A stretch of 64,000 nucleotides of DNA from an uncultured Bacteroidales bacterium. GTDB lineage: Bacteria; Bacteroidota; Bacteroidia; Bacteroidales; Bacteroidaceae. The stretch lies in assembly GCA_902779165.1 (NCBI GenBank), contig CACZAN010000005.1, forward strand, positions 1 through 64,000. The letters run 5' to 3'. A model generated the notes under the pieces. That model was given only the letters and a program-made list of their open reading frames with translations. It had not been told where the DNA came from and made no database searches. The translations under genes and the position numbers were made by a program. Shown here piece after piece: positions 1 to 64,000 of this stretch (position 1 is its first letter; each line of letters begins with the position of its first letter).

Positions 1-103
1 ATCGCAGAAAAAACCGTGCTGTCTGTTTTGAAGCTCAGATTATATTCTTCAGAGCAAATGTTTAACATAAATGCCACTTTTTAAAGTGGACTCAGTTATT
101 TAA

Positions 104-252
104 CTAATTTTGAACACCTACTTATAAAAAATCTACTGCAAATTGTATATGTTTTGAAAAATCTACTGCAATATATATTATTGACTTAGAATGTATTATG
201 GAGACTTGCAGTAGATTCAGTTCATTTTTTCATGTTTTTATCACGCGCGCGA
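104..252 (+). repeat. CTACTGCA element, copy 1
   Basis: This is the first of three copies of a repeat of about 150 bp; the others are at 48871-49021 (inverted) and 49510-49651. Two direct ATCTACTGCA boxes start at 131 and 161, and an inverted box TGCAGTAGAT starts at 207. The same 30-bp and 46-bp offsets recur in every copy. The left edge GAACACCTACTTA is shared with copy 2, and a CAGTTCATTTTTTCATG tract followed by an alternating CG run (243-251) closes it. No reading frame fits. The function is unknown: a protein-binding site, a small RNA gene or the end of a mobile element are all possible. Confidence 0.75.
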
Positions 253-257
253 AGAGA

Positions 258-274
258 AAGCCCCTGCGGGGCTT
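258..274. terminator. Short GC-rich hairpin, terminator-like
   Basis: The stem AAGCCCC and GGGGCTT closes on a three-base loop directly after the CTACTGCA element. No strong T-run follows on either strand, so the terminator call is weak. Confidence 0.3.
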
Positions 275-311
275 AATAGAGGTTCTTGAAGTGTCAAGCG
301 TCTCTTCGAGC

Positions 312-459
312 CGAGCGGCCAGCCATTTCAATGGCTGGTACCAAATGGCAACGAATATGCGTGCCTTTAGGTACGCGACATCAATTCCCTATCGCGTACC
401 TAAAGGCACGCATTCCCTTAACTATCACATTACCAGCCATTGAAATGGCTGGCCGCTCG
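312..459. repeat. Nested inverted repeat (29-bp outer, 20-bp inner arms)
   Basis: Outer arms 312-340 and 431-459 are exact reverse complements, and each arm is itself a near-palindrome (AGCCATT TC AATGGCT). Inside lies a second exact inverted repeat, 359-378 and 392-411, around a 13-bp loop. The whole can fold as a cruciform or a long hairpin. It lies downstream of upp, so it could act in termination. It resembles in placement the hairpins at 17390-17491 and 49785-49928, which also follow gene 3' ends. Two short reading frames across it are best read as by-products. Confidence 0.85.
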
Positions 460-550
460 ACCTCTGGTCGCTTCATACCTGAAGAACCATTATCAGATGC
501 CTATGGCATCAATCGTAAGAACAATTAAATAATTCATCCAAGGGGTAGAG

Positions 551-1207
551 TTATAGCTTTTCGCCGTAGCAGAGGTCGCCGGCATCGCCGAATCCAGGGA
601 CGATGTACTTGTTGGCATTCATACCAGGGTCGATGGCAGCGCACCAGACGGTGGCTTCATCGGGCAGTGTCTGGCGGAGGACTTCGAGACCATCGGGGGT
701 GGCGATGACACAGGCGATATGTATGTGCTTGGGGGTTCCTGTCTTGACGAGGGCTTCGTAGCTGGCAGCCATACTGCCTCCGGTAGCGAGCATAGGGTCA
801 ACGATGACGAGGGTCTTGCCCTTGCAGGAGGGAGCGGCCATATATTCCGTATGGATGCCGACCTCGGTATGCTCGCGGTTGGTGTACATACGATATGCCG
901 AGACGAAGCCATTGGCGGCGCGATCGAAGACATGGAGGTAGCCTTCGTGGAAGGGCAGACCGGCACGCAGGACCGTGGCCACAAGGAGGTCTTCCTTGGG
1001 CAGGGCGATGTCTATGGTACCGAGGGGCGTGGTTACGGTCTTAGTCTTGTATTCCAAGACTTTAGACAGTTCGAATGCCATCATTTCGCCGATGCGTCGG
1101 ATATTGTTTCGGAAGAGCAGGCGATTCTTCTGATAGGTCTTGTCGCGCAGCTCGGCCATGTACTGGTTAATAATGGTGTTTTGCTCTGCAAAGTTAATGA
1201 TTTTCAT
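551..1207 (-). CDS. upp: Uracil phosphoribosyltransferase
   Basis: This cytoplasmic enzyme of pyrimidine salvage makes UMP and pyrophosphate from uracil and PRPP. The 218-residue length fits the family. The PRPP-binding loop reads VDPMLATGGS at about residues 136-145, and the uracil-binding tail IVPGFGDAGD is near the C-terminus. The N-terminal half (HVFDRAANGFVSAYR) resembles the Bacteroidetes branch of the family. The ATG at 1207 gives the usual N-terminus. The next gene on this strand starts 45 bp upstream and is unrelated. The nested inverted repeat at 312-459 lies beyond its 3' end and may terminate it. Confidence 0.95.
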   Translation of the reverse strand: MKIINFAEQNTIINQYMAELRDKTYQKNRLLFRNNIRRIGEMMAFELSKVLEYKTKTVTTPLGTIDIALPKEDLLVATVLRAGLPFHEGYLHVFDRAANGFVSAYRMYTNREHTEVGIHTEYMAAPSCKGKTLVIVDPMLATGGSMAASYEALVKTGTPKHIHIACVIATPDGLEVLRQTLPDEATVWCAAIDPGMNANKYIVPGFGDAGDLCYGEKL

Positions 1208-1252
1208 TGTTCTTTAGGGTTTTATTTGGTAAATATCAGGGTTATAAGCGAA

Positions 1253-1879
1253 CTAATTCTCGATGACAAGCTGGAAGGGGGTGTAGCGGGCTCGATAGCG
1301 ATAGAGGGAACGGCCGGCCTCGCCCTGCGTCACCATGCCGAGTTCATTGAGGTCATAGATGCGCTGACAGCTGGAGCACTGGGCCCGGGAACCAGAGAGG
1401 AGCTGGACGTTGCGGTTGATACTGAAGTTCTCATAACAGTTAGAGCAGACTGCATCGTAGCATACCACTTGGTCTGGGAAACGGCTGGAAATTAAAGAGG
1501 TGTGACCTATTACGAAACCGGTGCCTCGCCCGAAGAGGTAGTTTCTACGAAGGTCGATGGCGGTGAGGCTGACAGGCGTCGTCTTCTTGAGGTTGGTGTA
1601 CTCCATCGTGTTTCCTTTCTTTACGGCGATACAGAACTCCCCCATCCCCGTGAGGGCTGCATTGAGGACATCGATGGTGTTGGTGTTCTGTGCAACGAAG
1701 TAAACGTGCCAGGAGTCGTAAAGATTCTCGGCCTGAGTGCAGGATGAAAATTGAAATATTGAAAATTGAATTATTGAAATATTGAGAAAGAGGAGGACGA
1801 AGCGGCGGAGCGGGCGATGAGCACGCGAGCCATGGGATTCATGGGGCTCAGAGGTGGTATGGGAAATACTTGTTTTCAA
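1253..1879 (-). CDS. Small lipoprotein with CxxC-CxxC pair (Rieske-like or zinc-ribbon)
   Basis: The 208-residue frame has a long N-terminus, a hydrophobic stretch and a lipobox (QFSSC) at about residue 47, so the product is probably an outer-membrane-anchored lipoprotein. The C-terminal part has two cysteine pairs (CSNC and CSSC) separated by about 17 residues. This resembles small Bacteroidetes proteins annotated as Rieske-like, but the two histidines of a true Rieske cluster are not in place, so zinc binding is as likely. The hydrophobic core of the leader (LFLNISIIQFSIFQF) is encoded by a degenerate TTGAAATATTGAAAAT-type simple repeat at about 1745-1790. The first 25 codons have no other ATG, so the true start is uncertain. 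Confidence 0.7.
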   Translation of the reverse strand: MKTSISHTTSEPHESHGSRAHRPLRRFVLLFLNISIIQFSIFQFSSCTQAENLYDSWHVYFVAQNTNTIDVLNAALTGMGEFCIAVKKGNTMEYTNLKKTTPVSLTAIDLRRNYLFGRGTGFVIGHTSLISSRFPDQVVCYDAVCSNCYENFSINRNVQLLSGSRAQCSSCQRIYDLNELGMVTQGEAGRSLYRYRARYTPFQLVIEN

Positions 1880-1939
1880 TGGGGCTTATAGGACTTATGG
1901 GACTTATAGGACTCATAGGACTCATGGGGCCTATGGGGC
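1880..1939. repeat. Short-period repeat (GGACTTATAG type)
   Basis: Degenerate 9-10-bp units of the form GGACTTATAG / GGACTCATAG run between the small lipoprotein gene and argH. A related array of CATAAGTCCCATAAG-like units lies at 45339-45391. Nothing else is seen in this gap. Confidence 0.7.
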
Positions 1940-1948
1940 AAAATCAAT

Positions 1949-3298
1949 TCAACCTTCGGCTAACTTTCGCTCTGCTTCTTCTACGCGTTCGAAATGGAAG
2001 TCAGAGAGGATGCGATCCATGAGGGCGGCGATTTCGGCATTGCAAGGATTACCGATGGAGCCTTCGTGGGTGTGGTGCACCTCCTTGACGGGACGGAAGT
2101 TGCCTGCCTCGATATCAAGTCCTACCTTCTTGTAGGCATCGCGGAATGGTACGCCATTGGATGCCAGGCGGTTGACCTCTTCAACAGAGAACATCAGATC
2201 GTAGCGCGGGTCGTCGAGGATGTGTTCGTTCACGCGGATGCGCTCTATAATATAAGTAGTCATACGCAGACAATCCTTCAGCTCGTCGAAGGCGGGCAGG
2301 AAGACTTCCTTGATGATTTGCAGGTCGCGGAAGTAACCGCTGGGCAGGTTGTTCATGATGAGCGTGACCTGCTGTGGCAACGCCTGAAGCTTGTTGCACT
2401 TGGCACGGGTGAGCTCGAAGACGTCGGGATTCTTCTTATGAGGCATGATGCTGGAACCCGTGGTGCATTCGTCGGGCAACTTCACGAAGCCAAAGTTCTG
2501 GCTGTTGAAGAGACAGGCATCGAAGGCCAGCTTGGCGATGGTGCCCGCCACAGAGGCGAGGGCAAAGCTGACATTACGCTCCATCTTGCCGCGCCCCATC
2601 TGGGCGTAAACGACATTGAAGTCCATGGAGTCGAAGCCGAGGAGGTCTGTGGTCATCTGGCGGTTGAGCGGAAAGCTGGAGCCGTAGCCTGCAGCAGACC
2701 CGAGGGGGTTGCGGTTGACGAGGCGATAGGCAGCTTGCAGGAAGAGCATATCATCGGCAAGGCTCTCGGCATAAGCGCCAAACCAAAGGCCGAAGGAGCT
2801 GGGCATGGCAACCTGAAGGTGGGTGTAGCCCGGCAAGAGGATATTGCGGTATTTCTCGCTCTGTCGCTGCAGCTCATCGAAAAGCTCCTTAACAAGTAGT
2901 ACGATGTCGTGCAGCTGGCGGCGTGTCCATAGCTTCAGGTCCACCAGCACCTGGTCGTTGCGCGAACGGCCGCTGTGAATCTTCTTGCCCACATCGCCCA
3001 GACGGCGTGTGAGCAGCAGCTCCACTTCGGAGTGGACATCTTCCACGCCCTCTTCAATCAGGAACTTTCCAGCCCGTATGTCTCCAAGGATGCGGCGCAG
3101 TTCAGCCAAGAGCACCTGCAGCTCGTCGGCAGTGAGCAATCCTATGCTCTGAAGCATGGTGATATGGGCCATAGAGCCCAGCACATCGCTCTCGGCCAGA
3201 TAGAGGTCGAGCTCGCGGTCGCGCCCCACGGTGAACCGTTCTATCTCGGCGGTTGGAAGCGTGGACTTATGCCATATTGGCGAAGCTGTTGGATTCAT
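1949..3298 (-). CDS. argH: Argininosuccinate lyase
   Basis: This enzyme catalyses the last step of arginine synthesis, cleaving argininosuccinate to arginine and fumarate. The 449 residues contain HSGRSRNDQV (about 108-117), the catalytic region around GYTHLQ (157-162), and the fumarase/lyase signature GSSIMPHKKNPD at 281-292. The N-terminus MNPTASPIWHKS is somewhat unlike the usual MAQKLWEK start but no better ATG is seen. It is the last gene of a pyrE-SRPBCC-argH run; the gap to the gene upstream is only 18 bp, so co-transcription is likely. Confidence 0.95.
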   Translation of the reverse strand: MNPTASPIWHKSTLPTAEIERFTVGRDRELDLYLAESDVLGSMAHITMLQSIGLLTADELQVLLAELRRILGDIRAGKFLIEEGVEDVHSEVELLLTRRLGDVGKKIHSGRSRNDQVLVDLKLWTRRQLHDIVLLVKELFDELQRQSEKYRNILLPGYTHLQVAMPSSFGLWFGAYAESLADDMLFLQAAYRLVNRNPLGSAAGYGSSFPLNRQMTTDLLGFDSMDFNVVYAQMGRGKMERNVSFALASVAGTIAKLAFDACLFNSQNFGFVKLPDECTTGSSIMPHKKNPDVFELTRAKCNKLQALPQQVTLIMNNLPSGYFRDLQIIKEVFLPAFDELKDCLRMTTYIIERIRVNEHILDDPRYDLMFSVEEVNRLASNGVPFRDAYKKVGLDIEAGNFRPVKEVHHTHEGSIGNPCNAEIAALMDRILSDFHFERVEEAERKLAEG

Positions 3299-3316
3299 AT
3301 TCCATTATGAATTAGA

Positions 3317-3799
3317 TCAATACCCGTATGGAATCATGGAGAGCATCTCTGCCAGCTTCTCCACTCCTTCCTGCAGCGGCTTCTTTGCCATCTGCTTGAT
3401 GAAGAAGTTGAGTTCTGCGCCTACGGTGCATTTCATCTTACATTCGTAGGAGGAAGTGGGCAGCAACTGTATCCACAGGTTGGCAGCGATGGGAGCTCCC
3501 TCCACAGCGAACTTGATGCACTTCAGCTCCTCGCGCTCAACGATACGCAGCGTGATGGCGCCAATGGGCGAAGAGGGCAACGTGACGGTATCCGTCGTGA
3601 ACTGCAGCTGTGCCAAGGTTTCCTGTATCTGTCCGAGCTTATCCTCAGGTACTTGTCCGGAGGCTCTCAATTTCTCGATAAAAGCAGGGTCGTTGGCACG
3701 TTCCTGAATGACCTGAAGGTTATTCAGGTCAGAGAGCTTTGTGAATACCGCCGGTTGGGGATAGGGTATTTGCTTTATATTACTTTCGTACTTTGTCAT
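3317..3799 (-). CDS. SRPBCC-family protein
   Basis: This 160-residue soluble protein has the START/SRPBCC pattern: an N-terminal strand, a helical part, strands around DTVTLPSSPIGAITLRIVEREE, and a C-terminal amphipathic helix ending PLQEGVEKLAEMLSMIPY. Such folds bind hydrophobic ligands; the ligand here is unknown. It sits between pyrE and argH with 30-bp and 18-bp gaps, an arrangement that I recall as common in Bacteroidales. Its role in that operon is not known. Confidence 0.8.
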   Translation of the reverse strand: MTKYESNIKQIPYPQPAVFTKLSDLNNLQVIQERANDPAFIEKLRASGQVPEDKLGQIQETLAQLQFTTDTVTLPSSPIGAITLRIVEREELKCIKFAVEGAPIAANLWIQLLPTSSYECKMKCTVGAELNFFIKQMAKKPLQEGVEKLAEMLSMIPYGY

Positions 3800-3829
3800 C
3801 GAATAACTATTTCCAATGTGTGTAACGTT

Positions 3830-4462
3830 TCAAACTGACCAATGTGCAGGATCGCGACGCCATTGGTTGAGGAGCTTGACGTCTTCCTCCTGGATGTATC
3901 CGATGCGAAGAGCCTCATCAACGACAGCTTCGTAATTCGTCAGGGTGACAAGTTCCACCTTCGCCTGCTTGAAGGCAGCTGTTGCGACATCGAAGCCATA
4001 GGTGTAGGCTGCCACCATACCGATGACCTCACAGCCATTCTGTCTGATGGCCTCCACCGCCTTCAGCGAACTGCCGCCTGTAGAAATAAGGTCCTCAACG
4101 ACAACCACCTTCATCCCCGGCTTCAATTCGCCTTCAATGAGGTTCTCCAGTCCGTGATCCTTTGGTTTCGAACGTACATAGACAAAAGGCAGCGCCAATA
4201 GATCTGCCACGAGGGCACCCTGGGGAATTGCTCCTGTAGCCACTCCAGCCACAGCTTCTACCTGCGGGAAGCGCTCGAGGATGATGCGGGCAATCTCTAT
4301 CTTCACGAAGGAACGTAGTTCTGGATAGGATAAGGTCTTGCGGTTATCGCAATAAAATGGTGACTTCCAGCCACTGGCCCAGGTGAAGGGGTTCTGCGGT
4401 TGAAGTTTGATAGCTTTGACTTTCAGCAGCTTGGCTGCAAAGATTTTTTCGAGTGTTTTCAT
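3830..4462 (-). CDS. pyrE: Orotate phosphoribosyltransferase
   Basis: This enzyme makes orotidine 5'-phosphate from orotate and PRPP in pyrimidine synthesis. The body has FTWASGWKSPFYCDNRKTLSYP near the N-terminus, and the PRPP loop VVVEDLISTGGSS. The frame is open upstream to 4486, but MKTLEKIFAAKLL at 4462 matches the usual family N-terminus and gives 210 residues. A -7 box at 4518-4525 places the transcript start upstream of both candidates. It is the first gene of the pyrE-SRPBCC-argH operon. Confidence 0.93.
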   Translation of the reverse strand: MKTLEKIFAAKLLKVKAIKLQPQNPFTWASGWKSPFYCDNRKTLSYPELRSFVKIEIARIILERFPQVEAVAGVATGAIPQGALVADLLALPFVYVRSKPKDHGLENLIEGELKPGMKVVVVEDLISTGGSSLKAVEAIRQNGCEVIGMVAAYTYGFDVATAAFKQAKVELVTLTNYEAVVDEALRIGYIQEEDVKLLNQWRRDPAHWSV

Positions 4463-4517
4463 AACGCTTTTACCTGTTGCGAGCAATGGTGTTCTCGCAC
4501 GTTTCTGATTTCGGGTG

Positions 4518-4525
4518 CAAAAGTA
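4518..4525 (-). promoter_or_regulatory. Bacteroidales-type -7 box for pyrE operon
   Basis: Reading on the minus strand, TACTTTTG fits the TAnnTTTG consensus of the Bacteroidetes primary sigma factor and lies about 55 bp upstream of the pyrE ATG. The -33 region is A/T-rich without a clean TTTG. Confidence 0.6.
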
Positions 4526-4670
4526 GGCAAAATTTCTGGAATAAAATGCCTCTTGATGAAAAAATCTGTATTTCAGTCACACAAAATAACAGAAATCAAT
4601 ATTTCAATACCCTCTTTTCACGCAAATCAACATATCTGAAAGATGTATGTACAGGGTTCCGCTTAACAAG

Positions 4671-4703
4671 AAATGGGCTAATGCTCAACGCATTAACCCA
4701 TTT
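4671..4703 (-). terminator. Hairpin after the V-ATPase operon
   Basis: The arms AAATGGGCTAATGC (4671-4684) and GCATTAACCCATTT (4690-4703) pair almost perfectly around a five-base loop. They lie 25 bp past the atpK stop codon. The T-run beyond the stem on the minus strand is short (TTTCTTGTT). Confidence 0.65.
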
Positions 4704-4727
4704 CATTTTCTTTAAGGTGTTACTCTC

Positions 4728-5213
<486 letters not shown>

Positions 5214-5269
5214 TTATTGTTTTTAATTTTGATGCGTGATATCGTTATATCGAAATATCGAATGTCTTA

Positions 5270-7114
5270 TTACTTAAATGGAGTATAAGCACTGCCGCCA
5301 CCTTCGTAGCCCGCGTTCTTGAAGAACTCGACAAAGGTCAGTCGCATCGGATGGACGAAAGCGCCAAGAACGTTCATGAACATATTCAAGGCGTGGCCAA
5401 TCACGAAGATAAGCACCATGACGATGGGGCCTAAGATTGCATTATCAGGTGCCAAGCCCGTGGCCAGACTGTCGAAGACCGTAGCAAGGATGCCACCCGA
5501 GAGGCCGAGGGCAAAGAGGCGGACGTAGGACAGCATGTCGCCGAGCATACCCGTAGCGGTGTTATAAGCATCCCAGAGGCCAGAACCCACGTTGATGAGG
5601 AAGCCTGTGAAGATGTTCTTCTTGTAGCGATCGGGGCTGTTGTATCCCAGAGCAAGGACAAAGCCGACGATGGTGAACCATTGTGCAATAGACGAATATT
5701 CTGGCATGAACATACTTGCGGCCAGCGACAGGATAATCATCATCCATCCTATCGTAGACAGCGAATAGCTGAAACCAAATTGAATCGTTCGGTTATAGGC
5801 CTTCAGGCACATACCAAAGATAATCTGGATGAAACCAAGGATCAGCGAGAGGTTGAACATCTGGCTGTTGTCCAAGGCTATCACATTGCCTATCTTATCG
5901 AAGAAAGGCACACCCAGGTTGTAGAGGTTGAAGCCAAAGAACGCCCCGGAGAGCAGTCCACAGAAGAAGGCTGATAGTCCCATCGTCAGCAGCAGGTTCA
6001 TAGCTGCCCGCATACTCTTGCCCATCTTCATGGAGTGCTTGGCAGCCAACACACAAACCGTGATGAAGAGGCCGTAGCCTGAGTCGCCAAGGCAGAGTCC
6101 GAAGAAGAGTATGTAGAAAGGAGCGAAGAAGGGCGTGAGGTCGAGCTCGTTGTATTTTGGCAACATATACAGCTCCGTGATCATCTCGAAGAGGCTGAAG
6201 AAGCGGTTATTCTTCAGGCAGACGGGGATGTCGTCCTCGGGCTGCGGGTCGCTGATTTCGAACCAGGCGCCCGTCTCGGCAAATGTCGTTTTCACCTCCT
6301 CCTGCTTGTCGGCAGGAATCCAGCCACGAAGTACCATCAAGTGGTTGTCGGCAGCAGCTTCAGTGCCTGCACGAACGGTATCGAAGTTCAAACGTGTCTG
6401 CAACTGTTCGCGATAGGTCTCGAGAGCTGCGGACTGCGTCTTAGAGAGCTGTTGGAGCTGCGATATTATTGTCGCATAGTCTTCCCGATTCTGCTCAAGT
6501 TCGGCCGTAAGCGCACTGAGTGATACCTCGGGGAGAGATACCGGCGTGGCAACGAAGTTGGGTTGCTCATCGCCGCGTGTAATAACGACGAAATAGGCAA
6601 GGCCCTTCTGTTCGCTGATGAGCTCTGTGATATAATAGGGAGCAATCTCATTCTTATAGTCCTTGAGAGGGGCGGTGAAGAAGTGCATCTCACAATCGGC
6701 TTTGGCCAACTGCTGGCGAACGTCGACAGGGTCGAAGTTGCCCCACGGTGTAAGAGCTGCTATTTGTTCTGTCAGTTCCTTCTCGCGGCTGGAAAGGGTA
6801 GCTTCTGTGGCGAAAGCGTCTTCGAGGGAGGTAAGATCGAGGGAGTCGGCTCCGTCGGCTAAACCGACGGACGCACTGTCAGAAGCTGAGGTAGAATTCT
6901 CTTTCTTAGCCTTTTCGAGGAGGAGCGAGATCTTCTGCTGCAGGGATTCTACGCGGCGGAGCTCAGATACATCCTCGGTCACCGCCTCCGACTGTTCGCC
7001 AGAGAGGGCACCGGCTTCGATATGCATGACTCCCAGTTCCTGCAAACGATGCAGGAAGTCGTCGTATTCACGATGATAGACCAGGAAGGTCAGCTTTTTC
7101 ATTTTCTGTATCAT
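5270..7114 (-). CDS. atpI: V-type ATPase subunit I
   Basis: This stator subunit of 614 residues is the counterpart of eukaryotic subunit a. The first half is soluble and rich in predicted coiled coil; the second half has about seven membrane helices, with the segments GDSGYGLF, LLSYVRLFALGLSG and GHALNMFMNVLGAFVHPMRL typical of the family. The arginine in LLSYVRLFALG corresponds to the essential ion-channel arginine. A short serine- and aspartate-rich stretch at about 75-95 looks like a flexible linker. The start overlaps the atpD stop by 4 bp. Confidence 0.95.
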   Translation of the reverse strand: MIQKMKKLTFLVYHREYDDFLHRLQELGVMHIEAGALSGEQSEAVTEDVSELRRVESLQQKISLLLEKAKKENSTSASDSASVGLADGADSLDLTSLEDAFATEATLSSREKELTEQIAALTPWGNFDPVDVRQQLAKADCEMHFFTAPLKDYKNEIAPYYITELISEQKGLAYFVVITRGDEQPNFVATPVSLPEVSLSALTAELEQNREDYATIISQLQQLSKTQSAALETYREQLQTRLNFDTVRAGTEAAADNHLMVLRGWIPADKQEEVKTTFAETGAWFEISDPQPEDDIPVCLKNNRFFSLFEMITELYMLPKYNELDLTPFFAPFYILFFGLCLGDSGYGLFITVCVLAAKHSMKMGKSMRAAMNLLLTMGLSAFFCGLLSGAFFGFNLYNLGVPFFDKIGNVIALDNSQMFNLSLILGFIQIIFGMCLKAYNRTIQFGFSYSLSTIGWMMIILSLAASMFMPEYSSIAQWFTIVGFVLALGYNSPDRYKKNIFTGFLINVGSGLWDAYNTATGMLGDMLSYVRLFALGLSGGILATVFDSLATGLAPDNAILGPIVMVLIFVIGHALNMFMNVLGAFVHPMRLTFVEFFKNAGYEGGGSAYTPFK

Positions 7115-7764
7115 GCGTTACCTCCTTTCTGTTCGCCGTCGGCAATACCGAGGGGCACACTTTCCTCTTCTTCCTTGCGCTTTTCCTGCAAGGACTTAAG
7201 AATCTTCTGTGATGACTTGGAGAGGTTTTCCTCGTCCTCCATGAATCGTTTGATTTTTCGCACCGCTTCCTGGAAGCCTGGAATCTGCACCTTCTCGAAG
7301 AGATTTACTTTCTGCGTGGTCTTACGGCGGGCATGGTCCAGCAGGTCGCACTTGGCGACAGCGAACTCACGCTCGACAGCGGTCTTGGCGAGTCCGTGCA
7401 GCAGGTTGATGCCGTCGAAATACCATTTTGGAGCACTGAAGATACCGAAGGGCTTTGCTTCGAGTTTAATATTCAAAAGAACGGGCACGCGTACGCCTGC
7501 AATCTTCTTTACATCCATCTCTACGTCCTTCAGTTCCACCAGCGATGCGTCGAATTCTCCCCAAAGGGCATACATCGACTCGTAGCCGGCTATCTGCTCT
7601 TGCAGTTTCGCCTCCAACGCAGCCACCTCTTCCTTGCAGCGCTTCACCTCCAGACGCAACGCGGTCTCCTTGCTCTTGATGATAGGCAAGGTGCGTTGTC
7701 GCATCTTCAGCTGTTTCTCGATCTGCTGGAGCGATGTTTTGTTGTATTGAAACTTTATTGCCAT
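7111..7764 (-). CDS. atpD: V-type ATPase subunit D
   Basis: This central-stalk subunit of 217 residues connects the A3B3 head to the membrane rotor. It is almost wholly helical, with long N- and C-terminal coiled-coil arms and the family start KFQYNKTSLQQIEKQLKMR. The C-terminal helix (RRKTTQKVNLFEKVQIPGFQ followed by a basic and acidic heptad region) is typical. It overlaps atpI by 4 bp, which suggests translational coupling. Confidence 0.93.
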   Translation of the reverse strand: MAIKFQYNKTSLQQIEKQLKMRQRTLPIIKSKETALRLEVKRCKEEVAALEAKLQEQIAGYESMYALWGEFDASLVELKDVEMDVKKIAGVRVPVLLNIKLEAKPFGIFSAPKWYFDGINLLHGLAKTAVEREFAVAKCDLLDHARRKTTQKVNLFEKVQIPGFQEAVRKIKRFMEDEENLSKSSQKILKSLQEKRKEEEESVPLGIADGEQKGGNA

Positions 7765-7884
7765 AGTTTAGTTGACAAGTTGACGAGTTTACAAGTTGAC
7801 GAGTCGATGCCTTTTTCTTTGACGAGAGATAATGGTTTCCGAAAGAAACAACTTGTCAACTCGTCAACTTGTTTACTTGTCTAC
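7765..7884. repeat. Short-period repeat between atpB and atpD
   Basis: This 120-bp gap inside the operon holds GTTGACAAGTTGACGAG-type units on one side and their complements (ACTTGTCAACTCGTCAACTTG) on the other, so the transcript can fold into a long imperfect hairpin. No gene is seen. It could adjust expression of the downstream half of the operon. Confidence 0.7.
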
Positions 7885-9207
7885 TTATTTCCAATAAATA
7901 TCGGTGAACTCCTTCTTGATGTTGACCTCCTCGAGTTTGAAGTACTTGCGGAAGAGCTTCCAGGTAACATCGAGCATCTCGGTGGTATCCACATTGACGT
8001 CGATAGCGAGGATAGCAGTAGCATAGTCCTTAGCGAAGTCGAGGCAGCGGTTATCGTAGTCCGTGAGGTCGAAACCGTTCTCCAGCTTGGTCTTGGCATT
8101 TGCGGCATCGGAGTACAGACGGATAGCGGCATTCATGACCTGAGAGTGATCCTTGCGCGTCTTCTTTCCTGCCACGAGCTGTTTCAGACGAGACAGCGAA
8201 CGGAAAGGATCGACAATGACCTTACCCACATCAGAATCGCGACGGAGATAGAGCTGACCCTCGGTGATGTAACCCGTATTATCAGGCACGGCATGAGTGA
8301 TATCGCCACCAGAGAGGGTGGTCACAGCGATAATCGTGATGCTGCCGCCGCCTGCTTCCTCGGGGAACTGCACAGCCTTCTCGTAGATCTTTGCCAGGTC
8401 GGAATAGAGGGAACCGGGCATAGAATCCTTAGAGGGGATCTGGTCCATACGATTCGACACGATAGCAAGAGAGTCGGCGTAGGAAGTCATATCGGTCAGC
8501 AGTACGAGCACCGTCTCGTGCTTCTCCACAGCGAAGTACTCGGCAGCCGTCAATGCCATATCGGGCACGAGCAGACGCTCTACTGCAGGGTCTTCGGTAG
8601 TATTCATGAAGCAGATGATGCGATCGAGGGCGCCTGCGTTGGAGAATGTATTTCTGAAAAAGTAATAGTCATCGTTGGTCATACCCATACCACCCAGGAT
8701 AATCTTGTCGACCTTAGCACGCAAGGCCACCATGGCCATAACCTCATTGAAGGGCTGGTCGGGGTCGGCGAAGAAAGGAATCTTCTGACCAGAGACGAGG
8801 GTGTTGTTCAGGTCAATACCTGCGATACCCGTAGCTATCAGCTCACTGGGCTGCTTGCGGCGCACGGGATTCACGCTGGGACCGCCGATGGGAACTTCCT
8901 TACCTTCGATAGCGGGACCGCCGTCGATGGGTTGTCCGTAGGCATTGAAGAAGCGTCCTGCCAGTTGATCACTGACCTTCAGCGAGGGAGAGTGGCCGAG
9001 GAAGACGACCTCAGCGTTTGTTGGGATACCGCCGGTGCCCTCAAAGACCTGAAGGGTCACATCGTCACCCATAATCTTCACCACCTGGGCAAGTTTGCCA
9101 TTAATGGTGGCCAGTTCGTCGTAGCCTACGCCTGTTGCCTTCAGCGAACAAGTGGCCTTGGTAATCTGGCTAATCTTCGTATATATCTTTTGGAATGCTG
9201 TAGCCAT
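7885..9207 (-). CDS. atpB: V-type ATPase subunit B
   Basis: This non-catalytic nucleotide-binding-fold subunit of 440 residues forms the A3B3 head with subunit A. As expected for subunit B, the P-loop is degenerate: the region around NNTLVSGQKIPFFADPDQP replaces GxxGxGKT. The family segments FLGHSPSLKVSDQLAGRFFNAYG and LTDMTSYADSLAIVSNRMDQIPS are present. It starts only 3 bp after the atpA stop codon. Confidence 0.95.
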   Translation of the reverse strand: MATAFQKIYTKISQITKATCSLKATGVGYDELATINGKLAQVVKIMGDDVTLQVFEGTGGIPTNAEVVFLGHSPSLKVSDQLAGRFFNAYGQPIDGGPAIEGKEVPIGGPSVNPVRRKQPSELIATGIAGIDLNNTLVSGQKIPFFADPDQPFNEVMAMVALRAKVDKIILGGMGMTNDDYYFFRNTFSNAGALDRIICFMNTTEDPAVERLLVPDMALTAAEYFAVEKHETVLVLLTDMTSYADSLAIVSNRMDQIPSKDSMPGSLYSDLAKIYEKAVQFPEEAGGGSITIIAVTTLSGGDITHAVPDNTGYITEGQLYLRRDSDVGKVIVDPFRSLSRLKQLVAGKKTRKDHSQVMNAAIRLYSDAANAKTKLENGFDLTDYDNRCLDFAKDYATAILAIDVNVDTTEMLDVTWKLFRKYFKLEEVNIKKEFTDIYWK

Positions 9208-9210
9208 AAC

Positions 9211-10953
9211 TTATTGTGCTATAAATTCTTTTATTTGCTTCTTGAAGTCCTCGTACTGTTCGCTCTTGAACTGACTATAGTTCCACTGCTTGCAGAGGTT
9301 GATGAGCTTGCGGAAGAAGTCGGTGGCCTCGAGGAAGGTGTCGAAGTGGAAGTCGTGCTGGCAGATCTCTGTGACGAGGTTCAGGATTTCCTCCTGACGC
9401 TCCAGCGGAGTGACGGCATCGACCTCATCGAAGGCATCCTGCTGAAGGATGACATAGTCGATAACCTCTGACTTCCAGAATGTCACGTGGTAATCTACAG
9501 GAACACCGTCATCGCCGAGGATATTGATCTGTTCTGCGATTTCCTTACCGCGCTGCATACGGGTCTTCAGGTCCAGCACTTTCGGAATCCAGGTCTCATT
9601 GATGTGCTCCTTGATATATTCTGCGAACTCGGGGTATTCGAGGTACTTGGAGTAGGAGTCGATGGGGTTCACAGCTGGATAGCGTTTCTTATCCGCACGA
9701 TCCTGTTCCAGTCCATAGAAACAGCGGGCCACTTTCTTGGTGCTCTCCGTGACGGGTTCCTTCAGGTTACCGCCTGCAGGCGACACCGTTCCGATGAAAG
9801 TGATGCTGCCCGGCTGACCATTCTTCAGATAGACGTAGCCGGCACGGCCATAGAAGTTAGAAATAAGAGCAGAGAGGTCCATGGGGAATGCATCGGGACC
9901 TGGCAGTTCCTCCATACGGTTCGACATCTCGCGCAGAGCCTGAGCCCAACGGCTGGTGGAGTCTGCCATCAGCAGCACGCGCAGTCCCATGGCACGGTAG
10001 TACTCTGCCATGGTCATTGCGGTATAGACAGAGGCCTCACGGGCAGCCACAGGCATGTTCGACGTGTTGGCAATGATGATGGTACGTTCCATCAGCTTTC
10101 GGCCAGTGTGGGGGTCTATGAGTTCAGGGAACTCGGTGAAGATTTCCACAACCTCGTTAGCGCGCTCACCGCAGGCAGCGATAATCACGATATCGGCCTC
10201 GGCCTGCTTGGAGATAGCGTGCTGCAGCACGGTCTTACCCGTTCCGAAAGGACCGGGAATAAAGCCCGTACCGCCCTCGACGATAGGATTGAAGGTGTCG
10301 ATGGTGCGAACGCCTGTTTCCAGGAGCTTGAAGGGACGGGGCTTCTCGCGATAGTTTGTCATCGCGAACTTCACGGGCCAGTGCTGAATCATGTTCACAT
10401 CGAGGTCACTGCCGTCTTCCAGAGTGAGCGTGGCGATGGTGTCGGTAACCTTGTACTGTCCAGCCTTTGCGATGCTCTTGACAGTAGCAGTGCCTTCCAA
10501 TTGGAAGGGAGCCATAATCTTCAGGGGCTGGCAGTTCTCTTCGACCTTGCCGAGCCATGCACTGGACTCTACCGTGTCGCCGACCTTCACCAGGGGTTCG
10601 AAGTCCCAGAGGCGCTCGCGGTCGAGCGGGTCGGTGTACTGTCCGCGACGGAGGAAGACACCCTCCATCTTGTCGAGGTCGTTCTGCAGACCGTCGTAGT
10701 TCTTGCTGAGCATACCCGGTGCGAGCTGCACTTCAAGCATACGTCCTGTGAATTCGGCTGTCGAACCGACCTTCAGTCCGCGGGTGCTCTCAAAGACCTG
10801 TACGTAGACGTCCTGCTTGATGACCTTAATGACCTCGCTCATCAGGCGGTCGCCACCAGTCTCGATGTAGCAGATCTCACCTTGTTTCACAGGGCCGTCC
10901 ACACGAAGCGTTACCATATTGGCGATAACGCCACTAACTGTTCCTTTTGTCAT
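9211..10953 (-). CDS. atpA: V-type ATPase catalytic subunit A
   Basis: This catalytic subunit has the Walker A loop GPFGTGKT at about residues 234-241 from the chosen start, the non-homologous insert of V-type A subunits before it, and the signature PDAFPMDLSALISNFYGRAG later. The frame is open to 10998, but MTKGTVSGVIANMVTLRVDG at 10953 is the family N-terminus, giving 580 residues and a 16-bp gap after the DUF2764 gene. The operon context makes the role certain; whether it works mainly as pump or synthase cannot be read from sequence. Confidence 0.95.
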   Translation of the reverse strand: MTKGTVSGVIANMVTLRVDGPVKQGEICYIETGGDRLMSEVIKVIKQDVYVQVFESTRGLKVGSTAEFTGRMLEVQLAPGMLSKNYDGLQNDLDKMEGVFLRRGQYTDPLDRERLWDFEPLVKVGDTVESSAWLGKVEENCQPLKIMAPFQLEGTATVKSIAKAGQYKVTDTIATLTLEDGSDLDVNMIQHWPVKFAMTNYREKPRPFKLLETGVRTIDTFNPIVEGGTGFIPGPFGTGKTVLQHAISKQAEADIVIIAACGERANEVVEIFTEFPELIDPHTGRKLMERTIIIANTSNMPVAAREASVYTAMTMAEYYRAMGLRVLLMADSTSRWAQALREMSNRMEELPGPDAFPMDLSALISNFYGRAGYVYLKNGQPGSITFIGTVSPAGGNLKEPVTESTKKVARCFYGLEQDRADKKRYPAVNPIDSYSKYLEYPEFAEYIKEHINETWIPKVLDLKTRMQRGKEIAEQINILGDDGVPVDYHVTFWKSEVIDYVILQQDAFDEVDAVTPLERQEEILNLVTEICQHDFHFDTFLEATDFFRKLINLCKQWNYSQFKSEQYEDFKKQIKEFIAQ

Positions 10954-10969
10954 ATATCTTGCTTTATTG

Positions 10970-11926
10970 TTACTTTCTAATGAATTCTTCCGGTACACGT
11001 GCCTCGCCCCTCAGCTCCTCGATAATCTCGGTGAAGCGTTGGCGACCCTGCTCAGGATCGAGCATGGACCAACGTTCCAGTATCTCGCAACGGACAACGA
11101 AGGCAAAGAGAGCGGTGATATCGAAGGGTTCGAAGAACGTCTTGTCCTCCAGCCACTTCCAGCGCAGGGCATCAATCTGCCGTTCTTTCTCGACGGGATC
11201 TGAAGTTTCGGCCGACAGCATAAGGTCCTTCATGTAGTCCAGTTCCGCGCTGAGTCCGAAGTCAGGCTGTGCAGCCTGCTTCAGGATGGCATCCACCACA
11301 GGACCACTGCCCTGCACGTAGTCGGCCAGCGGCCATTCCTGCTTGCGGGCGATAAGTGCGGTGAGTATGTTCAGGATATTGAAGTTCAGCTCATACCATT
11401 CTGCCATCATGGTATTGGGACTGCGACGTGCGAAGTCATAATAGGCCAGCAATGCTGCGTCGCGCGCGAACCAATTTCTATCCTCTGCATGAGCATCGTA
11501 GTCGCGAACGAAATCTGCCATGAATGCAGGGAAACCTTTGACGGTTCCCTCCATGGAGCGAGCTTCCTCCACAAGGGTCTGCAGCTCTTCGTAGCTGTAG
11601 TTGCCACGATGGTTGAAAGGTTTCTGCTGAGGGATGGACAATTCCTTGCGCACCTCGTCCTTCAGCGGACCGAGGTCTAAATTCACATTGGGCACTACAG
11701 GCAAGGTGTCTTCAATTTCCCCTGAGGTCAACCTCAGCACTCCCTGCAGCAGCGACACCAAGTTCTCACAGTCGAAACGAAGGAAATAGGTCTGCATCAA
11801 CCGGGCATCCTGAGACTCCAGGATGTCGGACAGCTCTTCCTTCATCTCGAGGATGGTACGCTGTGGCCGGGCGTCGCCGAGTTTCACCTCGGGCAGACCT
11901 GCCATTAGACAATAGTAATTTGCCAT
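10970..11926 (-). CDS. DUF2764 protein of the V-ATPase operon (subunit C-like)
   Basis: This 318-residue helical soluble protein begins ANYYCLMAGLPEVKLGD, as in the DUF2764 family found in Bacteroidetes V-ATPase operons. It lies between atpE and atpA, the place held by subunit C in other bacterial V-ATPase operons. No separate subunit C, F or G gene is present, so a subunit C-like role as the central collar is a reasonable inference from position and helical content. No enzyme motif is seen. Confidence 0.85.
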   Translation of the reverse strand: MANYYCLMAGLPEVKLGDARPQRTILEMKEELSDILESQDARLMQTYFLRFDCENLVSLLQGVLRLTSGEIEDTLPVVPNVNLDLGPLKDEVRKELSIPQQKPFNHRGNYSYEELQTLVEEARSMEGTVKGFPAFMADFVRDYDAHAEDRNWFARDAALLAYYDFARRSPNTMMAEWYELNFNILNILTALIARKQEWPLADYVQGSGPVVDAILKQAAQPDFGLSAELDYMKDLMLSAETSDPVEKERQIDALRWKWLEDKTFFEPFDITALFAFVVRCEILERWSMLDPEQGRQRFTEIIEELRGEARVPEEFIRK

Positions 11927-12004
11927 CTACTTGATTTTACGATTTCACGATTTCACGATTTTACAATCTAAATGGTAAAAAAGCGAAATCGTCCGATTGT
12001 CAAA

Positions 12005-12592
12005 TTAAAACAGCATTTCTATCAGTTGAGGACGCAGGAACGCCTTGAAGTAAGACTCCAGTTCGTCTTTGCCGAAGTCCACACGGTAGCTGCCGTCAAC
12101 AGGTTGCACGCTGAAAAGAGCCTTGTGACCATTCACCTTCTCAATCTTTACGCCCTTGTCCAGCAAGGCCTTTGCCTCGCGAGCAAAGTAAGCTTTCAGA
12201 GCCTCGGCGTCCTCCGTGCTGATGACGATTTCGCCCCGCTTGGCCCACTCTGTGGCAAGAGCCACGGTGAAACGACCGAGGAAATCCTTTTCCTCTGTCA
12301 GTGACTTCACACCCTGGGCCACTACCTTGTCTGTGACCACATTGGTGATTTCACTCTTCAAGGCGTTCAGGGCCTGAGCCATGTAGAGCTTCAGCTCACT
12401 CTTGGTGTTCTGATCCAGTTCGGCGGCATCTTTCTTTGCTTTCTGGGAAATAGCCTCTGCCTGATTCTTGGCGTCAGCCACGATTTGTGCGGCCTGCTGC
12501 TTGGCCTCTTCGATGATTTTGGCAGCTTCCTCCTGACCTTTCTCTACGCCTTCGCGACGGATTTTGTCGGTGAGTTCTTGAATCTTTTCCAT
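12005..12592 (-). CDS. atpE: V-type ATPase subunit E
   Basis: This peripheral-stalk subunit of 195 residues has a long charged N-terminal coiled coil (alternating glutamate, lysine and alanine, residues 1-75) and a compact C-terminal domain, as usual for the family. It is the first gene of the ATPase operon. The promoter at 12638-12669 is about 45 bp upstream. The gap to the next gene (78 bp) contains a GATTTCACGATTTTAC short-period repeat. Confidence 0.9.
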   Translation of the reverse strand: MEKIQELTDKIRREGVEKGQEEAAKIIEEAKQQAAQIVADAKNQAEAISQKAKKDAAELDQNTKSELKLYMAQALNALKSEITNVVTDKVVAQGVKSLTEEKDFLGRFTVALATEWAKRGEIVISTEDAEALKAYFAREAKALLDKGVKIEKVNGHKALFSVQPVDGSYRVDFGKDELESYFKAFLRPQLIEMLF

Positions 12593-12637
12593 ATGGATTT
12601 ATGATGTTTTTTGTGTGAATATCTGTATAAACGCGTG

Positions 12638-12669
12638 CAAAAGTAGAAAAAATCGGGCACTTGGCCAAA
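12638..12669 (-). promoter_or_regulatory. Promoter of the V-ATPase operon
   Basis: On the minus strand TTTG (12666-12669) and TACTTTTG (12638-12645) are separated by 20 bp. This matches the Bacteroidetes -33/-7 consensus in both sequence and spacing. It lies 45 bp upstream of atpE. Confidence 0.75.
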
Positions 12670-12720
12670 TCTTTTCACTTCTTTTCAACCATTAAACCGA
12701 AAAAGACAACAATAAATGAT

Positions 12721-13785
12721 TTATGCAGGCGAAAGAGGACGTCTTATGTCTATAATTTTGTGGGCAAGCCAAGTAGAAATCCACAATACCAACGGAGCGC
12801 TCAGTAACCCCGCGATGGCATCGATGACATAGTGAGCCTGGATATAAACGGTGGCACAGCAGAGGAGTGCCCAAAAGGGCAAGAGAAACTTCGTCACCTG
12901 GGGAGCATGACGGCGCGAAAGCATCAACACCAGAGTTGAGATACCAATGTGGGAACTGGGGAATGCAGCCGTGGGACGCTCGCCGGCTTCGTGAGCAGAC
13001 TCCACGAGCTGATAGAAAAGTCCATCGGAATAACCTGGTGAAGGTAGCATCTCTGTATGAGCACTGAAGTAGGTGCCCAAAGCGGGGAAGTTTCCCGCCT
13101 CTATCGCTTCGATTCCTACTGCCTGAAAGTAAAACTGAGGGCCAGTAACAGGCAGGAAGATGTAAATGACATAGTAGAGGAAAAAGGCGATGATAATGGT
13201 AGTGGAAACCAAGTGAAACACAGGGAGCAGTTCCAACGTGGAGCTTCCTTTGGGAGCAGACGTACTCGCCTTCGCTTCCATGATAAAGATGGCGATAGAC
13301 AACACGCCAATCATCGGGAAATAAGACCAATAGCCCAAATTAAACGCTTCGCTCCAGAAGGCCTGCGGCAGCAGGCGAGAAAACTCCAGAGCAGGCTGAC
13401 AGCCAAAGAGCGAGAGTTCAGCCTGAGCAAATAGGTGATCCAGATTCGGGAAGATGCGATTGAACTCATAAGTATCTGGATACCACTTGGCCAACCAGGC
13501 TAACTGGCCAAGGACGCGGAGGAAGGTGGAAAGGTTGAAAAGTTGAAAGGTGGAAACGTTGAAACGTTGAAAGGTGGAAAAGTTTAAACGATTATTCCTT
13601 GAAAGGTACTTTTCAAGCAGGTAACTAAGGACGATAAGGGCAACTGTCAGAGCCAGCCATTCCGCACGCATCAGCAGCATCCCTATCGGATCTACCAATC
13701 GCGGTGCCAACACTGCCATCAACAGCAACGTCAACAGGCAGTACACCACCGCCACCTTCTCTATGGGCAACAATCTAATCTTCAA
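12721..13785 (-). CDS. PAP2-family membrane phosphatase
   Basis: This 354-residue integral membrane protein has about six helices and the C-terminal PAP2 motifs RPTAAFPSSH and AHYVIDAIAG, which hold the catalytic histidines and aspartate. Such enzymes dephosphorylate lipid phosphates or transfer phosphoinositol-type headgroups; the length and motif layout are nearest the inositol-phosphoceramide-synthase-like PAP2 branch. The substrate is not known. A stretch at about residues 75-95 (FSTFQRFNVSTFQLFNLSTF) is encoded by tandem GGTGGAAAGGTTGAAAA-like repeats and looks like an in-frame repeat insertion between the second and third helices. The epimerase gene lies about 100 bp away on the same strand. 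Confidence 0.85.
   Translation of the reverse strand: MKIRLLPIEKVAVVYCLLTLLLMAVLAPRLVDPIGMLLMRAEWLALTVALIVLSYLLEKYLSRNNRLNFSTFQRFNVSTFQLFNLSTFLRVLGQLAWLAKWYPDTYEFNRIFPNLDHLFAQAELSLFGCQPALEFSRLLPQAFWSEAFNLGYWSYFPMIGVLSIAIFIMEAKASTSAPKGSSTLELLPVFHLVSTTIIIAFFLYYVIYIFLPVTGPQFYFQAVGIEAIEAGNFPALGTYFSAHTEMLPSPGYSDGLFYQLVESAHEAGERPTAAFPSSHIGISTLVLMLSRRHAPQVTKFLLPFWALLCCATVYIQAHYVIDAIAGLLSAPLVLWISTWLAHKIIDIRRPLSPA
13515..13590. repeat. Tandem short-period repeat inside the PAP2 gene
   Basis: Units of about 10 bp of the type GGTTGAAA and GGTGGAAA run in frame through the PAP2 gene and code for a repeated STFQxFN pattern. The same unit type occurs outside genes at 15041-15071 and 47743-47770. Confidence 0.75.
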
Positions 13786-13830
13786 CGTTTCCTATATTTC
13801 AATAAGGCCTATGGGCAATTCAATTTTCAA

Positions 13831-13870
13831 CCCCTACTCCCCTCCCCGGGGAGGGGTCGGGGGTGGGCTT
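13831..13870. repeat. REP-like palindrome, single arm
   Basis: The sequence CCCCTCCCCGGGGAGGGGTCGGGGGTGGGC is one arm of the GC-rich repeat family found again at 14501-14614, 52572-52739, 53393-53554 and 54996-55101. It lies in the gap just downstream of the epimerase stop codon. Confidence 0.85.
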
Positions 13871-13880
13871 TTTAACCTTC

Positions 13881-15005
13881 CTACAGCCACCCTTCAGCTT
13901 TATACCAAGCCACACTCTCCTTGACGCCAGCTTCGAGTTTCCACTTCGGATCATAGCCCAGCAGTTTTCGTGCCGGATTGATGTCACAGTTCCAGTTGCG
14001 CTGACTGAGGATGTGGTATTTATCCATATTCAGAGTGGTGAGTTTGCCCATCCATCGGCAAAAGGTTCCATTCACGGTGCAAATCATGCGCAGGAACCAC
14101 AAGGGAGCTTTGATGTGGAGAACAAAACGTACTCCCATCTCAGCCTGCAGCAAGTCGCTGAATGTGCGGCTGTTGTAGCTCTCGCCATCCGAGAGGAAGA
14201 AGGCACGATGCTCTACCTTATTACTATCTCGCTCGCACGCAAGGTAAACAGCCTGCACCACATCGCGCACATAAACGAAGGTGATTTCCTGAGGCTTATA
14301 GCCTACTGCAAAGTCCACATGCTGTTTGATGCTCTGTGCCATCAGGAAGTAGTCACGTTCGCGAGGGCCATAGACACCCGTTGGACGCAGGATGACCCAG
14401 GGCACATCGGCCTGCTCCTGCAGCCAACGCTCGGCGGCCAGCTTGCTCTCGCCATAAGCCGTATTCGGCTGGGGTGTGTCGGTATCAGTAATTTTGGGAT
14501 AAAGACCCACCCCCGACCCCTCCCGTGAGGGAGGGGAGAGGGGCTGGCGCAATGCATCCTCATTCAAGCCGGAGGAAGCCCCTCCCTGACGGGAGGGGTT
14601 TGGGGTGGGTCTTTCCTTGATAGCCCCAAAGATGCTCAGCGAGCTGATGAAAACCAGCCGGCGAGGCATCATCCCCGACTCGCGCAGGGCGGTGACGAGG
14701 TTCTTTGTGCCTTCGGTGTTCGTGCGGAAAAAACCTTCGCGCTTCAGCGACTTCGTGGCGCCAGCTGCGTGGATAACATAATCCCAGCATTCACCATTCA
14801 TCGAGGCTTTCAGTTCCATGAGCTGCTGGATAAGGGTTTCACGAGAACTCAGGTCCAGCTCAGCAAAGTGTGTGCGCGGGTCTGACAGGTACTGTCGGCT
14901 GCTGGAACGGCGAACGCCAGCCCACATGTCGTGGCCGCGCTCCAGCCCTTCGCTTACGATGAAACTTCCGATGAAGCCCGAGGCTCCGGTAACGAGTATT
15001 CGCAT
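13881..15005 (-). CDS. NAD-dependent epimerase/dehydratase with REP insertion
   Basis: This is a short-chain extended reductase. MRILVTGASGFIGSFIV at the N-terminus is the nucleotide-binding GxxGxxG loop, and YGESK is the catalytic YxxxK. The chosen start at 15005 begins four residues inside the open frame and fits the family; a -7 box TACCTTTG lies at 15026-15033. The nearest named function would be a nucleotide-sugar epimerase or 3-beta-hydroxysteroid-type dehydratase; the substrate is unknown. A stretch of about 38 residues just before the YxxxK (RPTPNPSRQGGASSG to PPSREGSGVGL) is encoded by a paired REP-like element inserted in frame, placed between two core elements of the fold. Confidence 0.88.
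   Translation of the reverse strand: MRILVTGASGFIGSFIVSEGLERGHDMWAGVRRSSSRQYLSDPRTHFAELDLSSRETLIQQLMELKASMNGECWDYVIHAAGATKSLKREGFFRTNTEGTKNLVTALRESGMMPRRLVFISSLSIFGAIKERPTPNPSRQGGASSGLNEDALRQPLSPPSREGSGVGLYPKITDTDTPQPNTAYGESKLAAERWLQEQADVPWVILRPTGVYGPRERDYFLMAQSIKQHVDFAVGYKPQEITFVYVRDVVQAVYLACERDSNKVEHRAFFLSDGESYNSRTFSDLLQAEMGVRFVLHIKAPLWFLRMICTVNGTFCRWMGKLTTLNMDKYHILSQRNWNCDINPARKLLGYDPKWKLEAGVKESVAWYKAEGWL
14501..14614. repeat. Paired REP-like element inside the epimerase gene
   Basis: The 114-bp element starts AAAGACCCACCCCC and ends GGGGTGGGTCTTT, so its termini are inverted. Each half contains a palindrome, CCCTCCCGTGAGGGAGGGG on the left and CCCCTCCCTGACGGGAGGGG on the right. Its length is 38 codons, which keeps the epimerase frame open. 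Confidence 0.9.
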
Positions 15006-15025
15006 AGTTTTTGTCAAATTTGGCG

Positions 15026-15033
15026 CAAAGGTA
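15026..15033 (-). promoter_or_regulatory. -7 box of the epimerase gene
   Basis: TACCTTTG on the minus strand lies 21 bp upstream of the chosen ATG and supports that start. A GTTGAAA short-period repeat fills 15041-15071, where the -33 box would lie. Confidence 0.55.
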
Positions 15034-15180
15034 CAAAAAAGTTGAAAGTTGAAAGTTGAAAGTTGAAAGTTTTTTGCCTAAGCACCTTCATTATTACCAT
15101 AAATGATGTAAAAATCGGCCAAAAGTAGCATATTTACTAAATATCTTTAAACTTTAAACCCTAAACTTTAAACTTTTTCG

Positions 15181-15188
15181 TATCTTTG
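15181..15188 (+). promoter_or_regulatory. -7 box of rnr
   Basis: TATCTTTG lies 27 bp before the rnr ATG. The upstream region consists of ACTTTAAACCCTAAACTTTAAAC repeats and shows no clear TTTG at -33. Confidence 0.5.
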
Positions 15189-15214
15189 CACCGAGAACTC
15201 AATACCTTATTACT

Positions 15215-17329
15215 ATGTCTAAAGGAAAAAATCGTGGTGGCAACCGCCATATCCGCAAGCCTCAGCTTGCACAAATGGTCACTGACTACTTCACTCGCCA
15301 CACGGGGGAAGTCGTCGACGTACGTAACCTCTTCCGCACTCTCGGACTGAACACACATCCTGGAAAACTGATGTGCATGGATGTGCTGGACGACCTCGTC
15401 GAGCAGGACTTCCTCATCGAACGCGAGCCGCTGCGCTATGAACGCACAGGACTCCCCACAGAGCGCGAACGCCGACAGAAGGAAGCCGAGGAACGGCGCA
15501 AACTGCTGATGGAGAAGACCTACGTGGGGCGAATCAATGTCCGCAAGGACTTCGCCTTCCTGCTCACCGAGAACCGAGAAGTGGGCGACCTCTTCATCCC
15601 GAAAAATCAGCTGAAAGGCGCACAGACGGGCGACAAGGTGACCGCACGTATCGTCGACTGGCCCGAAGGATCGAAGAATCCCGTTGGCCGAGTCACAGAA
15701 GTGCTGGGACGTTCCGGAGAAAACGAGGTAGAGATGCACGCCATACTCGCCGAGTTCGGACTGCCCTATACCTACCCGAAGAACGTGGAAGAAGCGGCTA
15801 ACCAAATCTCCGATAAGATTACTCCCGCAGACATCGCTGAGCGCGAGGACTTCCGCGACGTGCTGACCTTCACCATAGACCCGCGCGATGCAAAGGACTT
15901 CGACGATGCCCTCAGCTTCCGCGAAATAAAGAGTAGCAAATCCTCCAATAGTAAATTATTCGAGATAGGTGTACACATCGCCGACGTCAGCCACTATGTC
16001 ACCGAAGGCTCCATCATCGATAAGGAAGCAATACGTCGGGGAACCAGCGTTTACCTCGTGGACCGCACGGTTCCCATGCTGCCCGAGCGCCTCTGCAACT
16101 ACATCTGCTCTTTGCGCCCCGATGAGGACAAACTGACCTACAGCGTCATCTTCGAAATGAACGAGAAGGCAGAGGTGAAACGCTGGCACCTGGCCCACAC
16201 CATCATCCGCAGCGACCGCCGCTTCGCCTACGAAGAAGTGCAGGCACTCTTCGAAGCACGAGGAGAGGCCAGCCCGGAGGACACTCCTACCACCCTACCC
16301 GATGGAGAGAAGCCCTGGTTCGACACACTCACAGAAGAACAAAAAGCCTCTCCCTTAGGGAAATTAGAAGGGGCCCTGCTTTGCTTGAACAGACTTGCCA
16401 AACTCCTGCGCGAGCGCCGCTTCCTGAAGGGAGCCGTAGACTTTGAACGGCCAGAAGTGCGCTTCGATATCGATGAGAAAGGCAAGCCACTCGGAACCTA
16501 TATCAAGGTGGCAAAGGATGCCAACAAGCTCATCGAGGAATTCATGCTGCTGGCAAACCGCACCGTAGCAGAGAGTATCGGACGTGTGCCGAAAGGCAAA
16601 AAGGCGAAAGTCCTACCCTACCGCATCCACGAACAACCCGACCAGGACAAACTCGCGAACCTCAGTCAGTTCGTGACCAAGTTCGGCCACAAGCTGAAAT
16701 ATACGGGAACCCCTGCCGAAATCAGCAAGAACCTCAACAAACTCCTGCACGACGTTCACGGCTCCAAGGAGCAGAACCTCGTGGAGATGGTGGCTCTGCG
16801 CGCCATGATGAAAGCTCGGTATTCGATCGTAAACGTGGGGCACTACGGCCTCGCCTTTGACTACTACACCCACTTCACCTCGCCCATCCGCCGCTATCCC
16901 GACCTGATGGTACACCGCCTGCTCAGCCGCTATGCCGAAGGAGGCCGCAGCGCCAATCCAGAGAAGTACGAGGCTCTCTGCGACCTGTCATCGGAGAACG
17001 AACAGACGGCAGCCCTCGCCGAGCGCGCCAGCATCAAATACAAACAGGTGGAATTCATGGCCGACAAAATCGGAAAGATATTCGAGGGCATCATCTCGGG
17101 GGTCACAGAGTTCGGTCTCTACGTGGAGCTCAACGACAGCCACTGCGAGGGCATGATTCCCCTGCGAGACATGGACGATGACTACTACGAGTTCGACGAG
17201 CGCAACTACCAGCTTTGGGGCAAGCGCCACCACCGCCGCTTCACCCTCGGCGACCCCATTCGAGTGCGCGTGGCCAAGGCCAACCTCGACAAGAAGCAGC
17301 TGGACTTCGCGCTGGTAACAGAGAAATAA
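15215..17329 (+). CDS. rnr: Ribonuclease R
   Basis: This 3'-to-5' exoribonuclease degrades structured RNA. The 704 residues contain an N-terminal winged-helix region, cold-shock domains (VGRINVRKDFAFLL, FIPKNQLKGAQTGDKV), the RNB catalytic domain with the metal-binding run DPRDAKDFDDALS at about 226-238, and a C-terminal S1 domain from about 620. A linker of about 30 residues in the RNB domain (EASPEDTPTTLPDGEKP onward) is longer than usual and proline-rich. It is transcribed alone, convergent with the next gene, and the inverted repeat at 17390-17491 may end its transcript. Confidence 0.95.
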   Translation: MSKGKNRGGNRHIRKPQLAQMVTDYFTRHTGEVVDVRNLFRTLGLNTHPGKLMCMDVLDDLVEQDFLIEREPLRYERTGLPTERERRQKEAEERRKLLMEKTYVGRINVRKDFAFLLTENREVGDLFIPKNQLKGAQTGDKVTARIVDWPEGSKNPVGRVTEVLGRSGENEVEMHAILAEFGLPYTYPKNVEEAANQISDKITPADIAEREDFRDVLTFTIDPRDAKDFDDALSFREIKSSKSSNSKLFEIGVHIADVSHYVTEGSIIDKEAIRRGTSVYLVDRTVPMLPERLCNYICSLRPDEDKLTYSVIFEMNEKAEVKRWHLAHTIIRSDRRFAYEEVQALFEARGEASPEDTPTTLPDGEKPWFDTLTEEQKASPLGKLEGALLCLNRLAKLLRERRFLKGAVDFERPEVRFDIDEKGKPLGTYIKVAKDANKLIEEFMLLANRTVAESIGRVPKGKKAKVLPYRIHEQPDQDKLANLSQFVTKFGHKLKYTGTPAEISKNLNKLLHDVHGSKEQNLVEMVALRAMMKARYSIVNVGHYGLAFDYYTHFTSPIRRYPDLMVHRLLSRYAEGGRSANPEKYEALCDLSSENEQTAALAERASIKYKQVEFMADKIGKIFEGIISGVTEFGLYVELNDSHCEGMIPLRDMDDDYYEFDERNYQLWGKRHHRRFTLGDPIRVRVAKANLDKKQLDFALVTEK

Positions 17330-17389
17330 GTATATTTAACTTTCGCAAGTGTAGTTCATTCAACCAACGATTTTAATTATTTTTTCTCG

Positions 17390-17491
17390 AAAATCCACCG
17401 AATCCACCGATTGAGCCTTTGAATTGTCTGCTTAATTTGTCCGTTTAAGATGACTATCGCAAGGGAAAAATCGGTGGATTCGGTGGATTTT
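17390..17491. repeat. Inverted repeat with internal 9-bp direct repeats
   Basis: Arms 17390-17412 and 17469-17491 are exact 23-bp reverse complements around a 56-bp loop. Each arm contains AATCCACCG twice. A T-rich tract follows. It lies between convergent genes, 60 bp after rnr. The one at 49785-49928 has the same design with a different sequence. Confidence 0.85.
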
Positions 17492-17582
17492 TGAAAAAAA
17501 GTTTTTTTGAAAGTATAGGATCTCAAGTTTTGCGAGTATGCAAACAAACCCTATCAAATGCCTAGGGCATTACCTGCGGAAC

Positions 17583-17802
17583 ATGAGTAAGTATAGAGAC
17601 TCGTGCGAGGAACTATAGTTTGTAAGGCGAGGAACTATAGTTTGTCGCACGACGGACTATACTTCCATCTCAGACAACCCTTCGTGAGGACGTGGACATA
17701 TATACGTGAGGCGCTTTATGTATATACGTGAGGCGCCTTACGTATATACGTCCTGACAGCTATCTATATTCGTCCCGACAGCTACCTATATACGCAAGAC
17801 AG
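17583..17802. repeat. 22-bp-period array, ten units
   Basis: Ten consecutive 22-bp units run without gaps from 17583. Neighbouring units form similar groups: two share GCGAGGAACTATAGTTTGT, and later ones share TATATACGTGAGGCGC or TCGTCCCGACAGCT-like segments. Each group has a dyad such as AACTATAGTT or GTATATAC near the unit centre. There are no unique spacers, so it is not a CRISPR array, and no reading frame spans it. The function is unknown. Confidence 0.85.
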
Positions 17803-17826
17803 GAGGGGACTGGCCCCTCCTGTCTT
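17796..17826 (-). terminator. Hairpin terminator
   Basis: A perfect 13-bp stem (AAGACAGGAGGGG and its complement) around a five-base loop lies 25 bp past the stop codon of the secreted protein gene. T-runs on both sides are short, so it may act in both directions. Confidence 0.65.
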
Positions 17827-17850
17827 ATTGAATGGTCGATGTGAATCAAC

Positions 17851-20800
17851 TTACTTCACGATAACCTTCTGACCGTTGAGGATGTAAGCACCCTTCGGCA
17901 GGTTGGAGATTGTGTTGAGGTTGCCATTGCCGATCAGACGACCGTCGAGTGTGTAGATGCCACCCTGGCGGTTCACCTTCTGGATAGCAGCGGCGATGCC
18001 GTCTTCGAGGTTTTCATCGAAAGTAATCTTAACGATGGCAGCCTTGCGCAGGAAGCCTTCATTGCCTTCTGCTGTATCGGTGATGTAAACGCGGTTGTCA
18101 CCGGTGGTCGTACCAGAGTTCTTGAAAGCAAGAGCCTTGTCTTCAGTACCAGAACCGATAGCCATGAACTTCACATCAATCGTCTTGCTGTCGAAGGCAC
18201 CCTTCAGGTAGTTCTTGGTCTGAGGAGCATTGACAAGGTCGAGGGTGAAGCTGAACACGGGCATGACGGGATCATACTCGTCACCTTCCTCGGGCATTTC
18301 ACCAGCAGCAACGATGATGAACGGACGGCCGGCAGGAACCGTGGGATCGGTAATCTTAGCGAGGGTTACGCTTACCTGCTCAATAGCTTCATCGGTTGCA
18401 TCAGGAGTGCGCTCAATACTTGCGATGGTCCAGAGGGTTGCCAGTTCAGGAGTCTTCAGCGTTACGGGAACGGGATAGCAGCGGCCGTAGATGTCGCCAG
18501 GAGTGAGGCTCATCTTGTACTCACCACTTGTGGGATAGCCAGCAGCTACGTCTTCAACTTCCTCAACGAAGAAGCTGCCACGACGGCCGTCAGAATCTGT
18601 CCAGCCAGAACCGGTTTCATTACCCCAAGCGCAGAGGACACTCTGGCTCTGAGCCAGGTGCATAGGACTCTTACCGTTGCCTTCGACGGACTTGTTGAAG
18701 AATGCATTCTGACCATAGCCAGAGGGATGCTGGGTGAAGAGGCCGGGCTGGGCACTCAGATAAACACCATTATGGATATAGAGGCCGGTAGCCTTGTTCT
18801 GGATAGCATAGGCGCTGTCGCCGACAGATACGAATCTCCAAAGAGCCATATCGGGATCGGTGAGCTTGTCGAGGTCGATACCGAAGATGGACTTGTCGAT
18901 GATGATGTCTTCCTTGGCGATGGGCTCAATCACGTTACCCATCACATCTTCCTGATTATCATTCTGGCCAAGTACCACTTCCTCTCTCTTAGCAACAGCA
19001 ATGTACTTGCCGAAGAGACCGTAGTTGTAAACTCCGAGGGTATCTTCATCAACAACCCAGTAGTTGGGGAAGTTACCATTCTTATTCCAGCCATACTTGT
19101 CGTATTCAGCCTCGGTACCGAAGCGCAGACGATACCATTTGCCGGTCTTCACCTTGATGGGAGCGTCGGCAATAACCTTCATCTGGGCATTGAGCTGAGC
19201 GTTGAAGGCATCGCTCTGAGCAGGAGTGTAAGCACCTGCTACATCATAAGCCTTGGCATCAGTAAGAATCTTGGTGATGGCGCTGGTGGTGCCTACAGGC
19301 CAGAAGCCGGGATTCGAACCTTCGACAACTTCCTTAATGGATTGCTCTGCCAGTGCGATGGTGTCGCGCAGGGCCTTCGGGTTCACGTAGAGGGCTACGA
19401 AGTCATTGTAAGCCTTCTGCAGCACGAGGTAGTTGGTCTCGTAGTCGAGAGCATCATCTTCGATTTCGCTGAAGTCTGCAACCAGCTGCTCGAGAGTGGT
19501 GGCCACAGAGCCCATGGCAATATACTGCGACTGGGGATTCTCTACATCGTAGCACAGCTGAATCTCGGAGAGGTGGAAGAAGGCGCTACCGGCGTTGTTC
19601 TGCTCATTGTAGAAGCGGATATACTTGTAGCCCTTGGTTTCGAAGAGGTCAGACTTGAAGGACTCCTTCTGGTTGGAGGAATTCCAGGGGCTCTCGAAGG
19701 TGGCGAGTTCCTCGCAGTCGTCGTACGTAGCCTCTTCGTCGTTGGTGCCCATGAACGACCAGTTAGTGATCTGGTTGTTGTTGGTGTCGCGGCGAGTAAA
19801 TCTCATGTAGATCTGCTGAGCTGAATCAAAGCCCTCGGGCATTTCAACCTGCAGATAGTGTTTGCCATCGGGATACTCCTTGCCTTCGGAGGCAGACCAT
19901 ACGCTGTGCCAGTAAGTGGTGATGTCACCATCGATCAGCACACCGTCGCTGAGGTTACCGCCGTCCTTGTTGCCAAGGTCATTCTGGCTGAACGGACTGC
20001 TAAACTGAGAAGCCTCGGTGATGAGGTTCACCTGATGCACGTCCTTGGCAACTTCGATCATACCGGGAGCGGCCTTCATCATCATCTTGAAGTCGTCGAC
20101 CCAGACATCCTTATTCTTATAAGGTTCAAAATCTGCAATAATCTGAGCTGCCTCGTCAGCAGGAACTGCCTCGAAGAACCACTCAGAGGCACCACAGGTA
20201 GGAGCACTATAGCTGGTAGACCAGCCTACGAGGTAACCGTTATTGCCATTACCATCGCTGTGACCATTCTGATGGAGATAGAAGAAGTCATTAGCAGGCT
20301 GAGTAGCCAAGCGGATGTTGACATAGGCGCGCTCGTAGTCGATATCGTATCCTGCAGCATCGAAGGCCAGCAGCGTATCGGCATAAGCCGGATCGGTGGT
20401 CATTTCCACATTGGTGCTGCGGGCAACTTTCATGAAGCGGCCGTCGTTGTACATGTTCACGATATCATAGGTGCTGTCGCTCTTGATCTCAATTTTCCAG
20501 AGAGCCTGGATATTATCGGTCAACTCGTCGAAGTCAGGAGTACCCCAGATACCCCAGATCTTACCTTCGTTACGATAACCCATCATATACTTGTCACCAG
20601 TGAAGTATTCCAGACCGGCACGGATGCGGTAGTAGCCGCTGCCTGCAGGCATATCCTTACTCCGGAACGGAACCTTCGTGGGAGCAATAGCCTCGGCGGT
20701 CTTAACGATGAGCTCGCGAACCTCATTCATCTTTTCTGCTGTATCTACATCAGGATCAATCGCGACGTATGCATCCAGAGCCAACAAGAAATCATCATAG

Positions 20801-21552
20801 GCCTGCTGACTGTACTGACCCGGGTTTTCGCCCAGACAATCCATATAAGAATCCTGATATGGCTGATACTTTTTATAAGCAGCTTCCAAATCTAACCAGG
20901 CAGCTTCATTATCGGACATCTTTGTAACTGGATAGATGTTGAAGTCGCCGATGTGGAAATAACCGCGAGTGCCGTAGTCGCCGGTACCAGTTTCCTTCTC
21001 AGAATAGAAACGGAGGTACATGTATCCACCGGTCTTGAAAGGAGTGGACATGCAGACATCGAGCTTACTCGTGAACGGAGTCTCGATATAAGCGAGTTCC
21101 TCGCAATCAGCCTTTTCTGCCTCGGGATCGTCGGTACCCATCACCAGCCATTCGGTGGTGTGGTCGTTGTCGGCATTTGTACGACGGGCATAAACAAATG
21201 CGATTAATGTCTCTTCATCGATTCCGTCAGGCATCTCTACCTGAAGGTAATGGGTTCCGCCGTCTACATTACCGCCTCTCCACACGCTGTGCCAGAATGT
21301 GTCGTATTTACCATCGAGAAGCACACCGTCAGAAAGGTTGCCGCCATCGGGATTACCTAAGTCATTCTGACTAAAGGGGCTGCTGAACTGCTCAGCATCA
21401 GTAATGAGCGGATTCTCGTGGTCAACTGTGTAGCCGTCGCGAGAAATCTTGTCCCATTCAAACTGGTTTTCCAGATTAATGTCTTGTGCAAACGTATTCG
21501 TGCTGAAAAACAGCCCAAACAACGCTGCAAGAAGTAGGTACATTTTCTTCAT
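17851..21552 (-). CDS. Large secreted discoidin-like protein, paralogue A
   Basis: This exported protein of 1,233 residues starts with a signal peptide (MKKMYLLLAALFGLFFSTNTFAQ); the frame is open to 21627, but this start fits a leader. Two regions, about residues 45-205 and 510-670, share FSSPFSQNDLGN.DGGNLSDGVL.DG and YLQVEMP and resemble F5/8 type C (discoidin) carbohydrate-binding domains. The C-terminus has GGIYTLDGRLIGNGNLN and ends NGQKVIVK, like type IX secretion tails of Bacteroidetes. No catalytic domain is recognised. It is a tandem paralogue of the next gene. Surface binding of glycans is inferred. Confidence 0.85.
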   Translation of the reverse strand: MKKMYLLLAALFGLFFSTNTFAQDINLENQFEWDKISRDGYTVDHENPLITDAEQFSSPFSQNDLGNPDGGNLSDGVLLDGKYDTFWHSVWRGGNVDGGTHYLQVEMPDGIDEETLIAFVYARRTNADNDHTTEWLVMGTDDPEAEKADCEELAYIETPFTSKLDVCMSTPFKTGGYMYLRFYSEKETGTGDYGTRGYFHIGDFNIYPVTKMSDNEAAWLDLEAAYKKYQPYQDSYMDCLGENPGQYSQQAYDDFLLALDAYVAIDPDVDTAEKMNEVRELIVKTAEAIAPTKVPFRSKDMPAGSGYYRIRAGLEYFTGDKYMMGYRNEGKIWGIWGTPDFDELTDNIQALWKIEIKSDSTYDIVNMYNDGRFMKVARSTNVEMTTDPAYADTLLAFDAAGYDIDYERAYVNIRLATQPANDFFYLHQNGHSDGNGNNGYLVGWSTSYSAPTCGASEWFFEAVPADEAAQIIADFEPYKNKDVWVDDFKMMMKAAPGMIEVAKDVHQVNLITEASQFSSPFSQNDLGNKDGGNLSDGVLIDGDITTYWHSVWSASEGKEYPDGKHYLQVEMPEGFDSAQQIYMRFTRRDTNNNQITNWSFMGTNDEEATYDDCEELATFESPWNSSNQKESFKSDLFETKGYKYIRFYNEQNNAGSAFFHLSEIQLCYDVENPQSQYIAMGSVATTLEQLVADFSEIEDDALDYETNYLVLQKAYNDFVALYVNPKALRDTIALAEQSIKEVVEGSNPGFWPVGTTSAITKILTDAKAYDVAGAYTPAQSDAFNAQLNAQMKVIADAPIKVKTGKWYRLRFGTEAEYDKYGWNKNGNFPNYWVVDEDTLGVYNYGLFGKYIAVAKREEVVLGQNDNQEDVMGNVIEPIAKEDIIIDKSIFGIDLDKLTDPDMALWRFVSVGDSAYAIQNKATGLYIHNGVYLSAQPGLFTQHPSGYGQNAFFNKSVEGNGKSPMHLAQSQSVLCAWGNETGSGWTDSDGRRGSFFVEEVEDVAAGYPTSGEYKMSLTPGDIYGRCYPVPVTLKTPELATLWTIASIERTPDATDEAIEQVSVTLAKITDPTVPAGRPFIIVAAGEMPEEGDEYDPVMPVFSFTLDLVNAPQTKNYLKGAFDSKTIDVKFMAIGSGTEDKALAFKNSGTTTGDNRVYITDTAEGNEGFLRKAAIVKITFDENLEDGIAAAIQKVNRQGGIYTLDGRLIGNGNLNTISNLPKGAYILNGQKVIVK

Positions 21553-21656
21553 ACTACTAAAGTTAATTAAAAGGGTTAATAAAGATTTTACTGATTTCAC
21601 GTTCATTTGCTGTCTATTCGTGCCCATTTACGGACATTTTGCCTACATTGCGAGTG

Positions 21657-21664
21657 CAAATATA
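21657..21664 (-). promoter_or_regulatory. -7 box of paralogue A
   Basis: TATATTTG on the minus strand lies about 105 bp upstream of the ATG. It would give a long 5' leader, as seen also for paralogue B. The -33 box is not clear. Confidence 0.45.
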
Positions 21665-21682
21665 GGTGGATTGCCCGAAACG

Positions 21683-21718
21683 TTTAACGCCCCACGTGTT
21701 AAAATCGCGGGGCGTTAA
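21683..21718 (-). terminator. Hairpin between the two discoidin-like genes
   Basis: The stem TTAACGCCCC / GGGGCGTTAA lies 70 bp past the stop codon of paralogue B. The T-run (TTTTTT) is on the plus-strand side, so bidirectional use or a minor role are both possible. Confidence 0.55.
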
Positions 21719-21789
21719 GATTTTTTAACTAAAAGCGGCCTTTCTAAGCCAATTCAAAGCCGACGAAGGGGCTAACAAATGGGTTTAGA

Positions 21790-24700
21790 TCACTTCACCA
21801 TGACTTTTGCACCATTTATGATGTAAACGCCCTTGCCAAGCGAGCGGAGATCATTGAGATTACCGTTGCCGATGAGACGGCCGTCGAGGGTGTAGATGGC
21901 ACCACGCTGGCTGATTTTGGAAAGGGTGGCGGCAATGCTGTCAGGATGATCAGTGCTGATGACAAAAGTTATCTCATCGGCAGTAGTCACGGTCTCATCG
22001 GACACGATGTATGCGGTGTTGGCCGCGATGGTGCCGCTCATGAAATTAGTGACGACAAAGCCGTTGCCCTGCGGGAGGATGTAGCCCGACCCGAGGTCCT
22101 GAGAGATGAAGGTGCCCTTCAACGGACGTTCGGTCTGCGGCTTGGTAACGAACTCATAACCATGCTTGAATGTAACAGGAGCTACTTCAGCTTCTGCATC
22201 ATAATCATCCGTGTCTCCGTTGAGGTAGAGGAATGGACGGCCAGCGCTGGCTTCCTCAATGGGCTGCAGGGTGATTTCCTTGCCACTGATGCTGAGTACA
22301 TCGTACATCTGGCCATCTGCGACTGCAATGTTTACAGGATAGCAGAAGGAATAGAACTCACCCACACGAATATCCTGCTGGTACGCAGAGCCGTCGTAGC
22401 CTGCGGCTACACTTTCCACCTCCTCGATATAGAGTCCACTGCGGCTGCCGGGCGTGTAGGCATTCCAGGTCACCAGCTGGTTGAAGCTGCGGGCTGCATG
22501 GAGGTTGTTCTGCACATCACCTGTCAGACTCCTGGAGGCGATGATGTTCTGTCCGTAGCCGATAGGACTTACGTTAAAGAGCGAAGGTTGCACGTTGAGG
22601 AGCACACCACCAGAGGTACCGGAAGCTTTCAGGAAGAGACCTGTAGCTTTGTTCTGAAGAGCATAGGCACTGTCGCCGACTGCTACAAACCGGAACAATG
22701 AGTAGTCCTTATTCTCGATATCTTCGTCAGCATCGAGGAAGACAGGTTGTCCAATACGCACAGTCTCGCCGTCTATAGGTTCAATATAATGGACGCCCTC
22801 CTCAGTTCTGTAGGCAGCAACAGCAACATACTTGCCCCAAAGAGCCTCATCGGTTTCCACCTCATCGCCATTGACGACAGCGGCTCCGGCTTCTTTGTCC
22901 CATCCATACGTCTCAAACTCTGTCTCAGTACCGAAACGGATGCGATACCACTTGCCAGTTTCTATACCGATAGCAGCAGCCATAATGTCGTCGGCCTGCT
23001 GACGAAGGGTCTGGATATATCTCGTGCTTGTCTCTTCCAGATAGACACCGGCTTCATCATAAGCCTTAGCATCAGACACCGTCTTGGCAAGTGCTGCGCC
23101 TACGTTGGCATCTTTCCAGAAACCGGGCTGTGTGCCAACCACAATTCCATCGGCAAGATTCTCGACAGAAGCAAGCACCTCGCGCAGTTCTGCGGGATCT
23201 ACATACTTGGCCACAAAGGCATCATACGCCTCCTTCAAGGTGTTGTAGTCTGCTTCCTCGATATCTGAAATATCCTTATTAGCTTGACTCACAAGCACAG
23301 CTTCCAGGTTCTTCGATGCCTCGCCCATCAGCGCATACTGTGAAGTGGGATTGACCTTGGCCTCATAGAGTTGGAACTCGCTGACGTGACCGTAGCCGCG
23401 CCCTGTTGTCGTTCCATCGATGTAGAAGCGGAGATGCTCGTAGCCCTTGGTGTCAAAGAGGGATGTACTGATGGTTTCAGTATTGCTGCCAAAAGGTGTT
23501 TCGAGGCTGGCCAGTTCTTCCCAGTCCTCATCATCGGCCTCAGGATCATTGCTGCCGAAAACACCCCAAAGTGTGATGTGGTCGTTAGCAACGGCACGGC
23601 GAGTGATGGTCATACGCACCAACTCATTGGTGGGTTCATTGAGGGCCACCTGGAGGTAGTGGGTATGATTATCCACAGAGGATGACCAGTCTGAATGCCA
23701 ATAGGTTGCGGCATTGCCGTCGATCAGGTTGTCGATGCTGCCTTCACGAGTCTCTGTCCAAGGAGAACTGAATTGACTGTTCTCGGTAATGAGCGGGGTG
23801 AGAATATAGTCCTTAGCCTTCTCCAAAGCTGCAGTGGCATCGGTCTTCAACTGATTGTACTCGGCCTCGAAGGCTTTGCGTGCCTTAATAGGTTCATAGG
23901 CGGCAATGATAGCAGCAGCCTCGTTCTCAGGCACGGCTTCCAGAATCCATTCCGAAGCGGCAGGAGTCGTCGTGTTGTAATTATAAGTGGAATAGTAGCC
24001 CACAATATATCCACTCGTTCCTTTGCCGCTGTTGTGGCTGTTCTGATGGAGATAGAGACCTTCAGCTCCGTCCTGAGTGGATACGCGGATATTGACGAGA
24101 GTCACTCCGTCTACAGTCGTGACAGGATCGAAAGCCATCAGGTTCTCTGAGGCTGGATCCATCGTCGGAGTCTTGCTAATGCTAACATTGTTGAAGCGGC
24201 CATCGTGATACATACTCTGTACATCGAAGTAGCCGTCCTTGTTCGTCACCTTCCAAAGCGTCATAGCGCGATCCTCTACATCTTCGTCATCGGGGGTGGC
24301 CCAGATGGCACAGAGTGTGCCATTGGAATTGTAGCCCATCATGTACTTGACCACATCCTCATCTTCGTTGCTATAAATCATAGCTGCGCGGAAACGGTAG
24401 TAACCATCGGCGACAGGATAGGTCATCACCTTCGATGCAACAACCGCTTCGTAGGTGTCGAGGATATCCTGCGTCAGTTTCTTGACGGAAGCGATTTCTG
24501 CTTCTGTACTGCTTTTATCGACATTTCCGGCAATGCCCTTGTTCAGCGCATCATAGAAAGCAATGACCTCAGCCTCACCGTAAAGGCCCGGCTCTGTTCC
24601 AATCTTGAAATAGCTTTCATCCAAGGTTTCGGCATAATACGCCATATACTTGTCGATTGTAGCTGTCAGTTCGTCCCAGGCGAGATCCAGAGGAGATTTT

Positions 24701-25233
24701 GGCTTCAGTACTACAACGAAGTTGCTGGTGTTGGCAAAGGTAGGGCTTCCGCCCAAGGTGGAAACAGTGAAGATAAATTCGTCTTCAGACATGTCTGTTG
24801 CTTCGATATGTTCTGCCTCCGTAGTACTGTAGCATTCCACAACCTCGTCATCCGGGAAGGTGATGGATACACCCTGGTCGTTGGCACAGACGAAGTCGAA
24901 GCTAACCTCGGCAATCTGGTATCCGTCGGTAGCTCTGAGGTGGTAGTTCTCAGAGGTCGTGGAACCACCGAGAGAGTTGTAGAACTGAATGTCTGTCTTG
25001 TTAGGAGCATAATAGGCCATATTATTATTGTGGCCTCCGCTGGCGTTCGTGTGTTCGATGATGAGGGAAGGGGAGCCGTAAGATTCCCATCTCGAGGCCC
25101 AGGTCTTGTTAGAATTGGCGGCCGTCCAGTCACCAGTTCTGTTATTCACCTCGATGGTAACAGCTTCGTCTTGCGCCACGGCAGTAGCACACAGAGCCAT
25201 CATCATGAACAGAAATGTGTAGATTTTCTTCAT
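21790..25233 (-). CDS. Large secreted discoidin-like protein, paralogue B
   Basis: This exported protein of 1,147 residues has a signal peptide (MKKIYTFLFMMMALCATAVAQ). A discoidin-like region at about 485-640 has LIDGNAATYWHSDWSS and HYLQVAL. The segments around GKWYRIRFGTE and DYSLFRFVAVGDSAYALQNKATGL are shared with paralogue A. The tail GAIYTLDGRLIGNGNLN...NGAKVMVK is a type IX-secretion-like sorting signal. An N-terminal domain of about 150 residues is different from paralogue A. No enzyme motif is seen. It has its own promoter (25287-25317) and probable terminator, so the pair is not necessarily one transcript. Confidence 0.85.
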   Translation of the reverse strand: MKKIYTFLFMMMALCATAVAQDEAVTIEVNNRTGDWTAANSNKTWASRWESYGSPSLIIEHTNASGGHNNNMAYYAPNKTDIQFYNSLGGSTTSENYHLRATDGYQIAEVSFDFVCANDQGVSITFPDDEVVECYSTTEAEHIEATDMSEDEFIFTVSTLGGSPTFANTSNFVVVLKPKSPLDLAWDELTATIDKYMAYYAETLDESYFKIGTEPGLYGEAEVIAFYDALNKGIAGNVDKSSTEAEIASVKKLTQDILDTYEAVVASKVMTYPVADGYYRFRAAMIYSNEDEDVVKYMMGYNSNGTLCAIWATPDDEDVEDRAMTLWKVTNKDGYFDVQSMYHDGRFNNVSISKTPTMDPASENLMAFDPVTTVDGVTLVNIRVSTQDGAEGLYLHQNSHNSGKGTSGYIVGYYSTYNYNTTTPAASEWILEAVPENEAAAIIAAYEPIKARKAFEAEYNQLKTDATAALEKAKDYILTPLITENSQFSSPWTETREGSIDNLIDGNAATYWHSDWSSSVDNHTHYLQVALNEPTNELVRMTITRRAVANDHITLWGVFGSNDPEADDEDWEELASLETPFGSNTETISTSLFDTKGYEHLRFYIDGTTTGRGYGHVSEFQLYEAKVNPTSQYALMGEASKNLEAVLVSQANKDISDIEEADYNTLKEAYDAFVAKYVDPAELREVLASVENLADGIVVGTQPGFWKDANVGAALAKTVSDAKAYDEAGVYLEETSTRYIQTLRQQADDIMAAAIGIETGKWYRIRFGTETEFETYGWDKEAGAAVVNGDEVETDEALWGKYVAVAAYRTEEGVHYIEPIDGETVRIGQPVFLDADEDIENKDYSLFRFVAVGDSAYALQNKATGLFLKASGTSGGVLLNVQPSLFNVSPIGYGQNIIASRSLTGDVQNNLHAARSFNQLVTWNAYTPGSRSGLYIEEVESVAAGYDGSAYQQDIRVGEFYSFCYPVNIAVADGQMYDVLSISGKEITLQPIEEASAGRPFLYLNGDTDDYDAEAEVAPVTFKHGYEFVTKPQTERPLKGTFISQDLGSGYILPQGNGFVVTNFMSGTIAANTAYIVSDETVTTADEITFVISTDHPDSIAATLSKISQRGAIYTLDGRLIGNGNLNDLRSLGKGVYIINGAKVMVK

Positions 25234-25286
25234 AAGTTAATGTTATTAGTTAGTAAATAGTATGTGCTATCATCATATAGCGGGGG

Positions 25287-25317
25287 CAAAGGTAATGATA
25301 AACAAACAAAAAACAAA
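25287..25317 (-). promoter_or_regulatory. Promoter of paralogue B
   Basis: On the minus strand TTTG (25314-25317) and TACCTTTG (25287-25294) are 19 bp apart, matching the Bacteroidetes consensus. The leader would be about 45 bases. Confidence 0.7.
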
Positions 25318-25327
25318 GGAAAAGTAA

Positions 25328-25358
25328 ATGCCCCGAGGCAAAAAAGCTCAGGGCATTA
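25328..25358 (-). terminator. Terminator of the DUF4954 gene
   Basis: The stem AATGCCC(C)GAG(G)C and its partner around an A6/T6 loop lies about 25 bp past the DUF4954 stop codon. On the minus strand it is followed by a T-rich stretch (ACTTTTCCTTTG). Confidence 0.7.
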
Positions 25359-25383
25359 AAGATTATTAACTAAATCGGACTAC

Positions 25384-27378
25384 TTACAAAGATTCAAGCA
25401 TGGCGATAATGCGGTCGCCGAGGGCACTCTTGCGTTCAATGTGTGCCTGCACCTCTGTGACGAAGGGATTGGTCTCGAATTCACCACGAACCTGCTCGAA
25501 GTCTGCCTCTACCGTGTGGCGGCTGGCACCATCGAAGCCAAAGCCCGTGCGGGCAGAAAGTGAAAACTCCTTCTTAGCGTCGGCGTAGAGCATACGGTCG
25601 AGTTTGACGACACTCTCCTTCCACTCCCGAACGATAGCTATGAGGTCCTCTATCGTGATGCGATCGTCAGTAAGCTGATAGTATTCAAGTATCTTCTCAT
25701 AGGCCCAAGTCCATTCGAGCTCATAGTAGTCTGCGTGCAAGGAGCGCAGGGCTGCATCAAATTCTGCCTGACTGTTGCATCGCCCGGTCTCCACATCATC
25801 GAGGAGGGACTTGATAGCCTCCTTGGGGGCAATGAGTCCTGCCAGATCCACCCACTGTCCCAGCCCGGACTTCGTGGTCGGTTTTATGCCCTCGAGCAGG
25901 CTTTCGACGCTGGAACAGTCAATTTTCTCGAGGCGGGAGATCAGGCTGTTGCCAAGGAATTTTTGGATACCTATACGATAGAGTTCCTGACCGCGATGCA
26001 GAGAGCTGTTGCTGATCTTTGCGCTTTGGTAAGCATAGACATCGCTGGTGGCGCCGCTGAGTTGCTCCAGTTCATTAAGGATATAAAGTCCGTGGAACAT
26101 CTTATCAATCGTGTAGGGCGAGAGGAGGTTGAAGTTCACCTGATCCAGCCTCCCCTCAGGTACTCGGCGGTCGCGCTTCGGCCACTTTTGGGCATCGCGC
26201 ACGGTACCCACGGAACGGAGATTAACAGCTGGTGCGAGGTAGGTCTCACCATTCTTCTCAATCAGGTAGGAGAAAGGAAGCAGGGAGGTATCGGGATTGG
26301 AGGTATGGCGACCCATGACGAGTGAGAAAGCTCCAATACGTGCCGGCCAGAGGATGTAACTGTCCGAAGATGTCTTGGCGCCGCGCTCCAACGCTCCCTG
26401 ATGAATGGGACCAAGCTTGTACATATGGTTGCTCTGGTTCGAACCCGAGCCGGCATTCATGAAGGAGAAGAGCCCTGCTATGAGGAGGGTACTCTTATGA
26501 TGGGTGACAGTAAAAGGACCAGCAAAAATTGCGCAGGCCTCACCATTTTCCTCCTGGCAGTTGCAGAAGAAAAGGCTGTCAGAAGCAGAATAGCTATGGC
26601 CAAGAGTACAAGCCTGACCCACATAAACGCGGGTGAGGGTGGTGCAGTCTTCCACTGTAGAGCCGTCCTGAATGATAAAGTCATCACAGATGACACCGTA
26701 GCCGATATGTATTGGTGCCTCGCGGCGGCTGTTCAGAGTGCCATTCTTCAGTCGTCCGGCACCTTCCACCTTCGCATACGCGCCCACGTACATATTTTTA
26801 ATATAACCGGTATCTACGATGGTACAGTGGTGACGGATGACACCTCTCATGGAAGTCTGTTCCTCTGTGCGCTGTGCTGCAAATTGCTTCAGACGGTCGA
26901 TGAGGAGGGGACGATGACGGTAGAAGGCTTCGAGATACGCCTCGTGAGCCGTTAAGCGGTCATGAATGGTAACTTCTCGTCCGCCCGTCTCATTCAGTAC
27001 AGCTACTTCCACTCCGTTACCAAAGCTGGTGGGTCCGTCGCAGAGGATGATATCCACGTTCTCAATGAAGCAGTCGTTCTCGATATCGTAGTTTGCAATA
27101 TAGTTCTTGATGTTCTCGATGCAACAATCGTCGCCGATGGTGACATTGTGCAAGGTGGCGTTGAAGATACCGGAATGCTTATGCATGCCGCCAGCCATTT
27201 CGAAGCTCTTCAGGAAGCGGCCCAGACGGATCTCGCCGGAGAAGCGTGTGCCTCGAATGTATTTCAAACTGACTTCGTCGGTGATATAGACAGTGCTCCA
27301 ATCATCGGCCGAACAACCTTGTTCTTGCAACTTGCAAATCTCATCTGCGCTCAGTTGCCTGATCATTTTGGGTTCCAT
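25384..27378 (-). CDS. DUF4954 protein (left-handed beta-helix)
   Basis: This cytoplasmic protein has a central hexapeptide-repeat, left-handed beta-helix region (about residues 70-400, with VEDCTTLTRVYVGQACTLGHS and GARIGAF-like turns), as in acyl- and nucleotidyltransferases of the GlmU type, and a helical C-terminal part. The segment SGSNQSNHMYKLGPIHQGALERG is a family hallmark. The frame is open to 27435, but a -7 box (TACTTTTG, 27407-27414) lies inside the extra N-terminus, so the ATG at 27378 (MEPKMIRQL) is chosen, giving 664 residues. The reaction is unknown. Confidence 0.85.
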   Translation of the reverse strand: MEPKMIRQLSADEICKLQEQGCSADDWSTVYITDEVSLKYIRGTRFSGEIRLGRFLKSFEMAGGMHKHSGIFNATLHNVTIGDDCCIENIKNYIANYDIENDCFIENVDIILCDGPTSFGNGVEVAVLNETGGREVTIHDRLTAHEAYLEAFYRHRPLLIDRLKQFAAQRTEEQTSMRGVIRHHCTIVDTGYIKNMYVGAYAKVEGAGRLKNGTLNSRREAPIHIGYGVICDDFIIQDGSTVEDCTTLTRVYVGQACTLGHSYSASDSLFFCNCQEENGEACAIFAGPFTVTHHKSTLLIAGLFSFMNAGSGSNQSNHMYKLGPIHQGALERGAKTSSDSYILWPARIGAFSLVMGRHTSNPDTSLLPFSYLIEKNGETYLAPAVNLRSVGTVRDAQKWPKRDRRVPEGRLDQVNFNLLSPYTIDKMFHGLYILNELEQLSGATSDVYAYQSAKISNSSLHRGQELYRIGIQKFLGNSLISRLEKIDCSSVESLLEGIKPTTKSGLGQWVDLAGLIAPKEAIKSLLDDVETGRCNSQAEFDAALRSLHADYYELEWTWAYEKILEYYQLTDDRITIEDLIAIVREWKESVVKLDRMLYADAKKEFSLSARTGFGFDGASRHTVEADFEQVRGEFETNPFVTEVQAHIERKSALGDRIIAMLESL

Positions 27379-27406
27379 ATTTTCGTTTTGTAAGGGATTT
27401 CGGGCG

Positions 27407-27414
27407 CAAAAGTA
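27407..27414 (-). promoter_or_regulatory. -7 box of the DUF4954 gene
   Basis: TACTTTTG on the minus strand lies 29 bp upstream of the chosen ATG. A TTTG is present but only 12 bp further upstream, which is too close for a standard -33 box. Confidence 0.5.
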
Positions 27415-27456
27415 CAGAAAAAGGCGCAAAGTCATTGCACTTTGACAAATATTTCT

Positions 27457-27464
27457 TACTTTTG
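27457..27464 (+). promoter_or_regulatory. -7 box of the methyltransferase-like gene
   Basis: TACTTTTG lies 27 bp before the ATG at 27491. It is divergent from the DUF4954 promoter about 45 bp away. The nearest TTTG (27441) is 12 bp upstream, as in the divergent partner. Confidence 0.5.
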
Positions 27465-27490
27465 CAGCCGAAAAACGTAATTTTTTGCCA

Positions 27491-28051
27491 ATGCGACTGA
27501 TTCGTAAGCCCTGGATATGGGTCTTAAGATTCCGAAAAAGGAAAGGTTATGGTGTTCATTCACCGTCCGCCTTCTCATTCATTCGAGGAGTGGTGCTGGA
27601 GTCATGGCCGTACTACGCTTATGGAGAACTCGCCCGACTGCATCCTTGGTGGGTGCGATGGGGCGGTTTGTATCCAATGAAATGTCGTCGGCTGCTCTTC
27701 CGCTTAGCAAACTTCGCAGAACCTGAGACGGTGCGACTGGTAACCGAAGACCAGGTGGCAAAGGAATATATTCGGAGTGCCGTGCCAAAGGCCAAGAATA
27801 CAGATAGCGGAACGGCAGACTTTGTTTTCGTGGGGAGAAGCCACCTCGAAGAGGCACCCGCTCTGGCAGCCACGATGCCAGAGCGAGGATTGCTCGTCTG
27901 CGAAGGTATTCACAAGGGCGAAACTGAACTGACCCTATGGCACGATATCCAAGAATCGTCGCACACGGGTATAACCTTTGACCTCTACACCTACGGCGTC
28001 GTCTTCTTCGACCACCGCCGTCACAAGCAACACTACAAAGTAAACTTCTAA
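27491..28051 (+). CDS. Short protein related to Bacteroidetes class I methyltransferases
   Basis: The 186-residue product begins with a basic helix and GYGVHSPSAFSFIRGVV, the N-terminal signature of a Bacteroidetes family annotated as SAM-dependent methyltransferases. The end (DLYTYGVVFFDHRRHKQHYKVNF) also matches the C-terminal strand pair of that family. The glycine-rich SAM-binding motif I is not visible and the length is about 60 residues short, so it may be a degenerate, non-catalytic member. The TTG at 27485 would add two residues; the ATG at 27491 is preferred. It ends against the opposing dehydrogenase gene with a 1-bp gap. Confidence 0.6.
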   Translation: MRLIRKPWIWVLRFRKRKGYGVHSPSAFSFIRGVVLESWPYYAYGELARLHPWWVRWGGLYPMKCRRLLFRLANFAEPETVRLVTEDQVAKEYIRSAVPKAKNTDSGTADFVFVGRSHLEEAPALAATMPERGLLVCEGIHKGETELTLWHDIQESSHTGITFDLYTYGVVFFDHRRHKQHYKVNF

Positions 28052-28052
28052 G

Positions 28053-29054
28053 TCATTTTCTTCCGTTGCATAATAGACCCCACTTATAGACTTCGTCAAT
28101 ATGTGGAGAGGGAATAGCATGATCATGAAGAAGCTGGCGAATGAAACGGAGGCCAAAGGGAAAGTCTTCGGTGAAGTAGCGGCTGCTGAAATCGGGAACG
28201 TAGCCTTCGGCAATCTGTCTCATAGGTGCAAGGATGCCTTGAAAAGCTGCAATGCTCCTGATTTTGCAAGTCAGAGAAGGAGCATCTGAGGATTCATAAT
28301 AAGTAAGCAAGGAGGGAACTTCCTTCTCGCTGATATTTAAATCTCGAGTAAGCGCCATTAGTTCGCTGTCCATCTGTAAAATACATTCTGAGGCTTCGTT
28401 TGTCCACTCCTCATAGAAACGGATAGGTTTGGGAACAGTTTCACCGTCCCAATCGTGCCAAAGAGTAAAGAGACGCCCTGTATGAAGAATGGGATTGCTA
28501 TTGGTGAGGCTGGCTTCATAGAAACTGTTAAGACGACGTACAGGAGTGCGGAAAAGCGTTTCAAGAAGGGAAAGAAATTCCGTGCTCTCATGCTCCAAGG
28601 CTACACTAAGTTCCGGTTTATAACCCATTAATCGTGCACAATGGCCATAAGTATCCACACGAGCAATGAATGGTACCCGCTGGAAACCGAAGAGAGGCTG
28701 GCTGGCTGGCAGAAGGTCGTGAGCGAAGTAGAAAAAACCGGTACTAGACACCACAGACCCTACGGCAGTAAAAGGGCTTAGCCAAGGACGAATGGACTGC
28801 AGGGTGGACTCTATAGCGAAGCCTGGCAGACACAAAAGAACAATTTCTGCTTGCGGTATCACCTCTTCCGGACGGTCGCTAATACGCTCCAGCGGGCCTC
28901 TAAAGCAATGTCCTTTAGGGTCAATAACTTCCACCTCCTTCGCCCAGGCTTCGGGCTTTCGCGTAAGCATATTCACAGTTACCGCTTCCTGAGCAGCAAA
29001 GAATCCTGCACAAACCGTTGCAAGATTACCACCTCCACAAATGCAGATATTCAT
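28053..29054 (-). CDS. Opine-dehydrogenase-like NAD(P)-dependent enzyme
   Basis: This 333-residue two-domain dehydrogenase has an N-terminal Rossmann fold (MNICICGGGNLATVCAGFF) and IVLLCLPGFAIESTL, followed by a helical domain that includes SNPILHTGRLFTLW, the region that holds the catalytic histidine in octopine/nopaline dehydrogenases. It lies 12 bp downstream of the cytidylyltransferase fusion on the same strand, so the two are probably co-transcribed. Known family members reductively condense an amino acid and a 2-oxo acid; here it may make or recycle a small amino compound used for surface decoration, which is inference. Confidence 0.78.
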   Translation of the reverse strand: MNICICGGGNLATVCAGFFAAQEAVTVNMLTRKPEAWAKEVEVIDPKGHCFRGPLERISDRPEEVIPQAEIVLLCLPGFAIESTLQSIRPWLSPFTAVGSVVSSTGFFYFAHDLLPASQPLFGFQRVPFIARVDTYGHCARLMGYKPELSVALEHESTEFLSLLETLFRTPVRRLNSFYEASLTNSNPILHTGRLFTLWHDWDGETVPKPIRFYEEWTNEASECILQMDSELMALTRDLNISEKEVPSLLTYYESSDAPSLTCKIRSIAAFQGILAPMRQIAEGYVPDFSSRYFTEDFPFGLRFIRQLLHDHAIPSPHIDEVYKWGLLCNGRK

Positions 29055-29066
29055 AATGGTTCCGTA

Positions 29067-30884
29067 TTAATCCTGATCCAGTGCCTGTAAGGCATGCAAC
29101 AGTCGGTCGTTGTCAGCAGTATCGCGAACAGCAATGCGAACATAGTTCTTGCCGCCGAAAGCTTTTTTATAGCCGCAATCCTTGATAAGAATATTCTCGC
29201 GCTTAATGAGAAGGATGGCGAGTTCAGAGGAGGTGAAGCGGTCGGTAACCTCACAGAGGAAATAATTGGCCTCGGTAGGAATCACCCGCAAGAAGGAGAT
29301 ACGCTGCAACTCGGCCTCAAAGCGGTCACGTTCCTCACGGAAGAGACGGCACGCTCGTTGGTAATCAGCCTCGTACTTACTGTAGATCTGCATGTAATAC
29401 TCCGCAAAAGAATTGATATTCCATATACTCACCTCATGGCGGATAGCCTGAATCATCGCATTGTCAGCAGTAGCCAACACGCCCAAACGCAGGCCTGGCA
29501 CGCCATAACTCTTCGAGATACTTTTCATAACGATGAGCGAGGGGTGCGCCCGCAGCAGTTCATCGCTAAGGAGGGTCCCGTCGGGGTAGCAACGGGCGAA
29601 GTCTACGAAAGACTCATCGACCAACAGCCTAACGCATCGCTGCTCACACCAGGCCAACAGGCGCATCACTTCGCCACGGGGAATATAATTACCACTGGGG
29701 TTGTCAGGATTAATAAGCAGTAGCATCGTCAGATGCTTGTCGGCAAAAAACGTGATGAGGTCATCAGCCGTATAGGCAAAGTCAGCATTATCGGGATGAT
29801 AGATGACTAAATCGTCAGCAGATTTACGGTTGGGATATTCCTCAAAGGTGGGATACACTACGCCCAAGCGCCCTGGCGTTCTTTCCATAACGACCTTTAT
29901 GAGCTCAGCGGCACCATTGCCAGGCACGACCAAATCTGGTGCCAGTCCGAAATACTTTCCGGCCAGCAGCGAATTGACCTGCATACCCGAAGGATACTGC
30001 GTCAGCAGTGCATCGAAACTGGCCATCAGTTCCTGCTTCAGCCGTGTGGAAGGGAAGTACGGATTCACGAGATAGTTGAAGTCCAACATCCCCGGGAAGC
30101 GCCAGAAACCACCAAACCTCCGAGAATAGGAACGCCACAGGTCCTCACCTTCGGCAAACAGCGTTTCGGCAATATCCAAATCCTGGATATCATCGATTTC
30201 ATACCAGTGCTCATCACCTATCGGCAGTGCCTTCAACTCCGTACGGTCGAGGAAGGTCAGCACGCGCAACACCTGTTCATAGTATTCGTTCTCACCAACC
30301 GTGCGCATATATACTTCGAGGAACGGCACATACTTCGTCTGCAGGAAGTCGCGACTGAGCTTATAAATATTGACCGTCTTATAGTATTGATCGCGCTCCT
30401 CATAACGAAAGCTGCTCTTGGGAACAAAGCTGGTAATGCACAAGTCCTCGTCCAGCCGAACCATTGTGCCGTCCATCCACGACTCATACTTCGCCACCAA
30501 GGCGAGGTTTGGCCAAGGGTTATCCAGCAGCAGGGGAAAAAGTCGTTCGTCGAGGATGAGATCACTCTCTATGAGCAGCGTATCGTCCTCCACCAACTGT
30601 TCGCGTGCCAGAGCCAGCGAGTAGATATTGTTTGTGCGGTCATAAATCTCGTTCTCCACATACTCGATATTCAATTCAGGATAGCGGTCCCCGATATGGC
30701 GCCTCAGCCCTTCGGCCTGATATCCCACAACGATAAGCACACGCGTCAGAGGCAACGCGGTGAGCTGTGTCAGCATGCGATCGATAAGGCGTACGCCACC
30801 AACTTCTATCATGCATTTTGTCTGGTTACGAGTGAGCTCGCCCAGCCGGCGTCCCATACCCGCAGCAAGAATGATTGCTTGCAT
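29067..30884 (-). CDS. Fused sugar/choline-phosphate-type nucleotidyltransferase and PLP enzyme
   Basis: Residues 1-240 are a nucleotidyltransferase: LAAGMGRRLGELT, then K23, and HWYEIDDIQDLDIAE near its end, the layout of LicC-type CTP:phosphocholine cytidylyltransferases. Residues about 260-605 are a fold-type I PLP enzyme of the HisC/CobD branch: NPDNPSGN (392-399), D423 in DESFVDF, and the PLP lysine K458 in SISKSYG. CobD-like enzymes can decarboxylate threonine phosphate. A plausible reading is that the PLP half makes a phosphorylated amine that the first half activates as a CDP-compound. The LicD gene starts divergently about 150 bp away, which supports a surface-decoration role. The exact substrate is unknown. 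Confidence 0.82.
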   Translation of the reverse strand: MQAIILAAGMGRRLGELTRNQTKCMIEVGGVRLIDRMLTQLTALPLTRVLIVVGYQAEGLRRHIGDRYPELNIEYVENEIYDRTNNIYSLALAREQLVEDDTLLIESDLILDERLFPLLLDNPWPNLALVAKYESWMDGTMVRLDEDLCITSFVPKSSFRYEERDQYYKTVNIYKLSRDFLQTKYVPFLEVYMRTVGENEYYEQVLRVLTFLDRTELKALPIGDEHWYEIDDIQDLDIAETLFAEGEDLWRSYSRRFGGFWRFPGMLDFNYLVNPYFPSTRLKQELMASFDALLTQYPSGMQVNSLLAGKYFGLAPDLVVPGNGAAELIKVVMERTPGRLGVVYPTFEEYPNRKSADDLVIYHPDNADFAYTADDLITFFADKHLTMLLLINPDNPSGNYIPRGEVMRLLAWCEQRCVRLLVDESFVDFARCYPDGTLLSDELLRAHPSLIVMKSISKSYGVPGLRLGVLATADNAMIQAIRHEVSIWNINSFAEYYMQIYSKYEADYQRACRLFREERDRFEAELQRISFLRVIPTEANYFLCEVTDRFTSSELAILLIKRENILIKDCGYKKAFGGKNYVRIAVRDTADNDRLLHALQALDQD

Positions 30885-30997
30885 TTTATTCCTTCGATTT
30901 TATCGTTTCTGGGCGCAAAGATAAAGAAAAGTTTAAAGATTAAAGTTTAAAGATTTATTTTTTTTCACGACAAACCTGAAAAGTGACAACTTTTCCG

Positions 30998-31005
30998 TAC
31001 ATTTG
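30998..31005 (+). promoter_or_regulatory. -7 box of licD
   Basis: TACATTTG lies 28 bp before the ATG at 31034. A GTG start at 30983 would lie upstream of this box and is therefore rejected. No clean -33 TTTG is seen. Confidence 0.5.
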
Positions 31006-31033
31006 CAGCCAAATAGACTCATTCCTATCGAAA

Positions 31034-31852
31034 ATGCTACTTTCTGAAACTGAGAATAGTGCCCTTCGCAAAAGGTTTGCACCAGATGGTTCACCATTGC
31101 GACGCCAACAACTACGTATGCTCGAAATGTTGGTGTGGCTCGATGCCGTCTGCCGGCGCCATGGGATTCGCTACTGGCTGGGGTCGGGAACACTGTTGGG
31201 TGCCGTTCGTCACGGAGGGTTCATACCCTGGGACGATGATGTGGACATCGAACTACCACGCGAGGACTACCAGAAACTGATTACTGTGCTACCCCAGGAA
31301 TGTGAAGACACCAACTATGCCCTGCAGACTCATGACACCGACCCGGGCTATGTCTTCACCTACGCCAAACTGCGCGACCGCCGCAGCTATATTGAGGAGA
31401 CGAATCGCTACGACCGCCTCTTCCGCCTACAAGGACTGTTCATCGACATCTTTTTCGTCGAGCCCATGCCCTCCCTGCTCCACTGGCTCTCGAACCGCAC
31501 ACTTGGCCACGTCTATAAGATCATGCGCAACCCAGAGTACAACAACCAGCAGATTATCCGCAAGACTGGAAAACTCTATGCCCTGAACCAGCGCTACATC
31601 TACCCTACCCTAAGATGGCTCGGTCGACTGTTCCCCCAGAAAGTGCTACACTACGGGCTCGGGATTCCCTATGAAAGCATCCGCCGACCCGAAGAACTCT
31701 TTCCCCTGACCACCATTAACTTCGAAGGCCATCAGCTCTCTTCGCCTCACGATGCAGCGGCATACCTCTCACGCCTCTACGGCAATTTCCAGCAATTGCC
31801 CGACCTCGAGCGCATACACCTACACACCCACAAAATGGAAATCTATGAATAA
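31034..31852 (+). CDS. licD: LicD-family phosphotransferase
   Basis: The 272-residue product has the LicD core: RRHGIRYWLGSGTLLGAVRH followed by GGFIPWDDDVDIEL, the metal-binding acidic run. LicD proteins move phosphocholine or a related alcohol phosphate from its CDP-form to a surface glycan. The start at 31034 follows the -7 box; an upstream GTG in frame is ignored. The last 8 bp overlap the acyltransferase start (ATGAATAA), so translational coupling is likely. Together with the divergent cytidylyltransferase fusion it forms a decoration module. Confidence 0.88.
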   Translation: MLLSETENSALRKRFAPDGSPLRRQQLRMLEMLVWLDAVCRRHGIRYWLGSGTLLGAVRHGGFIPWDDDVDIELPREDYQKLITVLPQECEDTNYALQTHDTDPGYVFTYAKLRDRRSYIEETNRYDRLFRLQGLFIDIFFVEPMPSLLHWLSNRTLGHVYKIMRNPEYNNQQIIRKTGKLYALNQRYIYPTLRWLGRLFPQKVLHYGLGIPYESIRRPEELFPLTTINFEGHQLSSPHDAAAYLSRLYGNFQQLPDLERIHLHTHKMEIYE

Positions 31853-32912
31853 GGAACGCTTGCAATGGCTTGATGCCCTTCGTGGCTTCACGATGCTGTT
31901 GGTGGTAGCCAACCACGTCTACCTTGTCTCATTCGATACCAGCACAAAGGCCTCCATGTTCATGTCCTTGTGCCTGCTCTTCCGCATGCCGCTTTTCTTC
32001 TTTATCAGTGGCTTCCTGTCATACAAGGCTTTGTTCTCATGGAACGTCGCTGATACCGCCCGTTTGGTACAGAAGAAACTGCGTGTGCAGTTGGTACCCA
32101 CTTTTGTGATGATGACGGCCTGGATTGCGCTCTTCCGCAAACCCTTCTGGCAGGCAATGGAAACCGCCTGGCTCTCGCCCACCAAACAGGGCTACTGGTT
32201 CACAATCGTATTGCTCGAGATGCTGCTGGCCTACTACGCCGTCTGCTTCCTTGTCTCCCGACTCAACCGCCTGCGCTTCTTCCGAGGCATCACTACCAAC
32301 CGCGCTATTGTCACCATGTGGCTGCTGGCCCTCTTGGGCTATGCCACCATGTATATGCCCAAGTGGTTCAATTGGTATAAAGACATCTTCTGGCACATCA
32401 CCAGCCTTACGGAATTTGTGCGTTTCTTCCATTTCTTCCTCCTCGGTAATCTATGCCACCGCCACTGGAACCGCATTTGTCGTCTGTTGGATTCCCCCTG
32501 GTTCTTCCCCCTACTCGTCGGCATTGCCTTCATCGGCTCCACCGACTACCTCCACTGGCACAACCTCCGTCTGCACTGGGCCAACCTGCCTCGTACCCTC
32601 GCTATGTATTCTTTGGTGCTGATGTGTGTGGCCTTCTTCCGATACTATGAGAACTGGTTCACCCGTGAGCGCGTGGTTGGCCGCTCCCTGCAATACGTAG
32701 GTGTCCGCACCCTTGACGTCTACCTACTCCACTACTTTTTCCTTCCCCATCTACCCGCTGTAGGCGCCTGGTTCAAGGCCAACCCCCATAACTTCGCCCT
32801 CGAAGGAACCGCCGCTCTCCTCGTCGCCCTTCTCGTCGTAGCCTTCGCCCTTCTCACCAGCAACATTCTCCGAGTAAGCCCCTTCCTCAAAAAATGGCTC
32901 TTCGGCAGATAA
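31845..32912 (+). CDS. Membrane acyltransferase (family 3)
   Basis: This 355-residue polytopic protein has about ten membrane segments and begins MNKERLQWLDALRGFTMLLVVANHV, the family 3 acyltransferase start whose RG and H residues belong to the active site. Such proteins O-acetylate or succinylate sugars of polysaccharides and lipopolysaccharide. The frame is open to 31752, but the ATG overlapping the licD stop codon is the natural start. It is co-transcribed with licD. Its glycan target is unknown. Confidence 0.85.
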   Translation: MNKERLQWLDALRGFTMLLVVANHVYLVSFDTSTKASMFMSLCLLFRMPLFFFISGFLSYKALFSWNVADTARLVQKKLRVQLVPTFVMMTAWIALFRKPFWQAMETAWLSPTKQGYWFTIVLLEMLLAYYAVCFLVSRLNRLRFFRGITTNRAIVTMWLLALLGYATMYMPKWFNWYKDIFWHITSLTEFVRFFHFFLLGNLCHRHWNRICRLLDSPWFFPLLVGIAFIGSTDYLHWHNLRLHWANLPRTLAMYSLVLMCVAFFRYYENWFTRERVVGRSLQYVGVRTLDVYLLHYFFLPHLPAVGAWFKANPHNFALEGTAALLVALLVVAFALLTSNILRVSPFLKKWLFGR

Positions 32913-32969
32913 GAAAATTCACACTGTATTTTTTGGAGAAGTCACCATACACAAGGTCATGCAGCCCAC

Positions 32970-33002
32970 ATCTAAAGAGTGTCGTGGGCTGATTGACCTG
33001 TC
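32970..33002. terminator. Hairpin between acyltransferase and murI
   Basis: CAGCCCAC and GTGGGCTG pair around a 14-bp loop in the 135-bp convergent gap. No clear T-run follows, so the terminator call is tentative. Confidence 0.45.
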
Positions 33003-33047
33003 GATACGGGAAGGGAATTGATTCAGAAAGGGGATGATGGAGAACGT

Positions 33048-33908
33048 CTATAGGGTAATATGACTTGCATCCACGGTGTGGCCGAGGAAGACGGCTGCAG
33101 CAGAGGAGAAAGTTTCGGGGTTGTCCGTGGTAAAGAACTGGGCGGTGGACTGACGGCTCAGCCGTCCGTCTATGGAAGGGTGCCGCTTCAGGTAATCAAC
33201 AAGGCTACGAGCCACATATTCGCCCTGAGAAATGAGTTTTATATGCGCAGGCGTGCAGGCGCGTACCTTATTATATAATAGGGGGAAATGGGTGCAACCG
33301 AGAATGATTGTATCGATTTGCGGGTCGCGTTGAAGCAGACGTTGGATATCGCGTTGGACGAAATAGTCGGCACCAGGGGTATCGAACTCATAGTTCTCAA
33401 CGAGAGATACCCACATAGGACAGGCCTGGGAAGTGACAACGAGGTCGGGGTGGAATTTGGCAATCTCGAGCTCGTAGGTACAACTGCTGACGGTGCCGGG
33501 GGTGGCAACGATACCAACGTGGCGGGTGTGAGTCAACAGCCCCACGACTTCGGCGGTAGGACGAATGACACCCAAAACGCGACGCGAAGGGAGGCAAGAG
33601 GGGGCCTCAGGAGATCCTTCTATCGGTTCTGGGGGAAAGAGAAGAGGGAGGTCGCGCTGCTGGATCGTTCGTAGTGCTTTGGCAGAAGCAGTGTTGCAGG
33701 CGAGAATGATGAGTGGACAACCCATATCAAAAAGACGGCGCACAGCTTGGAGCGTGAATTCATAGACACGTTCGAAGCTGCGCGTTCCGTAGGGTGCACG
33801 TGCATTATCACCCAAGTAGAGGTAATCGTACTGGGGCATCAGACGACGAATCTCGCGCAGAACGGTGAGTCCGCCGTAGCCGCTGTCAAAGACACCGATA
33901 GGACTCAT
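33048..33908 (-). CDS. murI: Glutamate racemase
   Basis: This enzyme supplies D-glutamate for peptidoglycan. The 286 residues contain GVFDSGYGGLTVLREI (N-terminal catalytic region), ACNTASAKALR with the first catalytic cysteine, and GCTHFPLL with the second. A segment of about 15-20 residues (FPPEPIEGSPEAPSCLPSRR, about 110-130) between strands is not usual for the family and is encoded by GC-rich DNA that could be a decayed repeat. It overlaps the OmpH gene upstream by 4 bp and ends the bamA-ompH run. Confidence 0.93.
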   Translation of the reverse strand: MSPIGVFDSGYGGLTVLREIRRLMPQYDYLYLGDNARAPYGTRSFERVYEFTLQAVRRLFDMGCPLIILACNTASAKALRTIQQRDLPLLFPPEPIEGSPEAPSCLPSRRVLGVIRPTAEVVGLLTHTRHVGIVATPGTVSSCTYELEIAKFHPDLVVTSQACPMWVSLVENYEFDTPGADYFVQRDIQRLLQRDPQIDTIILGCTHFPLLYNKVRACTPAHIKLISQGEYVARSLVDYLKRHPSIDGRLSRQSTAQFFTTDNPETFSSAAAVFLGHTVDASHITL

Positions 33909-34462
33909 GGTTCCGCGGGCTCAGAGGCCTGGGGAGAATCAAGTTTCTGGAGTACAGGCTGGGTGATATTCACTCCTACCTGGGGATGCACGAAAGGCAG
34001 GGAGTTACCGTCTGTATTGAGGACAAAGATGAGTCCGAGGTCCGCACCCACAGCCTTCACAGCCTCGTCGAGACGAGCATTGACCGGTGCCATGAGCTCG
34101 GCCTCAGCCTGTGCCAGCAGCCGCTGTGTCTCACGACGGAAATTGATGCTCTTGTCCATGAGATCCTGAAGCTCAGCCTGTCGTTTCTGGAGGATAGAGG
34201 GCGGGAAATCCTTCTGTCCCTGCAGAAACTCGGCGAACTTGAGCTGGAACTCTTCTTCAGAGCGAGCGGTCTCAGCATCATAGCGCGCCTTGAGAGCAGC
34301 AAAGTCCTCTTGAGCCTTCTTGTAGTCAGGCATCTGATGGAGGACTTCTTTGAAACTGAGATAGCCGAATTGCGGCACGCGCGCCTCCTGTGCACTCACT
34401 TCCACGAAGGGAAGGAATGCAAGGAGCAGTGCGGCCAATAGAGTTTTCAGATGAAAATGCAT
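33905..34462 (-). CDS. OmpH/Skp-family periplasmic chaperone, copy 3
   Basis: This 185-residue protein has a signal peptide (LLAALLLAFLPFVEVSAQ), a first beta-strand with FGYLSFKEVLHQMPDY, and a long coiled coil (about residues 45-130) typical of Skp, which carries unfolded outer-membrane proteins to BamA. The C-terminal tail is alanine- and proline-rich. It is the third OmpH gene in a row after bamA. The gap before it holds GTTAACG / GTGTGAA short-period repeats. Confidence 0.88.
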   Translation of the reverse strand: MHFHLKTLLAALLLAFLPFVEVSAQEARVPQFGYLSFKEVLHQMPDYKKAQEDFAALKARYDAETARSEEEFQLKFAEFLQGQKDFPPSILQKRQAELQDLMDKSINFRRETQRLLAQAEAELMAPVNARLDEAVKAVGADLGLIFVLNTDGNSLPFVHPQVGVNITQPVLQKLDSPQASEPAEP

Positions 34463-34528
34463 AGTTAACGAGTTAATGTGTGAACCTGTTAACGTTTGAA
34501 CGGATTTATGTGTGAAAGTGTCAACGCA

Positions 34529-35029
34529 TCAAATGCCAAGCGTTCTCTTAATATCAGCAGTGACGTCGGTGCTGAGTTTGCTGTTGATGAAGGGCACAGC
34601 GCCGCTACTGGTATCCATAATATAAGTATAGGCACCTTCTTCGCCGACTTTCTTCACAGCCTCAAGGAGCTTGTCCTGAATGGCCTGGAGTTTCTCAACC
34701 TGTGCTTTCTGGAAAGCATTGGCATTGTCCTGACGGCTCTGCATATAACGTTGGTAGAGGTCATTGAGCTCCTGCTCACGACGTGCACGCACATTCTCAA
34801 GAAGGTTTGCAGCTTCCTTCTGGTACTCTTCCTGTTTCTTCGTGAGTTCTTCTTCCATGCGCTTCTGGTCGTCTTCATACTGTTTGGCGAGAGTCTGAAG
34901 TTCTGTGCGCATAGTAGCGGTTTCAGGCATAGCCTCCATGATTTCCTGAGCATTGAAGTGTCCGAACTTCTGGGCTGAGATAGCGAGGGGAGCGAGCAGC
35001 ATAAATGCTGCAAAAAGAATCTTTTTCAT
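34529..35029 (-). CDS. OmpH/Skp-family periplasmic chaperone, copy 2
   Basis: This 166-residue protein has a signal peptide (MKKILFAAFMLLAPLAISAQ), then KFGHFNAQEIMEAMPE and a central charged coiled coil rich in Glu, Lys and Gln. The C-terminal AYTYIMDTSSGAVPFINSKLSTDVTADIKRTLG matches the Skp end. Gaps to its neighbours are 66 bp on each side. Confidence 0.9.
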   Translation of the reverse strand: MKKILFAAFMLLAPLAISAQKFGHFNAQEIMEAMPETATMRTELQTLAKQYEDDQKRMEEELTKKQEEYQKEAANLLENVRARREQELNDLYQRYMQSRQDNANAFQKAQVEKLQAIQDKLLEAVKKVGEEGAYTYIMDTSSGAVPFINSKLSTDVTADIKRTLGI

Positions 35030-35095
35030 TGTTGTTTGTTGGATGTTGTTTAAGTTTATATTTTTTGAATAATTGAACGAATGGGTAAATCGGAA

Positions 35096-35617
35096 TTACT
35101 GACCATACCCCATCTTCTGGAGTACATCAGCAGAGATGTCGATTTTGGGAGAAGCGAAGATGATGCCGGCATCACTGGCGCGGTCTAAGACAAGGCTATA
35201 GCCCTTGGATTCGCAAATGTCCTTCACAGCAGTGTATATCTCATCGTTGATGGGTGTCATCAGACTTTCGCGTTTCTTGAAGAGTTCACCTTGGGGGCCA
35301 AAGTACTTTTTCTTCAGTTCAGCAGCTTCCTTCTCCTTGGCAACAATAGCACTCTCACGCTCTGTCTTCTGTTCGGCGCTGAGAAATACGGCCTCGGACT
35401 GATAGGTCTTGTAGAGTTGCTGTGCCTCAGCATTGAGGGCCTCAACCTCAGCCTGCCACTTTCGGGAGATTTGGTTGAGCTGTTCGGTAGCACGCTCATA
35501 GGCGGGGATGTTCTTCAAAATGTATTCCATGTCTATCAGCACAAATTTCTGTGCAGAAACGGAATTACTGGCACTAAAAGCACATACTGCCAGTAGCATA
35601 ATCAATAGTCTTTTCAT
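35096..35617 (-). CDS. OmpH/Skp-family periplasmic chaperone, copy 1
   Basis: This 173-residue protein has a signal peptide (MKRLLIMLLAVCAFSASNSVSAQ) and FVLIDMEYILKNIPAYE, the common start of the Bacteroidetes OmpH family. The coiled coil is at about 45-110, and the end (GIIFASPKIDISADVLQKMGY) is typical. The frame opens six codons upstream, but the ATG at 35617 begins a better leader. It lies 34 bp downstream of bamA. Confidence 0.9.
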   Translation of the reverse strand: MKRLLIMLLAVCAFSASNSVSAQKFVLIDMEYILKNIPAYERATEQLNQISRKWQAEVEALNAEAQQLYKTYQSEAVFLSAEQKTERESAIVAKEKEAAELKKKYFGPQGELFKKRESLMTPINDEIYTAVKDICESKGYSLVLDRASDAGIIFASPKIDISADVLQKMGYGQ

Positions 35618-35651
35618 ATTCATTTCATTTTTCAATGTTCAACTATCTATT

Positions 35652-38294
35652 CTAAAACTCTTGACCCAGGATGAAGTGGAACTGGCTGCCGCCGTAGCTT
35701 TTGCTGCCGAAGACCTTGTCGAAACCATAGGCCCAGTCAATACCGAGCAGGCCTACCATGGGCAGGAAGATACGAACGCCGACGCCGGCAGAACGCTTCA
35801 TGTCAAGGGGATTGAAGTCCTTAAGATCATTCCAGGCATTACCACCCTCGACGAAAGCAAGGCCGTAGATATTCGTGGAGTTACCAAGAATGAAGGGATA
35901 GCGCAGCTCCAGGGTAAAGCGGTCGTAGGCATAACCTGTGTAGCCGCGCGGAGTGAGCGAACCATTATCATAACCACGCAGACCTATCGTCTCGGTGGCG
36001 TAGTTGTAGCTGTAGCCACTCATGCCGTCACCTCCGACATAGAAGGTCTCAAAGGGCGAACGTTTGTCCTTGTTGAAGCTACCGAGGAGACCGAACTCCA
36101 CGCGAGTCATCAGCACAGGACACTTCACGGCCTGGGTCAGGGCGGTAAAAGTGCGAGCCTTAAATTTCCACTTATGGTATTCAATGAACTTGTATTTCTC
36201 CTGCAGTTCATCCATATAATGACTGGAGTTGGGATTCGTGCCGAGGCTGGCGTAATCGCGACCATCGAAGAGTGAGTAAGGAGGAGTGATGCCCAGAGAG
36301 AACATAATCTCGGAACCTGAACGCGGATAGATGGGACTGCTAATACTACTGCGCGAGAACGTCAGGTTGAGGCTGATATTGTTACAATGACCATTTGTAA
36401 TCAAGAAGTACTCCCAGTCCTTAAGGCTATAGCGCGTGTAGCTGAGGTCGGCTGAGAAGGTAAAGTAGTCATCAGGCCAGGTGAGGCGCTTGCCCCATCC
36501 GAGCGAGAAGCCGTAGATCATCACATACTTGTCAGGATCATAGAAATTCTCGTAGTAGTTGCCGTAGCTGGAGCCGTAGCCGTAGAGGTAGTTGTAGTAC
36601 GAGTTGTAGTACGAGCTGTTGTAGTACTGGTCGCTGACGTCAGTCTGTTTGGAGAAGAACGCCGAGAAGGAGAGTGAGTTAGGTCGCTTTCCCCCAAACC
36701 ACGGGTTAAGATAGTTGATGGAATAGGCCTGATAGTAACGGCCGTTGGTCTGGCCGTTAATACTGAAGGTCTCGCCGTTACCCTGAGGGAGGATACCTCG
36801 CCGGATGCCATCTTTCTTAAAGAGATTGGCAAGTGAGAAATTACTGAACTTCAGACCTATCTTTCCGATGACGCCCGTCTGGCCGTAACCGAGGGAGAAT
36901 TCTATCTGGTCATTGCTCTTCGGTGTGAGGTTCCAGGTGAGGTCCACCGTTCCGTTATCCGGGTCGGGATCCAGTTTGTAGTCGATATTTTCAGGGTCAA
37001 AATGTCCCATACTGGCAATCTCACGATAGGAACGTTCCAGAGACTCCTTGGAGAAGAGGTCACCTGGTTTGTTACGCAGCTCACGACGCACCACGTTCTC
37101 AAAGACGCGGTCGTTACCATTGATCTTCACGTGGCTGATGTAGGCCTGCTGGTTCTCCTCAATACGCATTTCAAGGTCTACGCTATCGCCGACAATATTC
37201 ACCTCCACGGGATCGAGCTGATAGAAGAGGTAACCGTTGTTATAATAGAGGTTGCCGATAGCATCGTCGTCCTGACTGAGGCGTTTCTTCAAGTGAGTCT
37301 GGTCATAGACGTCGCCTTTCTTCATACGCAGTTTGTCGTTGAGATAGGAAGTGGGGTAGAGCGTATTGCCCACCCACTCAATATTACGGACATAGTACTT
37401 CTGGCCTTCCTCCACCTGGATGACGATGTCCACGGAGCTCTCATCATGAGCCTTAACGCTGTCATAGACAATACGTGCGTCGCGATAGCCCAACTCGTTG
37501 TACTTCTCAATGAGCCGGTCTTTATCCTCAATCCATCTCTTCTCGATGAATTTCTTGGAACGGAACCAGCTACTCATCTTACCGCGCTCGTGGGTTTTCT
37601 TGAAGGCACCATTGACAAACAATGTACCCTTAATTTTCTTCATAGGCAACGCCTCGTTGCCGAGAACGGTAATGGAGTTCACCTTCACCTTGTCTTTCTT
37701 GTCAACATTCACATCGATGATGACCTTACCGGGTTCGCTGACATCATCGCGCTGCACAAATTCTATTTCGGCATTCTTATAACCCTTGTCGTCGAAATAC
37801 TTCTTACCCCAGATGCGGGCTCGCTGCAGGGAGGTAGGCATAAGTTGCATTCCCTTCACCAGTCCGAGCTTTGTTTCTAAATCCTCACGCTCGCTCTTCT
37901 TGACACCATTGATGTTTATTTGCGAGATTTGCGGACGCGATGCGAGGATGATATGGAGGTAGATGCTATCACCCACGATGCTGTCGGCCTTGATAGCAAC
38001 ATTACTGAAGAGACCATTCTTCCAGTAGCGCTGAACGGCACGTGTGATGTCCTCGCCGGGTACGGTGATGCGCTGCCCCTTGGTCAATCCAGAGAGGCCG
38101 ATAAGAACAAAGTCATCGTAGGTCTTCACACCTTCTACGGTGATATCTCCGATATAGTATTTCTGAGGCGTGCGCTGATAATCTATCACAGGATCCACAA
38201 TGCGCTCCTCATATTGGGCATAAAGCCTTCCCCCCGACATCCAAAGGCATGTTAGGGCAATCAGGCTGTTTCGTATAATGGTTCTATTCAACAT
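35652..38294 (-). CDS. bamA: Outer-membrane protein assembly factor BamA
   Basis: This 880-residue protein folds beta-barrels into the outer membrane. It has a signal peptide, five POTRA domains (about 45-455; repeats of the type ITVEGVKTYDD, ININGVKKSERED) and a C-terminal 16-strand barrel whose last residue is phenylalanine (FILGQEF). A tyrosine- and asparagine-rich stretch (about 560-590, YYNSSYYNSYYNYLYGYG) sits in an extracellular loop of the barrel and is unusually long and low in complexity. It lies between uppS and the OmpH genes with short gaps, so one operon is likely. Confidence 0.95.
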   Translation of the reverse strand: MLNRTIIRNSLIALTCLWMSGGRLYAQYEERIVDPVIDYQRTPQKYYIGDITVEGVKTYDDFVLIGLSGLTKGQRITVPGEDITRAVQRYWKNGLFSNVAIKADSIVGDSIYLHIILASRPQISQININGVKKSEREDLETKLGLVKGMQLMPTSLQRARIWGKKYFDDKGYKNAEIEFVQRDDVSEPGKVIIDVNVDKKDKVKVNSITVLGNEALPMKKIKGTLFVNGAFKKTHERGKMSSWFRSKKFIEKRWIEDKDRLIEKYNELGYRDARIVYDSVKAHDESSVDIVIQVEEGQKYYVRNIEWVGNTLYPTSYLNDKLRMKKGDVYDQTHLKKRLSQDDDAIGNLYYNNGYLFYQLDPVEVNIVGDSVDLEMRIEENQQAYISHVKINGNDRVFENVVRRELRNKPGDLFSKESLERSYREIASMGHFDPENIDYKLDPDPDNGTVDLTWNLTPKSNDQIEFSLGYGQTGVIGKIGLKFSNFSLANLFKKDGIRRGILPQGNGETFSINGQTNGRYYQAYSINYLNPWFGGKRPNSLSFSAFFSKQTDVSDQYYNSSYYNSYYNYLYGYGSSYGNYYENFYDPDKYVMIYGFSLGWGKRLTWPDDYFTFSADLSYTRYSLKDWEYFLITNGHCNNISLNLTFSRSSISSPIYPRSGSEIMFSLGITPPYSLFDGRDYASLGTNPNSSHYMDELQEKYKFIEYHKWKFKARTFTALTQAVKCPVLMTRVEFGLLGSFNKDKRSPFETFYVGGDGMSGYSYNYATETIGLRGYDNGSLTPRGYTGYAYDRFTLELRYPFILGNSTNIYGLAFVEGGNAWNDLKDFNPLDMKRSAGVGVRIFLPMVGLLGIDWAYGFDKVFGSKSYGGSQFHFILGQEF

Positions 38295-38312
38295 CTTTAG
38301 AACTTACAATTA

Positions 38313-39053
38313 TCATTTCTCATTTTTCATCTGCTCACTTGTTTTTCCAAAACGTCGCTCACGGCTCTGGAAGTCGGCAATGGCGAGATGTAGGGCCTCC
38401 TCATCAAAGTCTGGCCAATAGGTGTCGCAGAAGTAAAGTTCAGAATAGGCAATCTGCCAGAGAAGGTAGTTGCTGATGCGCAGCTCCCCACCCGTACGGA
38501 TAAGCAATTCGGGATCAGGCATGAAGCTGGTCTGCAGGTAGCGCGCTACCATCTCCTCGTTGATATCCCACTCCGTCTTGCTGCTATTGCAGGGGGCTTG
38601 CATATCAACAAAAATCCGGCGGCAGGCATCTGCTATCTCCCAGCGGGAGGAATAGCTGAGAGCCACAACCATAGTCATCTTGTCGTTTTCTGCGGTATTG
38701 TGTTCCACCTCTTCCAAGCGCTTAAGCACATCCTGCGGCAGACGACTACGGTCGCCGATAGCACGGAATCGGACGTTGTTCTTCTGGAAGATCTCCTCTT
38801 CGAGGTTCTTGAGGAACAAATCCATCAACGCACTGACTTCCTCGGCCGGACGGTTCCAGTTCTCCGTAGAGAAGGTGTAGAGCGTCAGGTATTTGACACC
38901 CAAACGTGTGCATTCCTCCGTGATGCGCTTCACGGTTTCCACGCCCTGTACATGACCTGCCGTGCGAGGCAGTCCTTTCTGCTTGGCCCAACGCCCATTG
39001 CCGTCCATGATGATAGCAATGTGCTGAGGTATACGCGACATATCTATTTCCAT
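38313..39053 (-). CDS. uppS: Isoprenyl transferase (undecaprenyl diphosphate synthase)
   Basis: This enzyme makes the C55 lipid carrier for cell-wall and surface glycans. The 246 residues include [15 protein letters not shown] with the catalytic aspartate, the RTAGHVQG region, and near the end [26 protein letters not shown], with the [11 protein letters not shown] motif. The start may be at either of two ATGs four codons apart. It lies 10 bp downstream of the DUF6089 gene and 18 bp upstream of bamA. Confidence 0.95.
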
Positions 39054-39063
39054 ATGTTAGGAT

Positions 39064-39786
39064 TCAATTATTACATTTTCTGTATTTCGGCGAGATGTCG
39101 TACGTCACATAGACGAAGAGCATCTGGTAGCAGTCCTTGTTCTTGAACATTCCACTCTCAATGCCGAGCGGGTCGCTGAGTTTGACGACGCCGGAAGGGT
39201 CATCGAGGTGGTCGGAAGTGGTAAAGCGGAAGCTCCACTCCAGCCCAATATTCAGGCGAGGCTTCAGCTTATACTTGAAACCTACGCCCAACGGAATATT
39301 CATTCCGGCAGCGACTTTGGCACCACCACCAAAGCCCATTGTAAAGCCAACACCTGCCATCATGTAGGGAGTCCAGCGCGACAATCCCTTATAGGTCTCT
39401 CCCAGGCCGTAGCCGAGGAAGTTGAATTCAAATTGTGCACCCACATCCACCAGATTGCGGCTGAAGCGCAACACCGAACTTGCCGTCCCGCCCTCTGCCG
39501 TACGACTCAGCGGGTCGGTGGGAATGAACACCCCCTCGGTATTACCACTGATGTGCCCCACGGCAGCATTGGCCTTCACAACCATTCGCGGATTAATATT
39601 CCTTCGCCAGATGACAGTTCCCATCATCCCTGGATGTGTCATGAATCCTCCGCCGGCATCACCGAGATAGCTGCTGATGCCTAAACCACCGCCTATCTCC
39701 TGCTGGTATTCCAGCAGTTCACCGTCCTGTGCCCACGCCGCGTTCATGGCGAGGCTGACGAAGAGTGTCGTGAAGAGGCGTCTCAT
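39064..39786 (-). CDS. DUF6089 outer-membrane beta-barrel protein
   Basis: This 240-residue protein has a signal peptide (RLFTTLFVSLAMNAAWAQ) and an eight-strand-barrel pattern of alternating hydrophobic residues with GGGLGISSYLGDAGGGF at the start, matching the DUF6089 family next to uppS-bamA in Bacteroidetes. The role is unknown; a link to outer-membrane assembly is inferred from position only. Confidence 0.85.
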   Translation of the reverse strand: MRRLFTTLFVSLAMNAAWAQDGELLEYQQEIGGGLGISSYLGDAGGGFMTHPGMMGTVIWRRNINPRMVVKANAAVGHISGNTEGVFIPTDPLSRTAEGGTASSVLRFSRNLVDVGAQFEFNFLGYGLGETYKGLSRWTPYMMAGVGFTMGFGGGAKVAAGMNIPLGVGFKYKLKPRLNIGLEWSFRFTTSDHLDDPSGVVKLSDPLGIESGMFKNKDCYQMLFVYVTYDISPKYRKCNN

Positions 39787-39804
39787 TCGCGGGCTATCAT
39801 GAAT

Positions 39805-41175
39805 TTATTCGCCGTAACTATTCAACCGAGCACGCCACACCTGACTGCCGGCAACGATCCATATATACTCACCTTCCGTGGCAGCTGCCACAGCACCTGT
39901 AGTACCCTGCACCTGAGTGGGGGGCACGAAGTTTTCGTCTTCCAGCCAGGTGATGCCGTTGTCAAAACTGACAAAGGCCTTGGAAAGGGCATTCGTGATG
40001 TCGGACTGCAGGCGTTTGCCGCCGACAGCGAAGAGACACTTATCGTATACGAAGATATCCAGATGCTCACAGGCAGGCAACAAGTAGTTGTTGTCACCAG
40101 CCTGAGCAAAGAGCACCCACCCTTCATTGCTATTCTCCAGCAGGTTCCACACACTGAGGGGTGCGGCACCATCCGTCACGTTATCCACCATGACGACCCG
40201 ATGGTTACCGTTATCCTGCTGATAGGCGAGGGCTGCATAGGGCTGTCCCGTAAAGCCGCCGCCCTCCACGCTCATCGGCGTCCAGGTCAGGCCATCGAAG
40301 GAACGGGCCATAGCAGCAACACCTGCCGTGCCGGCGATGCTGGCATAAAGGGCAGTTTCGCTGGCGGCCACCAAGCGGATTATCTGTGTGCCGTCAGTAG
40401 CTATGACCTGTTCCCACGTAACTGCGTCGGTAGAAGTATAGAGCGACTGGTCACAAGACATCCAGAACTTTCCATCGAAATATTGAGCGCTGCCAACGAC
40501 AGGTGCGGTACCCAGACCAGTACATTCCTGCTCAGTCCACTCGACAGGAATGGAGGCAGTTCCCTTGGTGACATATACCTTGCCCGTAGAGCCCTCACTG
40601 GTAAATATCAGGGGCTTGTGGTCAACAAACAGCAGCTGGCAGTTGTCCAAGGTGCCATTGGTAGAACGTACATCAGTCATGCGGCTCCAGGTGTAATCAT
40701 CAGGACGCGCCTGACGCACGTTCACCTTTAATTTATAATCGCGGTAATTCTCGCCGTCGGGTGCCGTTACCCTGAATACCAGAGGCCGGGAGAAGTCGAT
40801 GCTGTCGGATTCCGAGAACTTTGTCCACTCCGTAGCGTCCGAAGAGGTGGCATAAGTGATGGTACCAGATCCCGTGATGGTGGCCAACACGGCACTCACG
40901 TTGGTGTACTGCGGCAGGGAGTCGCGATTGGTAATGATCTGCTGGCGTTGGTCAATCAGCATCTTGTAGGACGAACCGTAGAACGAGAGCTTGTAGGTGC
41001 TGTCGTTACCACTGATGTCCTTCGTGTGAACGGTGCGTGTCAATTGGCCGAGCACAAAAGAGCTTATATAGCATTTGTCGCTATAGGTCACATCCTCTTC
41101 ACTCTTGGAAGAGCACGAGAGCAGAACGAGACCGGCGAGCAGCAGAGCTGCAAACACAAAAAAGGGTTTCTTCAT
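39805..41175 (-). CDS. DUF6242 lipoprotein with propeller-like repeats
   Basis: This 456-residue lipoprotein has a leader with lipobox (LVLLSC, cysteine at about 21). A first domain of about 110 residues is beta-rich (Ig-like, with FRVTAPDGENYRDYKL), followed by repeats such as YFDGKFWMSCDQSLYTSTDAVTWEQV and SFDGLTWTPMSVEGG that recall BNR or Kelch propeller blades. The frame is open to 41241, but the ATG at 41175 gives a proper leader and lies about 25 bp after a -7 box. It probably heads the DUF6089-bamA operon (18-bp gap). The function is unknown. Confidence 0.82.
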   Translation of the reverse strand: MKKPFFVFAALLLAGLVLLSCSSKSEEDVTYSDKCYISSFVLGQLTRTVHTKDISGNDSTYKLSFYGSSYKMLIDQRQQIITNRDSLPQYTNVSAVLATITGSGTITYATSSDATEWTKFSESDSIDFSRPLVFRVTAPDGENYRDYKLKVNVRQARPDDYTWSRMTDVRSTNGTLDNCQLLFVDHKPLIFTSEGSTGKVYVTKGTASIPVEWTEQECTGLGTAPVVGSAQYFDGKFWMSCDQSLYTSTDAVTWEQVIATDGTQIIRLVAASETALYASIAGTAGVAAMARSFDGLTWTPMSVEGGGFTGQPYAALAYQQDNGNHRVVMVDNVTDGAAPLSVWNLLENSNEGWVLFAQAGDNNYLLPACEHLDIFVYDKCLFAVGGKRLQSDITNALSKAFVSFDNGITWLEDENFVPPTQVQGTTGAVAAATEGEYIWIVAGSQVWRARLNSYGE

Positions 41176-41200
41176 TAATCGTTGTTTTTGAAAACGGACG

Positions 41201-41208
41201 CAAAAGTA
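41201..41208 (-). promoter_or_regulatory. -7 box upstream of the DUF6242 gene
   Basis: TACTTTTG on the minus strand lies 26 bp upstream of the chosen start. It is the only recognisable promoter box ahead of the DUF6242-bamA-murI run. The -33 region is A/T-rich without TTTG at the right distance. Confidence 0.5.
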
Positions 41209-41268
41209 CTGTTTTTCTTTTTGCGCGCGAAATATTATCAAACGAAAAACGCTGCAAAAGCCTCTTTA

Positions 41269-42216
41269 TTAGGCAAAATTAACGTGAATGGGCCGCCCTT
41301 TAGGGTCTATTTTGATTTCAGGGGCCTTAATTCCGTCACCTAACACGATTTCCGACTGCTCTATAAACACCTCATCCCAGAGGTCTGCATCCAAGAATGA
41401 CTGCAACGTTTGGGCACCACCTTCAACCAAAAGGGATTGTGCTTCCACATGCCACAGCTTACCATCCGTCAGTTGCGTGCATGCCACTTCTTGAGGGGGT
41501 ACGGAAAGGGCATCGGCAGACCTGTTTGTCAGCACCAACCTCTCCGCGCTCCTACCTGGCCACAACCGCGTTGTCAGACTTGGAGAATCCAACTCCCAGG
41601 TACGTCTTCCGACTAAAATCGCCTGATGCAGCGCACGCAGGCGGTGCACCAGTGTTTGCGTCCAACTATTCGAGAAGCGGACAGGCTCACCATCATCACG
41701 GCTCCCCCTACGTCGGTCGATGAATCCGTCGGCACTCTGCGCCCACTTCAGGGTAATATACGGGCGATGCAACGTGTGGAAAGTGAAGAATTTACGATTC
41801 AGCCACCGGCATTCCTCCTCCAAAACGCCCACGACCACTTCCGCACCAGCGTCTCTCAGCCGCCTGATACCTCGACCCGCCACCTTCTCATTCGGATCTT
41901 CGCAGCCCACGACGACTCTACGGAACCCTTTTTCCACCAATAATTCCGCACAGGGAGGTGTCTTGCCCCAATGAGAGCAGGGCTCCAGACTCACATAGAT
42001 CGTAGCATCCTTCAGCAGGGGCTCATCCTTTGGGCTCACGCTACGCACAGCATTCACTTCGGCATGAGGTCCACCATACGTTCTGTGCCATCCTTCTCCT
42101 ATGATGCGGCCGTCGTGTACGATGACAGCGCCAACCATGGGATTCGGAGCCGTCGACAGTTCGCCGTGGCGCGCCAATTGCAGGGCACGAGCCATATATC
42201 TCTCGTCTTCAGTCAT
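41269..42216 (-). CDS. ribD: Bifunctional riboflavin biosynthesis protein RibD
   Basis: RibD carries out deamination and reduction in riboflavin synthesis. The 315 residues have the cytidine/deoxycytidylate-deaminase zinc motif GGPHAEVNAV at about 47-56 and YVSLEPCSHWGKTPPC at about 74-89, then a C-terminal reductase domain with RPYITLKWAQSADGFID. The ATG at 42216 (MTEDERYMARALQLAR) fits the family better than the one at 42225. It is divergent from prmC with an 84-bp gap. Confidence 0.93.
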   Translation of the reverse strand: MTEDERYMARALQLARHGELSTAPNPMVGAVIVHDGRIIGEGWHRTYGGPHAEVNAVRSVSPKDEPLLKDATIYVSLEPCSHWGKTPPCAELLVEKGFRRVVVGCEDPNEKVAGRGIRRLRDAGAEVVVGVLEEECRWLNRKFFTFHTLHRPYITLKWAQSADGFIDRRRGSRDDGEPVRFSNSWTQTLVHRLRALHQAILVGRRTWELDSPSLTTRLWPGRSAERLVLTNRSADALSVPPQEVACTQLTDGKLWHVEAQSLLVEGGAQTLQSFLDADLWDEVFIEQSEIVLGDGIKAPEIKIDPKGRPIHVNFA

Positions 42217-42288
42217 AGAATTCAACTTCTTAACTTTCTATTTTTATTTTTTTAACTATCTACTCTCCATTATCAATTTTCAAATGCC

Positions 42289-42296
42289 TATCTTTG
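42289..42296 (+). promoter_or_regulatory. -7 box of prmC abutting its start codon
   Basis: TATCTTTG ends only 4 bp before the prmC ATG. Transcription would start at or within a few bases of the ATG, giving a leaderless message. No -33 TTTG is clear. Confidence 0.5.
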
Positions 42297-42300
42297 CGCC

Positions 42301-43263
42301 ATGAATTATCGCGAACTCATCCGGCAACTCACGCCACAAACAGGTGCAGGCGAGGCTCAGGCCATCGTCCGATGGGTGATGGAAGAGCGCTTCGGGCTCA
42401 CCCAGACCGATCTTTTGCTCGGCAAAGATACAACATTATCCGCAGACGACCGCACAGAATTCGAAAAAATTGCATCCCGACTGCTCTCTGGGGAGCCAGT
42501 TCAGTATATTTTAGGCTTTGCAGACTTCTGCGGCCACCATTTTTATGTCACTCCCGATGTACTCATTCCTCGTCCTGAGACAGAGGATCTGGTGAACGAA
42601 GCAATAGCTATCACTCGTCAGAAAAACTGCGACAATCCTCTCAAAGATTATCCTTCTTCCATTCAGTATCCCGGCACTCCATCTCCCATCCACATCCTCG
42701 ACCTCTGCACAGGCAGCGGCTGCATTGCCATCTCTCTCGCACTCGCTCTTCCAGAAGCTCACATCGTAGGAGTAGACATTAGCGAACCGGCGCTTGCCGT
42801 AGCTCGCGACAACGCCACTCGCCTCGGCGCTTTGAATGTTGAATTTTTCCAACAAGATATCCTCCAGTCCATTCAATCTTTCAATAGTTCCTCTCGAGCC
42901 AGCTCGCTTGATGCTTCAAGCACTCGGCGCCTTGCGACGCTCCACACAGGGAGAACCTTTCAACTTCTCACCGCCAACCCCCCTTACGTCCGCACCAGCG
43001 AGTCTTCTGAGATGTCGTCCACCGTCCTCGACCACGAACCGCACCTGGCCCTCTTTGTGCCTGATGACGACCCACTGCTCTTCTACCGCGCCATTGCCCG
43101 CATCGCCCGTCGCACCCTCCTGCCCCACGGCCATTTCCTGCTCGAAATCAACACGGCCCTGCATGAAGAAACCCGACAACTGTTCACCGCTGCCGGGTTC
43201 CATAACCTTCAGATTATCAACGACCGCTACGACCGCCCCCGCATCCTTCTCGGAGAGGCATAG
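42301..43263 (+). CDS. prmC: Release factor glutamine methyltransferase
   Basis: PrmC methylates the GGQ glutamine of peptide chain release factors. The 320 residues include the substrate-binding N-terminal helices, DLCTGSGCIAISLALALP (SAM motif I, about 136-153) and the catalytic NPPYV at about 224-228. An extra stretch of about 30 residues (QSFNSSSRASSLDASSTRRLATLHTG) lies just before NPPYV and has no counterpart in usual PrmC proteins; it looks like an in-frame insertion, and its DNA starts with ATTCAATCTTTCAATAG, as in the simple repeats elsewhere. Confidence 0.92.
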   Translation: MNYRELIRQLTPQTGAGEAQAIVRWVMEERFGLTQTDLLLGKDTTLSADDRTEFEKIASRLLSGEPVQYILGFADFCGHHFYVTPDVLIPRPETEDLVNEAIAITRQKNCDNPLKDYPSSIQYPGTPSPIHILDLCTGSGCIAISLALALPEAHIVGVDISEPALAVARDNATRLGALNVEFFQQDILQSIQSFNSSSRASSLDASSTRRLATLHTGRTFQLLTANPPYVRTSESSEMSSTVLDHEPHLALFVPDDDPLLFYRAIARIARRTLLPHGHFLLEINTALHEETRQLFTAAGFHNLQIINDRYDRPRILLGEA

Positions 43264-43280
43264 GATCTACCGTCACAAAC

Positions 43281-43859
43281 TTACTGAGTTCGAGTCAGAG
43301 TGAATGGAGTCTTCTTGTCGAAGGTGCCATAAAGCTTTTTTCCGTCGGCCGACAGGCGCAAGGTATCCAGTTCACCATCGTCGTTCAGTATAACGAGATT
43401 TCCCTTGACCTCATAAGTAGCCTTCATCGTAGAAGGAGCCACCGCTAACGCGGCTTTCATCGCCTTGCGCTTCAGCCAAGGGATGCCGGCAGCCTTCAGC
43501 ACATCGTCCGAGACCTTCATATTCACTTTCATTGTGGCATTCTTTTCCGTCTTGAACTCCACGGTGATAGCCGTCTTCAAACCTTTCCTCACAGCAATTA
43601 TCATTTGCTGCGCTTCCTTGGCCTTCTGTTCCACCTCGGCCTTTTCGGCTGCTGTCAGTTGGCGTCCTTTTTCCCGTTCGGCCTTGACAAGAGCCTCGTG
43701 CTTGGCAGAATCTATTTTCTGATCCATATTATCCATCTCGCCATCCATCAGGGAGGCAATGATGTTTGCATTATAATATTTACGTCCGACCAGGCTCTGT
43801 GCCTGAACATTCAGGGCAGTCATTACGCCGACTGCAACCATCAACAGAATCTTTTTCAT
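43281..43859 (-). CDS. Small exported protein of unknown function
   Basis: This 192-residue protein has a signal peptide (MKKILLMVAVGVMTALNVQAQ). After it comes SLVGRKYYNANII, a lysine- and glutamate-rich helix (about 45-90) and a beta-rich C-terminal part (TMKVNMKVSDD, KATYEVKGNLVILN, KKLYGTFDKKTPFTLTR) that resembles lipocalin-like DUF families of Bacteroidetes. No catalytic motif is seen. It is convergent with prmC (17-bp gap) and lies downstream of the tRNA-Leu. Confidence 0.7.
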   Translation of the reverse strand: MKKILLMVAVGVMTALNVQAQSLVGRKYYNANIIASLMDGEMDNMDQKIDSAKHEALVKAEREKGRQLTAAEKAEVEQKAKEAQQMIIAVRKGLKTAITVEFKTEKNATMKVNMKVSDDVLKAAGIPWLKRKAMKAALAVAPSTMKATYEVKGNLVILNDDGELDTLRLSADGKKLYGTFDKKTPFTLTRTQ

Positions 43860-43920
43860 TGTTGTAGGTGGATAATAATCGGTGAAGGAGTTATTTTAAC
43901 TTGCAATTCGTTAATTCCAT

Positions 43921-43955
43921 TTCCCCCGCCTCAGCCGAAGCTGTGCGGGGGAAAT
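43921..43955 (-). terminator. GC-rich hairpin after the tRNA
   Basis: TTTCCCCCGC and GCGGGGGAAA pair exactly around a 15-bp loop, 20 bp past the tRNA 3' end. The following bases lack a T-run, so the role as terminator is probable but not certain. Confidence 0.5.
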
Positions 43956-43977
43956 TCTGTGGAATTTTGTCTTCAGT

Positions 43978-44058
43978 ACCCCGAGCCGGGGTCGAACCGG
44001 CACGGGTTTCCCCACTGGTGTTTGAGACCAGCGCGTCTACCGATTCCGCCATCGGGGC
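43978..44058 (-). tRNA. tRNA-Leu (CAA)
   Basis: The D-arm (GGCGGAATCGGTAGACGC), an anticodon arm CTGGT-CTCAAAC-ACCAG with anticodon CAA, a long variable arm (TGGGGAAACCCG), and the T-arm GCCGG-TTCGACC-CCGGC are all in place. The acceptor stem is unusual: the 5' strand GCCCCGA has four C, but the 3' strand reads TCGGGTA with only three G, so two of the seven pairs are lost or one base is missing. A base-call error in the G run is possible. CCA is not encoded. Confidence 0.85.
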
Positions 44059-44185
44059 TCGTTAAGACGCGGCAAAGGTACGACAAATTAGTCATTCAAC
44101 AGCACATTCTTGCCAAAAAATGTTGAAATCACTAAAAAATAATGCTTTTTTTAAAGAAAAAGGCGGGAGTTTGTAATGTTAGTTG

Positions 44186-44193
44186 TATCTTTG
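44186..44193 (+). promoter_or_regulatory. -7 box of the keto-sugar cluster
   Basis: TATCTTTG lies 55 bp before the start codon. TTTG occurs only 12 bp upstream, not at the standard 19-20 bp. Confidence 0.45.
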
Positions 44194-44247
44194 CACCACC
44201 GAAACGGCTTTTAAGCCTATGAAAACTTGTTAGAACCTAAGAACTGA

Positions 44248-45339
44248 ATGAACATGATCACTATCGGAATTATAGGGTTCGGACGCATGGGACGATGCTA
44301 TCTCAAGGCTATACAGGCGGACGAACGATACCGAGTGACTTATATTTGTGACCCCGACGAGCGGTGTCGCAAATTGGCCCATGAAATGGCACCCGAAGCA
44401 CGCATTGTGGCAGAGGAATCTGCCGTATTGGAAGATACCGACGTACAGGTGGTGGTTCTTTGCGCTCTCTGCGACACCCGACTCAACCAAATAGAACGGG
44501 CACTGGCTGCCGGAAAACACGTTATCACCGAAAAACCCTTGGCAGACAATATTGAGCGCGAATGGCAATGCGTGGAGTTGGCCGAAGAGGCCGAGAGACG
44601 CGGGCTGTTCTGCACCGTAAATATGTATCTGCAGAACTCCTGGTATCACCATCTGATGCGCGATATGGCAGAAAGCGGAGAGATCGGTCAGCTCGCTATC
44701 ATGCGCATCTGCCACATGACCCCCGGACTGGCTCCCGGCGAAGGTCACGAAGCCGAAGGCCCCTCGTTCCACGATTGCGGCATGCACTATGTGGGGCTGG
44801 CAGGCTTCTTCACACATTCCGATTTTAAGACGTGGCACGCGCAGGCGCTGCGTATGTGGTCGTGGAAGGATCCATGGTGGCTGCAGGCCCACGGTACGAT
44901 GCAGAACGATGTCGTCTTCGATATCACCCAGGGATTTGTCTACGGACAGCTCTCCAAGGACCAGACCCACAACTCCTACGTAGAACTCATCGGCACACAG
45001 GGCTTCTGCCGCATGACGCATGACTTCAAGACGGCGGTTGTGGAACTGCACGGAGTGACCCGCACAGAACGCATCGAACGGCCCCACGGCGGAAAGAACA
45101 TTGATGTGCTGCTGAACGAGATGGCAGAGAGCATCCTCACAGGCAAGCGCCACAAGGACATGCCGAAGTTCCGCTGCTCCGCCAAGGCCTCGGACTATGC
45201 CTGGCGCTTCCTCAACGATGCCTGGGAACATGACATTCCCGCAATCGGCACCCTCGACGAACTCGAGCGCATCCGCGAGCGCAGGCGCACAATGACTGAC
45301 GGCTATGGACTTCTGCCACGCAACAACAAGAATGTATGA
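44248..45339 (+). CDS. Gfo/Idh/MocA-family oxidoreductase
   Basis: This 363-residue cytoplasmic NAD(P)-dependent enzyme has IGIIGFGRMGRCYL (Rossmann loop), ITEKPLADN (the EKP motif with the catalytic lysine) and a C-terminal alpha/beta domain with FHDCGMHYVGLAG. The family oxidises or reduces a hydroxyl of sugars. It starts a four-gene run with a second oxidoreductase and two DUF1080 proteins, so oxidation at C3 of glycosides is the likely role. A TATCTTTG box lies at 44186-44193. Confidence 0.85.
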   Translation: MNMITIGIIGFGRMGRCYLKAIQADERYRVTYICDPDERCRKLAHEMAPEARIVAEESAVLEDTDVQVVVLCALCDTRLNQIERALAAGKHVITEKPLADNIEREWQCVELAEEAERRGLFCTVNMYLQNSWYHHLMRDMAESGEIGQLAIMRICHMTPGLAPGEGHEAEGPSFHDCGMHYVGLAGFFTHSDFKTWHAQALRMWSWKDPWWLQAHGTMQNDVVFDITQGFVYGQLSKDQTHNSYVELIGTQGFCRMTHDFKTAVVELHGVTRTERIERPHGGKNIDVLLNEMAESILTGKRHKDMPKFRCSAKASDYAWRFLNDAWEHDIPAIGTLDELERIRERRRTMTDGYGLLPRNNKNV

Positions 45340-45425
45340 GTCCCATAAGCCCCATAAGTCCTATAGGTCTCATAGGCTCCATAAGTCCCACTTTAAACTC
45401 TAAACTTTAAACTTTAAACCCTAAA
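45339..45425. repeat. Short-period repeat between the two oxidoreductase genes
   Basis: Units of about 9-10 bp (CCCATAAG, CCTATAGGTCTCATAGG) are followed by ACTTTAAACTCTAAACTTTAAAC units. No gene or clear promoter is seen in the gap. It has the same character as the arrays at 1880-1939 and 15130-15175. Confidence 0.7.
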
Positions 45426-45436
45426 AACTCCCCTCT

Positions 45437-46918
45437 ATGGCAGACCTTACAAGAAGAGATTTCCTCAAGCGCGGCTCCGCTGCGCTGGCGGGCATGATTG
45501 TTGCCCCCACCATCGTTCCCAGCACCGTACTGGGCGCAAAAGTAGGTAAAAAAGCACCCAGCGACAAGCTGAACATCCTTGGTGTTGGCATTGGCGGACG
45601 CGGTGCTTCCGACATCGCAGAAATGGCAAAGACCGAGAACATTGTAGGACTTTGCGACTGCGACTGGAAGTACGCCAAGCACGTCCTCGACCGCTACCCC
45701 GATGCCAAGAAGTACAACGACTACCGTAAGATGTACGACGAGATGCTGAAGAGTGCCGACGCTGTCATGGTAGCTACCGCTGACCACACACACGCTATCA
45801 TCGCTGCCGACGCCATGGCCGCCGGCAAGCACGTGTACGTCGAGAAGCCAATGACGCTGTATGCCTACGAGAGCCGTCTGCTCACCCGCATGGCCGCCAA
45901 ATACAAGGTCGCCACACAGCAGGGCAATCAGGGTGCCTCCAGCGCCGGTTCCCGCCAGGCCATCAACTGGCTGTGGAACGGCGAGATTGGCGAGGTGACG
46001 AAGATCGAAGCCTTCACCAACCGTCCCATCTGGCCGCAGGGCATGGCCACTCCCACCGAGGCACAGCCCGTGCCCAGCACCATGAACTGGGAAGCCTTCA
46101 TCGGCCCCGCTCCCATGCGCCCCTACAACGAAGTCTACACGCCTTGGAACTTCCGCGGCTGGTGGCCCTTCGGCTCCGGCGCACTCGGCGATATGGCCAA
46201 CCACATCCTCGCTGTCGCCTTCACGGGTCTGAAGCTCGGTTCCCCCACCGCCATTCTCGGCAGCTCCACCATGCTCATGCCCGACTCTTGCCCCAGCGCA
46301 CAGAAGGTCACCTATCGTTTCCCCGCCCGCGACAACCTGCCTAAGCTGGGTCTCCCCGCCTGCGAACTGACTTGGTACGACGGCGGTCTGCGCCCGAACA
46401 TCCCGTTCGAGATGCCCGAAGGCAAGCACTTCGACGGCAATGGCGTCTGCATCTTCTACGGTACCAAGGACATCATGGTCGTGGGCACCTACGGCTACGA
46501 CCCGTTCCTCGTCAGCGGGCGCAATCCTAAGGTTCCGGAGCTCTGCCGCATCGTCAAGGACGACAACCACCAGCAAGACTGGATCCGTGCCTGCAAGGAG
46601 AGTGCCGACAGCCGCATACCGGCCAGCTCCGATTTTGCCATCAGCGGTCCCCTCAACGAGAACATCGTCATGGGTGTTGCTGCCGTACGACTCCAGGAGC
46701 TCGACCAGTGGCTGAAGTGGGACGGCGAGAAGATGCAGTTCACCAACATCTCTCCCGATGCCAAGATCCACGTCTCCAACGCCATCGAATTCTCCATCCA
46801 CGACGGTCATCCCTCGTTCAGCGCCGCCGACAAGGTCGAAATCAATGCCGCCGAGTACGCTGCACGTCTCATCAAGCCCGTCTATCAGAATGGATTCGTG
46901 CTGCCCGAACTGCCCTAA
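45437..46918 (+). CDS. Exported Gfo/Idh/MocA-family oxidoreductase (Tat signal)
   Basis: The N-terminus has a twin-arginine signal (RRDFLKRGSAALAG followed by a hydrophobic run), so the folded enzyme with its cofactor is sent to the periplasm. The body has GVGIGGRGASD, VEKPMTLYAYE (EKP motif) and a substrate domain with WRPYNEVYTPWNF-like aromatic segments. The 493 residues are typical of the exported branch that sits with DUF1080 proteins. A role in oxidising glycosides to 3-keto-glycosides is inferred. Confidence 0.9.
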   Translation: MADLTRRDFLKRGSAALAGMIVAPTIVPSTVLGAKVGKKAPSDKLNILGVGIGGRGASDIAEMAKTENIVGLCDCDWKYAKHVLDRYPDAKKYNDYRKMYDEMLKSADAVMVATADHTHAIIAADAMAAGKHVYVEKPMTLYAYESRLLTRMAAKYKVATQQGNQGASSAGSRQAINWLWNGEIGEVTKIEAFTNRPIWPQGMATPTEAQPVPSTMNWEAFIGPAPMRPYNEVYTPWNFRGWWPFGSGALGDMANHILAVAFTGLKLGSPTAILGSSTMLMPDSCPSAQKVTYRFPARDNLPKLGLPACELTWYDGGLRPNIPFEMPEGKHFDGNGVCIFYGTKDIMVVGTYGYDPFLVSGRNPKVPELCRIVKDDNHQQDWIRACKESADSRIPASSDFAISGPLNENIVMGVAAVRLQELDQWLKWDGEKMQFTNISPDAKIHVSNAIEFSIHDGHPSFSAADKVEINAAEYAARLIKPVYQNGFVLPELP

Positions 46919-46929
46919 AGAAAACGACT

Positions 46930-47745
46930 ATGAAGAAATTATTGTTATTGATCAGCTTTGTGGCCGTTGCTGTGAGTGCTTCGGCACAAAAGAATAAAAC
47001 TGCCACCATCGTCTGCTCTCAAGGCTTCCAGGGTCCTGAACTGTGGGACCGCCACGAGCTACCCATCGACAAGAAGGGATTCATCACCATCTTCGACGGC
47101 CAGACCTTAGCCGGCTGGCGCGGCTATGGCAAAAACCACGTGCCCTCCAAATGGAAGGTACAGGACGGCGCCATCTTCTTCGACAGCAAGGCCAAGGGTG
47201 AGGGCGGCGATATTATCTTCGCCCACCAGTTCGGCCCCAACTTCGAATTCGAGATGGAATGGAAGATAGCTGAGGGAGGCAACTCCGGCATCTTCTACCT
47301 CGCCCGCGAAGTAGCAAATGCCGAGCGCACAGGAGTAGAGCCCATATACATCTCCGCCCCCGAGTGCCAGGTACTGGACAACGAACGCCACCCCGACGCC
47401 AAGCTCGGCAAGGACGGCAACCGCATGTCCAGTTCCCTCTACGACATGATTCCCGCCAAGCCACAGAACGCCAAGCCGGCAGGACAATGGAATAAGGTAC
47501 GCGTGCGCGTGAACGACGGCCACGTACAGCACTTCCAAAACGACGTCGAAGTCCTCAGCTACGACCTCTGGACGCCCCAGTGGACAAAGCTCCTGCAGGA
47601 AAGCAAGTTCAGCGAGCAGGCCTGGCCCACCGCCTTCGACCTCCTCAACAACTGCGGCGGCCCCGAGCGCAAGGGATTCATCGGAATGCAGGATCATGGC
47701 GATAACGTGTGGTATCGTAATATCAAGGTAAAGATTCTAAATTGA
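46930..47745 (+). CDS. DUF1080 protein (3-keto-glycoside hydrolase/lyase type), copy 1
   Basis: This 271-residue exported protein has a signal peptide (MKKLLLLISFVAVAVSASAQ) and a jelly-roll domain: FITIFDGQTLAGWRGYG, FEFEMEWKIAEGGNSGIFYLA, ECQVLDNERHPDA and SLYDMIPAK are DUF1080 hallmarks. Characterised Bacteroidetes members cleave 3-keto-glycosides. The open frame extends upstream to 46708, inside the previous gene; the ATG at 46930 follows that gene's stop by 11 bp and begins a leader. Confidence 0.9.
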   Translation: MKKLLLLISFVAVAVSASAQKNKTATIVCSQGFQGPELWDRHELPIDKKGFITIFDGQTLAGWRGYGKNHVPSKWKVQDGAIFFDSKAKGEGGDIIFAHQFGPNFEFEMEWKIAEGGNSGIFYLAREVANAERTGVEPIYISAPECQVLDNERHPDAKLGKDGNRMSSSLYDMIPAKPQNAKPAGQWNKVRVRVNDGHVQHFQNDVEVLSYDLWTPQWTKLLQESKFSEQAWPTAFDLLNNCGGPERKGFIGMQDHGDNVWYRNIKVKILN

Positions 47746-47770
47746 AACGTTGAAAAATTGAAAAATTGAA

Positions 47771-48634
47771 ATGAAAAAGACATTATTAGGTATTGTATGT
47801 GCCTTCATCGGCGGTGTTGTCGGCTTCTTCATCGGCAAGTGCGGTTGCGGAACCTGCGAAGCCCCTGAGGTTGAAACCGCAGAGAGCCTCGTGGCCCAAG
47901 TGGCCGACGGCCCCAATATCGATATCGCCGCACTCCCCGTGGATGACGAAGGATTCACCCTACTCTTTGACGGCCAAACGTTGAACGGCTGGCGCGGCTA
48001 CGGCATGGACGTACCTCCCACCAGCTGGGAAGTCAGCGACGGCGCCATACATCTGAAAGGCTCCGGCACCGGCGAGGCTCAGGTGGAAGGCGGTGGAGAC
48101 CTCATCTTCGCCCATAAGTTCCAGAACTTCGAGCTGCAACTGGAGTACAAGATCTCCGAGGGCGGCAACTCCGGTATCTTCTATCTCGCTCAGGAGGTGA
48201 AGGATGCCGAGGGCAAGGAATACCTGCCCATCTGGCAGTCCTGCTCCGAATACCAAGTCCTCGACAACGCCAAGCACCCCGATGCCCAGCTCGGTGTCGA
48301 TGGCAACCGTCAGGCGGCTTCGCTCTATGATATGATTCCCGCCAAGCCACAGAACGCCAACCCCGCGGGCGAGTGGAATCAGGCCAAGATCATGGTCTAC
48401 AAGGGAACCGTCGTTCATGGTCAGAACGGCCAGAACGTCCTCGAGTACCATCTTTGGACTCCGAAGTGGACCCAGATGCTGCAGGACAGCAAGTTTGCCG
48501 AGGGCGGCGACTTCCCCTACGCCTTCAACCTCCTGAACAACATGGGCGGCGAAAACCACGAGGGATACATTGGTCTTCAGGACCACGGCGACGACGTCTG
48601 GTACCGCAATATCCGCATCAAGATTTTAGATTAA
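47771..48634 (+). CDS. DUF1080 protein, copy 2, membrane-anchored
   Basis: The 287-residue protein repeats the DUF1080 motifs of copy 1 (LLFDGQTLNGWRGYG, EGGNSGIFYLAQEV, YQVLDNAKHPDA, SLYDMIPAKPQNA). The N-terminus (MKKTLLGIVCAFIGGVVGFFIG) is followed by KCGCGTC; it is not a standard lipobox and may act as a membrane anchor with a cysteine cluster, unlike the cleaved leader of copy 1. The 25-bp gap before it contains ATTGAAA repeats. A strong terminator follows at 48663-48704. Confidence 0.87.
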   Translation: MKKTLLGIVCAFIGGVVGFFIGKCGCGTCEAPEVETAESLVAQVADGPNIDIAALPVDDEGFTLLFDGQTLNGWRGYGMDVPPTSWEVSDGAIHLKGSGTGEAQVEGGGDLIFAHKFQNFELQLEYKISEGGNSGIFYLAQEVKDAEGKEYLPIWQSCSEYQVLDNAKHPDAQLGVDGNRQAASLYDMIPAKPQNANPAGEWNQAKIMVYKGTVVHGQNGQNVLEYHLWTPKWTQMLQDSKFAEGGDFPYAFNLLNNMGGENHEGYIGLQDHGDDVWYRNIRIKILD

Positions 48635-48662
48635 ATCACTCATCCTTTCAATTCTTAACGAC

Positions 48663-48704
48663 ACCGCCGCAAGCTACGATGAAGCCTGCGGCGGTTCCTT
48701 TTTC
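48663..48704 (+). terminator. Rho-independent terminator of the keto-sugar cluster
   Basis: The stem ACCGCCGCA / TGCGGCGGT around a 15-bp loop is followed by TCCTTTTT. It lies 28 bp past the last DUF1080 stop codon. Confidence 0.8.
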
Positions 48705-48870
48705 CCGCCCCACCCTTTTCTGACAGCCAGCAAGACACCACCTTTGCGCCAGCCAAGAACACCCCCAAAAAACAGAGCATTTTTTCAAAAACACACTGCA
48801 CCAAACCTCTAATAATCGATTGGGGTTTAAGATTATTCGGTACGCGACAAAGAACACAATTTGCTCGCTC

Positions 48871-49021
48871 GCGCACGCGCATGAATTAAAACATGAAAAA
48901 ATGAACTGAATCTACTGCAAACCAATATAACACATTCTACGTCAACAATATATATTGCAGTAGATTTTTCAAAACATAGACAAACTGCAGTAGATTTATT
49001 TAAGTAGGTGTTCATAATTAG
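48871..49021 (-). repeat. CTACTGCA element, copy 2
   Basis: This copy reads on the minus strand. Boxes start (minus-strand order) at 48995, 48965 and 48919, giving the same 30- and 46-bp offsets as copies 1 and 3. Similarity to copy 1 is high through the whole element, including the left edge GAACACCTACTTA and the closing CGCGTGCGCG-type run. Confidence 0.8.
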
Positions 49022-49039
49022 TTTTATGTTTTTTATCTT

Positions 49040-49290
49040 CTATTTGGATACAGGTTTTTCTTTTCTTCGAAGGAACTTAGCGGGCTAAGTGACCGAGAGG
49101 AAGAGGAAAAAATGCGCCAAGCGACGGAGCAGCGAGCGCCATCCAAGCTTGCTTGAAGATGGCCGAGATTCCCGAGCAAAGCTCGCCCGCTCAGCCCAAG
49201 AGGACGCTCCACACTTGGAGAACCCGTAGCCTTTCGTGACGGAGTTCGGCGAAGCCAGTGAGAAATAAAAAAACAGGAACTCACCTACAG
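49040..49290. other. GC-rich intergenic stretch without a gene
   Basis: Between CTACTGCA copies 2 and 3 lies a G/A-rich then GC-richer stretch. Reading frames on the minus strand (about 70-80 codons) are rich in arginine and serine, begin at different points and have no recognisable domain, so they are not called. Such sequence can be a remnant of a degraded repeat. Confidence 0.4.
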
Positions 49291-49356
49291 ACAAAGATAA
49301 TGTAGAATAATTCTGAATACCTACTTATAATTTAGAGGACGCGAAGACGCAAAGTT

Positions 49357-49444
49357 GAGTTCCAGCAGTGGAATTCTCGAGTTCCAGCAGTGGAACTCGC
49401 GACTTCCAGCGGTGGAACTCACGAGTTCCACCCTTGGAATTTTC
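49357..49444. repeat. 22-bp-period palindromic array, four units
   Basis: Four 22-bp units run head-to-tail. The core is GAGTTCCA-NNNN-TGGAACTC, a near-perfect dyad, with two spacer bases. A partial fifth unit (TGGAACTCC) follows. The period is identical to the arrays at 17583-17802 and 49954-50063 although the sequence is different. Confidence 0.88.
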
Positions 49445-49509
49445 TGGAACTCCATTCCCTATTTCCTCCTCAACACTACAAAATTGTCATCAAAAGCATA
49501 AAAATCCGA

Positions 49510-49651
49510 GTTCATAAGCAGATAAATCTACTGCAAAAAGCATCTATTCACAAAAATCTACTGCAATCTAACTATCATATATTTAATAGATTATCGCCGT
49601 TTGCAGTAGATTCAGTTGATTTTCTCATGTTTTTGAATAATCGCGTGCGCG
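49510..49651 (+). repeat. CTACTGCA element, copy 3
   Basis: Boxes start at 49526, 49556 (direct) and 49602 (inverted), with the same 30- and 46-bp offsets as the other copies, but the sequence between the boxes has diverged. The CAGTT-ATTTT-TCATGTTTTT tract and a CGCGTGCGCG run close it. Confidence 0.8.
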
Positions 49652-49784
49652 TGAGGAAATATAGTTACTTTCACAACAGACTCGTTCGTTCCACTTAAGG
49701 CCATAATCCTTATGACTGGTCATCGGGGTGGAAACACATATACGCAAGGACACCCCGCACGACAAGGCTTAGATCTGACGTTTT

Positions 49785-49928
49785 GCAAAAAGTTGACGCA
49801 AAAACACTCCGAACACTCCGATACACTCCGAATGACCTCCTTCAATTGTCATCTTGAGATGGCAAACTGACTACAAAAAAATCGGAGTGTATCGGAGTGT
49901 TCGGAGTGTTTTTGCGTCAACTTTTTGC
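49785..49928. repeat. 47-bp inverted repeat with internal 10-bp repeats
   Basis: Arms 49785-49831 and 49882-49928 are exact 47-bp reverse complements with a 50-bp loop. Each arm carries ACACTCCGA-type units three times. It lies between convergent genes (48634 and 50133). It follows the same plan as the repeat at 17390-17491, but the sequence is different. Confidence 0.9.
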
Positions 49929-49953
49929 ATTATCTTATACCGAACTCACGTTA

Positions 49954-50063
49954 ATTATGCGTCACGGCTTCCACGATAATGCGTCACGACTTCCACGAAA
50001 GGACGTAAGCGTTCGGACGTATATACATAAACCTCCTCACGTATATACATAAACGCCATCCGA
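49954..50063. repeat. 22-bp-period array, five units
   Basis: Five consecutive 22-bp units start at 49954, 49976, 49998, 50020 and 50042. The first two share ATGCGTCACGRCTTCCACG and the last two share TATATACATAAAC. No gene is seen. It follows the 47-bp inverted repeat just as the array at 17583 follows its hairpin. Confidence 0.85.
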
Positions 50064-50132
50064 CTGACCCTTCAGCTTCTACATCGAAGTTTCCACCTAA
50101 ACCAGCGATGATGGCTTATCTTGAACAGCTCC

Positions 50133-52643
50133 TTATTGCCGGATGGGCTGAGTGATTTTTTGGGTGAAATTCGCTTTCTTGTAGCTGTAGTCGGTGGTGT
50201 AGGGGAACTTGAGACTGATGCACTTCTCCTCGCTGGGGAATTTTTTATATTTGCCTTCTCCATCATCGTAGATTTCCCAATATGGCTGCACGGTGAGGAT
50301 GGGATATGCCTTGACACTGGGGACGAGAGGATTCGTGACAGGCCCACGTCCGTCGGAGGGTATGCCTATGTCGAAACTGACCTTGTAGATACCAGGCTTC
50401 ACGACCTGCTCCCCGGTAGATTGCAAAGTATGTCCCATCACATATACGTCCGATTTCTTGATGACGTTGCGGTTTTTGGCATCCACAACATTGATGATGT
50501 ATCCTAACTTAAGATATTCTTGCGGTACGTTGCTTATTTCAATGACGTCATCAAGATGGTAGAAATCCCAGTCCTTATCAAAAAGGTTTTTAGTGTCATC
50601 CTTCTCATTGGAACTCTTCTGGTAGAGTTCGAGGTGCTTCACAATTCCGCCTCCGTTGTCTGCAAAGTCAGACCCGCCCCATTTAGTAACATAATTGCGA
50701 TATTCTTCAACTTTTCCGTCTTTATATTTAAGGGCTGGCACAAACCATATATTCTTGTCTTTCGTCGGATGTGTCTCGCATTTGAAATAATAGGTTTGGT
50801 TTACTTCGAAGGGATATAGATTGCCTTGCTTGGCTTGCTTTCCCGTGTAGCTGTATGGCTCTATCATAGTAGGTTTGGATTTCATGGACCCTTTATAGAG
50901 CATATACACAGGATATACGTCATCTTCATAAGAGTCAAATCCAAATCCCTTATTGAATACCAACTTACGGGTATGATTGACTTTGGGGCGTTCTTTATCG
51001 CTGTAGTCGTATTTATAAGTCCCTGTGGTCAATTTATTGTCAATCTGCGGAAAGATGTACCAATTTACTTCTTTTAATTTCCAACGTAAATTTTCCGGTT
51101 GAATACGATGGCTGACTAATGGTTCACCAGCAAAATCCGTGAATACTTCAAAATCTACAAAACCCGTAACTGTAAAATGAAATCCAGATTTATTGTTAAT
51201 GTCATCTATAGGATAATCGGATTCGAAATCGTCAATTGAAGTCGTCATGCAATCGAACGTTGCTTTTGCTTCAATGCCGGCTCCACCATCTACTCCTACA
51301 CCAGTTCCTAATTTTCCTATGAGAACACCGACACCTATACGAAATTCAAACTTAAATTCGAGCTGCCCCCCAAAACACCCTGAACCTTCTCTGGAAGCTT
51401 CCCTTATCAACTCTGTAGTTTCTACTGTCTCGTTAAGGTTTCGCTTTATTGTAACTCGTTCAACCTTCTCTGTGTCTGTAATGGTCGTACTACCAAAAAG
51501 TCCAACACTTGCAGACAACGTACTACTAAGATGAACTCTGATAGCAAGTGGAAGAGTGCCCAGACCGATGTAAAGAGTCCTTGGATCAAAGATATATGGA
51601 GTAGCGTGTGTATGGTTATTGATAATATTCAATGCACCTCTCATTCCCTTATCCCACAGATTTTTATCTATAGCGTTACGTACCTTATTATTCCCAAGGA
51701 CATCCATTTCTGCAAACACGCCACCTTTAATCTCTGTTTTGGTTGTTACCCAACGTTCAGTCCATTCCTCACTCTTCTTCAGTTTTTTCCACTCCTCTTT
51801 ATGACACTTAATAGTTATATCCTTGTAAATATCGAATTCTAAAGATGGCTTCACCGTAAAGCCCGATTCTTTGATTGATGGCCAGCCAGAAGGATCGAAT
51901 TCCCAATGTAAATGAGTAGACTTCAATTTTTCTTCGCCATCGGTCACCGTGTGACCATCATCATCAGATTTTTCATCAGATTCAGAACGTGTTCTGGTTT
52001 TCAGATACTTGCCCTCTAGTGTATTTGCCGCTTCATCGATGTAGGTAAAGTCAAAAATGGTGCCATCGCCTCCCACCAAGAAGTGTGGGTCTTCCACTCC
52101 TCCGCGGGTAATACGCCTAATCTGATTGGGCTGCCCGGCGGAATCATTAGTCATCTCAATATCCGGCAGGGTGTAGTTGTCGAGGTCGGCAACGACATCC
52201 AGCTCTGCAAAGACATCGTCTACGGTGGCTTCTGTAAGCGTAATAGCTATCAGACCATTCCTCCGCTCCATGGAAATCACGCGATGGCAGAGGCCGTAGG
52301 GGAAGGTACGGGACATACCTGCAGAAAGGTGTCCGCCGACTTGCGGTAGCCAGTCCTCCGGGATATTATCTGAAACATATATTGTGGAATCCTGAACGCC
52401 CATCACATACGACAACCAGTTCTGAGTGACTGGCTTAACACCCTCGCGGTACTGGTAGGTGCAGGTGACGAGGCTATCCTTGTAGGTATAGGGTTGCCCC
52501 ACTCCACGTTCCTCTTCGGGAACCAGCGTGTAGTCCTCCATGGTGAGGACACAGGAGGTGAGGAGGAAACAAAAGACCCACCCCCAAACCCCTCCCGTAA
52601 AGGAGGGGAGTAGGCTGCGCCAGGATATATCGCTTAGTTTCAT
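50133..52643 (-). CDS. Large lipoprotein of unknown function
   Basis: The 836-residue product has a short leader and lipobox (FLLTSC, cysteine at about 30), so it is probably an outer-membrane lipoprotein. The body is beta-rich: an N-terminal stretch with VFAELDVVADLDNYTLPD, a lysine/glutamate-rich region at about 205-260, a glycine-rich segment (VGVLIGKLGTGVGVDGGAGI, about 420-440) and C-terminal strands. No domain is recognised. The leader's PSFTGGVWGWVF is encoded by one arm of a REP-like pair (52572-52739). The frame is open to 52841, but the ATG at 52643 begins the leader. It is the last gene of the five-gene operon. Confidence 0.75.
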   Translation of the reverse strand: MKLSDISWRSLLPSFTGGVWGWVFCFLLTSCVLTMEDYTLVPEEERGVGQPYTYKDSLVTCTYQYREGVKPVTQNWLSYVMGVQDSTIYVSDNIPEDWLPQVGGHLSAGMSRTFPYGLCHRVISMERRNGLIAITLTEATVDDVFAELDVVADLDNYTLPDIEMTNDSAGQPNQIRRITRGGVEDPHFLVGGDGTIFDFTYIDEAANTLEGKYLKTRTRSESDEKSDDDGHTVTDGEEKLKSTHLHWEFDPSGWPSIKESGFTVKPSLEFDIYKDITIKCHKEEWKKLKKSEEWTERWVTTKTEIKGGVFAEMDVLGNNKVRNAIDKNLWDKGMRGALNIINNHTHATPYIFDPRTLYIGLGTLPLAIRVHLSSTLSASVGLFGSTTITDTEKVERVTIKRNLNETVETTELIREASREGSGCFGGQLEFKFEFRIGVGVLIGKLGTGVGVDGGAGIEAKATFDCMTTSIDDFESDYPIDDINNKSGFHFTVTGFVDFEVFTDFAGEPLVSHRIQPENLRWKLKEVNWYIFPQIDNKLTTGTYKYDYSDKERPKVNHTRKLVFNKGFGFDSYEDDVYPVYMLYKGSMKSKPTMIEPYSYTGKQAKQGNLYPFEVNQTYYFKCETHPTKDKNIWFVPALKYKDGKVEEYRNYVTKWGGSDFADNGGGIVKHLELYQKSSNEKDDTKNLFDKDWDFYHLDDVIEISNVPQEYLKLGYIINVVDAKNRNVIKKSDVYVMGHTLQSTGEQVVKPGIYKVSFDIGIPSDGRGPVTNPLVPSVKAYPILTVQPYWEIYDDGEGKYKKFPSEEKCISLKFPYTTDYSYKKANFTQKITQPIRQ

Positions 52644-52739
52644 ATTTATTATGCAATCAATGTTATATATTGTATTCAAATTTACCATCATCCCGCAGGA
52701 CTCCCCGCCATTACGGGAGGGGGCGGGGGTGGGTCTTTT
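52572..52739. repeat. Paired REP-like element across a gene junction
   Basis: Termini AAAGACCCACCCCC (52572) and GGGGGTGGGTCTTT (ending 52739) are inverted, and each arm holds a CCCTCCC...GGGAGGG palindrome. The element spans the stop codon of the 245-residue gene, the gap, and the start and leader of the 836-residue lipoprotein. Confidence 0.88.
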
Positions 52740-53475
52740 ATTCAATTTCCAACACCAGAGGTTCCGACGGCGGGTAGGCGGTCTCGCCGTTGTAGATGAT
52801 GTAGGCGGGGAACATCTCTCGCTGGAGGGTATTGCGGTCATAAACCCAGAAGGTGATGGGGGTTTCGGCGTAGGGCAGGGTGAATTCGAAGTCGTTGTAG
52901 ATGCGGAAGCGCCAGAGGGTTTTCTTTCCTACGGTGATGGGCGTGCCCACTCCGCGCAGGCTGATGCCGCTGAATGCGGCGAGGGTCATATCTTTCGTCA
53001 CGGGCTCGCCGTGGACGCTGACGTCGGCATAGACCACCATCTCGTAGGGGTATTTGGTCTCGGACATCACCCATGGCTCCATGACACAGACATCGACGCT
53101 GTCGGTCATTAGCGCAGAAATGGAGGCCGCCACAATGCGCACCCACCCTTCCTGCTCGGCGATGAGGGTATCGTTCTTCAGGCTGACGATGTCCATGTCG
53201 AGGGAAGTCCAGAAACAGGTCTTGTTGGCGATGCTGTCCGGCTCGAAGGTGGGATGCACCACGAAGGTGTCGCCGACCATGACGTACACGGTGTCGGGCG
53301 AGAAGTACATCTTCGCCGGTACCTGAGCCTCGTAATCGGGATCCACCTCAATGAGACCACAGGAGGAAAGGAGAAGGATCAGAAAAAGAACAGACTCTCC
53401 CCCCGCCCTCCCTGTTAGGGAGGAAGCAGTCACTTTTGTGAGTAGCGCTTTCAGTCGTGTATAGAGTCGTTTCAT
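52738..53475 (-). CDS. Small lipoprotein with Ig-like domain
   Basis: The 245-residue product has a leader and lipobox (LLLSSC, cysteine at about 39). The following 200 residues are beta-rich, with VPAKMYFSPDTVYVMVGDTFVVHPTF resembling a bacterial Ig-like (Big) fold. No catalytic residues are seen. The n-region (ASSLTGRAGGES) is encoded by a REP-like arm, as in the neighbouring lipoprotein. It lies between the Fn3 protein and the 836-residue lipoprotein and is likely part of the same surface assembly. Confidence 0.75.
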   Translation of the reverse strand: MKRLYTRLKALLTKVTASSLTGRAGGESVLFLILLLSSCGLIEVDPDYEAQVPAKMYFSPDTVYVMVGDTFVVHPTFEPDSIANKTCFWTSLDMDIVSLKNDTLIAEQEGWVRIVAASISALMTDSVDVCVMEPWVMSETKYPYEMVVYADVSVHGEPVTKDMTLAAFSGISLRGVGTPITVGKKTLWRFRIYNDFEFTLPYAETPITFWVYDRNTLQREMFPAYIIYNGETAYPPSEPLVLEIE

Positions 53476-53554
53476 ATTCTATTCTTATAAGTATGCAAAT
53501 CTTGTCAGGTATTTGCTCCCCTCCCTACTGGGAGGAGGTGGAGGTGGGTCTCTT
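53393..53554. repeat. Paired REP-like element across a second gene junction
   Basis: One arm (53393-53425) lies in the leader of the 245-residue lipoprotein. The other (53517-53554) encodes the last residues, RPTSTSSQ, and the stop codon of the Fn3 protein. Core palindromes are CCCTCCCTGTTAGGGAGG and CCCTCCCTACTGGGAGG. Confidence 0.85.
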
Positions 53555-55909
53555 CACCGTCACCGTGTTGGAATCCTCGCTTTGGCGGCCGTCGGCATAC
53601 TTCACGCGGATGAAGTAGGAAGCCTGCTGACCAGGTTCAAGGAGGTGGTCGCTGAAGGCACGGTCCTCCTTGGCAGCCGACATCAGGAAGCGGGGAGCGT
53701 CGTCGTCCGGACCCTGACGGAAGATGCAGAAGTACCAGCGTCCCTTGTAGGGCGGCTGCTGCGGCATCTCCCAGACGAGGCGCGTCTCCTCCTTGTCGGA
53801 GAGGTACTCGCCATAGAGTTTCAGGGGCAGCGCGAACACGGCATCTCCTTCCCAGCGTACGCTGTAGGCCAGGCTCTTCTCACTGCTGACGCCAGAGTAA
53901 TTGACGCTCTCGATGGCGTAGTCGTAACGTGCCTCGCGGGTGTATTCGGGTTTGTCGAGAAGCGTGAGTTCATAGTCGTAGTCTGCCAGGGAATCGGCGT
54001 TGCACACGCGCAACAGCGTCCATTCCTTGTCGGTGTGCAGCCGACGCCAGACGAGATGGTGGCTGACGAAGTGCTCTGCCGAAGTAATCCATCGCATATG
54101 AATGCCGTCGTCATCGACCCAGGTACTGTCAATGTGAGCCACGGCAGGCGGCATCAATGACGGACGGATGACCTGCAACACGGGGGAGTAGAATCCCTCG
54201 TTGGTGCTGTAGTCTATCGCGCGTACCTTATAATATATATACTTCTGGTTGGCCGTGACGTCCACGGTGTCCACGAAGCGGGTGTCCTGCAGCTTGTCCT
54301 CCGTGGCCAGCACCCAGCGATGCGTGGTATCGTTGGCATAGGCCACTTCGTAGTAATCGATGTCGAGGTCCTCAGGCGCATCCCACTCGAGCGTAATAGT
54401 ACCCTCCAGAGGATTGCCCTGGGCACGGAGATTCTGAGGTACGCCAGGTGCTTTCAGGTCCTCGATGCGCAGCATCTGTGCCATGGAATATCCCACATTG
54501 CCCGCGGTGTCCACGGATGCGACAGCCACCATGCCTGTGGCGATGCCCGTCACATCGAGGACGATGGCGGTATCGATGGGCAACGGGGTCTCCGCCGGTG
54601 TGCTGCCGAGCTTGAACTGCTGGGAAAGGCGCCGCCACTGCTTGCGCGTATCCTTCTCGTGGTAATAGACGAGGTAGCTACCAGTGTAGTCTTCCTCCAG
54701 GGTGTCCTTGCGGAGGTGGAACGTGGCGAAAACACCCTTCGCGAGGTCGGTGCTGTCGCGACGGTCGATTTCGATGAGGGTGACGACGGGCGGCGAAGGC
54801 GGGGTGATGTCGCGCACCCAGACGCGGAAGGGCGTCGTCGGCTCGGTGAGGTCTCCGAAGGCATCGTGCGCCAGCAGGCGGTAGTCATAAAGGCCGGGAC
54901 GAGGCACCTGGTCGGTCATCGTGTAGAGGGTGTCCGGGCGGCCCTGGTCGTTGGGGGACATATCGATGTAGGGTTTGTCGGTAACACGAACCCATGAAGC
55001 CCCTTCCCCGGCCCCTCCCCTGTTAGGGAGGGGAGACTTGGTGTCTCCAGAAGCCCCTTTTCTCCCCTCCCTAACAGGGGAGGGGCCGGGGGAGAGGCTT
55101 CTTCTCTCGATTTCGAAGGAGGAGTATAGCTTGCGGTTCCACGTCAGCTGAACGCTGTTCTCGGCGATGGTGCTGTCTGTGAGGGTAGTGACGAAGGGCT
55201 CTGGTTTGTAGCGCTCGTTCTTCAGTTCCGGGATGTGTCCCGTACGGATGATCATCTGTCCGGTGGTATCTATCTCAGAGGGGCGGACGATGTACTCATA
55301 GGTCTGACCCCGCTTGGCGGTCTTGTCCACCAGACGCATGGCCAGTGCATCCGCCAGGTCGCGCCGCCACTCGGTGGTCAGCACCGCGAGACCGAAGCGC
55401 ATCTGCTGTTCCTGATAAATCTCATAGAGAGAACCCAACGTGCCCGGTGGGTTCTTGGTGGCGGTGGGGCGTGTGCGGTTCTCGTCGTAGAGCAGTCCTG
55501 CCGCCGTCATGGCGAGGGTGTCCGTGGTGGGATAGCGCTGGCGGAACTGCTCCAGGGTGTAGGGGCGCAGGCGGTGAGCCAATGTGTCGGCATCAAAGGG
55601 ACGGTCCTCGCTGTAGCGCAGCACGTCCATACCCACGCGGTTCACATAGCGCCACGTGGCATAGTCCTCCGGTGCCCAACGCAGGACGATGCTGTCGCCG
55701 TAGGTGCGCGAGAGCAGGTGAATCTTCGTATCGACGATGCCCACCTCCATCTGCGTGCTGTCCACAACAACTTCCAAGGAGTCGTTGAACACCGTGCCTT
55801 CGGGCAGGTCGGCAGGAATCTCATCCTGCTCCTCCTGAGCTAACAGCGGTGCGGATGCGAGGAGGAAGAATAAAAGATGAAATATGGTTCGTTTGCTGCG
55901 CATAGGCAT
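53525..55909 (-). CDS. Exported fibronectin type III protein with REP insertion
   Basis: This 794-residue protein has a signal peptide (TIFHLLFFLLASAPLLAQ). After it comes YGDSIVLRWAPEDYATWRYVN, the start of a Bacteroidetes Fn3-containing family, then several Fn3 repeats; PSPPVVTLIEID and GVPQNLRAQGNPLEGTITLEWDAPEDLDIDYYEV are clear examples, about residues 370-580. A stretch of about 35 residues (SLSPGPSPVREGRKG to PNRGGAGEG, about 270-305) is encoded by a paired REP-like element, and the C-terminus is REP-encoded too. It lies 9 bp after the very large gene upstream, so it is in the same operon. The function is unknown. Confidence 0.8.
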   Translation of the reverse strand: MPMRSKRTIFHLLFFLLASAPLLAQEEQDEIPADLPEGTVFNDSLEVVVDSTQMEVGIVDTKIHLLSRTYGDSIVLRWAPEDYATWRYVNRVGMDVLRYSEDRPFDADTLAHRLRPYTLEQFRQRYPTTDTLAMTAAGLLYDENRTRPTATKNPPGTLGSLYEIYQEQQMRFGLAVLTTEWRRDLADALAMRLVDKTAKRGQTYEYIVRPSEIDTTGQMIIRTGHIPELKNERYKPEPFVTTLTDSTIAENSVQLTWNRKLYSSFEIERRSLSPGPSPVREGRKGASGDTKSPLPNRGGAGEGASWVRVTDKPYIDMSPNDQGRPDTLYTMTDQVPRPGLYDYRLLAHDAFGDLTEPTTPFRVWVRDITPPSPPVVTLIEIDRRDSTDLAKGVFATFHLRKDTLEEDYTGSYLVYYHEKDTRKQWRRLSQQFKLGSTPAETPLPIDTAIVLDVTGIATGMVAVASVDTAGNVGYSMAQMLRIEDLKAPGVPQNLRAQGNPLEGTITLEWDAPEDLDIDYYEVAYANDTTHRWVLATEDKLQDTRFVDTVDVTANQKYIYYKVRAIDYSTNEGFYSPVLQVIRPSLMPPAVAHIDSTWVDDDGIHMRWITSAEHFVSHHLVWRRLHTDKEWTLLRVCNADSLADYDYELTLLDKPEYTREARYDYAIESVNYSGVSSEKSLAYSVRWEGDAVFALPLKLYGEYLSDKEETRLVWEMPQQPPYKGRWYFCIFRQGPDDDAPRFLMSAAKEDRAFSDHLLEPGQQASYFIRVKYADGRQSEDSNTVTVKRPTSTSSQ
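54996..55101. repeat. Paired REP-like element inside the Fn3 gene
   Basis: The arms CCCCGGCCCCTCCCCTGTTAGGG and the inverted TAACAGGGGAGGGGCCGGGG are nearly exact complements, ending GAAGCCCC and its complement AGGCTTC. The frame stays open through the 106 bp. Confidence 0.88.
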
Positions 55910-55918
55910 TTTCTGTTT

Positions 55919-58900
55919 TTAGAATTCTTTTTCCACTTTACAACGATCTGACAAGGGTTGTGATACGACATAATTTTTCTCCGTTGTTCCCATGACTTTG
56001 TAGTCAAGTTTGTTACCATGGGACATCGGGAAATAAGTTCCTGTATTGATATCGTAGGCATTCACGCGATAAGCACGTGCTTCGAGTTCCGTGATATTAT
56101 CCACATTGATTACGAGTTTATCCTCGGCATATCCTTTACCGCCATAGAGTCGGTAGAACATCGGATTACCATTCTCTGTCTCAGCACGCCAGTGTTTATC
56201 AGTTTTCCTGTCAACCAGATTAGGCAGCATATTATACATATTACAGAAAAGTCCATTGCCCCAAGTAGCAGTCCAAGCGATGGTGATCTGGTAATATGGC
56301 ATCTCCATTCGTGCGCTGCCACTCTTAGCTGTTATCATACAACCCAGATATTTGTTGTTCCATTTTACAACTTCGTTCACGCCTTTCGTCCAAGCACCAG
56401 ATGAATATCCCCAATTGTATGACCTCTCCAGCTCTTTGCAGGCATTACTTACACGCCCCTGGAAATCGGAAGCTGCGTAGTAGGGGGCACGCAAGTCATC
56501 GAGCAGATTCGCGAGGCGATCTTTGCTATTTTTTGCAGGAGTGAAGGTTGCTATACGGTTGTTAGCACCACGCACATAGTTGTATTTATGGTCATTCAGG
56601 TACGGCAAGGGATAGGGCGTGAGATTCTTGAAGTTATCGTAGGTGTACCAAGACAACTTCTTGATACGATCATGCGTATTCGACACCATTCTGAGACCAT
56701 GCAGTTCCGGTTCCTTCGAGAGGTTGCCATGGTAGTGGCCTCCCTTGTCTGAATAGATAAGTGTCTGGGAGGTCGTGCCATACATCTTGTAGCGATAGCT
56801 ATCCATCTCATAGCCACCGGGGAAAACGAGATTCGACAGATAGCCGATATACCAATACGCATCGGACAGACGATGTAACGTCTTCTCATCCTTAAGCGTT
56901 GCGCCCGTAACCAGACTTTCGTCGGAGCAAAAATATTCAAGCTTTGCCTTAGGTTTTATCTTATCGGCCACCAGTCCGATGAAAGGCTTCTCATATTCCA
57001 TAACAGAGCTCTGCCAGTCAGCCTCATCAACGATATTCAACTTAAGCTTGGCCAGCGTCGTGGTGTCGCTTACGTATTTGTTGTTGACATAATGAGTCTG
57101 GATGTATTCCAGCCAAAGTTGGCCCTTCTGATTCTTTGAGCAGGTAATAGGAGAATTGGAAGCTACATGGCAGGCTGTGTATCCGTCCGATGGCCCTCTG
57201 GGGTCGGCATAGAGAGTTTTGGTGATGATTGCCGTGCGAGTGACGGGATACTGCTCACTCTCTGCCTTCCATCGCCACTGGAACGTACCATTCTGGAATA
57301 CCTTGCCCGAGAGATCATCGGTTAGGGCGATGAGGGGACGCATCACGTCATGTTTGTGAGCGTTAATGTATTCACCGTCATATTTCAATTGGTTGTAATA
57401 CGACGGATAGGCGATAGCCACGTATTCCTGCAGGTCCACGATGTCGCCAATTTCCTCTTCCGGACCCGTCTGGAAGTAGTAGTTCTTGGTCTGAGACCAA
57501 GCTTTGTTTTCGTACTTGTGTGTCTTCTCGTTAAAGGTGACAGGGTTTACAGCTTTTCCATCCACAATTTCCATAGCATACCCCCTCACTGACAGCCGGT
57601 ATTTCTTGTTGGGGTCCAAGTCGCAGATATCCAACACATGCTTCACGCCAGACACGTTGCCCTTGAACTGGATAGTCTTCCCATAGTAGCCGTCGGGCCA
57701 CTTCTCGCTATAGCCGTCGAGCGTATATTTGTAGAGCGTTGCCGAATTAAGATAGAAGACAAAGGTTCGAGTGGCCTGCGCTTCTAACTGACTGCGGCTG
57801 GCCCCGCTCTTCTCTTCGATACGGTCGAGTTCGTTCTCATCCAGCAGACGGAAGTGTTGCCCGATGCCAGCATTGGTTTGCAGAATGGGATTATGGATGT
57901 GTTTGGCGTTGACGTACTTTTTCTCATCGTTCCATCCCTCTCCACCAGTCTCATAACCAATGCAGTCACCGAAAAGTTCGAAGTCATCCAGCGGGTTGCC
58001 GTGGAAGGCCTTGCAGAACGTGCCACACTCGAATTCGTAGGTGCGGTCGATATCCACCAGGCCGTTGAAGAGCGAGAGGTAGCAGCGAGCCTCGCCCGTG
58101 AAGTAGCTGGGCCGGGGACCTTGGAACTTGAAGCAACCGCCAAGACCGGCCTTCAGGATGGTGATGCTGTCGTTGAAGAAGCCGAGGTTCAGCCGCAAGC
58201 CGAGTTCTGCCTCCAAGGAGGCATAGAGCTGACCGTTGCCGTACCAGTCGTGGAAGCCCATATTGCTCTTGAAGTTCGCGCACCACTGCGGGTTCTTGAA
58301 CTTGGTGAGTGCGATGTCGAAGCCTGCAGTTGCACCGAAACTACCGTAGAGGAGTCCAAAGTCGAGGTCGATGTAGCCGTAGGCCGTGGCACCCAACATG
58401 ACGCCGCAACCGGAGGCTGCCTGGTTCAACACCTCTTCCATGGCCTTCTGGCGGGCCATGTCGGCCTCGCTCTTGCTAGCGCTCTGCACACCTTCGCCCA
58501 CGGACTTGCCGTCGAGGAATTTCCTTACTTTATAAGGTATATCCGGCAGCTTGCCGTTGTTCGGCAGTTCGTTGCCGACGCACAGGTAGGCGTTGGCGCC
58601 GATGTTCACACTAACAACGGGAGATTTGAAGTCGATGAGTGTGAAGCGGCAACGCTTCTGCTCACTTTCCGGATTTCCCAAATAGACGTGCCACTTCACA
58701 GGCGAACATTTCTTGCCCTTCTCTTTCATGGTGATGCGGAAGTCCAAGGACACCTCAGCACCCACCTTGACTTCTGCGGGTTTCTTGGCTTTGGTTTCAT
58801 CCCCATCAGTCTCGCCATCATTATCGCCAATCTTATCGTCCAGGCTGCCCTTCACGTCCTTGACCAACTTGTAGCCTTTCTCCTTCAGTTTGTCGAGCTT

Positions 58901-61900
58901 TCCCTGGAATTTATTCGTAATCGCCTGAATGTTATCAGCCAACTCGGAAGCATCTGCTTTGGCATCCACCGTAACATTGAGTGCTAAGTACTGGTCTGTG
59001 TTGTCGTGGTGATAGACGATGGATGCATCGGCGTTCACCATGCCATCGACAGCCTCCATGTGTCCGTTGAAGACAAAGGAGGTTAGGCCACCATCGCCGT
59101 TATTCAGGTTCTTGTCGTAAATACACGTCATCTCGAAGTCGCCCTTCAGCGCACTGTCGCCTGCCGTGGTGCTCAGTCCGATGCCGACGACCACACCTAT
59201 CAGTCCCTTCTCGCGCGTGGCGCCCTTCTCGTCCTGATCGTTGCGACGGCAGTTGAAGTAGAAACCGCCCGTGATGCTCGTAATCTTGATGGGGGTTATC
59301 TCGATACCCACCTTGCTGCCCACTTTGGCTTTCAAGAAACCCCAGGTGTAGGCATTACCCTTGCCGTCGTCGTAGTCGTAGTAAGCGGCACTCGCCTCAA
59401 CAATCAGGAACTCGCCCGGCAGCACGAACTTCACGTTGCCACTGTAGCCCGCATCATCGCCGGTCTCCTGATGCAACGAGCCGTCGAAGGTGCAACCCGC
59501 AAAGGTGGATTTCAGCACGAGGTCATTCAGCTCCACCTTCTTATATTTGATGCTCAGCTTCGAGAGGTCGTCCATGTTCTTCACCTCCGCCTGGATCGTC
59601 AGCTTCGCCTCGGCACTCAAGTCGATGCCCTGCACGATGGCCACCTTGCCGTCCACCACCAGCTTCAGCAGGTCGTTGTTGTACTCCATGTTGAAGCTGT
59701 TCAGCGTCAGCTCGAACGGGCCTAACTTCTTCGGCGGCGATGCCAGTCCCCATGTGCCGCTGCTGATGTACAGGCGATCTTTCTTCACCTCATAGTCCTT
59801 GTTGGAGATCAGGTAGCTCACGTTCACCAGCGTGCCGTTCATCTTCACTTGCTTCACCTGGTCCTTGGCAGCCTTCTGCATCTTCGCCACATCCTCAAAC
59901 TGCGAAGTCCACGCCTTGCAGTTCGCTATGCGGAACTGACTGAACACGATGCCGGGAAGCCGGAAGTCCAGTTTCTTATCCTTGAGCATACCACCGCTGC
60001 CGATATCCAGCACGCCGCCCATCATCAGCTCCACACGTGTCTTCAGCTCACCCTTCTCCGGCACAGCCTCCACCAGCAGGTACGTCTGTTTCTTGTTGAT
60101 GTCCGCCTTCGCCAGGAAGAAGTCGAAATTCAAGTTGTCCACCTGCTGCACCTTGAAGATATAGGCATATTCCTTCCCCGCCTCCTTCGACTTCTCGTCG
60201 ACCTTGGCCAACTTCATCACCTGGCATGAAAAGCCTATGTCGCCCTCCACCACAGGCACACCAAAGCTGCCGCTGAAATGGCAGTCCTTGAAGTCATTCT
60301 GGAGAATGCTCAGACCCACCTGGTCCAGCGAGAACGACCAACCTCCCAGCTCACCCTCGGCCGAGGCTGAGAGGATCTGGTCCGCTGTCAGCGTCAGTGT
60401 GGCACCGCTCTTGTCGAAGAACATATCCGTGGCTGAGATCTTCAGGCGACGGCCCTCAACACCAGCCCCCATACCTTTGTCGTCCACCGAGGGACCGCTA
60501 CTGAACTCCATACTCGTCGGGAACTGCACGGAAATATTCTTAATATAGCAGCCCTCCCAGGCCACTTCGTTTCCGACGATGCCGGCCTTCTTCTTGTCAT
60601 AGTCTTTAGGGAAGGCTCCCATGGCCGGAGAATTACGCTGCGATGCCAAGTCCACTACGATGTCCTGTGCCGTGAAGGTCCAGCCCGGCAGGTCTTCCAC
60701 CTGGAAGGGATCCATCGTCACGCGGTCCACCATGAACTCGTCCCAGCTCTCCACGCTGGCTGCTATGCGCATCTTTGCCGCCTCGTCCGTGGGCATGCCG
60801 TTCACGTCCTTCACCAAGCCCGGAATGGTCATCTCCATATCTACGCCGAAGATCTCCAGCTTGTTATCCTTCCATGCCACATAGCAGCCGTCGGTCGGCT
60901 GAAGCAGGTTCTGCGGAGCCTTGAAAGTCATCTTGTATGTCGTGTTCGGATCCTTGATGGTGAAGTCAGAGAGCAGCGCCAGCGTGCCGGCTTCCGGCAG
61001 CAGGCTGTTCGGAGAGATACACACGCGCGGACAGCCTAATACGAGGATGTCGTTCTCCAGATAGTCGCTCTCCGGCAGCACGAACTCGCCGATGATGTTC
61101 ATCGTCGCGTGGTCCGGAGCAAACTTCATGCCCGCAATCTGGATATCCACAGGAGAGGAGTTGATGTCCTTCGGCAGTGCCAGAGGCATATACAGACGAT
61201 CCACGCTGCCCTTGCGGGCCAGATCGAGCAGGTTCTTGCCCACCTTGACGTAGCCGTAGTATTTCTTCAGGTCGATCTTCTTCGCCAGGTCACGGGCTGC
61301 ATCCACATTGGCTCCCTGCAGGTACTGCGCATTCGCAATCTTACCGTCGCCAATCAGGTTGTCGATGCCCCAGTCACTGAACAGCTTATCCACACAACCA
61401 ATGTCGCTACCCGCATCGTTGGAATAGCTCTCGCACACGCCTTCATAGACGCGGTTATCAGTATTGATCTTCAGCCCCTTGAACTGCACGCACACCATGA
61501 TGGGGAAGCCCAGGGGGCTCCATTCCACACGTCCCTTGCCATCGAAACCCTCTGCTGCGGTGCCCTTGATCTCGTCGATGGTCAGCTTGTACTGCCCTAT
61601 ATCGACAACCTTGTCCCTCAGTCCACTTGCAGCATCGTAGGTCGGCTTGAGGTTATCGATGGTGATCTGGCTGGAACACTGGAAGTATTTCTTCGCCAGA
61701 TGCTCCGCCATCGCCAGATCCATCACGTTGATGGTGTCGGTGGAGAACGCCACTTGGTCGCCGTTGACGCACTTGGGTTCCACACGCAGAACGACGTAGT
61801 CACCGAGATTCACAACCTGCTCGATGTCTTCCCACGGAATGGTCACGCTATAGTCCTCATCTTCTTTTACCTCCTTGCTGAAGACGGGCTCCATAGCCAG

Positions 61901-63307
61901 CGCAGCAGTCTTGTCCGCCACCTGTCCGCCGTTGAAGAGCTGAACCGTATAGGCGAACTCCAGCGTGTCCGGTTCCTGACCAGGACCGCCGAGGTGATAG
62001 ACACCGTCCCACTCCACGTTGATGTCCTCGTTCACGAACAGCTTACGGACAATCCTTGGATCCGAGAAGTAGGGAGTCGTAATCTGGGGCACGCGGTAGG
62101 TGTATTCCTTCGTCGGGTCGATGGCAGCCTCGATGTCACTGAAGCTGAAAATACCTTCAATGTCATCTTCCTCATCCTGTTCCTTTTCTTTGTCATCCTC
62201 TTCATCGTCCTCATCTTGCTTTTTATTGTCATCCACCTGATCCGAGGTCTTGATGCGGAAGAGTTTCAGGTCGCTGCGGCCGTTGTTCTCAATCTGCAAA
62301 TAGGTAATCTCACCGCCGGACTTGTTCTTGTTCACAGCCTGCACCCAAGCGACATAGGTACTATTCGGATTCATGTTGCGAATGTAATCCTGCGGGATAA
62401 CGCACTGCGGCTGTGTGAGCTCGGAAGCTTTATAGAACGTAGCACCTTTGCGCACTGCATCATCGGCATCCTGCATAGGAAGCATCTCGACCACGGTGAA
62501 GTTGTACTCGAATGTGGTGGCCGTGGGGTTACAAACTACCACGGGAGGAGCCCACGTGAAGATGGGCGACAGAGGATCTACGTCCGCGATGTGACTGTCG
62601 TCCTTGCCGAAGTCCAGATTCACGGGCGTAAGGAATTTCGGTGCCTGAGCATTGTAGCAGATATTGAAGAAACCGATGCCATCCTCGGGGCTACTTGCAG
62701 CCTGCGGCGTGGCGTAGGCGGGCTGGTGCCACTTATATGCCGTCAGATGCACTTGGTACAGTCCTTCGGGCAACAGACCGAAGGAACCGTTGGTGTAATT
62801 CGTGAAGAGGTCCTGCGGAGCATTCACCTCGCTCAAGGGTATGTGCTTGAACATCTCGTTCATCTCGACCAGCGAGAGCTGATAGACGCCCTTGGCAGGG
62901 ATGGAATACGGGCGGGCGGGCTGGCGCTTGGGAGGAGTAGAGACAGAGAGACCGTTGTCCGGCATCGTCTGGTCAATCTGGAAGCCAAGATAGACATCCT
63001 GAACCTCGTCGGTCAGGTTCGTCAGGGTGATATTGAAGTAGGCTCCGGTGTTGAAGACATAGAGGAAGACCTGGGGCGGCAGTACCTGCTGGACAGGCGT
63101 CACCGTGACCATCACTTCCTGAGCCATACATGTGGAAAGAGGGGTACTGAAGGGGAAAAGTTGAATGAGGAGGAAAAGGAACAGCCCCACTCCCCTGCCA
63201 GCTCTTCCAGAAGGAACACGTAATAGTTCCCTCTTCAGACCACCTGTCGTGGAGGGGAATATATACTTGTGAAGAAGACGTCGGACTATATTCATTGGAT
63301 ATATCAT
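55919..63307 (-). CDS. Very large exported protein (about 2,460 residues)
   Basis: The longest gene of the window. A basic n-region is followed by a hydrophobic core (GLFLFLLIQLFPF) and probable cleavage near CMAQ. The mature start (EVMVTVTPVQQVLPPQVFLYVFN) resembles the TANFOR-type domain of Bacteroidetes, followed by Fn3-like strands. A run of Asp, Glu and Lys (about residues 365-390) joins this to a very long beta-rich middle part with repeated strands (SATDMFFDKSGATLTLTAD, GTLVNVSYLI) and an acidic lysine-rich linker near 1500. The C-terminal 700 residues contain many Tyr and Trp. No enzyme motif is seen. The open frame begins at 63352 inside the upstream gene; the ATG at 63307 follows its stop and is chosen, though 63295 is possible. 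Confidence 0.75.
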   Translation of the reverse strand: MIYPMNIVRRLLHKYIFPSTTGGLKRELLRVPSGRAGRGVGLFLFLLIQLFPFSTPLSTCMAQEVMVTVTPVQQVLPPQVFLYVFNTGAYFNITLTNLTDEVQDVYLGFQIDQTMPDNGLSVSTPPKRQPARPYSIPAKGVYQLSLVEMNEMFKHIPLSEVNAPQDLFTNYTNGSFGLLPEGLYQVHLTAYKWHQPAYATPQAASSPEDGIGFFNICYNAQAPKFLTPVNLDFGKDDSHIADVDPLSPIFTWAPPVVVCNPTATTFEYNFTVVEMLPMQDADDAVRKGATFYKASELTQPQCVIPQDYIRNMNPNSTYVAWVQAVNKNKSGGEITYLQIENNGRSDLKLFRIKTSDQVDDNKKQDEDDEEDDKEKEQDEEDDIEGIFSFSDIEAAIDPTKEYTYRVPQITTPYFSDPRIVRKLFVNEDINVEWDGVYHLGGPGQEPDTLEFAYTVQLFNGGQVADKTAALAMEPVFSKEVKEDEDYSVTIPWEDIEQVVNLGDYVVLRVEPKCVNGDQVAFSTDTINVMDLAMAEHLAKKYFQCSSQITIDNLKPTYDAASGLRDKVVDIGQYKLTIDEIKGTAAEGFDGKGRVEWSPLGFPIMVCVQFKGLKINTDNRVYEGVCESYSNDAGSDIGCVDKLFSDWGIDNLIGDGKIANAQYLQGANVDAARDLAKKIDLKKYYGYVKVGKNLLDLARKGSVDRLYMPLALPKDINSSPVDIQIAGMKFAPDHATMNIIGEFVLPESDYLENDILVLGCPRVCISPNSLLPEAGTLALLSDFTIKDPNTTYKMTFKAPQNLLQPTDGCYVAWKDNKLEIFGVDMEMTIPGLVKDVNGMPTDEAAKMRIAASVESWDEFMVDRVTMDPFQVEDLPGWTFTAQDIVVDLASQRNSPAMGAFPKDYDKKKAGIVGNEVAWEGCYIKNISVQFPTSMEFSSGPSVDDKGMGAGVEGRRLKISATDMFFDKSGATLTLTADQILSASAEGELGGWSFSLDQVGLSILQNDFKDCHFSGSFGVPVVEGDIGFSCQVMKLAKVDEKSKEAGKEYAYIFKVQQVDNLNFDFFLAKADINKKQTYLLVEAVPEKGELKTRVELMMGGVLDIGSGGMLKDKKLDFRLPGIVFSQFRIANCKAWTSQFEDVAKMQKAAKDQVKQVKMNGTLVNVSYLISNKDYEVKKDRLYISSGTWGLASPPKKLGPFELTLNSFNMEYNNDLLKLVVDGKVAIVQGIDLSAEAKLTIQAEVKNMDDLSKLSIKYKKVELNDLVLKSTFAGCTFDGSLHQETGDDAGYSGNVKFVLPGEFLIVEASAAYYDYDDGKGNAYTWGFLKAKVGSKVGIEITPIKITSITGGFYFNCRRNDQDEKGATREKGLIGVVVGIGLSTTAGDSALKGDFEMTCIYDKNLNNGDGGLTSFVFNGHMEAVDGMVNADASIVYHHDNTDQYLALNVTVDAKADASELADNIQAITNKFQGKLDKLKEKGYKLVKDVKGSLDDKIGDNDGETDGDETKAKKPAEVKVGAEVSLDFRITMKEKGKKCSPVKWHVYLGNPESEQKRCRFTLIDFKSPVVSVNIGANAYLCVGNELPNNGKLPDIPYKVRKFLDGKSVGEGVQSASKSEADMARQKAMEEVLNQAASGCGVMLGATAYGYIDLDFGLLYGSFGATAGFDIALTKFKNPQWCANFKSNMGFHDWYGNGQLYASLEAELGLRLNLGFFNDSITILKAGLGGCFKFQGPRPSYFTGEARCYLSLFNGLVDIDRTYEFECGTFCKAFHGNPLDDFELFGDCIGYETGGEGWNDEKKYVNAKHIHNPILQTNAGIGQHFRLLDENELDRIEEKSGASRSQLEAQATRTFVFYLNSATLYKYTLDGYSEKWPDGYYGKTIQFKGNVSGVKHVLDICDLDPNKKYRLSVRGYAMEIVDGKAVNPVTFNEKTHKYENKAWSQTKNYYFQTGPEEEIGDIVDLQEYVAIAYPSYYNQLKYDGEYINAHKHDVMRPLIALTDDLSGKVFQNGTFQWRWKAESEQYPVTRTAIITKTLYADPRGPSDGYTACHVASNSPITCSKNQKGQLWLEYIQTHYVNNKYVSDTTTLAKLKLNIVDEADWQSSVMEYEKPFIGLVADKIKPKAKLEYFCSDESLVTGATLKDEKTLHRLSDAYWYIGYLSNLVFPGGYEMDSYRYKMYGTTSQTLIYSDKGGHYHGNLSKEPELHGLRMVSNTHDRIKKLSWYTYDNFKNLTPYPLPYLNDHKYNYVRGANNRIATFTPAKNSKDRLANLLDDLRAPYYAASDFQGRVSNACKELERSYNWGYSSGAWTKGVNEVVKWNNKYLGCMITAKSGSARMEMPYYQITIAWTATWGNGLFCNMYNMLPNLVDRKTDKHWRAETENGNPMFYRLYGGKGYAEDKLVINVDNITELEARAYRVNAYDINTGTYFPMSHGNKLDYKVMGTTEKNYVVSQPLSDRCKVEKEF

Positions 63308-63318
63308 AGGGTCTTTGA

Positions 63319-64000
63319 CTAATTGTTTCCTTTTCGCGTTATCGCCTTCCACTCGAATGTGTAGGTGTAGTTCAGACTGGCAGAAAAGTCAATATTGCCG
63401 AGGTCGCTACGCAGCCGCGAGAGGTTGACGTCGCCATACTTATTGAAACTCATGGCAGCGGAGAAGGCATGATTCTTCTTGAGGACATAGCTTGCAGAGG
63501 CACTGCCGCCGAGGGAGAGGCTCTTGGACTGATGCCACACCTCATTATATACGATATTGCCCGTCAGGGAGACGTGCAGGTTGTTTTCTTCGAGGAAGGA
63601 GCGACCGGCCGAGAGCGATGCGATGTCGCTGCGATAGCGAGTATTGTAGCCACGGGTCTGCTGGTCACTTAGGCTGAGGGTGAAGTCCACACCCCAGTCC
63701 TTAACCCCCATGCAGTAGGAAGCACCCAGGGCAAGTGTCGTCACGTCGCTCTCGCCCGTAGCATGGGGATTACGGTCGAGGTTCTGGGTGAGGTTCAGCG
63801 AAAGAGATGCTGTATGCGTCAGGGTTTCCCTATCAAGGGAATAGGAGGGCGTCAGGCTGTAGCTGGACATCTGACGATGGATGCGGGTGCTGTCGGGGAC
63901 AATGGCGGTGCCGTTGCCTTGCACCTGCGTGTAGCCGTTGTAGTTGGCTCCTATATTAATATTATTGTTCAGGCGCGCATTCGCGTGTATACCATATATA
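63319..64000 (-). CDS. Outer-membrane beta-barrel protein, C-terminal part (cut by window edge)
   Basis: The frame is open to the window edge, and the ATG at 63924 is internal. The roughly 225 visible residues show alternating polar and hydrophobic strands with aromatic girdles (SLTPSYSL, TLALGASYCMGVKDWGVDFTLSL, HVSLTGNIVYNEVW, DFSASLNYTYTFEW), which is the pattern of a beta-barrel C-terminus. The final residues (KAITRKGNN) do not end in an aromatic residue. It lies 11 bp upstream of the very large gene and is probably the first or second gene of the operon; the missing part would show whether it is a transporter-like barrel. Confidence 0.7.
   Translation of the reverse strand, partial: IYGIHANARLNNNINIGANYNGYTQVQGNGTAIVPDSTRIHRQMSSYSLTPSYSLDRETLTHTASLSLNLTQNLDRNPHATGESDVTTLALGASYCMGVKDWGVDFTLSLSDQQTRGYNTRYRSDIASLSAGRSFLEENNLHVSLTGNIVYNEVWHQSKSLSLGGSASASYVLKKNHAFSAAMSFNKYGDVNLSRLRSDLGNIDFSASLNYTYTFEWKAITRKGNN

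Follow-up and report, generated by a model that had tools for sequence, protein, structure and literature searches.

The three arrays described here lie between genes in a 64,000-nucleotide stretch of a contig from an uncultured Bacteroidales bacterium (this whole stretch is called the window). Of the gene pairs around them, one encodes RNase R (15215-17329, an RNB protein in Pfam) and a protein with an F5/8 type C domain, the other a 3-keto-disaccharide hydrolase and a protein without a Pfam match. Arrays 1 (17583-17802), 2 (49357-49444) and 3 (49954-50063) were present where a previous reading of the letters alone had placed them, and each showed a period of 22 bp, with best identities over 66 bp at lag 22 of 51, 54 and 43, respectively. 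The window was simulated 40 times with a third-order Markov model, and no lag of the 51 from 10 to 60 reached 40; the top score was 38 at any lag and 33 at lag 22.

Array 1 begins about 80 bp after a long inverted repeat (17387-17494) with arms of 9-bp repeats AATCCACCG. Its first part, module A (17583-17670), carries the dyad AACTATAGTT at 17611-17620 and 17633-17642, a weaker third copy at 17649-17670 and a poor first unit. A bridge unit without a clear dyad (17671-17692, by eye) leads to module T (17693-17802), which has the dyad ACGTATATACGT and of which the final two units are divergent (CTATATTCG and CTATATACG). Ten regular units had been counted in this array, of which 17583-17604 and 17671-17692 are by eye poor members. 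A putative terminator-like stem-loop, GACAGGAGGGGACTGGCCCCTCCTGTCTTATT, was read by eye on the forward strand at the end of the array (17798-17829). Array 2 consists of module F, four units of the form GAGTTCCA-NNNN-TGGAACTC with mismatches (49357-49444). An H hairpin with arms GCAAAAAGTTGACGCAAAAACACTCCG..., belonging to a dispersed family, is found at 49784-49929. Array 3 combines module C (49954-49998), two units close to ATGCGTCACGACTTCCACGATA, with module T (50017-50063), in which the dyads ACGTATATACAT occupy 50017-50028 and 50039-50050.

The sequences of the arrays had been taken as unrelated. This is wrong for arrays 1 and 3, as module T occurs in both and 50015-50057 of array 3 matches array 1 at 89%. 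The strict period attributed to the arrays stood within each module and not across modules, where the phase is broken in arrays 1 and 3: the A-to-T axes of array 1 are 64 bp apart (20 mod 22) and the C-to-T axes of array 3 are 37.5 bp apart (15.5 mod 22). Adjacent units of the window arrays, among which similar pairs had been noticed, have halves in common by eye, and CRISPR spacers were likewise not seen in them by eye.

Distribution of the 22-bp pitch

The source genome is a 3.59-Mb draft in 75 contigs and is 86% complete. Among named genomes, the RNase R proteins closest to its own (87, 84 and 81% identical) come from Bacteroidales drafts, two of them labelled as sheep and goat rumen, which suggests that the carrier group is probably rumen Bacteroidales. 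Array 1 with short flanks gave 55 matches in its own genome, including itself and double-strand repeats. The own sample comprised 41 stretches (786,736 bases or 787 kb, 22% of the genome), namely the window, 20 stretches chosen by these matches, 12 taken randomly from the remainder of those contigs and 8 more, 6 of which were picked by matches to array 1. Lags from 10 to 60 were compared and a place was scored at a threshold of 40 matches out of 66. Lag 22 gave 47 places, 25 of them palindromic and 22 not, lag 44 gave 24 and any other lag 0-12. In the 12 random stretches (240 kb) there were 8 places at lag 22, about one per 30 kb, and 5 at the next-best lag. TRF, which favours no period, found 68 intergenic rows at period 22 (47 indel-free) and at most 14 at other periods, in stretches that were, however, partly selected by similarity to array 1. 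The best lag was 22 in 270 of 270 windows of 44 bp, which proves little in places preselected at that lag.

Relatives were represented by 40 stretches, 663,896 bases in all, taken from 27 further species of the genus. These contained 33 places at lag 22 (23 palindromic, 10 not), 17 at lag 21, 13 each at lags 14 and 15, and 0, 0, 0, 2, 1, 0, 0 and 2 at lags 17, 19, 20, 23, 25, 26, 29 and 31. A lag-22 place occurred in 14 of the 27 genomes and a palindromic one in 13. Five of the stretches (L144, L145, L146, L157 and L161) had been picked by matches to array 1; without them there were 28 places in 35 stretches, and 12 of 26 genomes had any lag-22 place and 10 a palindromic one. TRF gave 46 intergenic rows at period 22, 35 of them indel-free, and at most 12 at other periods. 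The dyads of these species differ (GACGCGCGTC, CTCCCCTAGGGGAG, GGTTAACC, GTCTACGCGTAGAC, TCATGA with CAATTG, GACCCGGGTC and others), the T dyad being common to G003 and the own genome. Carrier species of the genus combine one pitch with different dyads, and 22-bp arrays extend well beyond the window, through the own genome and the genus. The sequence-only reading had staked its idea of a fixed step on recurrence of the period without drift at other sites; period 22 was found again elsewhere in the genome and also in relatives, each time in different sequences, and no drift was seen inside modules. One orthologous array could be followed between the relatives G027 and G035, whose genes are about 85% identical. 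It keeps three TCATGA and two CAATTG sites at the same length and free of gaps, and the spacers are changed, with the same alteration of one 5-bp spacer in two of its three units and of the other spacer in both.

Beyond the genus, 80 RNase R loci from named Bacteroidota records (1.2 Mb) were examined. Lag 22 gave 7 places there, every one of them palindromic, and any other lag except 44 gave at most one palindromic place. They belong to a Prevotellaceae draft (L035), to Phocaeicola plebeius and a sibling (L041, L042), to a Bacteroides draft (L043, two places) and to two Belliella species (L073, L074), and so represent five independent cases. When no palindrome filter was applied lag 22 was not outstanding (7 places vs 6 each at lags 16, 21 and 24), and TRF gave 10 rows at period 22, below periods 18 and 21 (15 each) and 14 (14). 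The two Belliella arrays occupy the same site and have near-identical flanks, and their alignment shows one gap inside the array, of exactly 22 bp; in the Phocaeicola pair the array units are kept. No lag-22 place was found in 33 stretches (639 kb) of other families of the class and phylum or in 50 kb of E. coli, and an order-level sample (19 stretches, 362 kb) had one, weak and non-palindromic. TRF gave a single period-22 row in the intergenic and genic DNA of 52 other-family and order stretches. The T-T pair pattern with at most 2 mismatches, which covers the T module only, was absent from all 147 genomes searched in the rest of the phylum. The trait is thus frequent within this genus, sporadic outside it and not seen in most samples, so it is not general in Bacteroidota.

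The orientation of the neighbouring genes was derived from a simple codon-usage gene caller. In the own genome 19 arrays lie between co-oriented, 15 between convergent and 5 between divergent genes and 8 at stretch edges; in the genus these numbers are 11, 9, 6 and 7. Among arrays with two called neighbours 15 of 39 (own) and 9 of 26 (genus) are thus convergent, and convergent gaps make up 20 and 18% of the intergenic bases, respectively. This excess (24 of 65 arrays) has a p of 0.0007, some arrays sharing one gap. All three window arrays have convergent neighbours, but a location chiefly in convergent gaps, which the sequence-only reading had proposed to test, is not supported by the sample, where 24 of 65 amounts to an enrichment and no rule. 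Two of the 91 T dyads in arrays fall inside called genes. Under a slightly different context rule, one own place was located inside a gene. No DNA-binding protein for the arrays was found among the 20 scanned of the 91 listed flanking genes, which were ordinary and mixed; regulation of one gene class was rejected on this mixture. RNase R was also discarded as a preferred site. Of 20 same-genus loci, only 2 have an array at most 1 kb downstream and 18 have none; array 1 follows the gene in the own genome and an array of different sequence does so in G003.

Anatomy of the units and nature of the sites

Five dyad types were distinguished in the own genome in a search that allowed 1 to 4 mismatches: T (ACGTATATACGT), A (AACTATAGTT), G (GTCTCACNNGTGAGAC), F (GAGTTCCANNNNTGGAACTC) and C (AAGNCGTNACGNCTT). 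In 38 chains of at least 3 dyads each, 151 distances between neighbouring dyads of the same type were measured, of which 148 were 22.0 bp and the other 3 were 44.0 bp. T pairs within 120 bp were spaced by 22 bp in 64 of 68 cases, the others by 44, 44, 57 and 66 bp. The T dyad recurs between loci, with spacer letters that vary and a spacer length that is constant. Over 88 T units, information per column was 0.17-0.68 bits in the 10 columns of the spacer and 0.95-2.0 bits in the 12 of the dyad, the latter being inflated as the units were selected at no more than 2 mismatches to the dyad. Next to the A dyad the spacer shows partial conservation, with columns of up to 1.24 bits in 45 units. Letters 2 and 11 of the T dyad vary between C and T and between G and A, and both were changed together in only 1 of 91 units; the Fisher p was 6e-4 on the four main classes, for units that within an array are not independent. 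Module C has a lower symmetry and its axis lies on a base.

The dyads that had been noted at the unit centres proved to be real in a complementarity test on 54 palindromic arrays, namely 25 from the own genome, 23 from the genus and 6 of the 7 RNase R-locus places (L043 10988-11076 was omitted). Since these arrays were preselected as palindromic, only the parity of the axis and the missing loop are informative. The axis runs between base pairs in 50 of the 54, and in 27 of 29 when the own genome, in which arrays share dyads, is left aside. Complementarity at the strong axis was 0.51, 0.58, 0.62 and 0.65 at 0.5 to 3.5 bp (0.25 is expected by chance), with a peak at 2.5 to 3.5 bp. At the second axis it was 0.33 to 0.40 within 4.5 bp. 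On the sense strand of 18 co-oriented palindromic arrays 135 G·T mismatches were counted vs 163 A·C, so that a wobble excess is not seen. An axis between base pairs together with the lack of a G·U excess favours palindromic units that are double-stranded DNA sites rather than RNA hairpins.

Rows of RNA hairpins at transcript ends, which would terminate or stabilise the mRNA or be processed to a small RNA, would fit the enrichment between convergent genes, the capacity of module F to form a good hairpin and the terminator-like stem-loop that by eye closes array 1. They would not account for a strong axis that on average has no loop, for the sense strand without G·U excess, or for the 11 of 65 classified arrays that lie between divergent genes. 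Besides, an Rfam scan of the window at the gathering score had a tRNA (43977-44058) as its sole match and none at the arrays. On this balance an RNA role is quite improbable.

Origin of the arrays and cause of the pitch

Symmetry, fixed spacing, a recurring dyad with a variable spacer, spread and species-specific dyads are properties of the arrays themselves; protein binding, cooperativity and any role are what we infer. A recurring symmetric site, a spacer of fixed length and variable letters, and one pitch for unrelated dyads is what cooperative dimers predict. Our preferred reading, to which we give a probability of about 40%, is that the arrays are docking rows for putative dimeric DNA-binding proteins and that docking is the cause of the pitch. 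Each array would be a row of two-fold symmetric sites of about 10 to 16 bp in double-stranded DNA, one per 22 bp, along which the dimers would sit side by side. Contact between neighbouring dimers would fix the pitch at 22 bp and leave the spacer letters largely free, with two turns per dimer and one monomer per about 11 bp. The pitch slightly exceeds two turns of relaxed B-DNA, which has 10.5 bp per turn. Several such proteins or specificities would exist per genome (here for modules C, T, G, F and A), probably of one structural family because the pitch is common to the modules, and the recognised dyad would change quickly between species. As the arrays are intergenic and about twice as frequent between convergent genes as expected, marking or silencing is likelier than switching of a particular gene; a bound row might then serve chromosome organisation or the blocking of read-through. 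The scanned flanking genes, in which no binding protein was found, the lower symmetry of module C, the partial conservation of the spacer beside the A dyad, the slight excess over two turns and the non-palindromic lag-22 places count against docking.

The arrangement of the modules points in another direction. In 19 of the 22 chains of mixed type the modules follow one linear order, C-T-G-F-A or its reverse, in which types can be skipped; the three exceptions (L010, L012 and L114) each contain a weak out-of-order match. Just 7 of the 22 chains hold at least 3 types, 6 of which fit the order and L114 does not, so that the positions of G and F are less secure than those of T, C and A. The T-to-C axis distance is 15.5 mod 22 in 15 of 18 cases and the T-F, T-G and G-F distances are 22.0 in 6 of 8, whereas the 8 distances involving A have no single phase. 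Such a repeated order is unexpected for independent binding sites and speaks for a copied composite element. The arrays could accordingly be minisatellites within a MITE-like element with a period that is simply inherited, in which units would duplicate by slippage or unequal exchange and the H hairpin and C-T-G-F-A would be spread by a transposase in trans. The H hairpin family, with 8 loci in the own sample, was found only beside 22-bp arrays, and all 15 arm matches lie at most 223 bp from an array. The single gap of exactly 22 bp between the Belliella species and the spacers altered alike in most units of the G027 and G035 array also speak for this origin.

With respect to a transposase, lag-22 places were present in all 5 sampled genomes whose match to a Y1 transposase was strong (own, G013, G027, G032 and G035) vs 10 of 23 without, an association with a p of about 0.03 that was counted by hand and post hoc. 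Any Y1 match was found in 14 of 41 genomes. The array-rich drafts G012, G016 and G033 (86-92% complete), however, had no Y1 match at E 0.001, and spread of the arrays by a Y1 transposase may occur but is not required. Long inverted repeats within 400 bp were mildly enriched at own arrays (23 of 49 vs 27% of the intergenic bases, p 0.002) and not at those of the genus (4 of 22 vs 17%). The H hairpin, the module order and the weak Y1 association are the strongest arguments that a composite element has been copied or is mobile. T spacers nevertheless differ between loci at which the dyad recurs, and unrelated dyads have the same pitch in other species and genera; that the arrays of Phocaeicola and Belliella also have 22 bp is not readily explained by inheritance alone. 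We regard inheritance of the period within such an element as the main alternative, tentative but of serious weight. Docking rows and a copied element may also both hold, as an element that carries docking rows.

A protein that binds DNA, or a copying process with a fixed step, had been offered as the cause of the period. Of the two, a protein that binds the dyads with a pitch of two turns is better supported. A copying machine with a step of 22 nt (an integrase, a transposase or a hairpin-primed polymerase) would agree with the single pitch of many unrelated sequences and with the exact spacing inside modules. Within one array it is unneeded because duplication of units inherits any period, and a copier alone leaves the recurring dyad with its variable spacer unexplained. 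Cas1, moreover, occurs once in the genome, on a contig other than that of the window. A fixed-step copier is improbable.

The docking reading can be extended. A conserved family of dimeric, filament-forming proteins might set the pitch of intergenic arrays in Bacteroidota, which would then be a new chromosomal element with several specificities per genome in a fixed order and a dyad that changes fast per species or paralogue, like a co-evolving pair of recogniser and satellite. This wider proposal is speculative and, as it stands, rather unlikely. The arrays are of interest because their invariant is spacing plus symmetry, whereas repeats are normally recognised by sequence; repeat finders based on sequence would miss the kinship of arrays in different species. 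Should the pitch be set by a protein family, mostly uncultured gut bacteria would have a binding system that spans the chromosome, to which the present searches gave no name and whose specificity changes could be read from genomes. Two carriers from strain collections, Phocaeicola plebeius DSM 17135 and Belliella pelovolcani DSM 46698, make the arrays testable.

Comparison with known systems

The BrickBuilt MITE of Porphyromonas gingivalis is alike in that it belongs to Bacteroidota and is intergenic and dispersed, with spacer-free tandem units near this size. It is described as having inverted-repeat ends, one 23-nt minisatellite sequence and 19 places in ATCC 33277, and leader and tail matches are reported from P. 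gulae as well (PMC4596501). As regards a leader and tail with such ends, the H hairpin stands beside arrays at 8 own loci. Unlike BrickBuilt, the present arrays have 22-bp units, several palindromic dyads, variable spacers and other dyads per species. The 23-nt unit of one conserved sequence that marks a BrickBuilt-type element was not found in the arrays (22 bp in 148 of 151 distances, T spacers of 0.17-0.68 bits).

REPs and BIMEs of the GTAG and CGTC superfamilies are, in the account of PMC3733652, palindromes of 20-40 bp with an end tag, the partners of REP dimers being mostly 20-100 bp apart. As that source depicts them, they share with the arrays that they are short, extragenic, multicopy palindromes in species-specific families; the arrays differ in their one fixed pitch of 22 bp. 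A GTAG or CGTC end tag was not present in the T and A unit columns, and the letters CGTC do occur in module C. For the Y1 (RAYT-type) transposase that goes with REPs, the genomes gave the mixed picture described above. TIGR arrays are reported to have a processed unit of 36 nt with 9-nt spacers beside a tas gene (PMC12045711). Their tandem repeats, which fit a symmetric dimer and alternate with variable stretches, and the palindromic stem-loops which this source gives for some Tas arrays resemble the present units. Unlike TIGR arrays, these have a period of 22 bp, are dispersed and are flanked by ordinary genes. TIGR-Tas was rejected as the 36-nt dual-repeat unit is not found, and the Nop-domain Tas family was absent from the 20 scanned flanking proteins (of 91 listed). 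BrickBuilt and TIGR each fail a tested defining feature, and REPs differ in spacing. CRISPR arrays, defined by repeats of 24-48 bp and unique spacers of regular size (PMC3733652), were likewise dismissed: the entire period is 22 bp here, cas genes do not lie beside the window arrays, and the genome has a single Cas1 match, which lies on contig C44 whereas the window belongs to C5.

A phage origin was rejected, the exact T-T pair pattern (T module only) being found in 0 viral contigs, and 47700-53000 had no plasmid match in megablast. Among the open-licence papers listed in literature searches, no title concerned a family of palindromic arrays with a 22-bp period. Iterons and tandem operators with a phasing of about 22 bp place protein sites on one face of the DNA at two turns, and normally occupy one locus per replicon or promoter. 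The arrays have the feature of tandem operators, a symmetric site repeated at a fixed helical pitch, and unlike iterons and operators they display it at many chromosomal loci and with several dyads.

Long hairpins beside the 22-bp arrays

In the 787 kb sampled from the genome of the window, all 15 arm matches of a dispersed long hairpin family were found to have a 22-bp array at most 223 bp away. The arms of this family hold 9-bp CACTCCGAA repeats. Members are located at 49784-49929 in the window and, in other sampled DNA stretches (L-numbers), at L012 6314-6457, L018 18060-18205, L019 8587-8700, L020 9128-9273, L027 5667-5813 and L122 8525-8636; a single arm is present at L018 7370.

Other palindromic elements

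Long inverted repeats with arms that consist of short tandemly repeated units, roughly 7-12 bp in length, are recurrent in the genus, and the sequence of these inverted repeats varies from locus to locus (window 17387-17494, L015 8392-8507, L154 265-552, L204 14998-15161, L210 8125-8280 and L211 5132-5224). A further dispersed palindrome, close to GGTAGCCAGCCAATTCATTGGCTGG in sequence, occurs in several intergenic copies (window 312-459, L013 7804-7922, L111 10034-10172 and L161 1583-1726).

Neighbouring genes, array polarity and an identical block

The start of a gene for a DUF4143 (AAA_14) ATPase (L121 8899-10164) and the DNA upstream of this start hold places matching the 22-bp period (L121 10090-10211 and 10262-10433). 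By eye only, the gene that follows the Belliella array (L073 6238-7398) resembles this ATPase gene.

Many arrays of the T dyad type in the genome of the window are polar, the weaker half (ACAT or ATGT) being on one constant side in most units (e.g. L022 9389-9590 and L012 6696-6790). Inspection of these arrays by eye revealed no tie between polarity and the strand of the adjacent genes.

An array holding F and T dyads lies inside a 383-bp block that is 100% identical between two genomes (L024 8902-9284 and L161 1779-2161). The block neighbouring it shows 97% identity, at a distance that differs between the two genomes.
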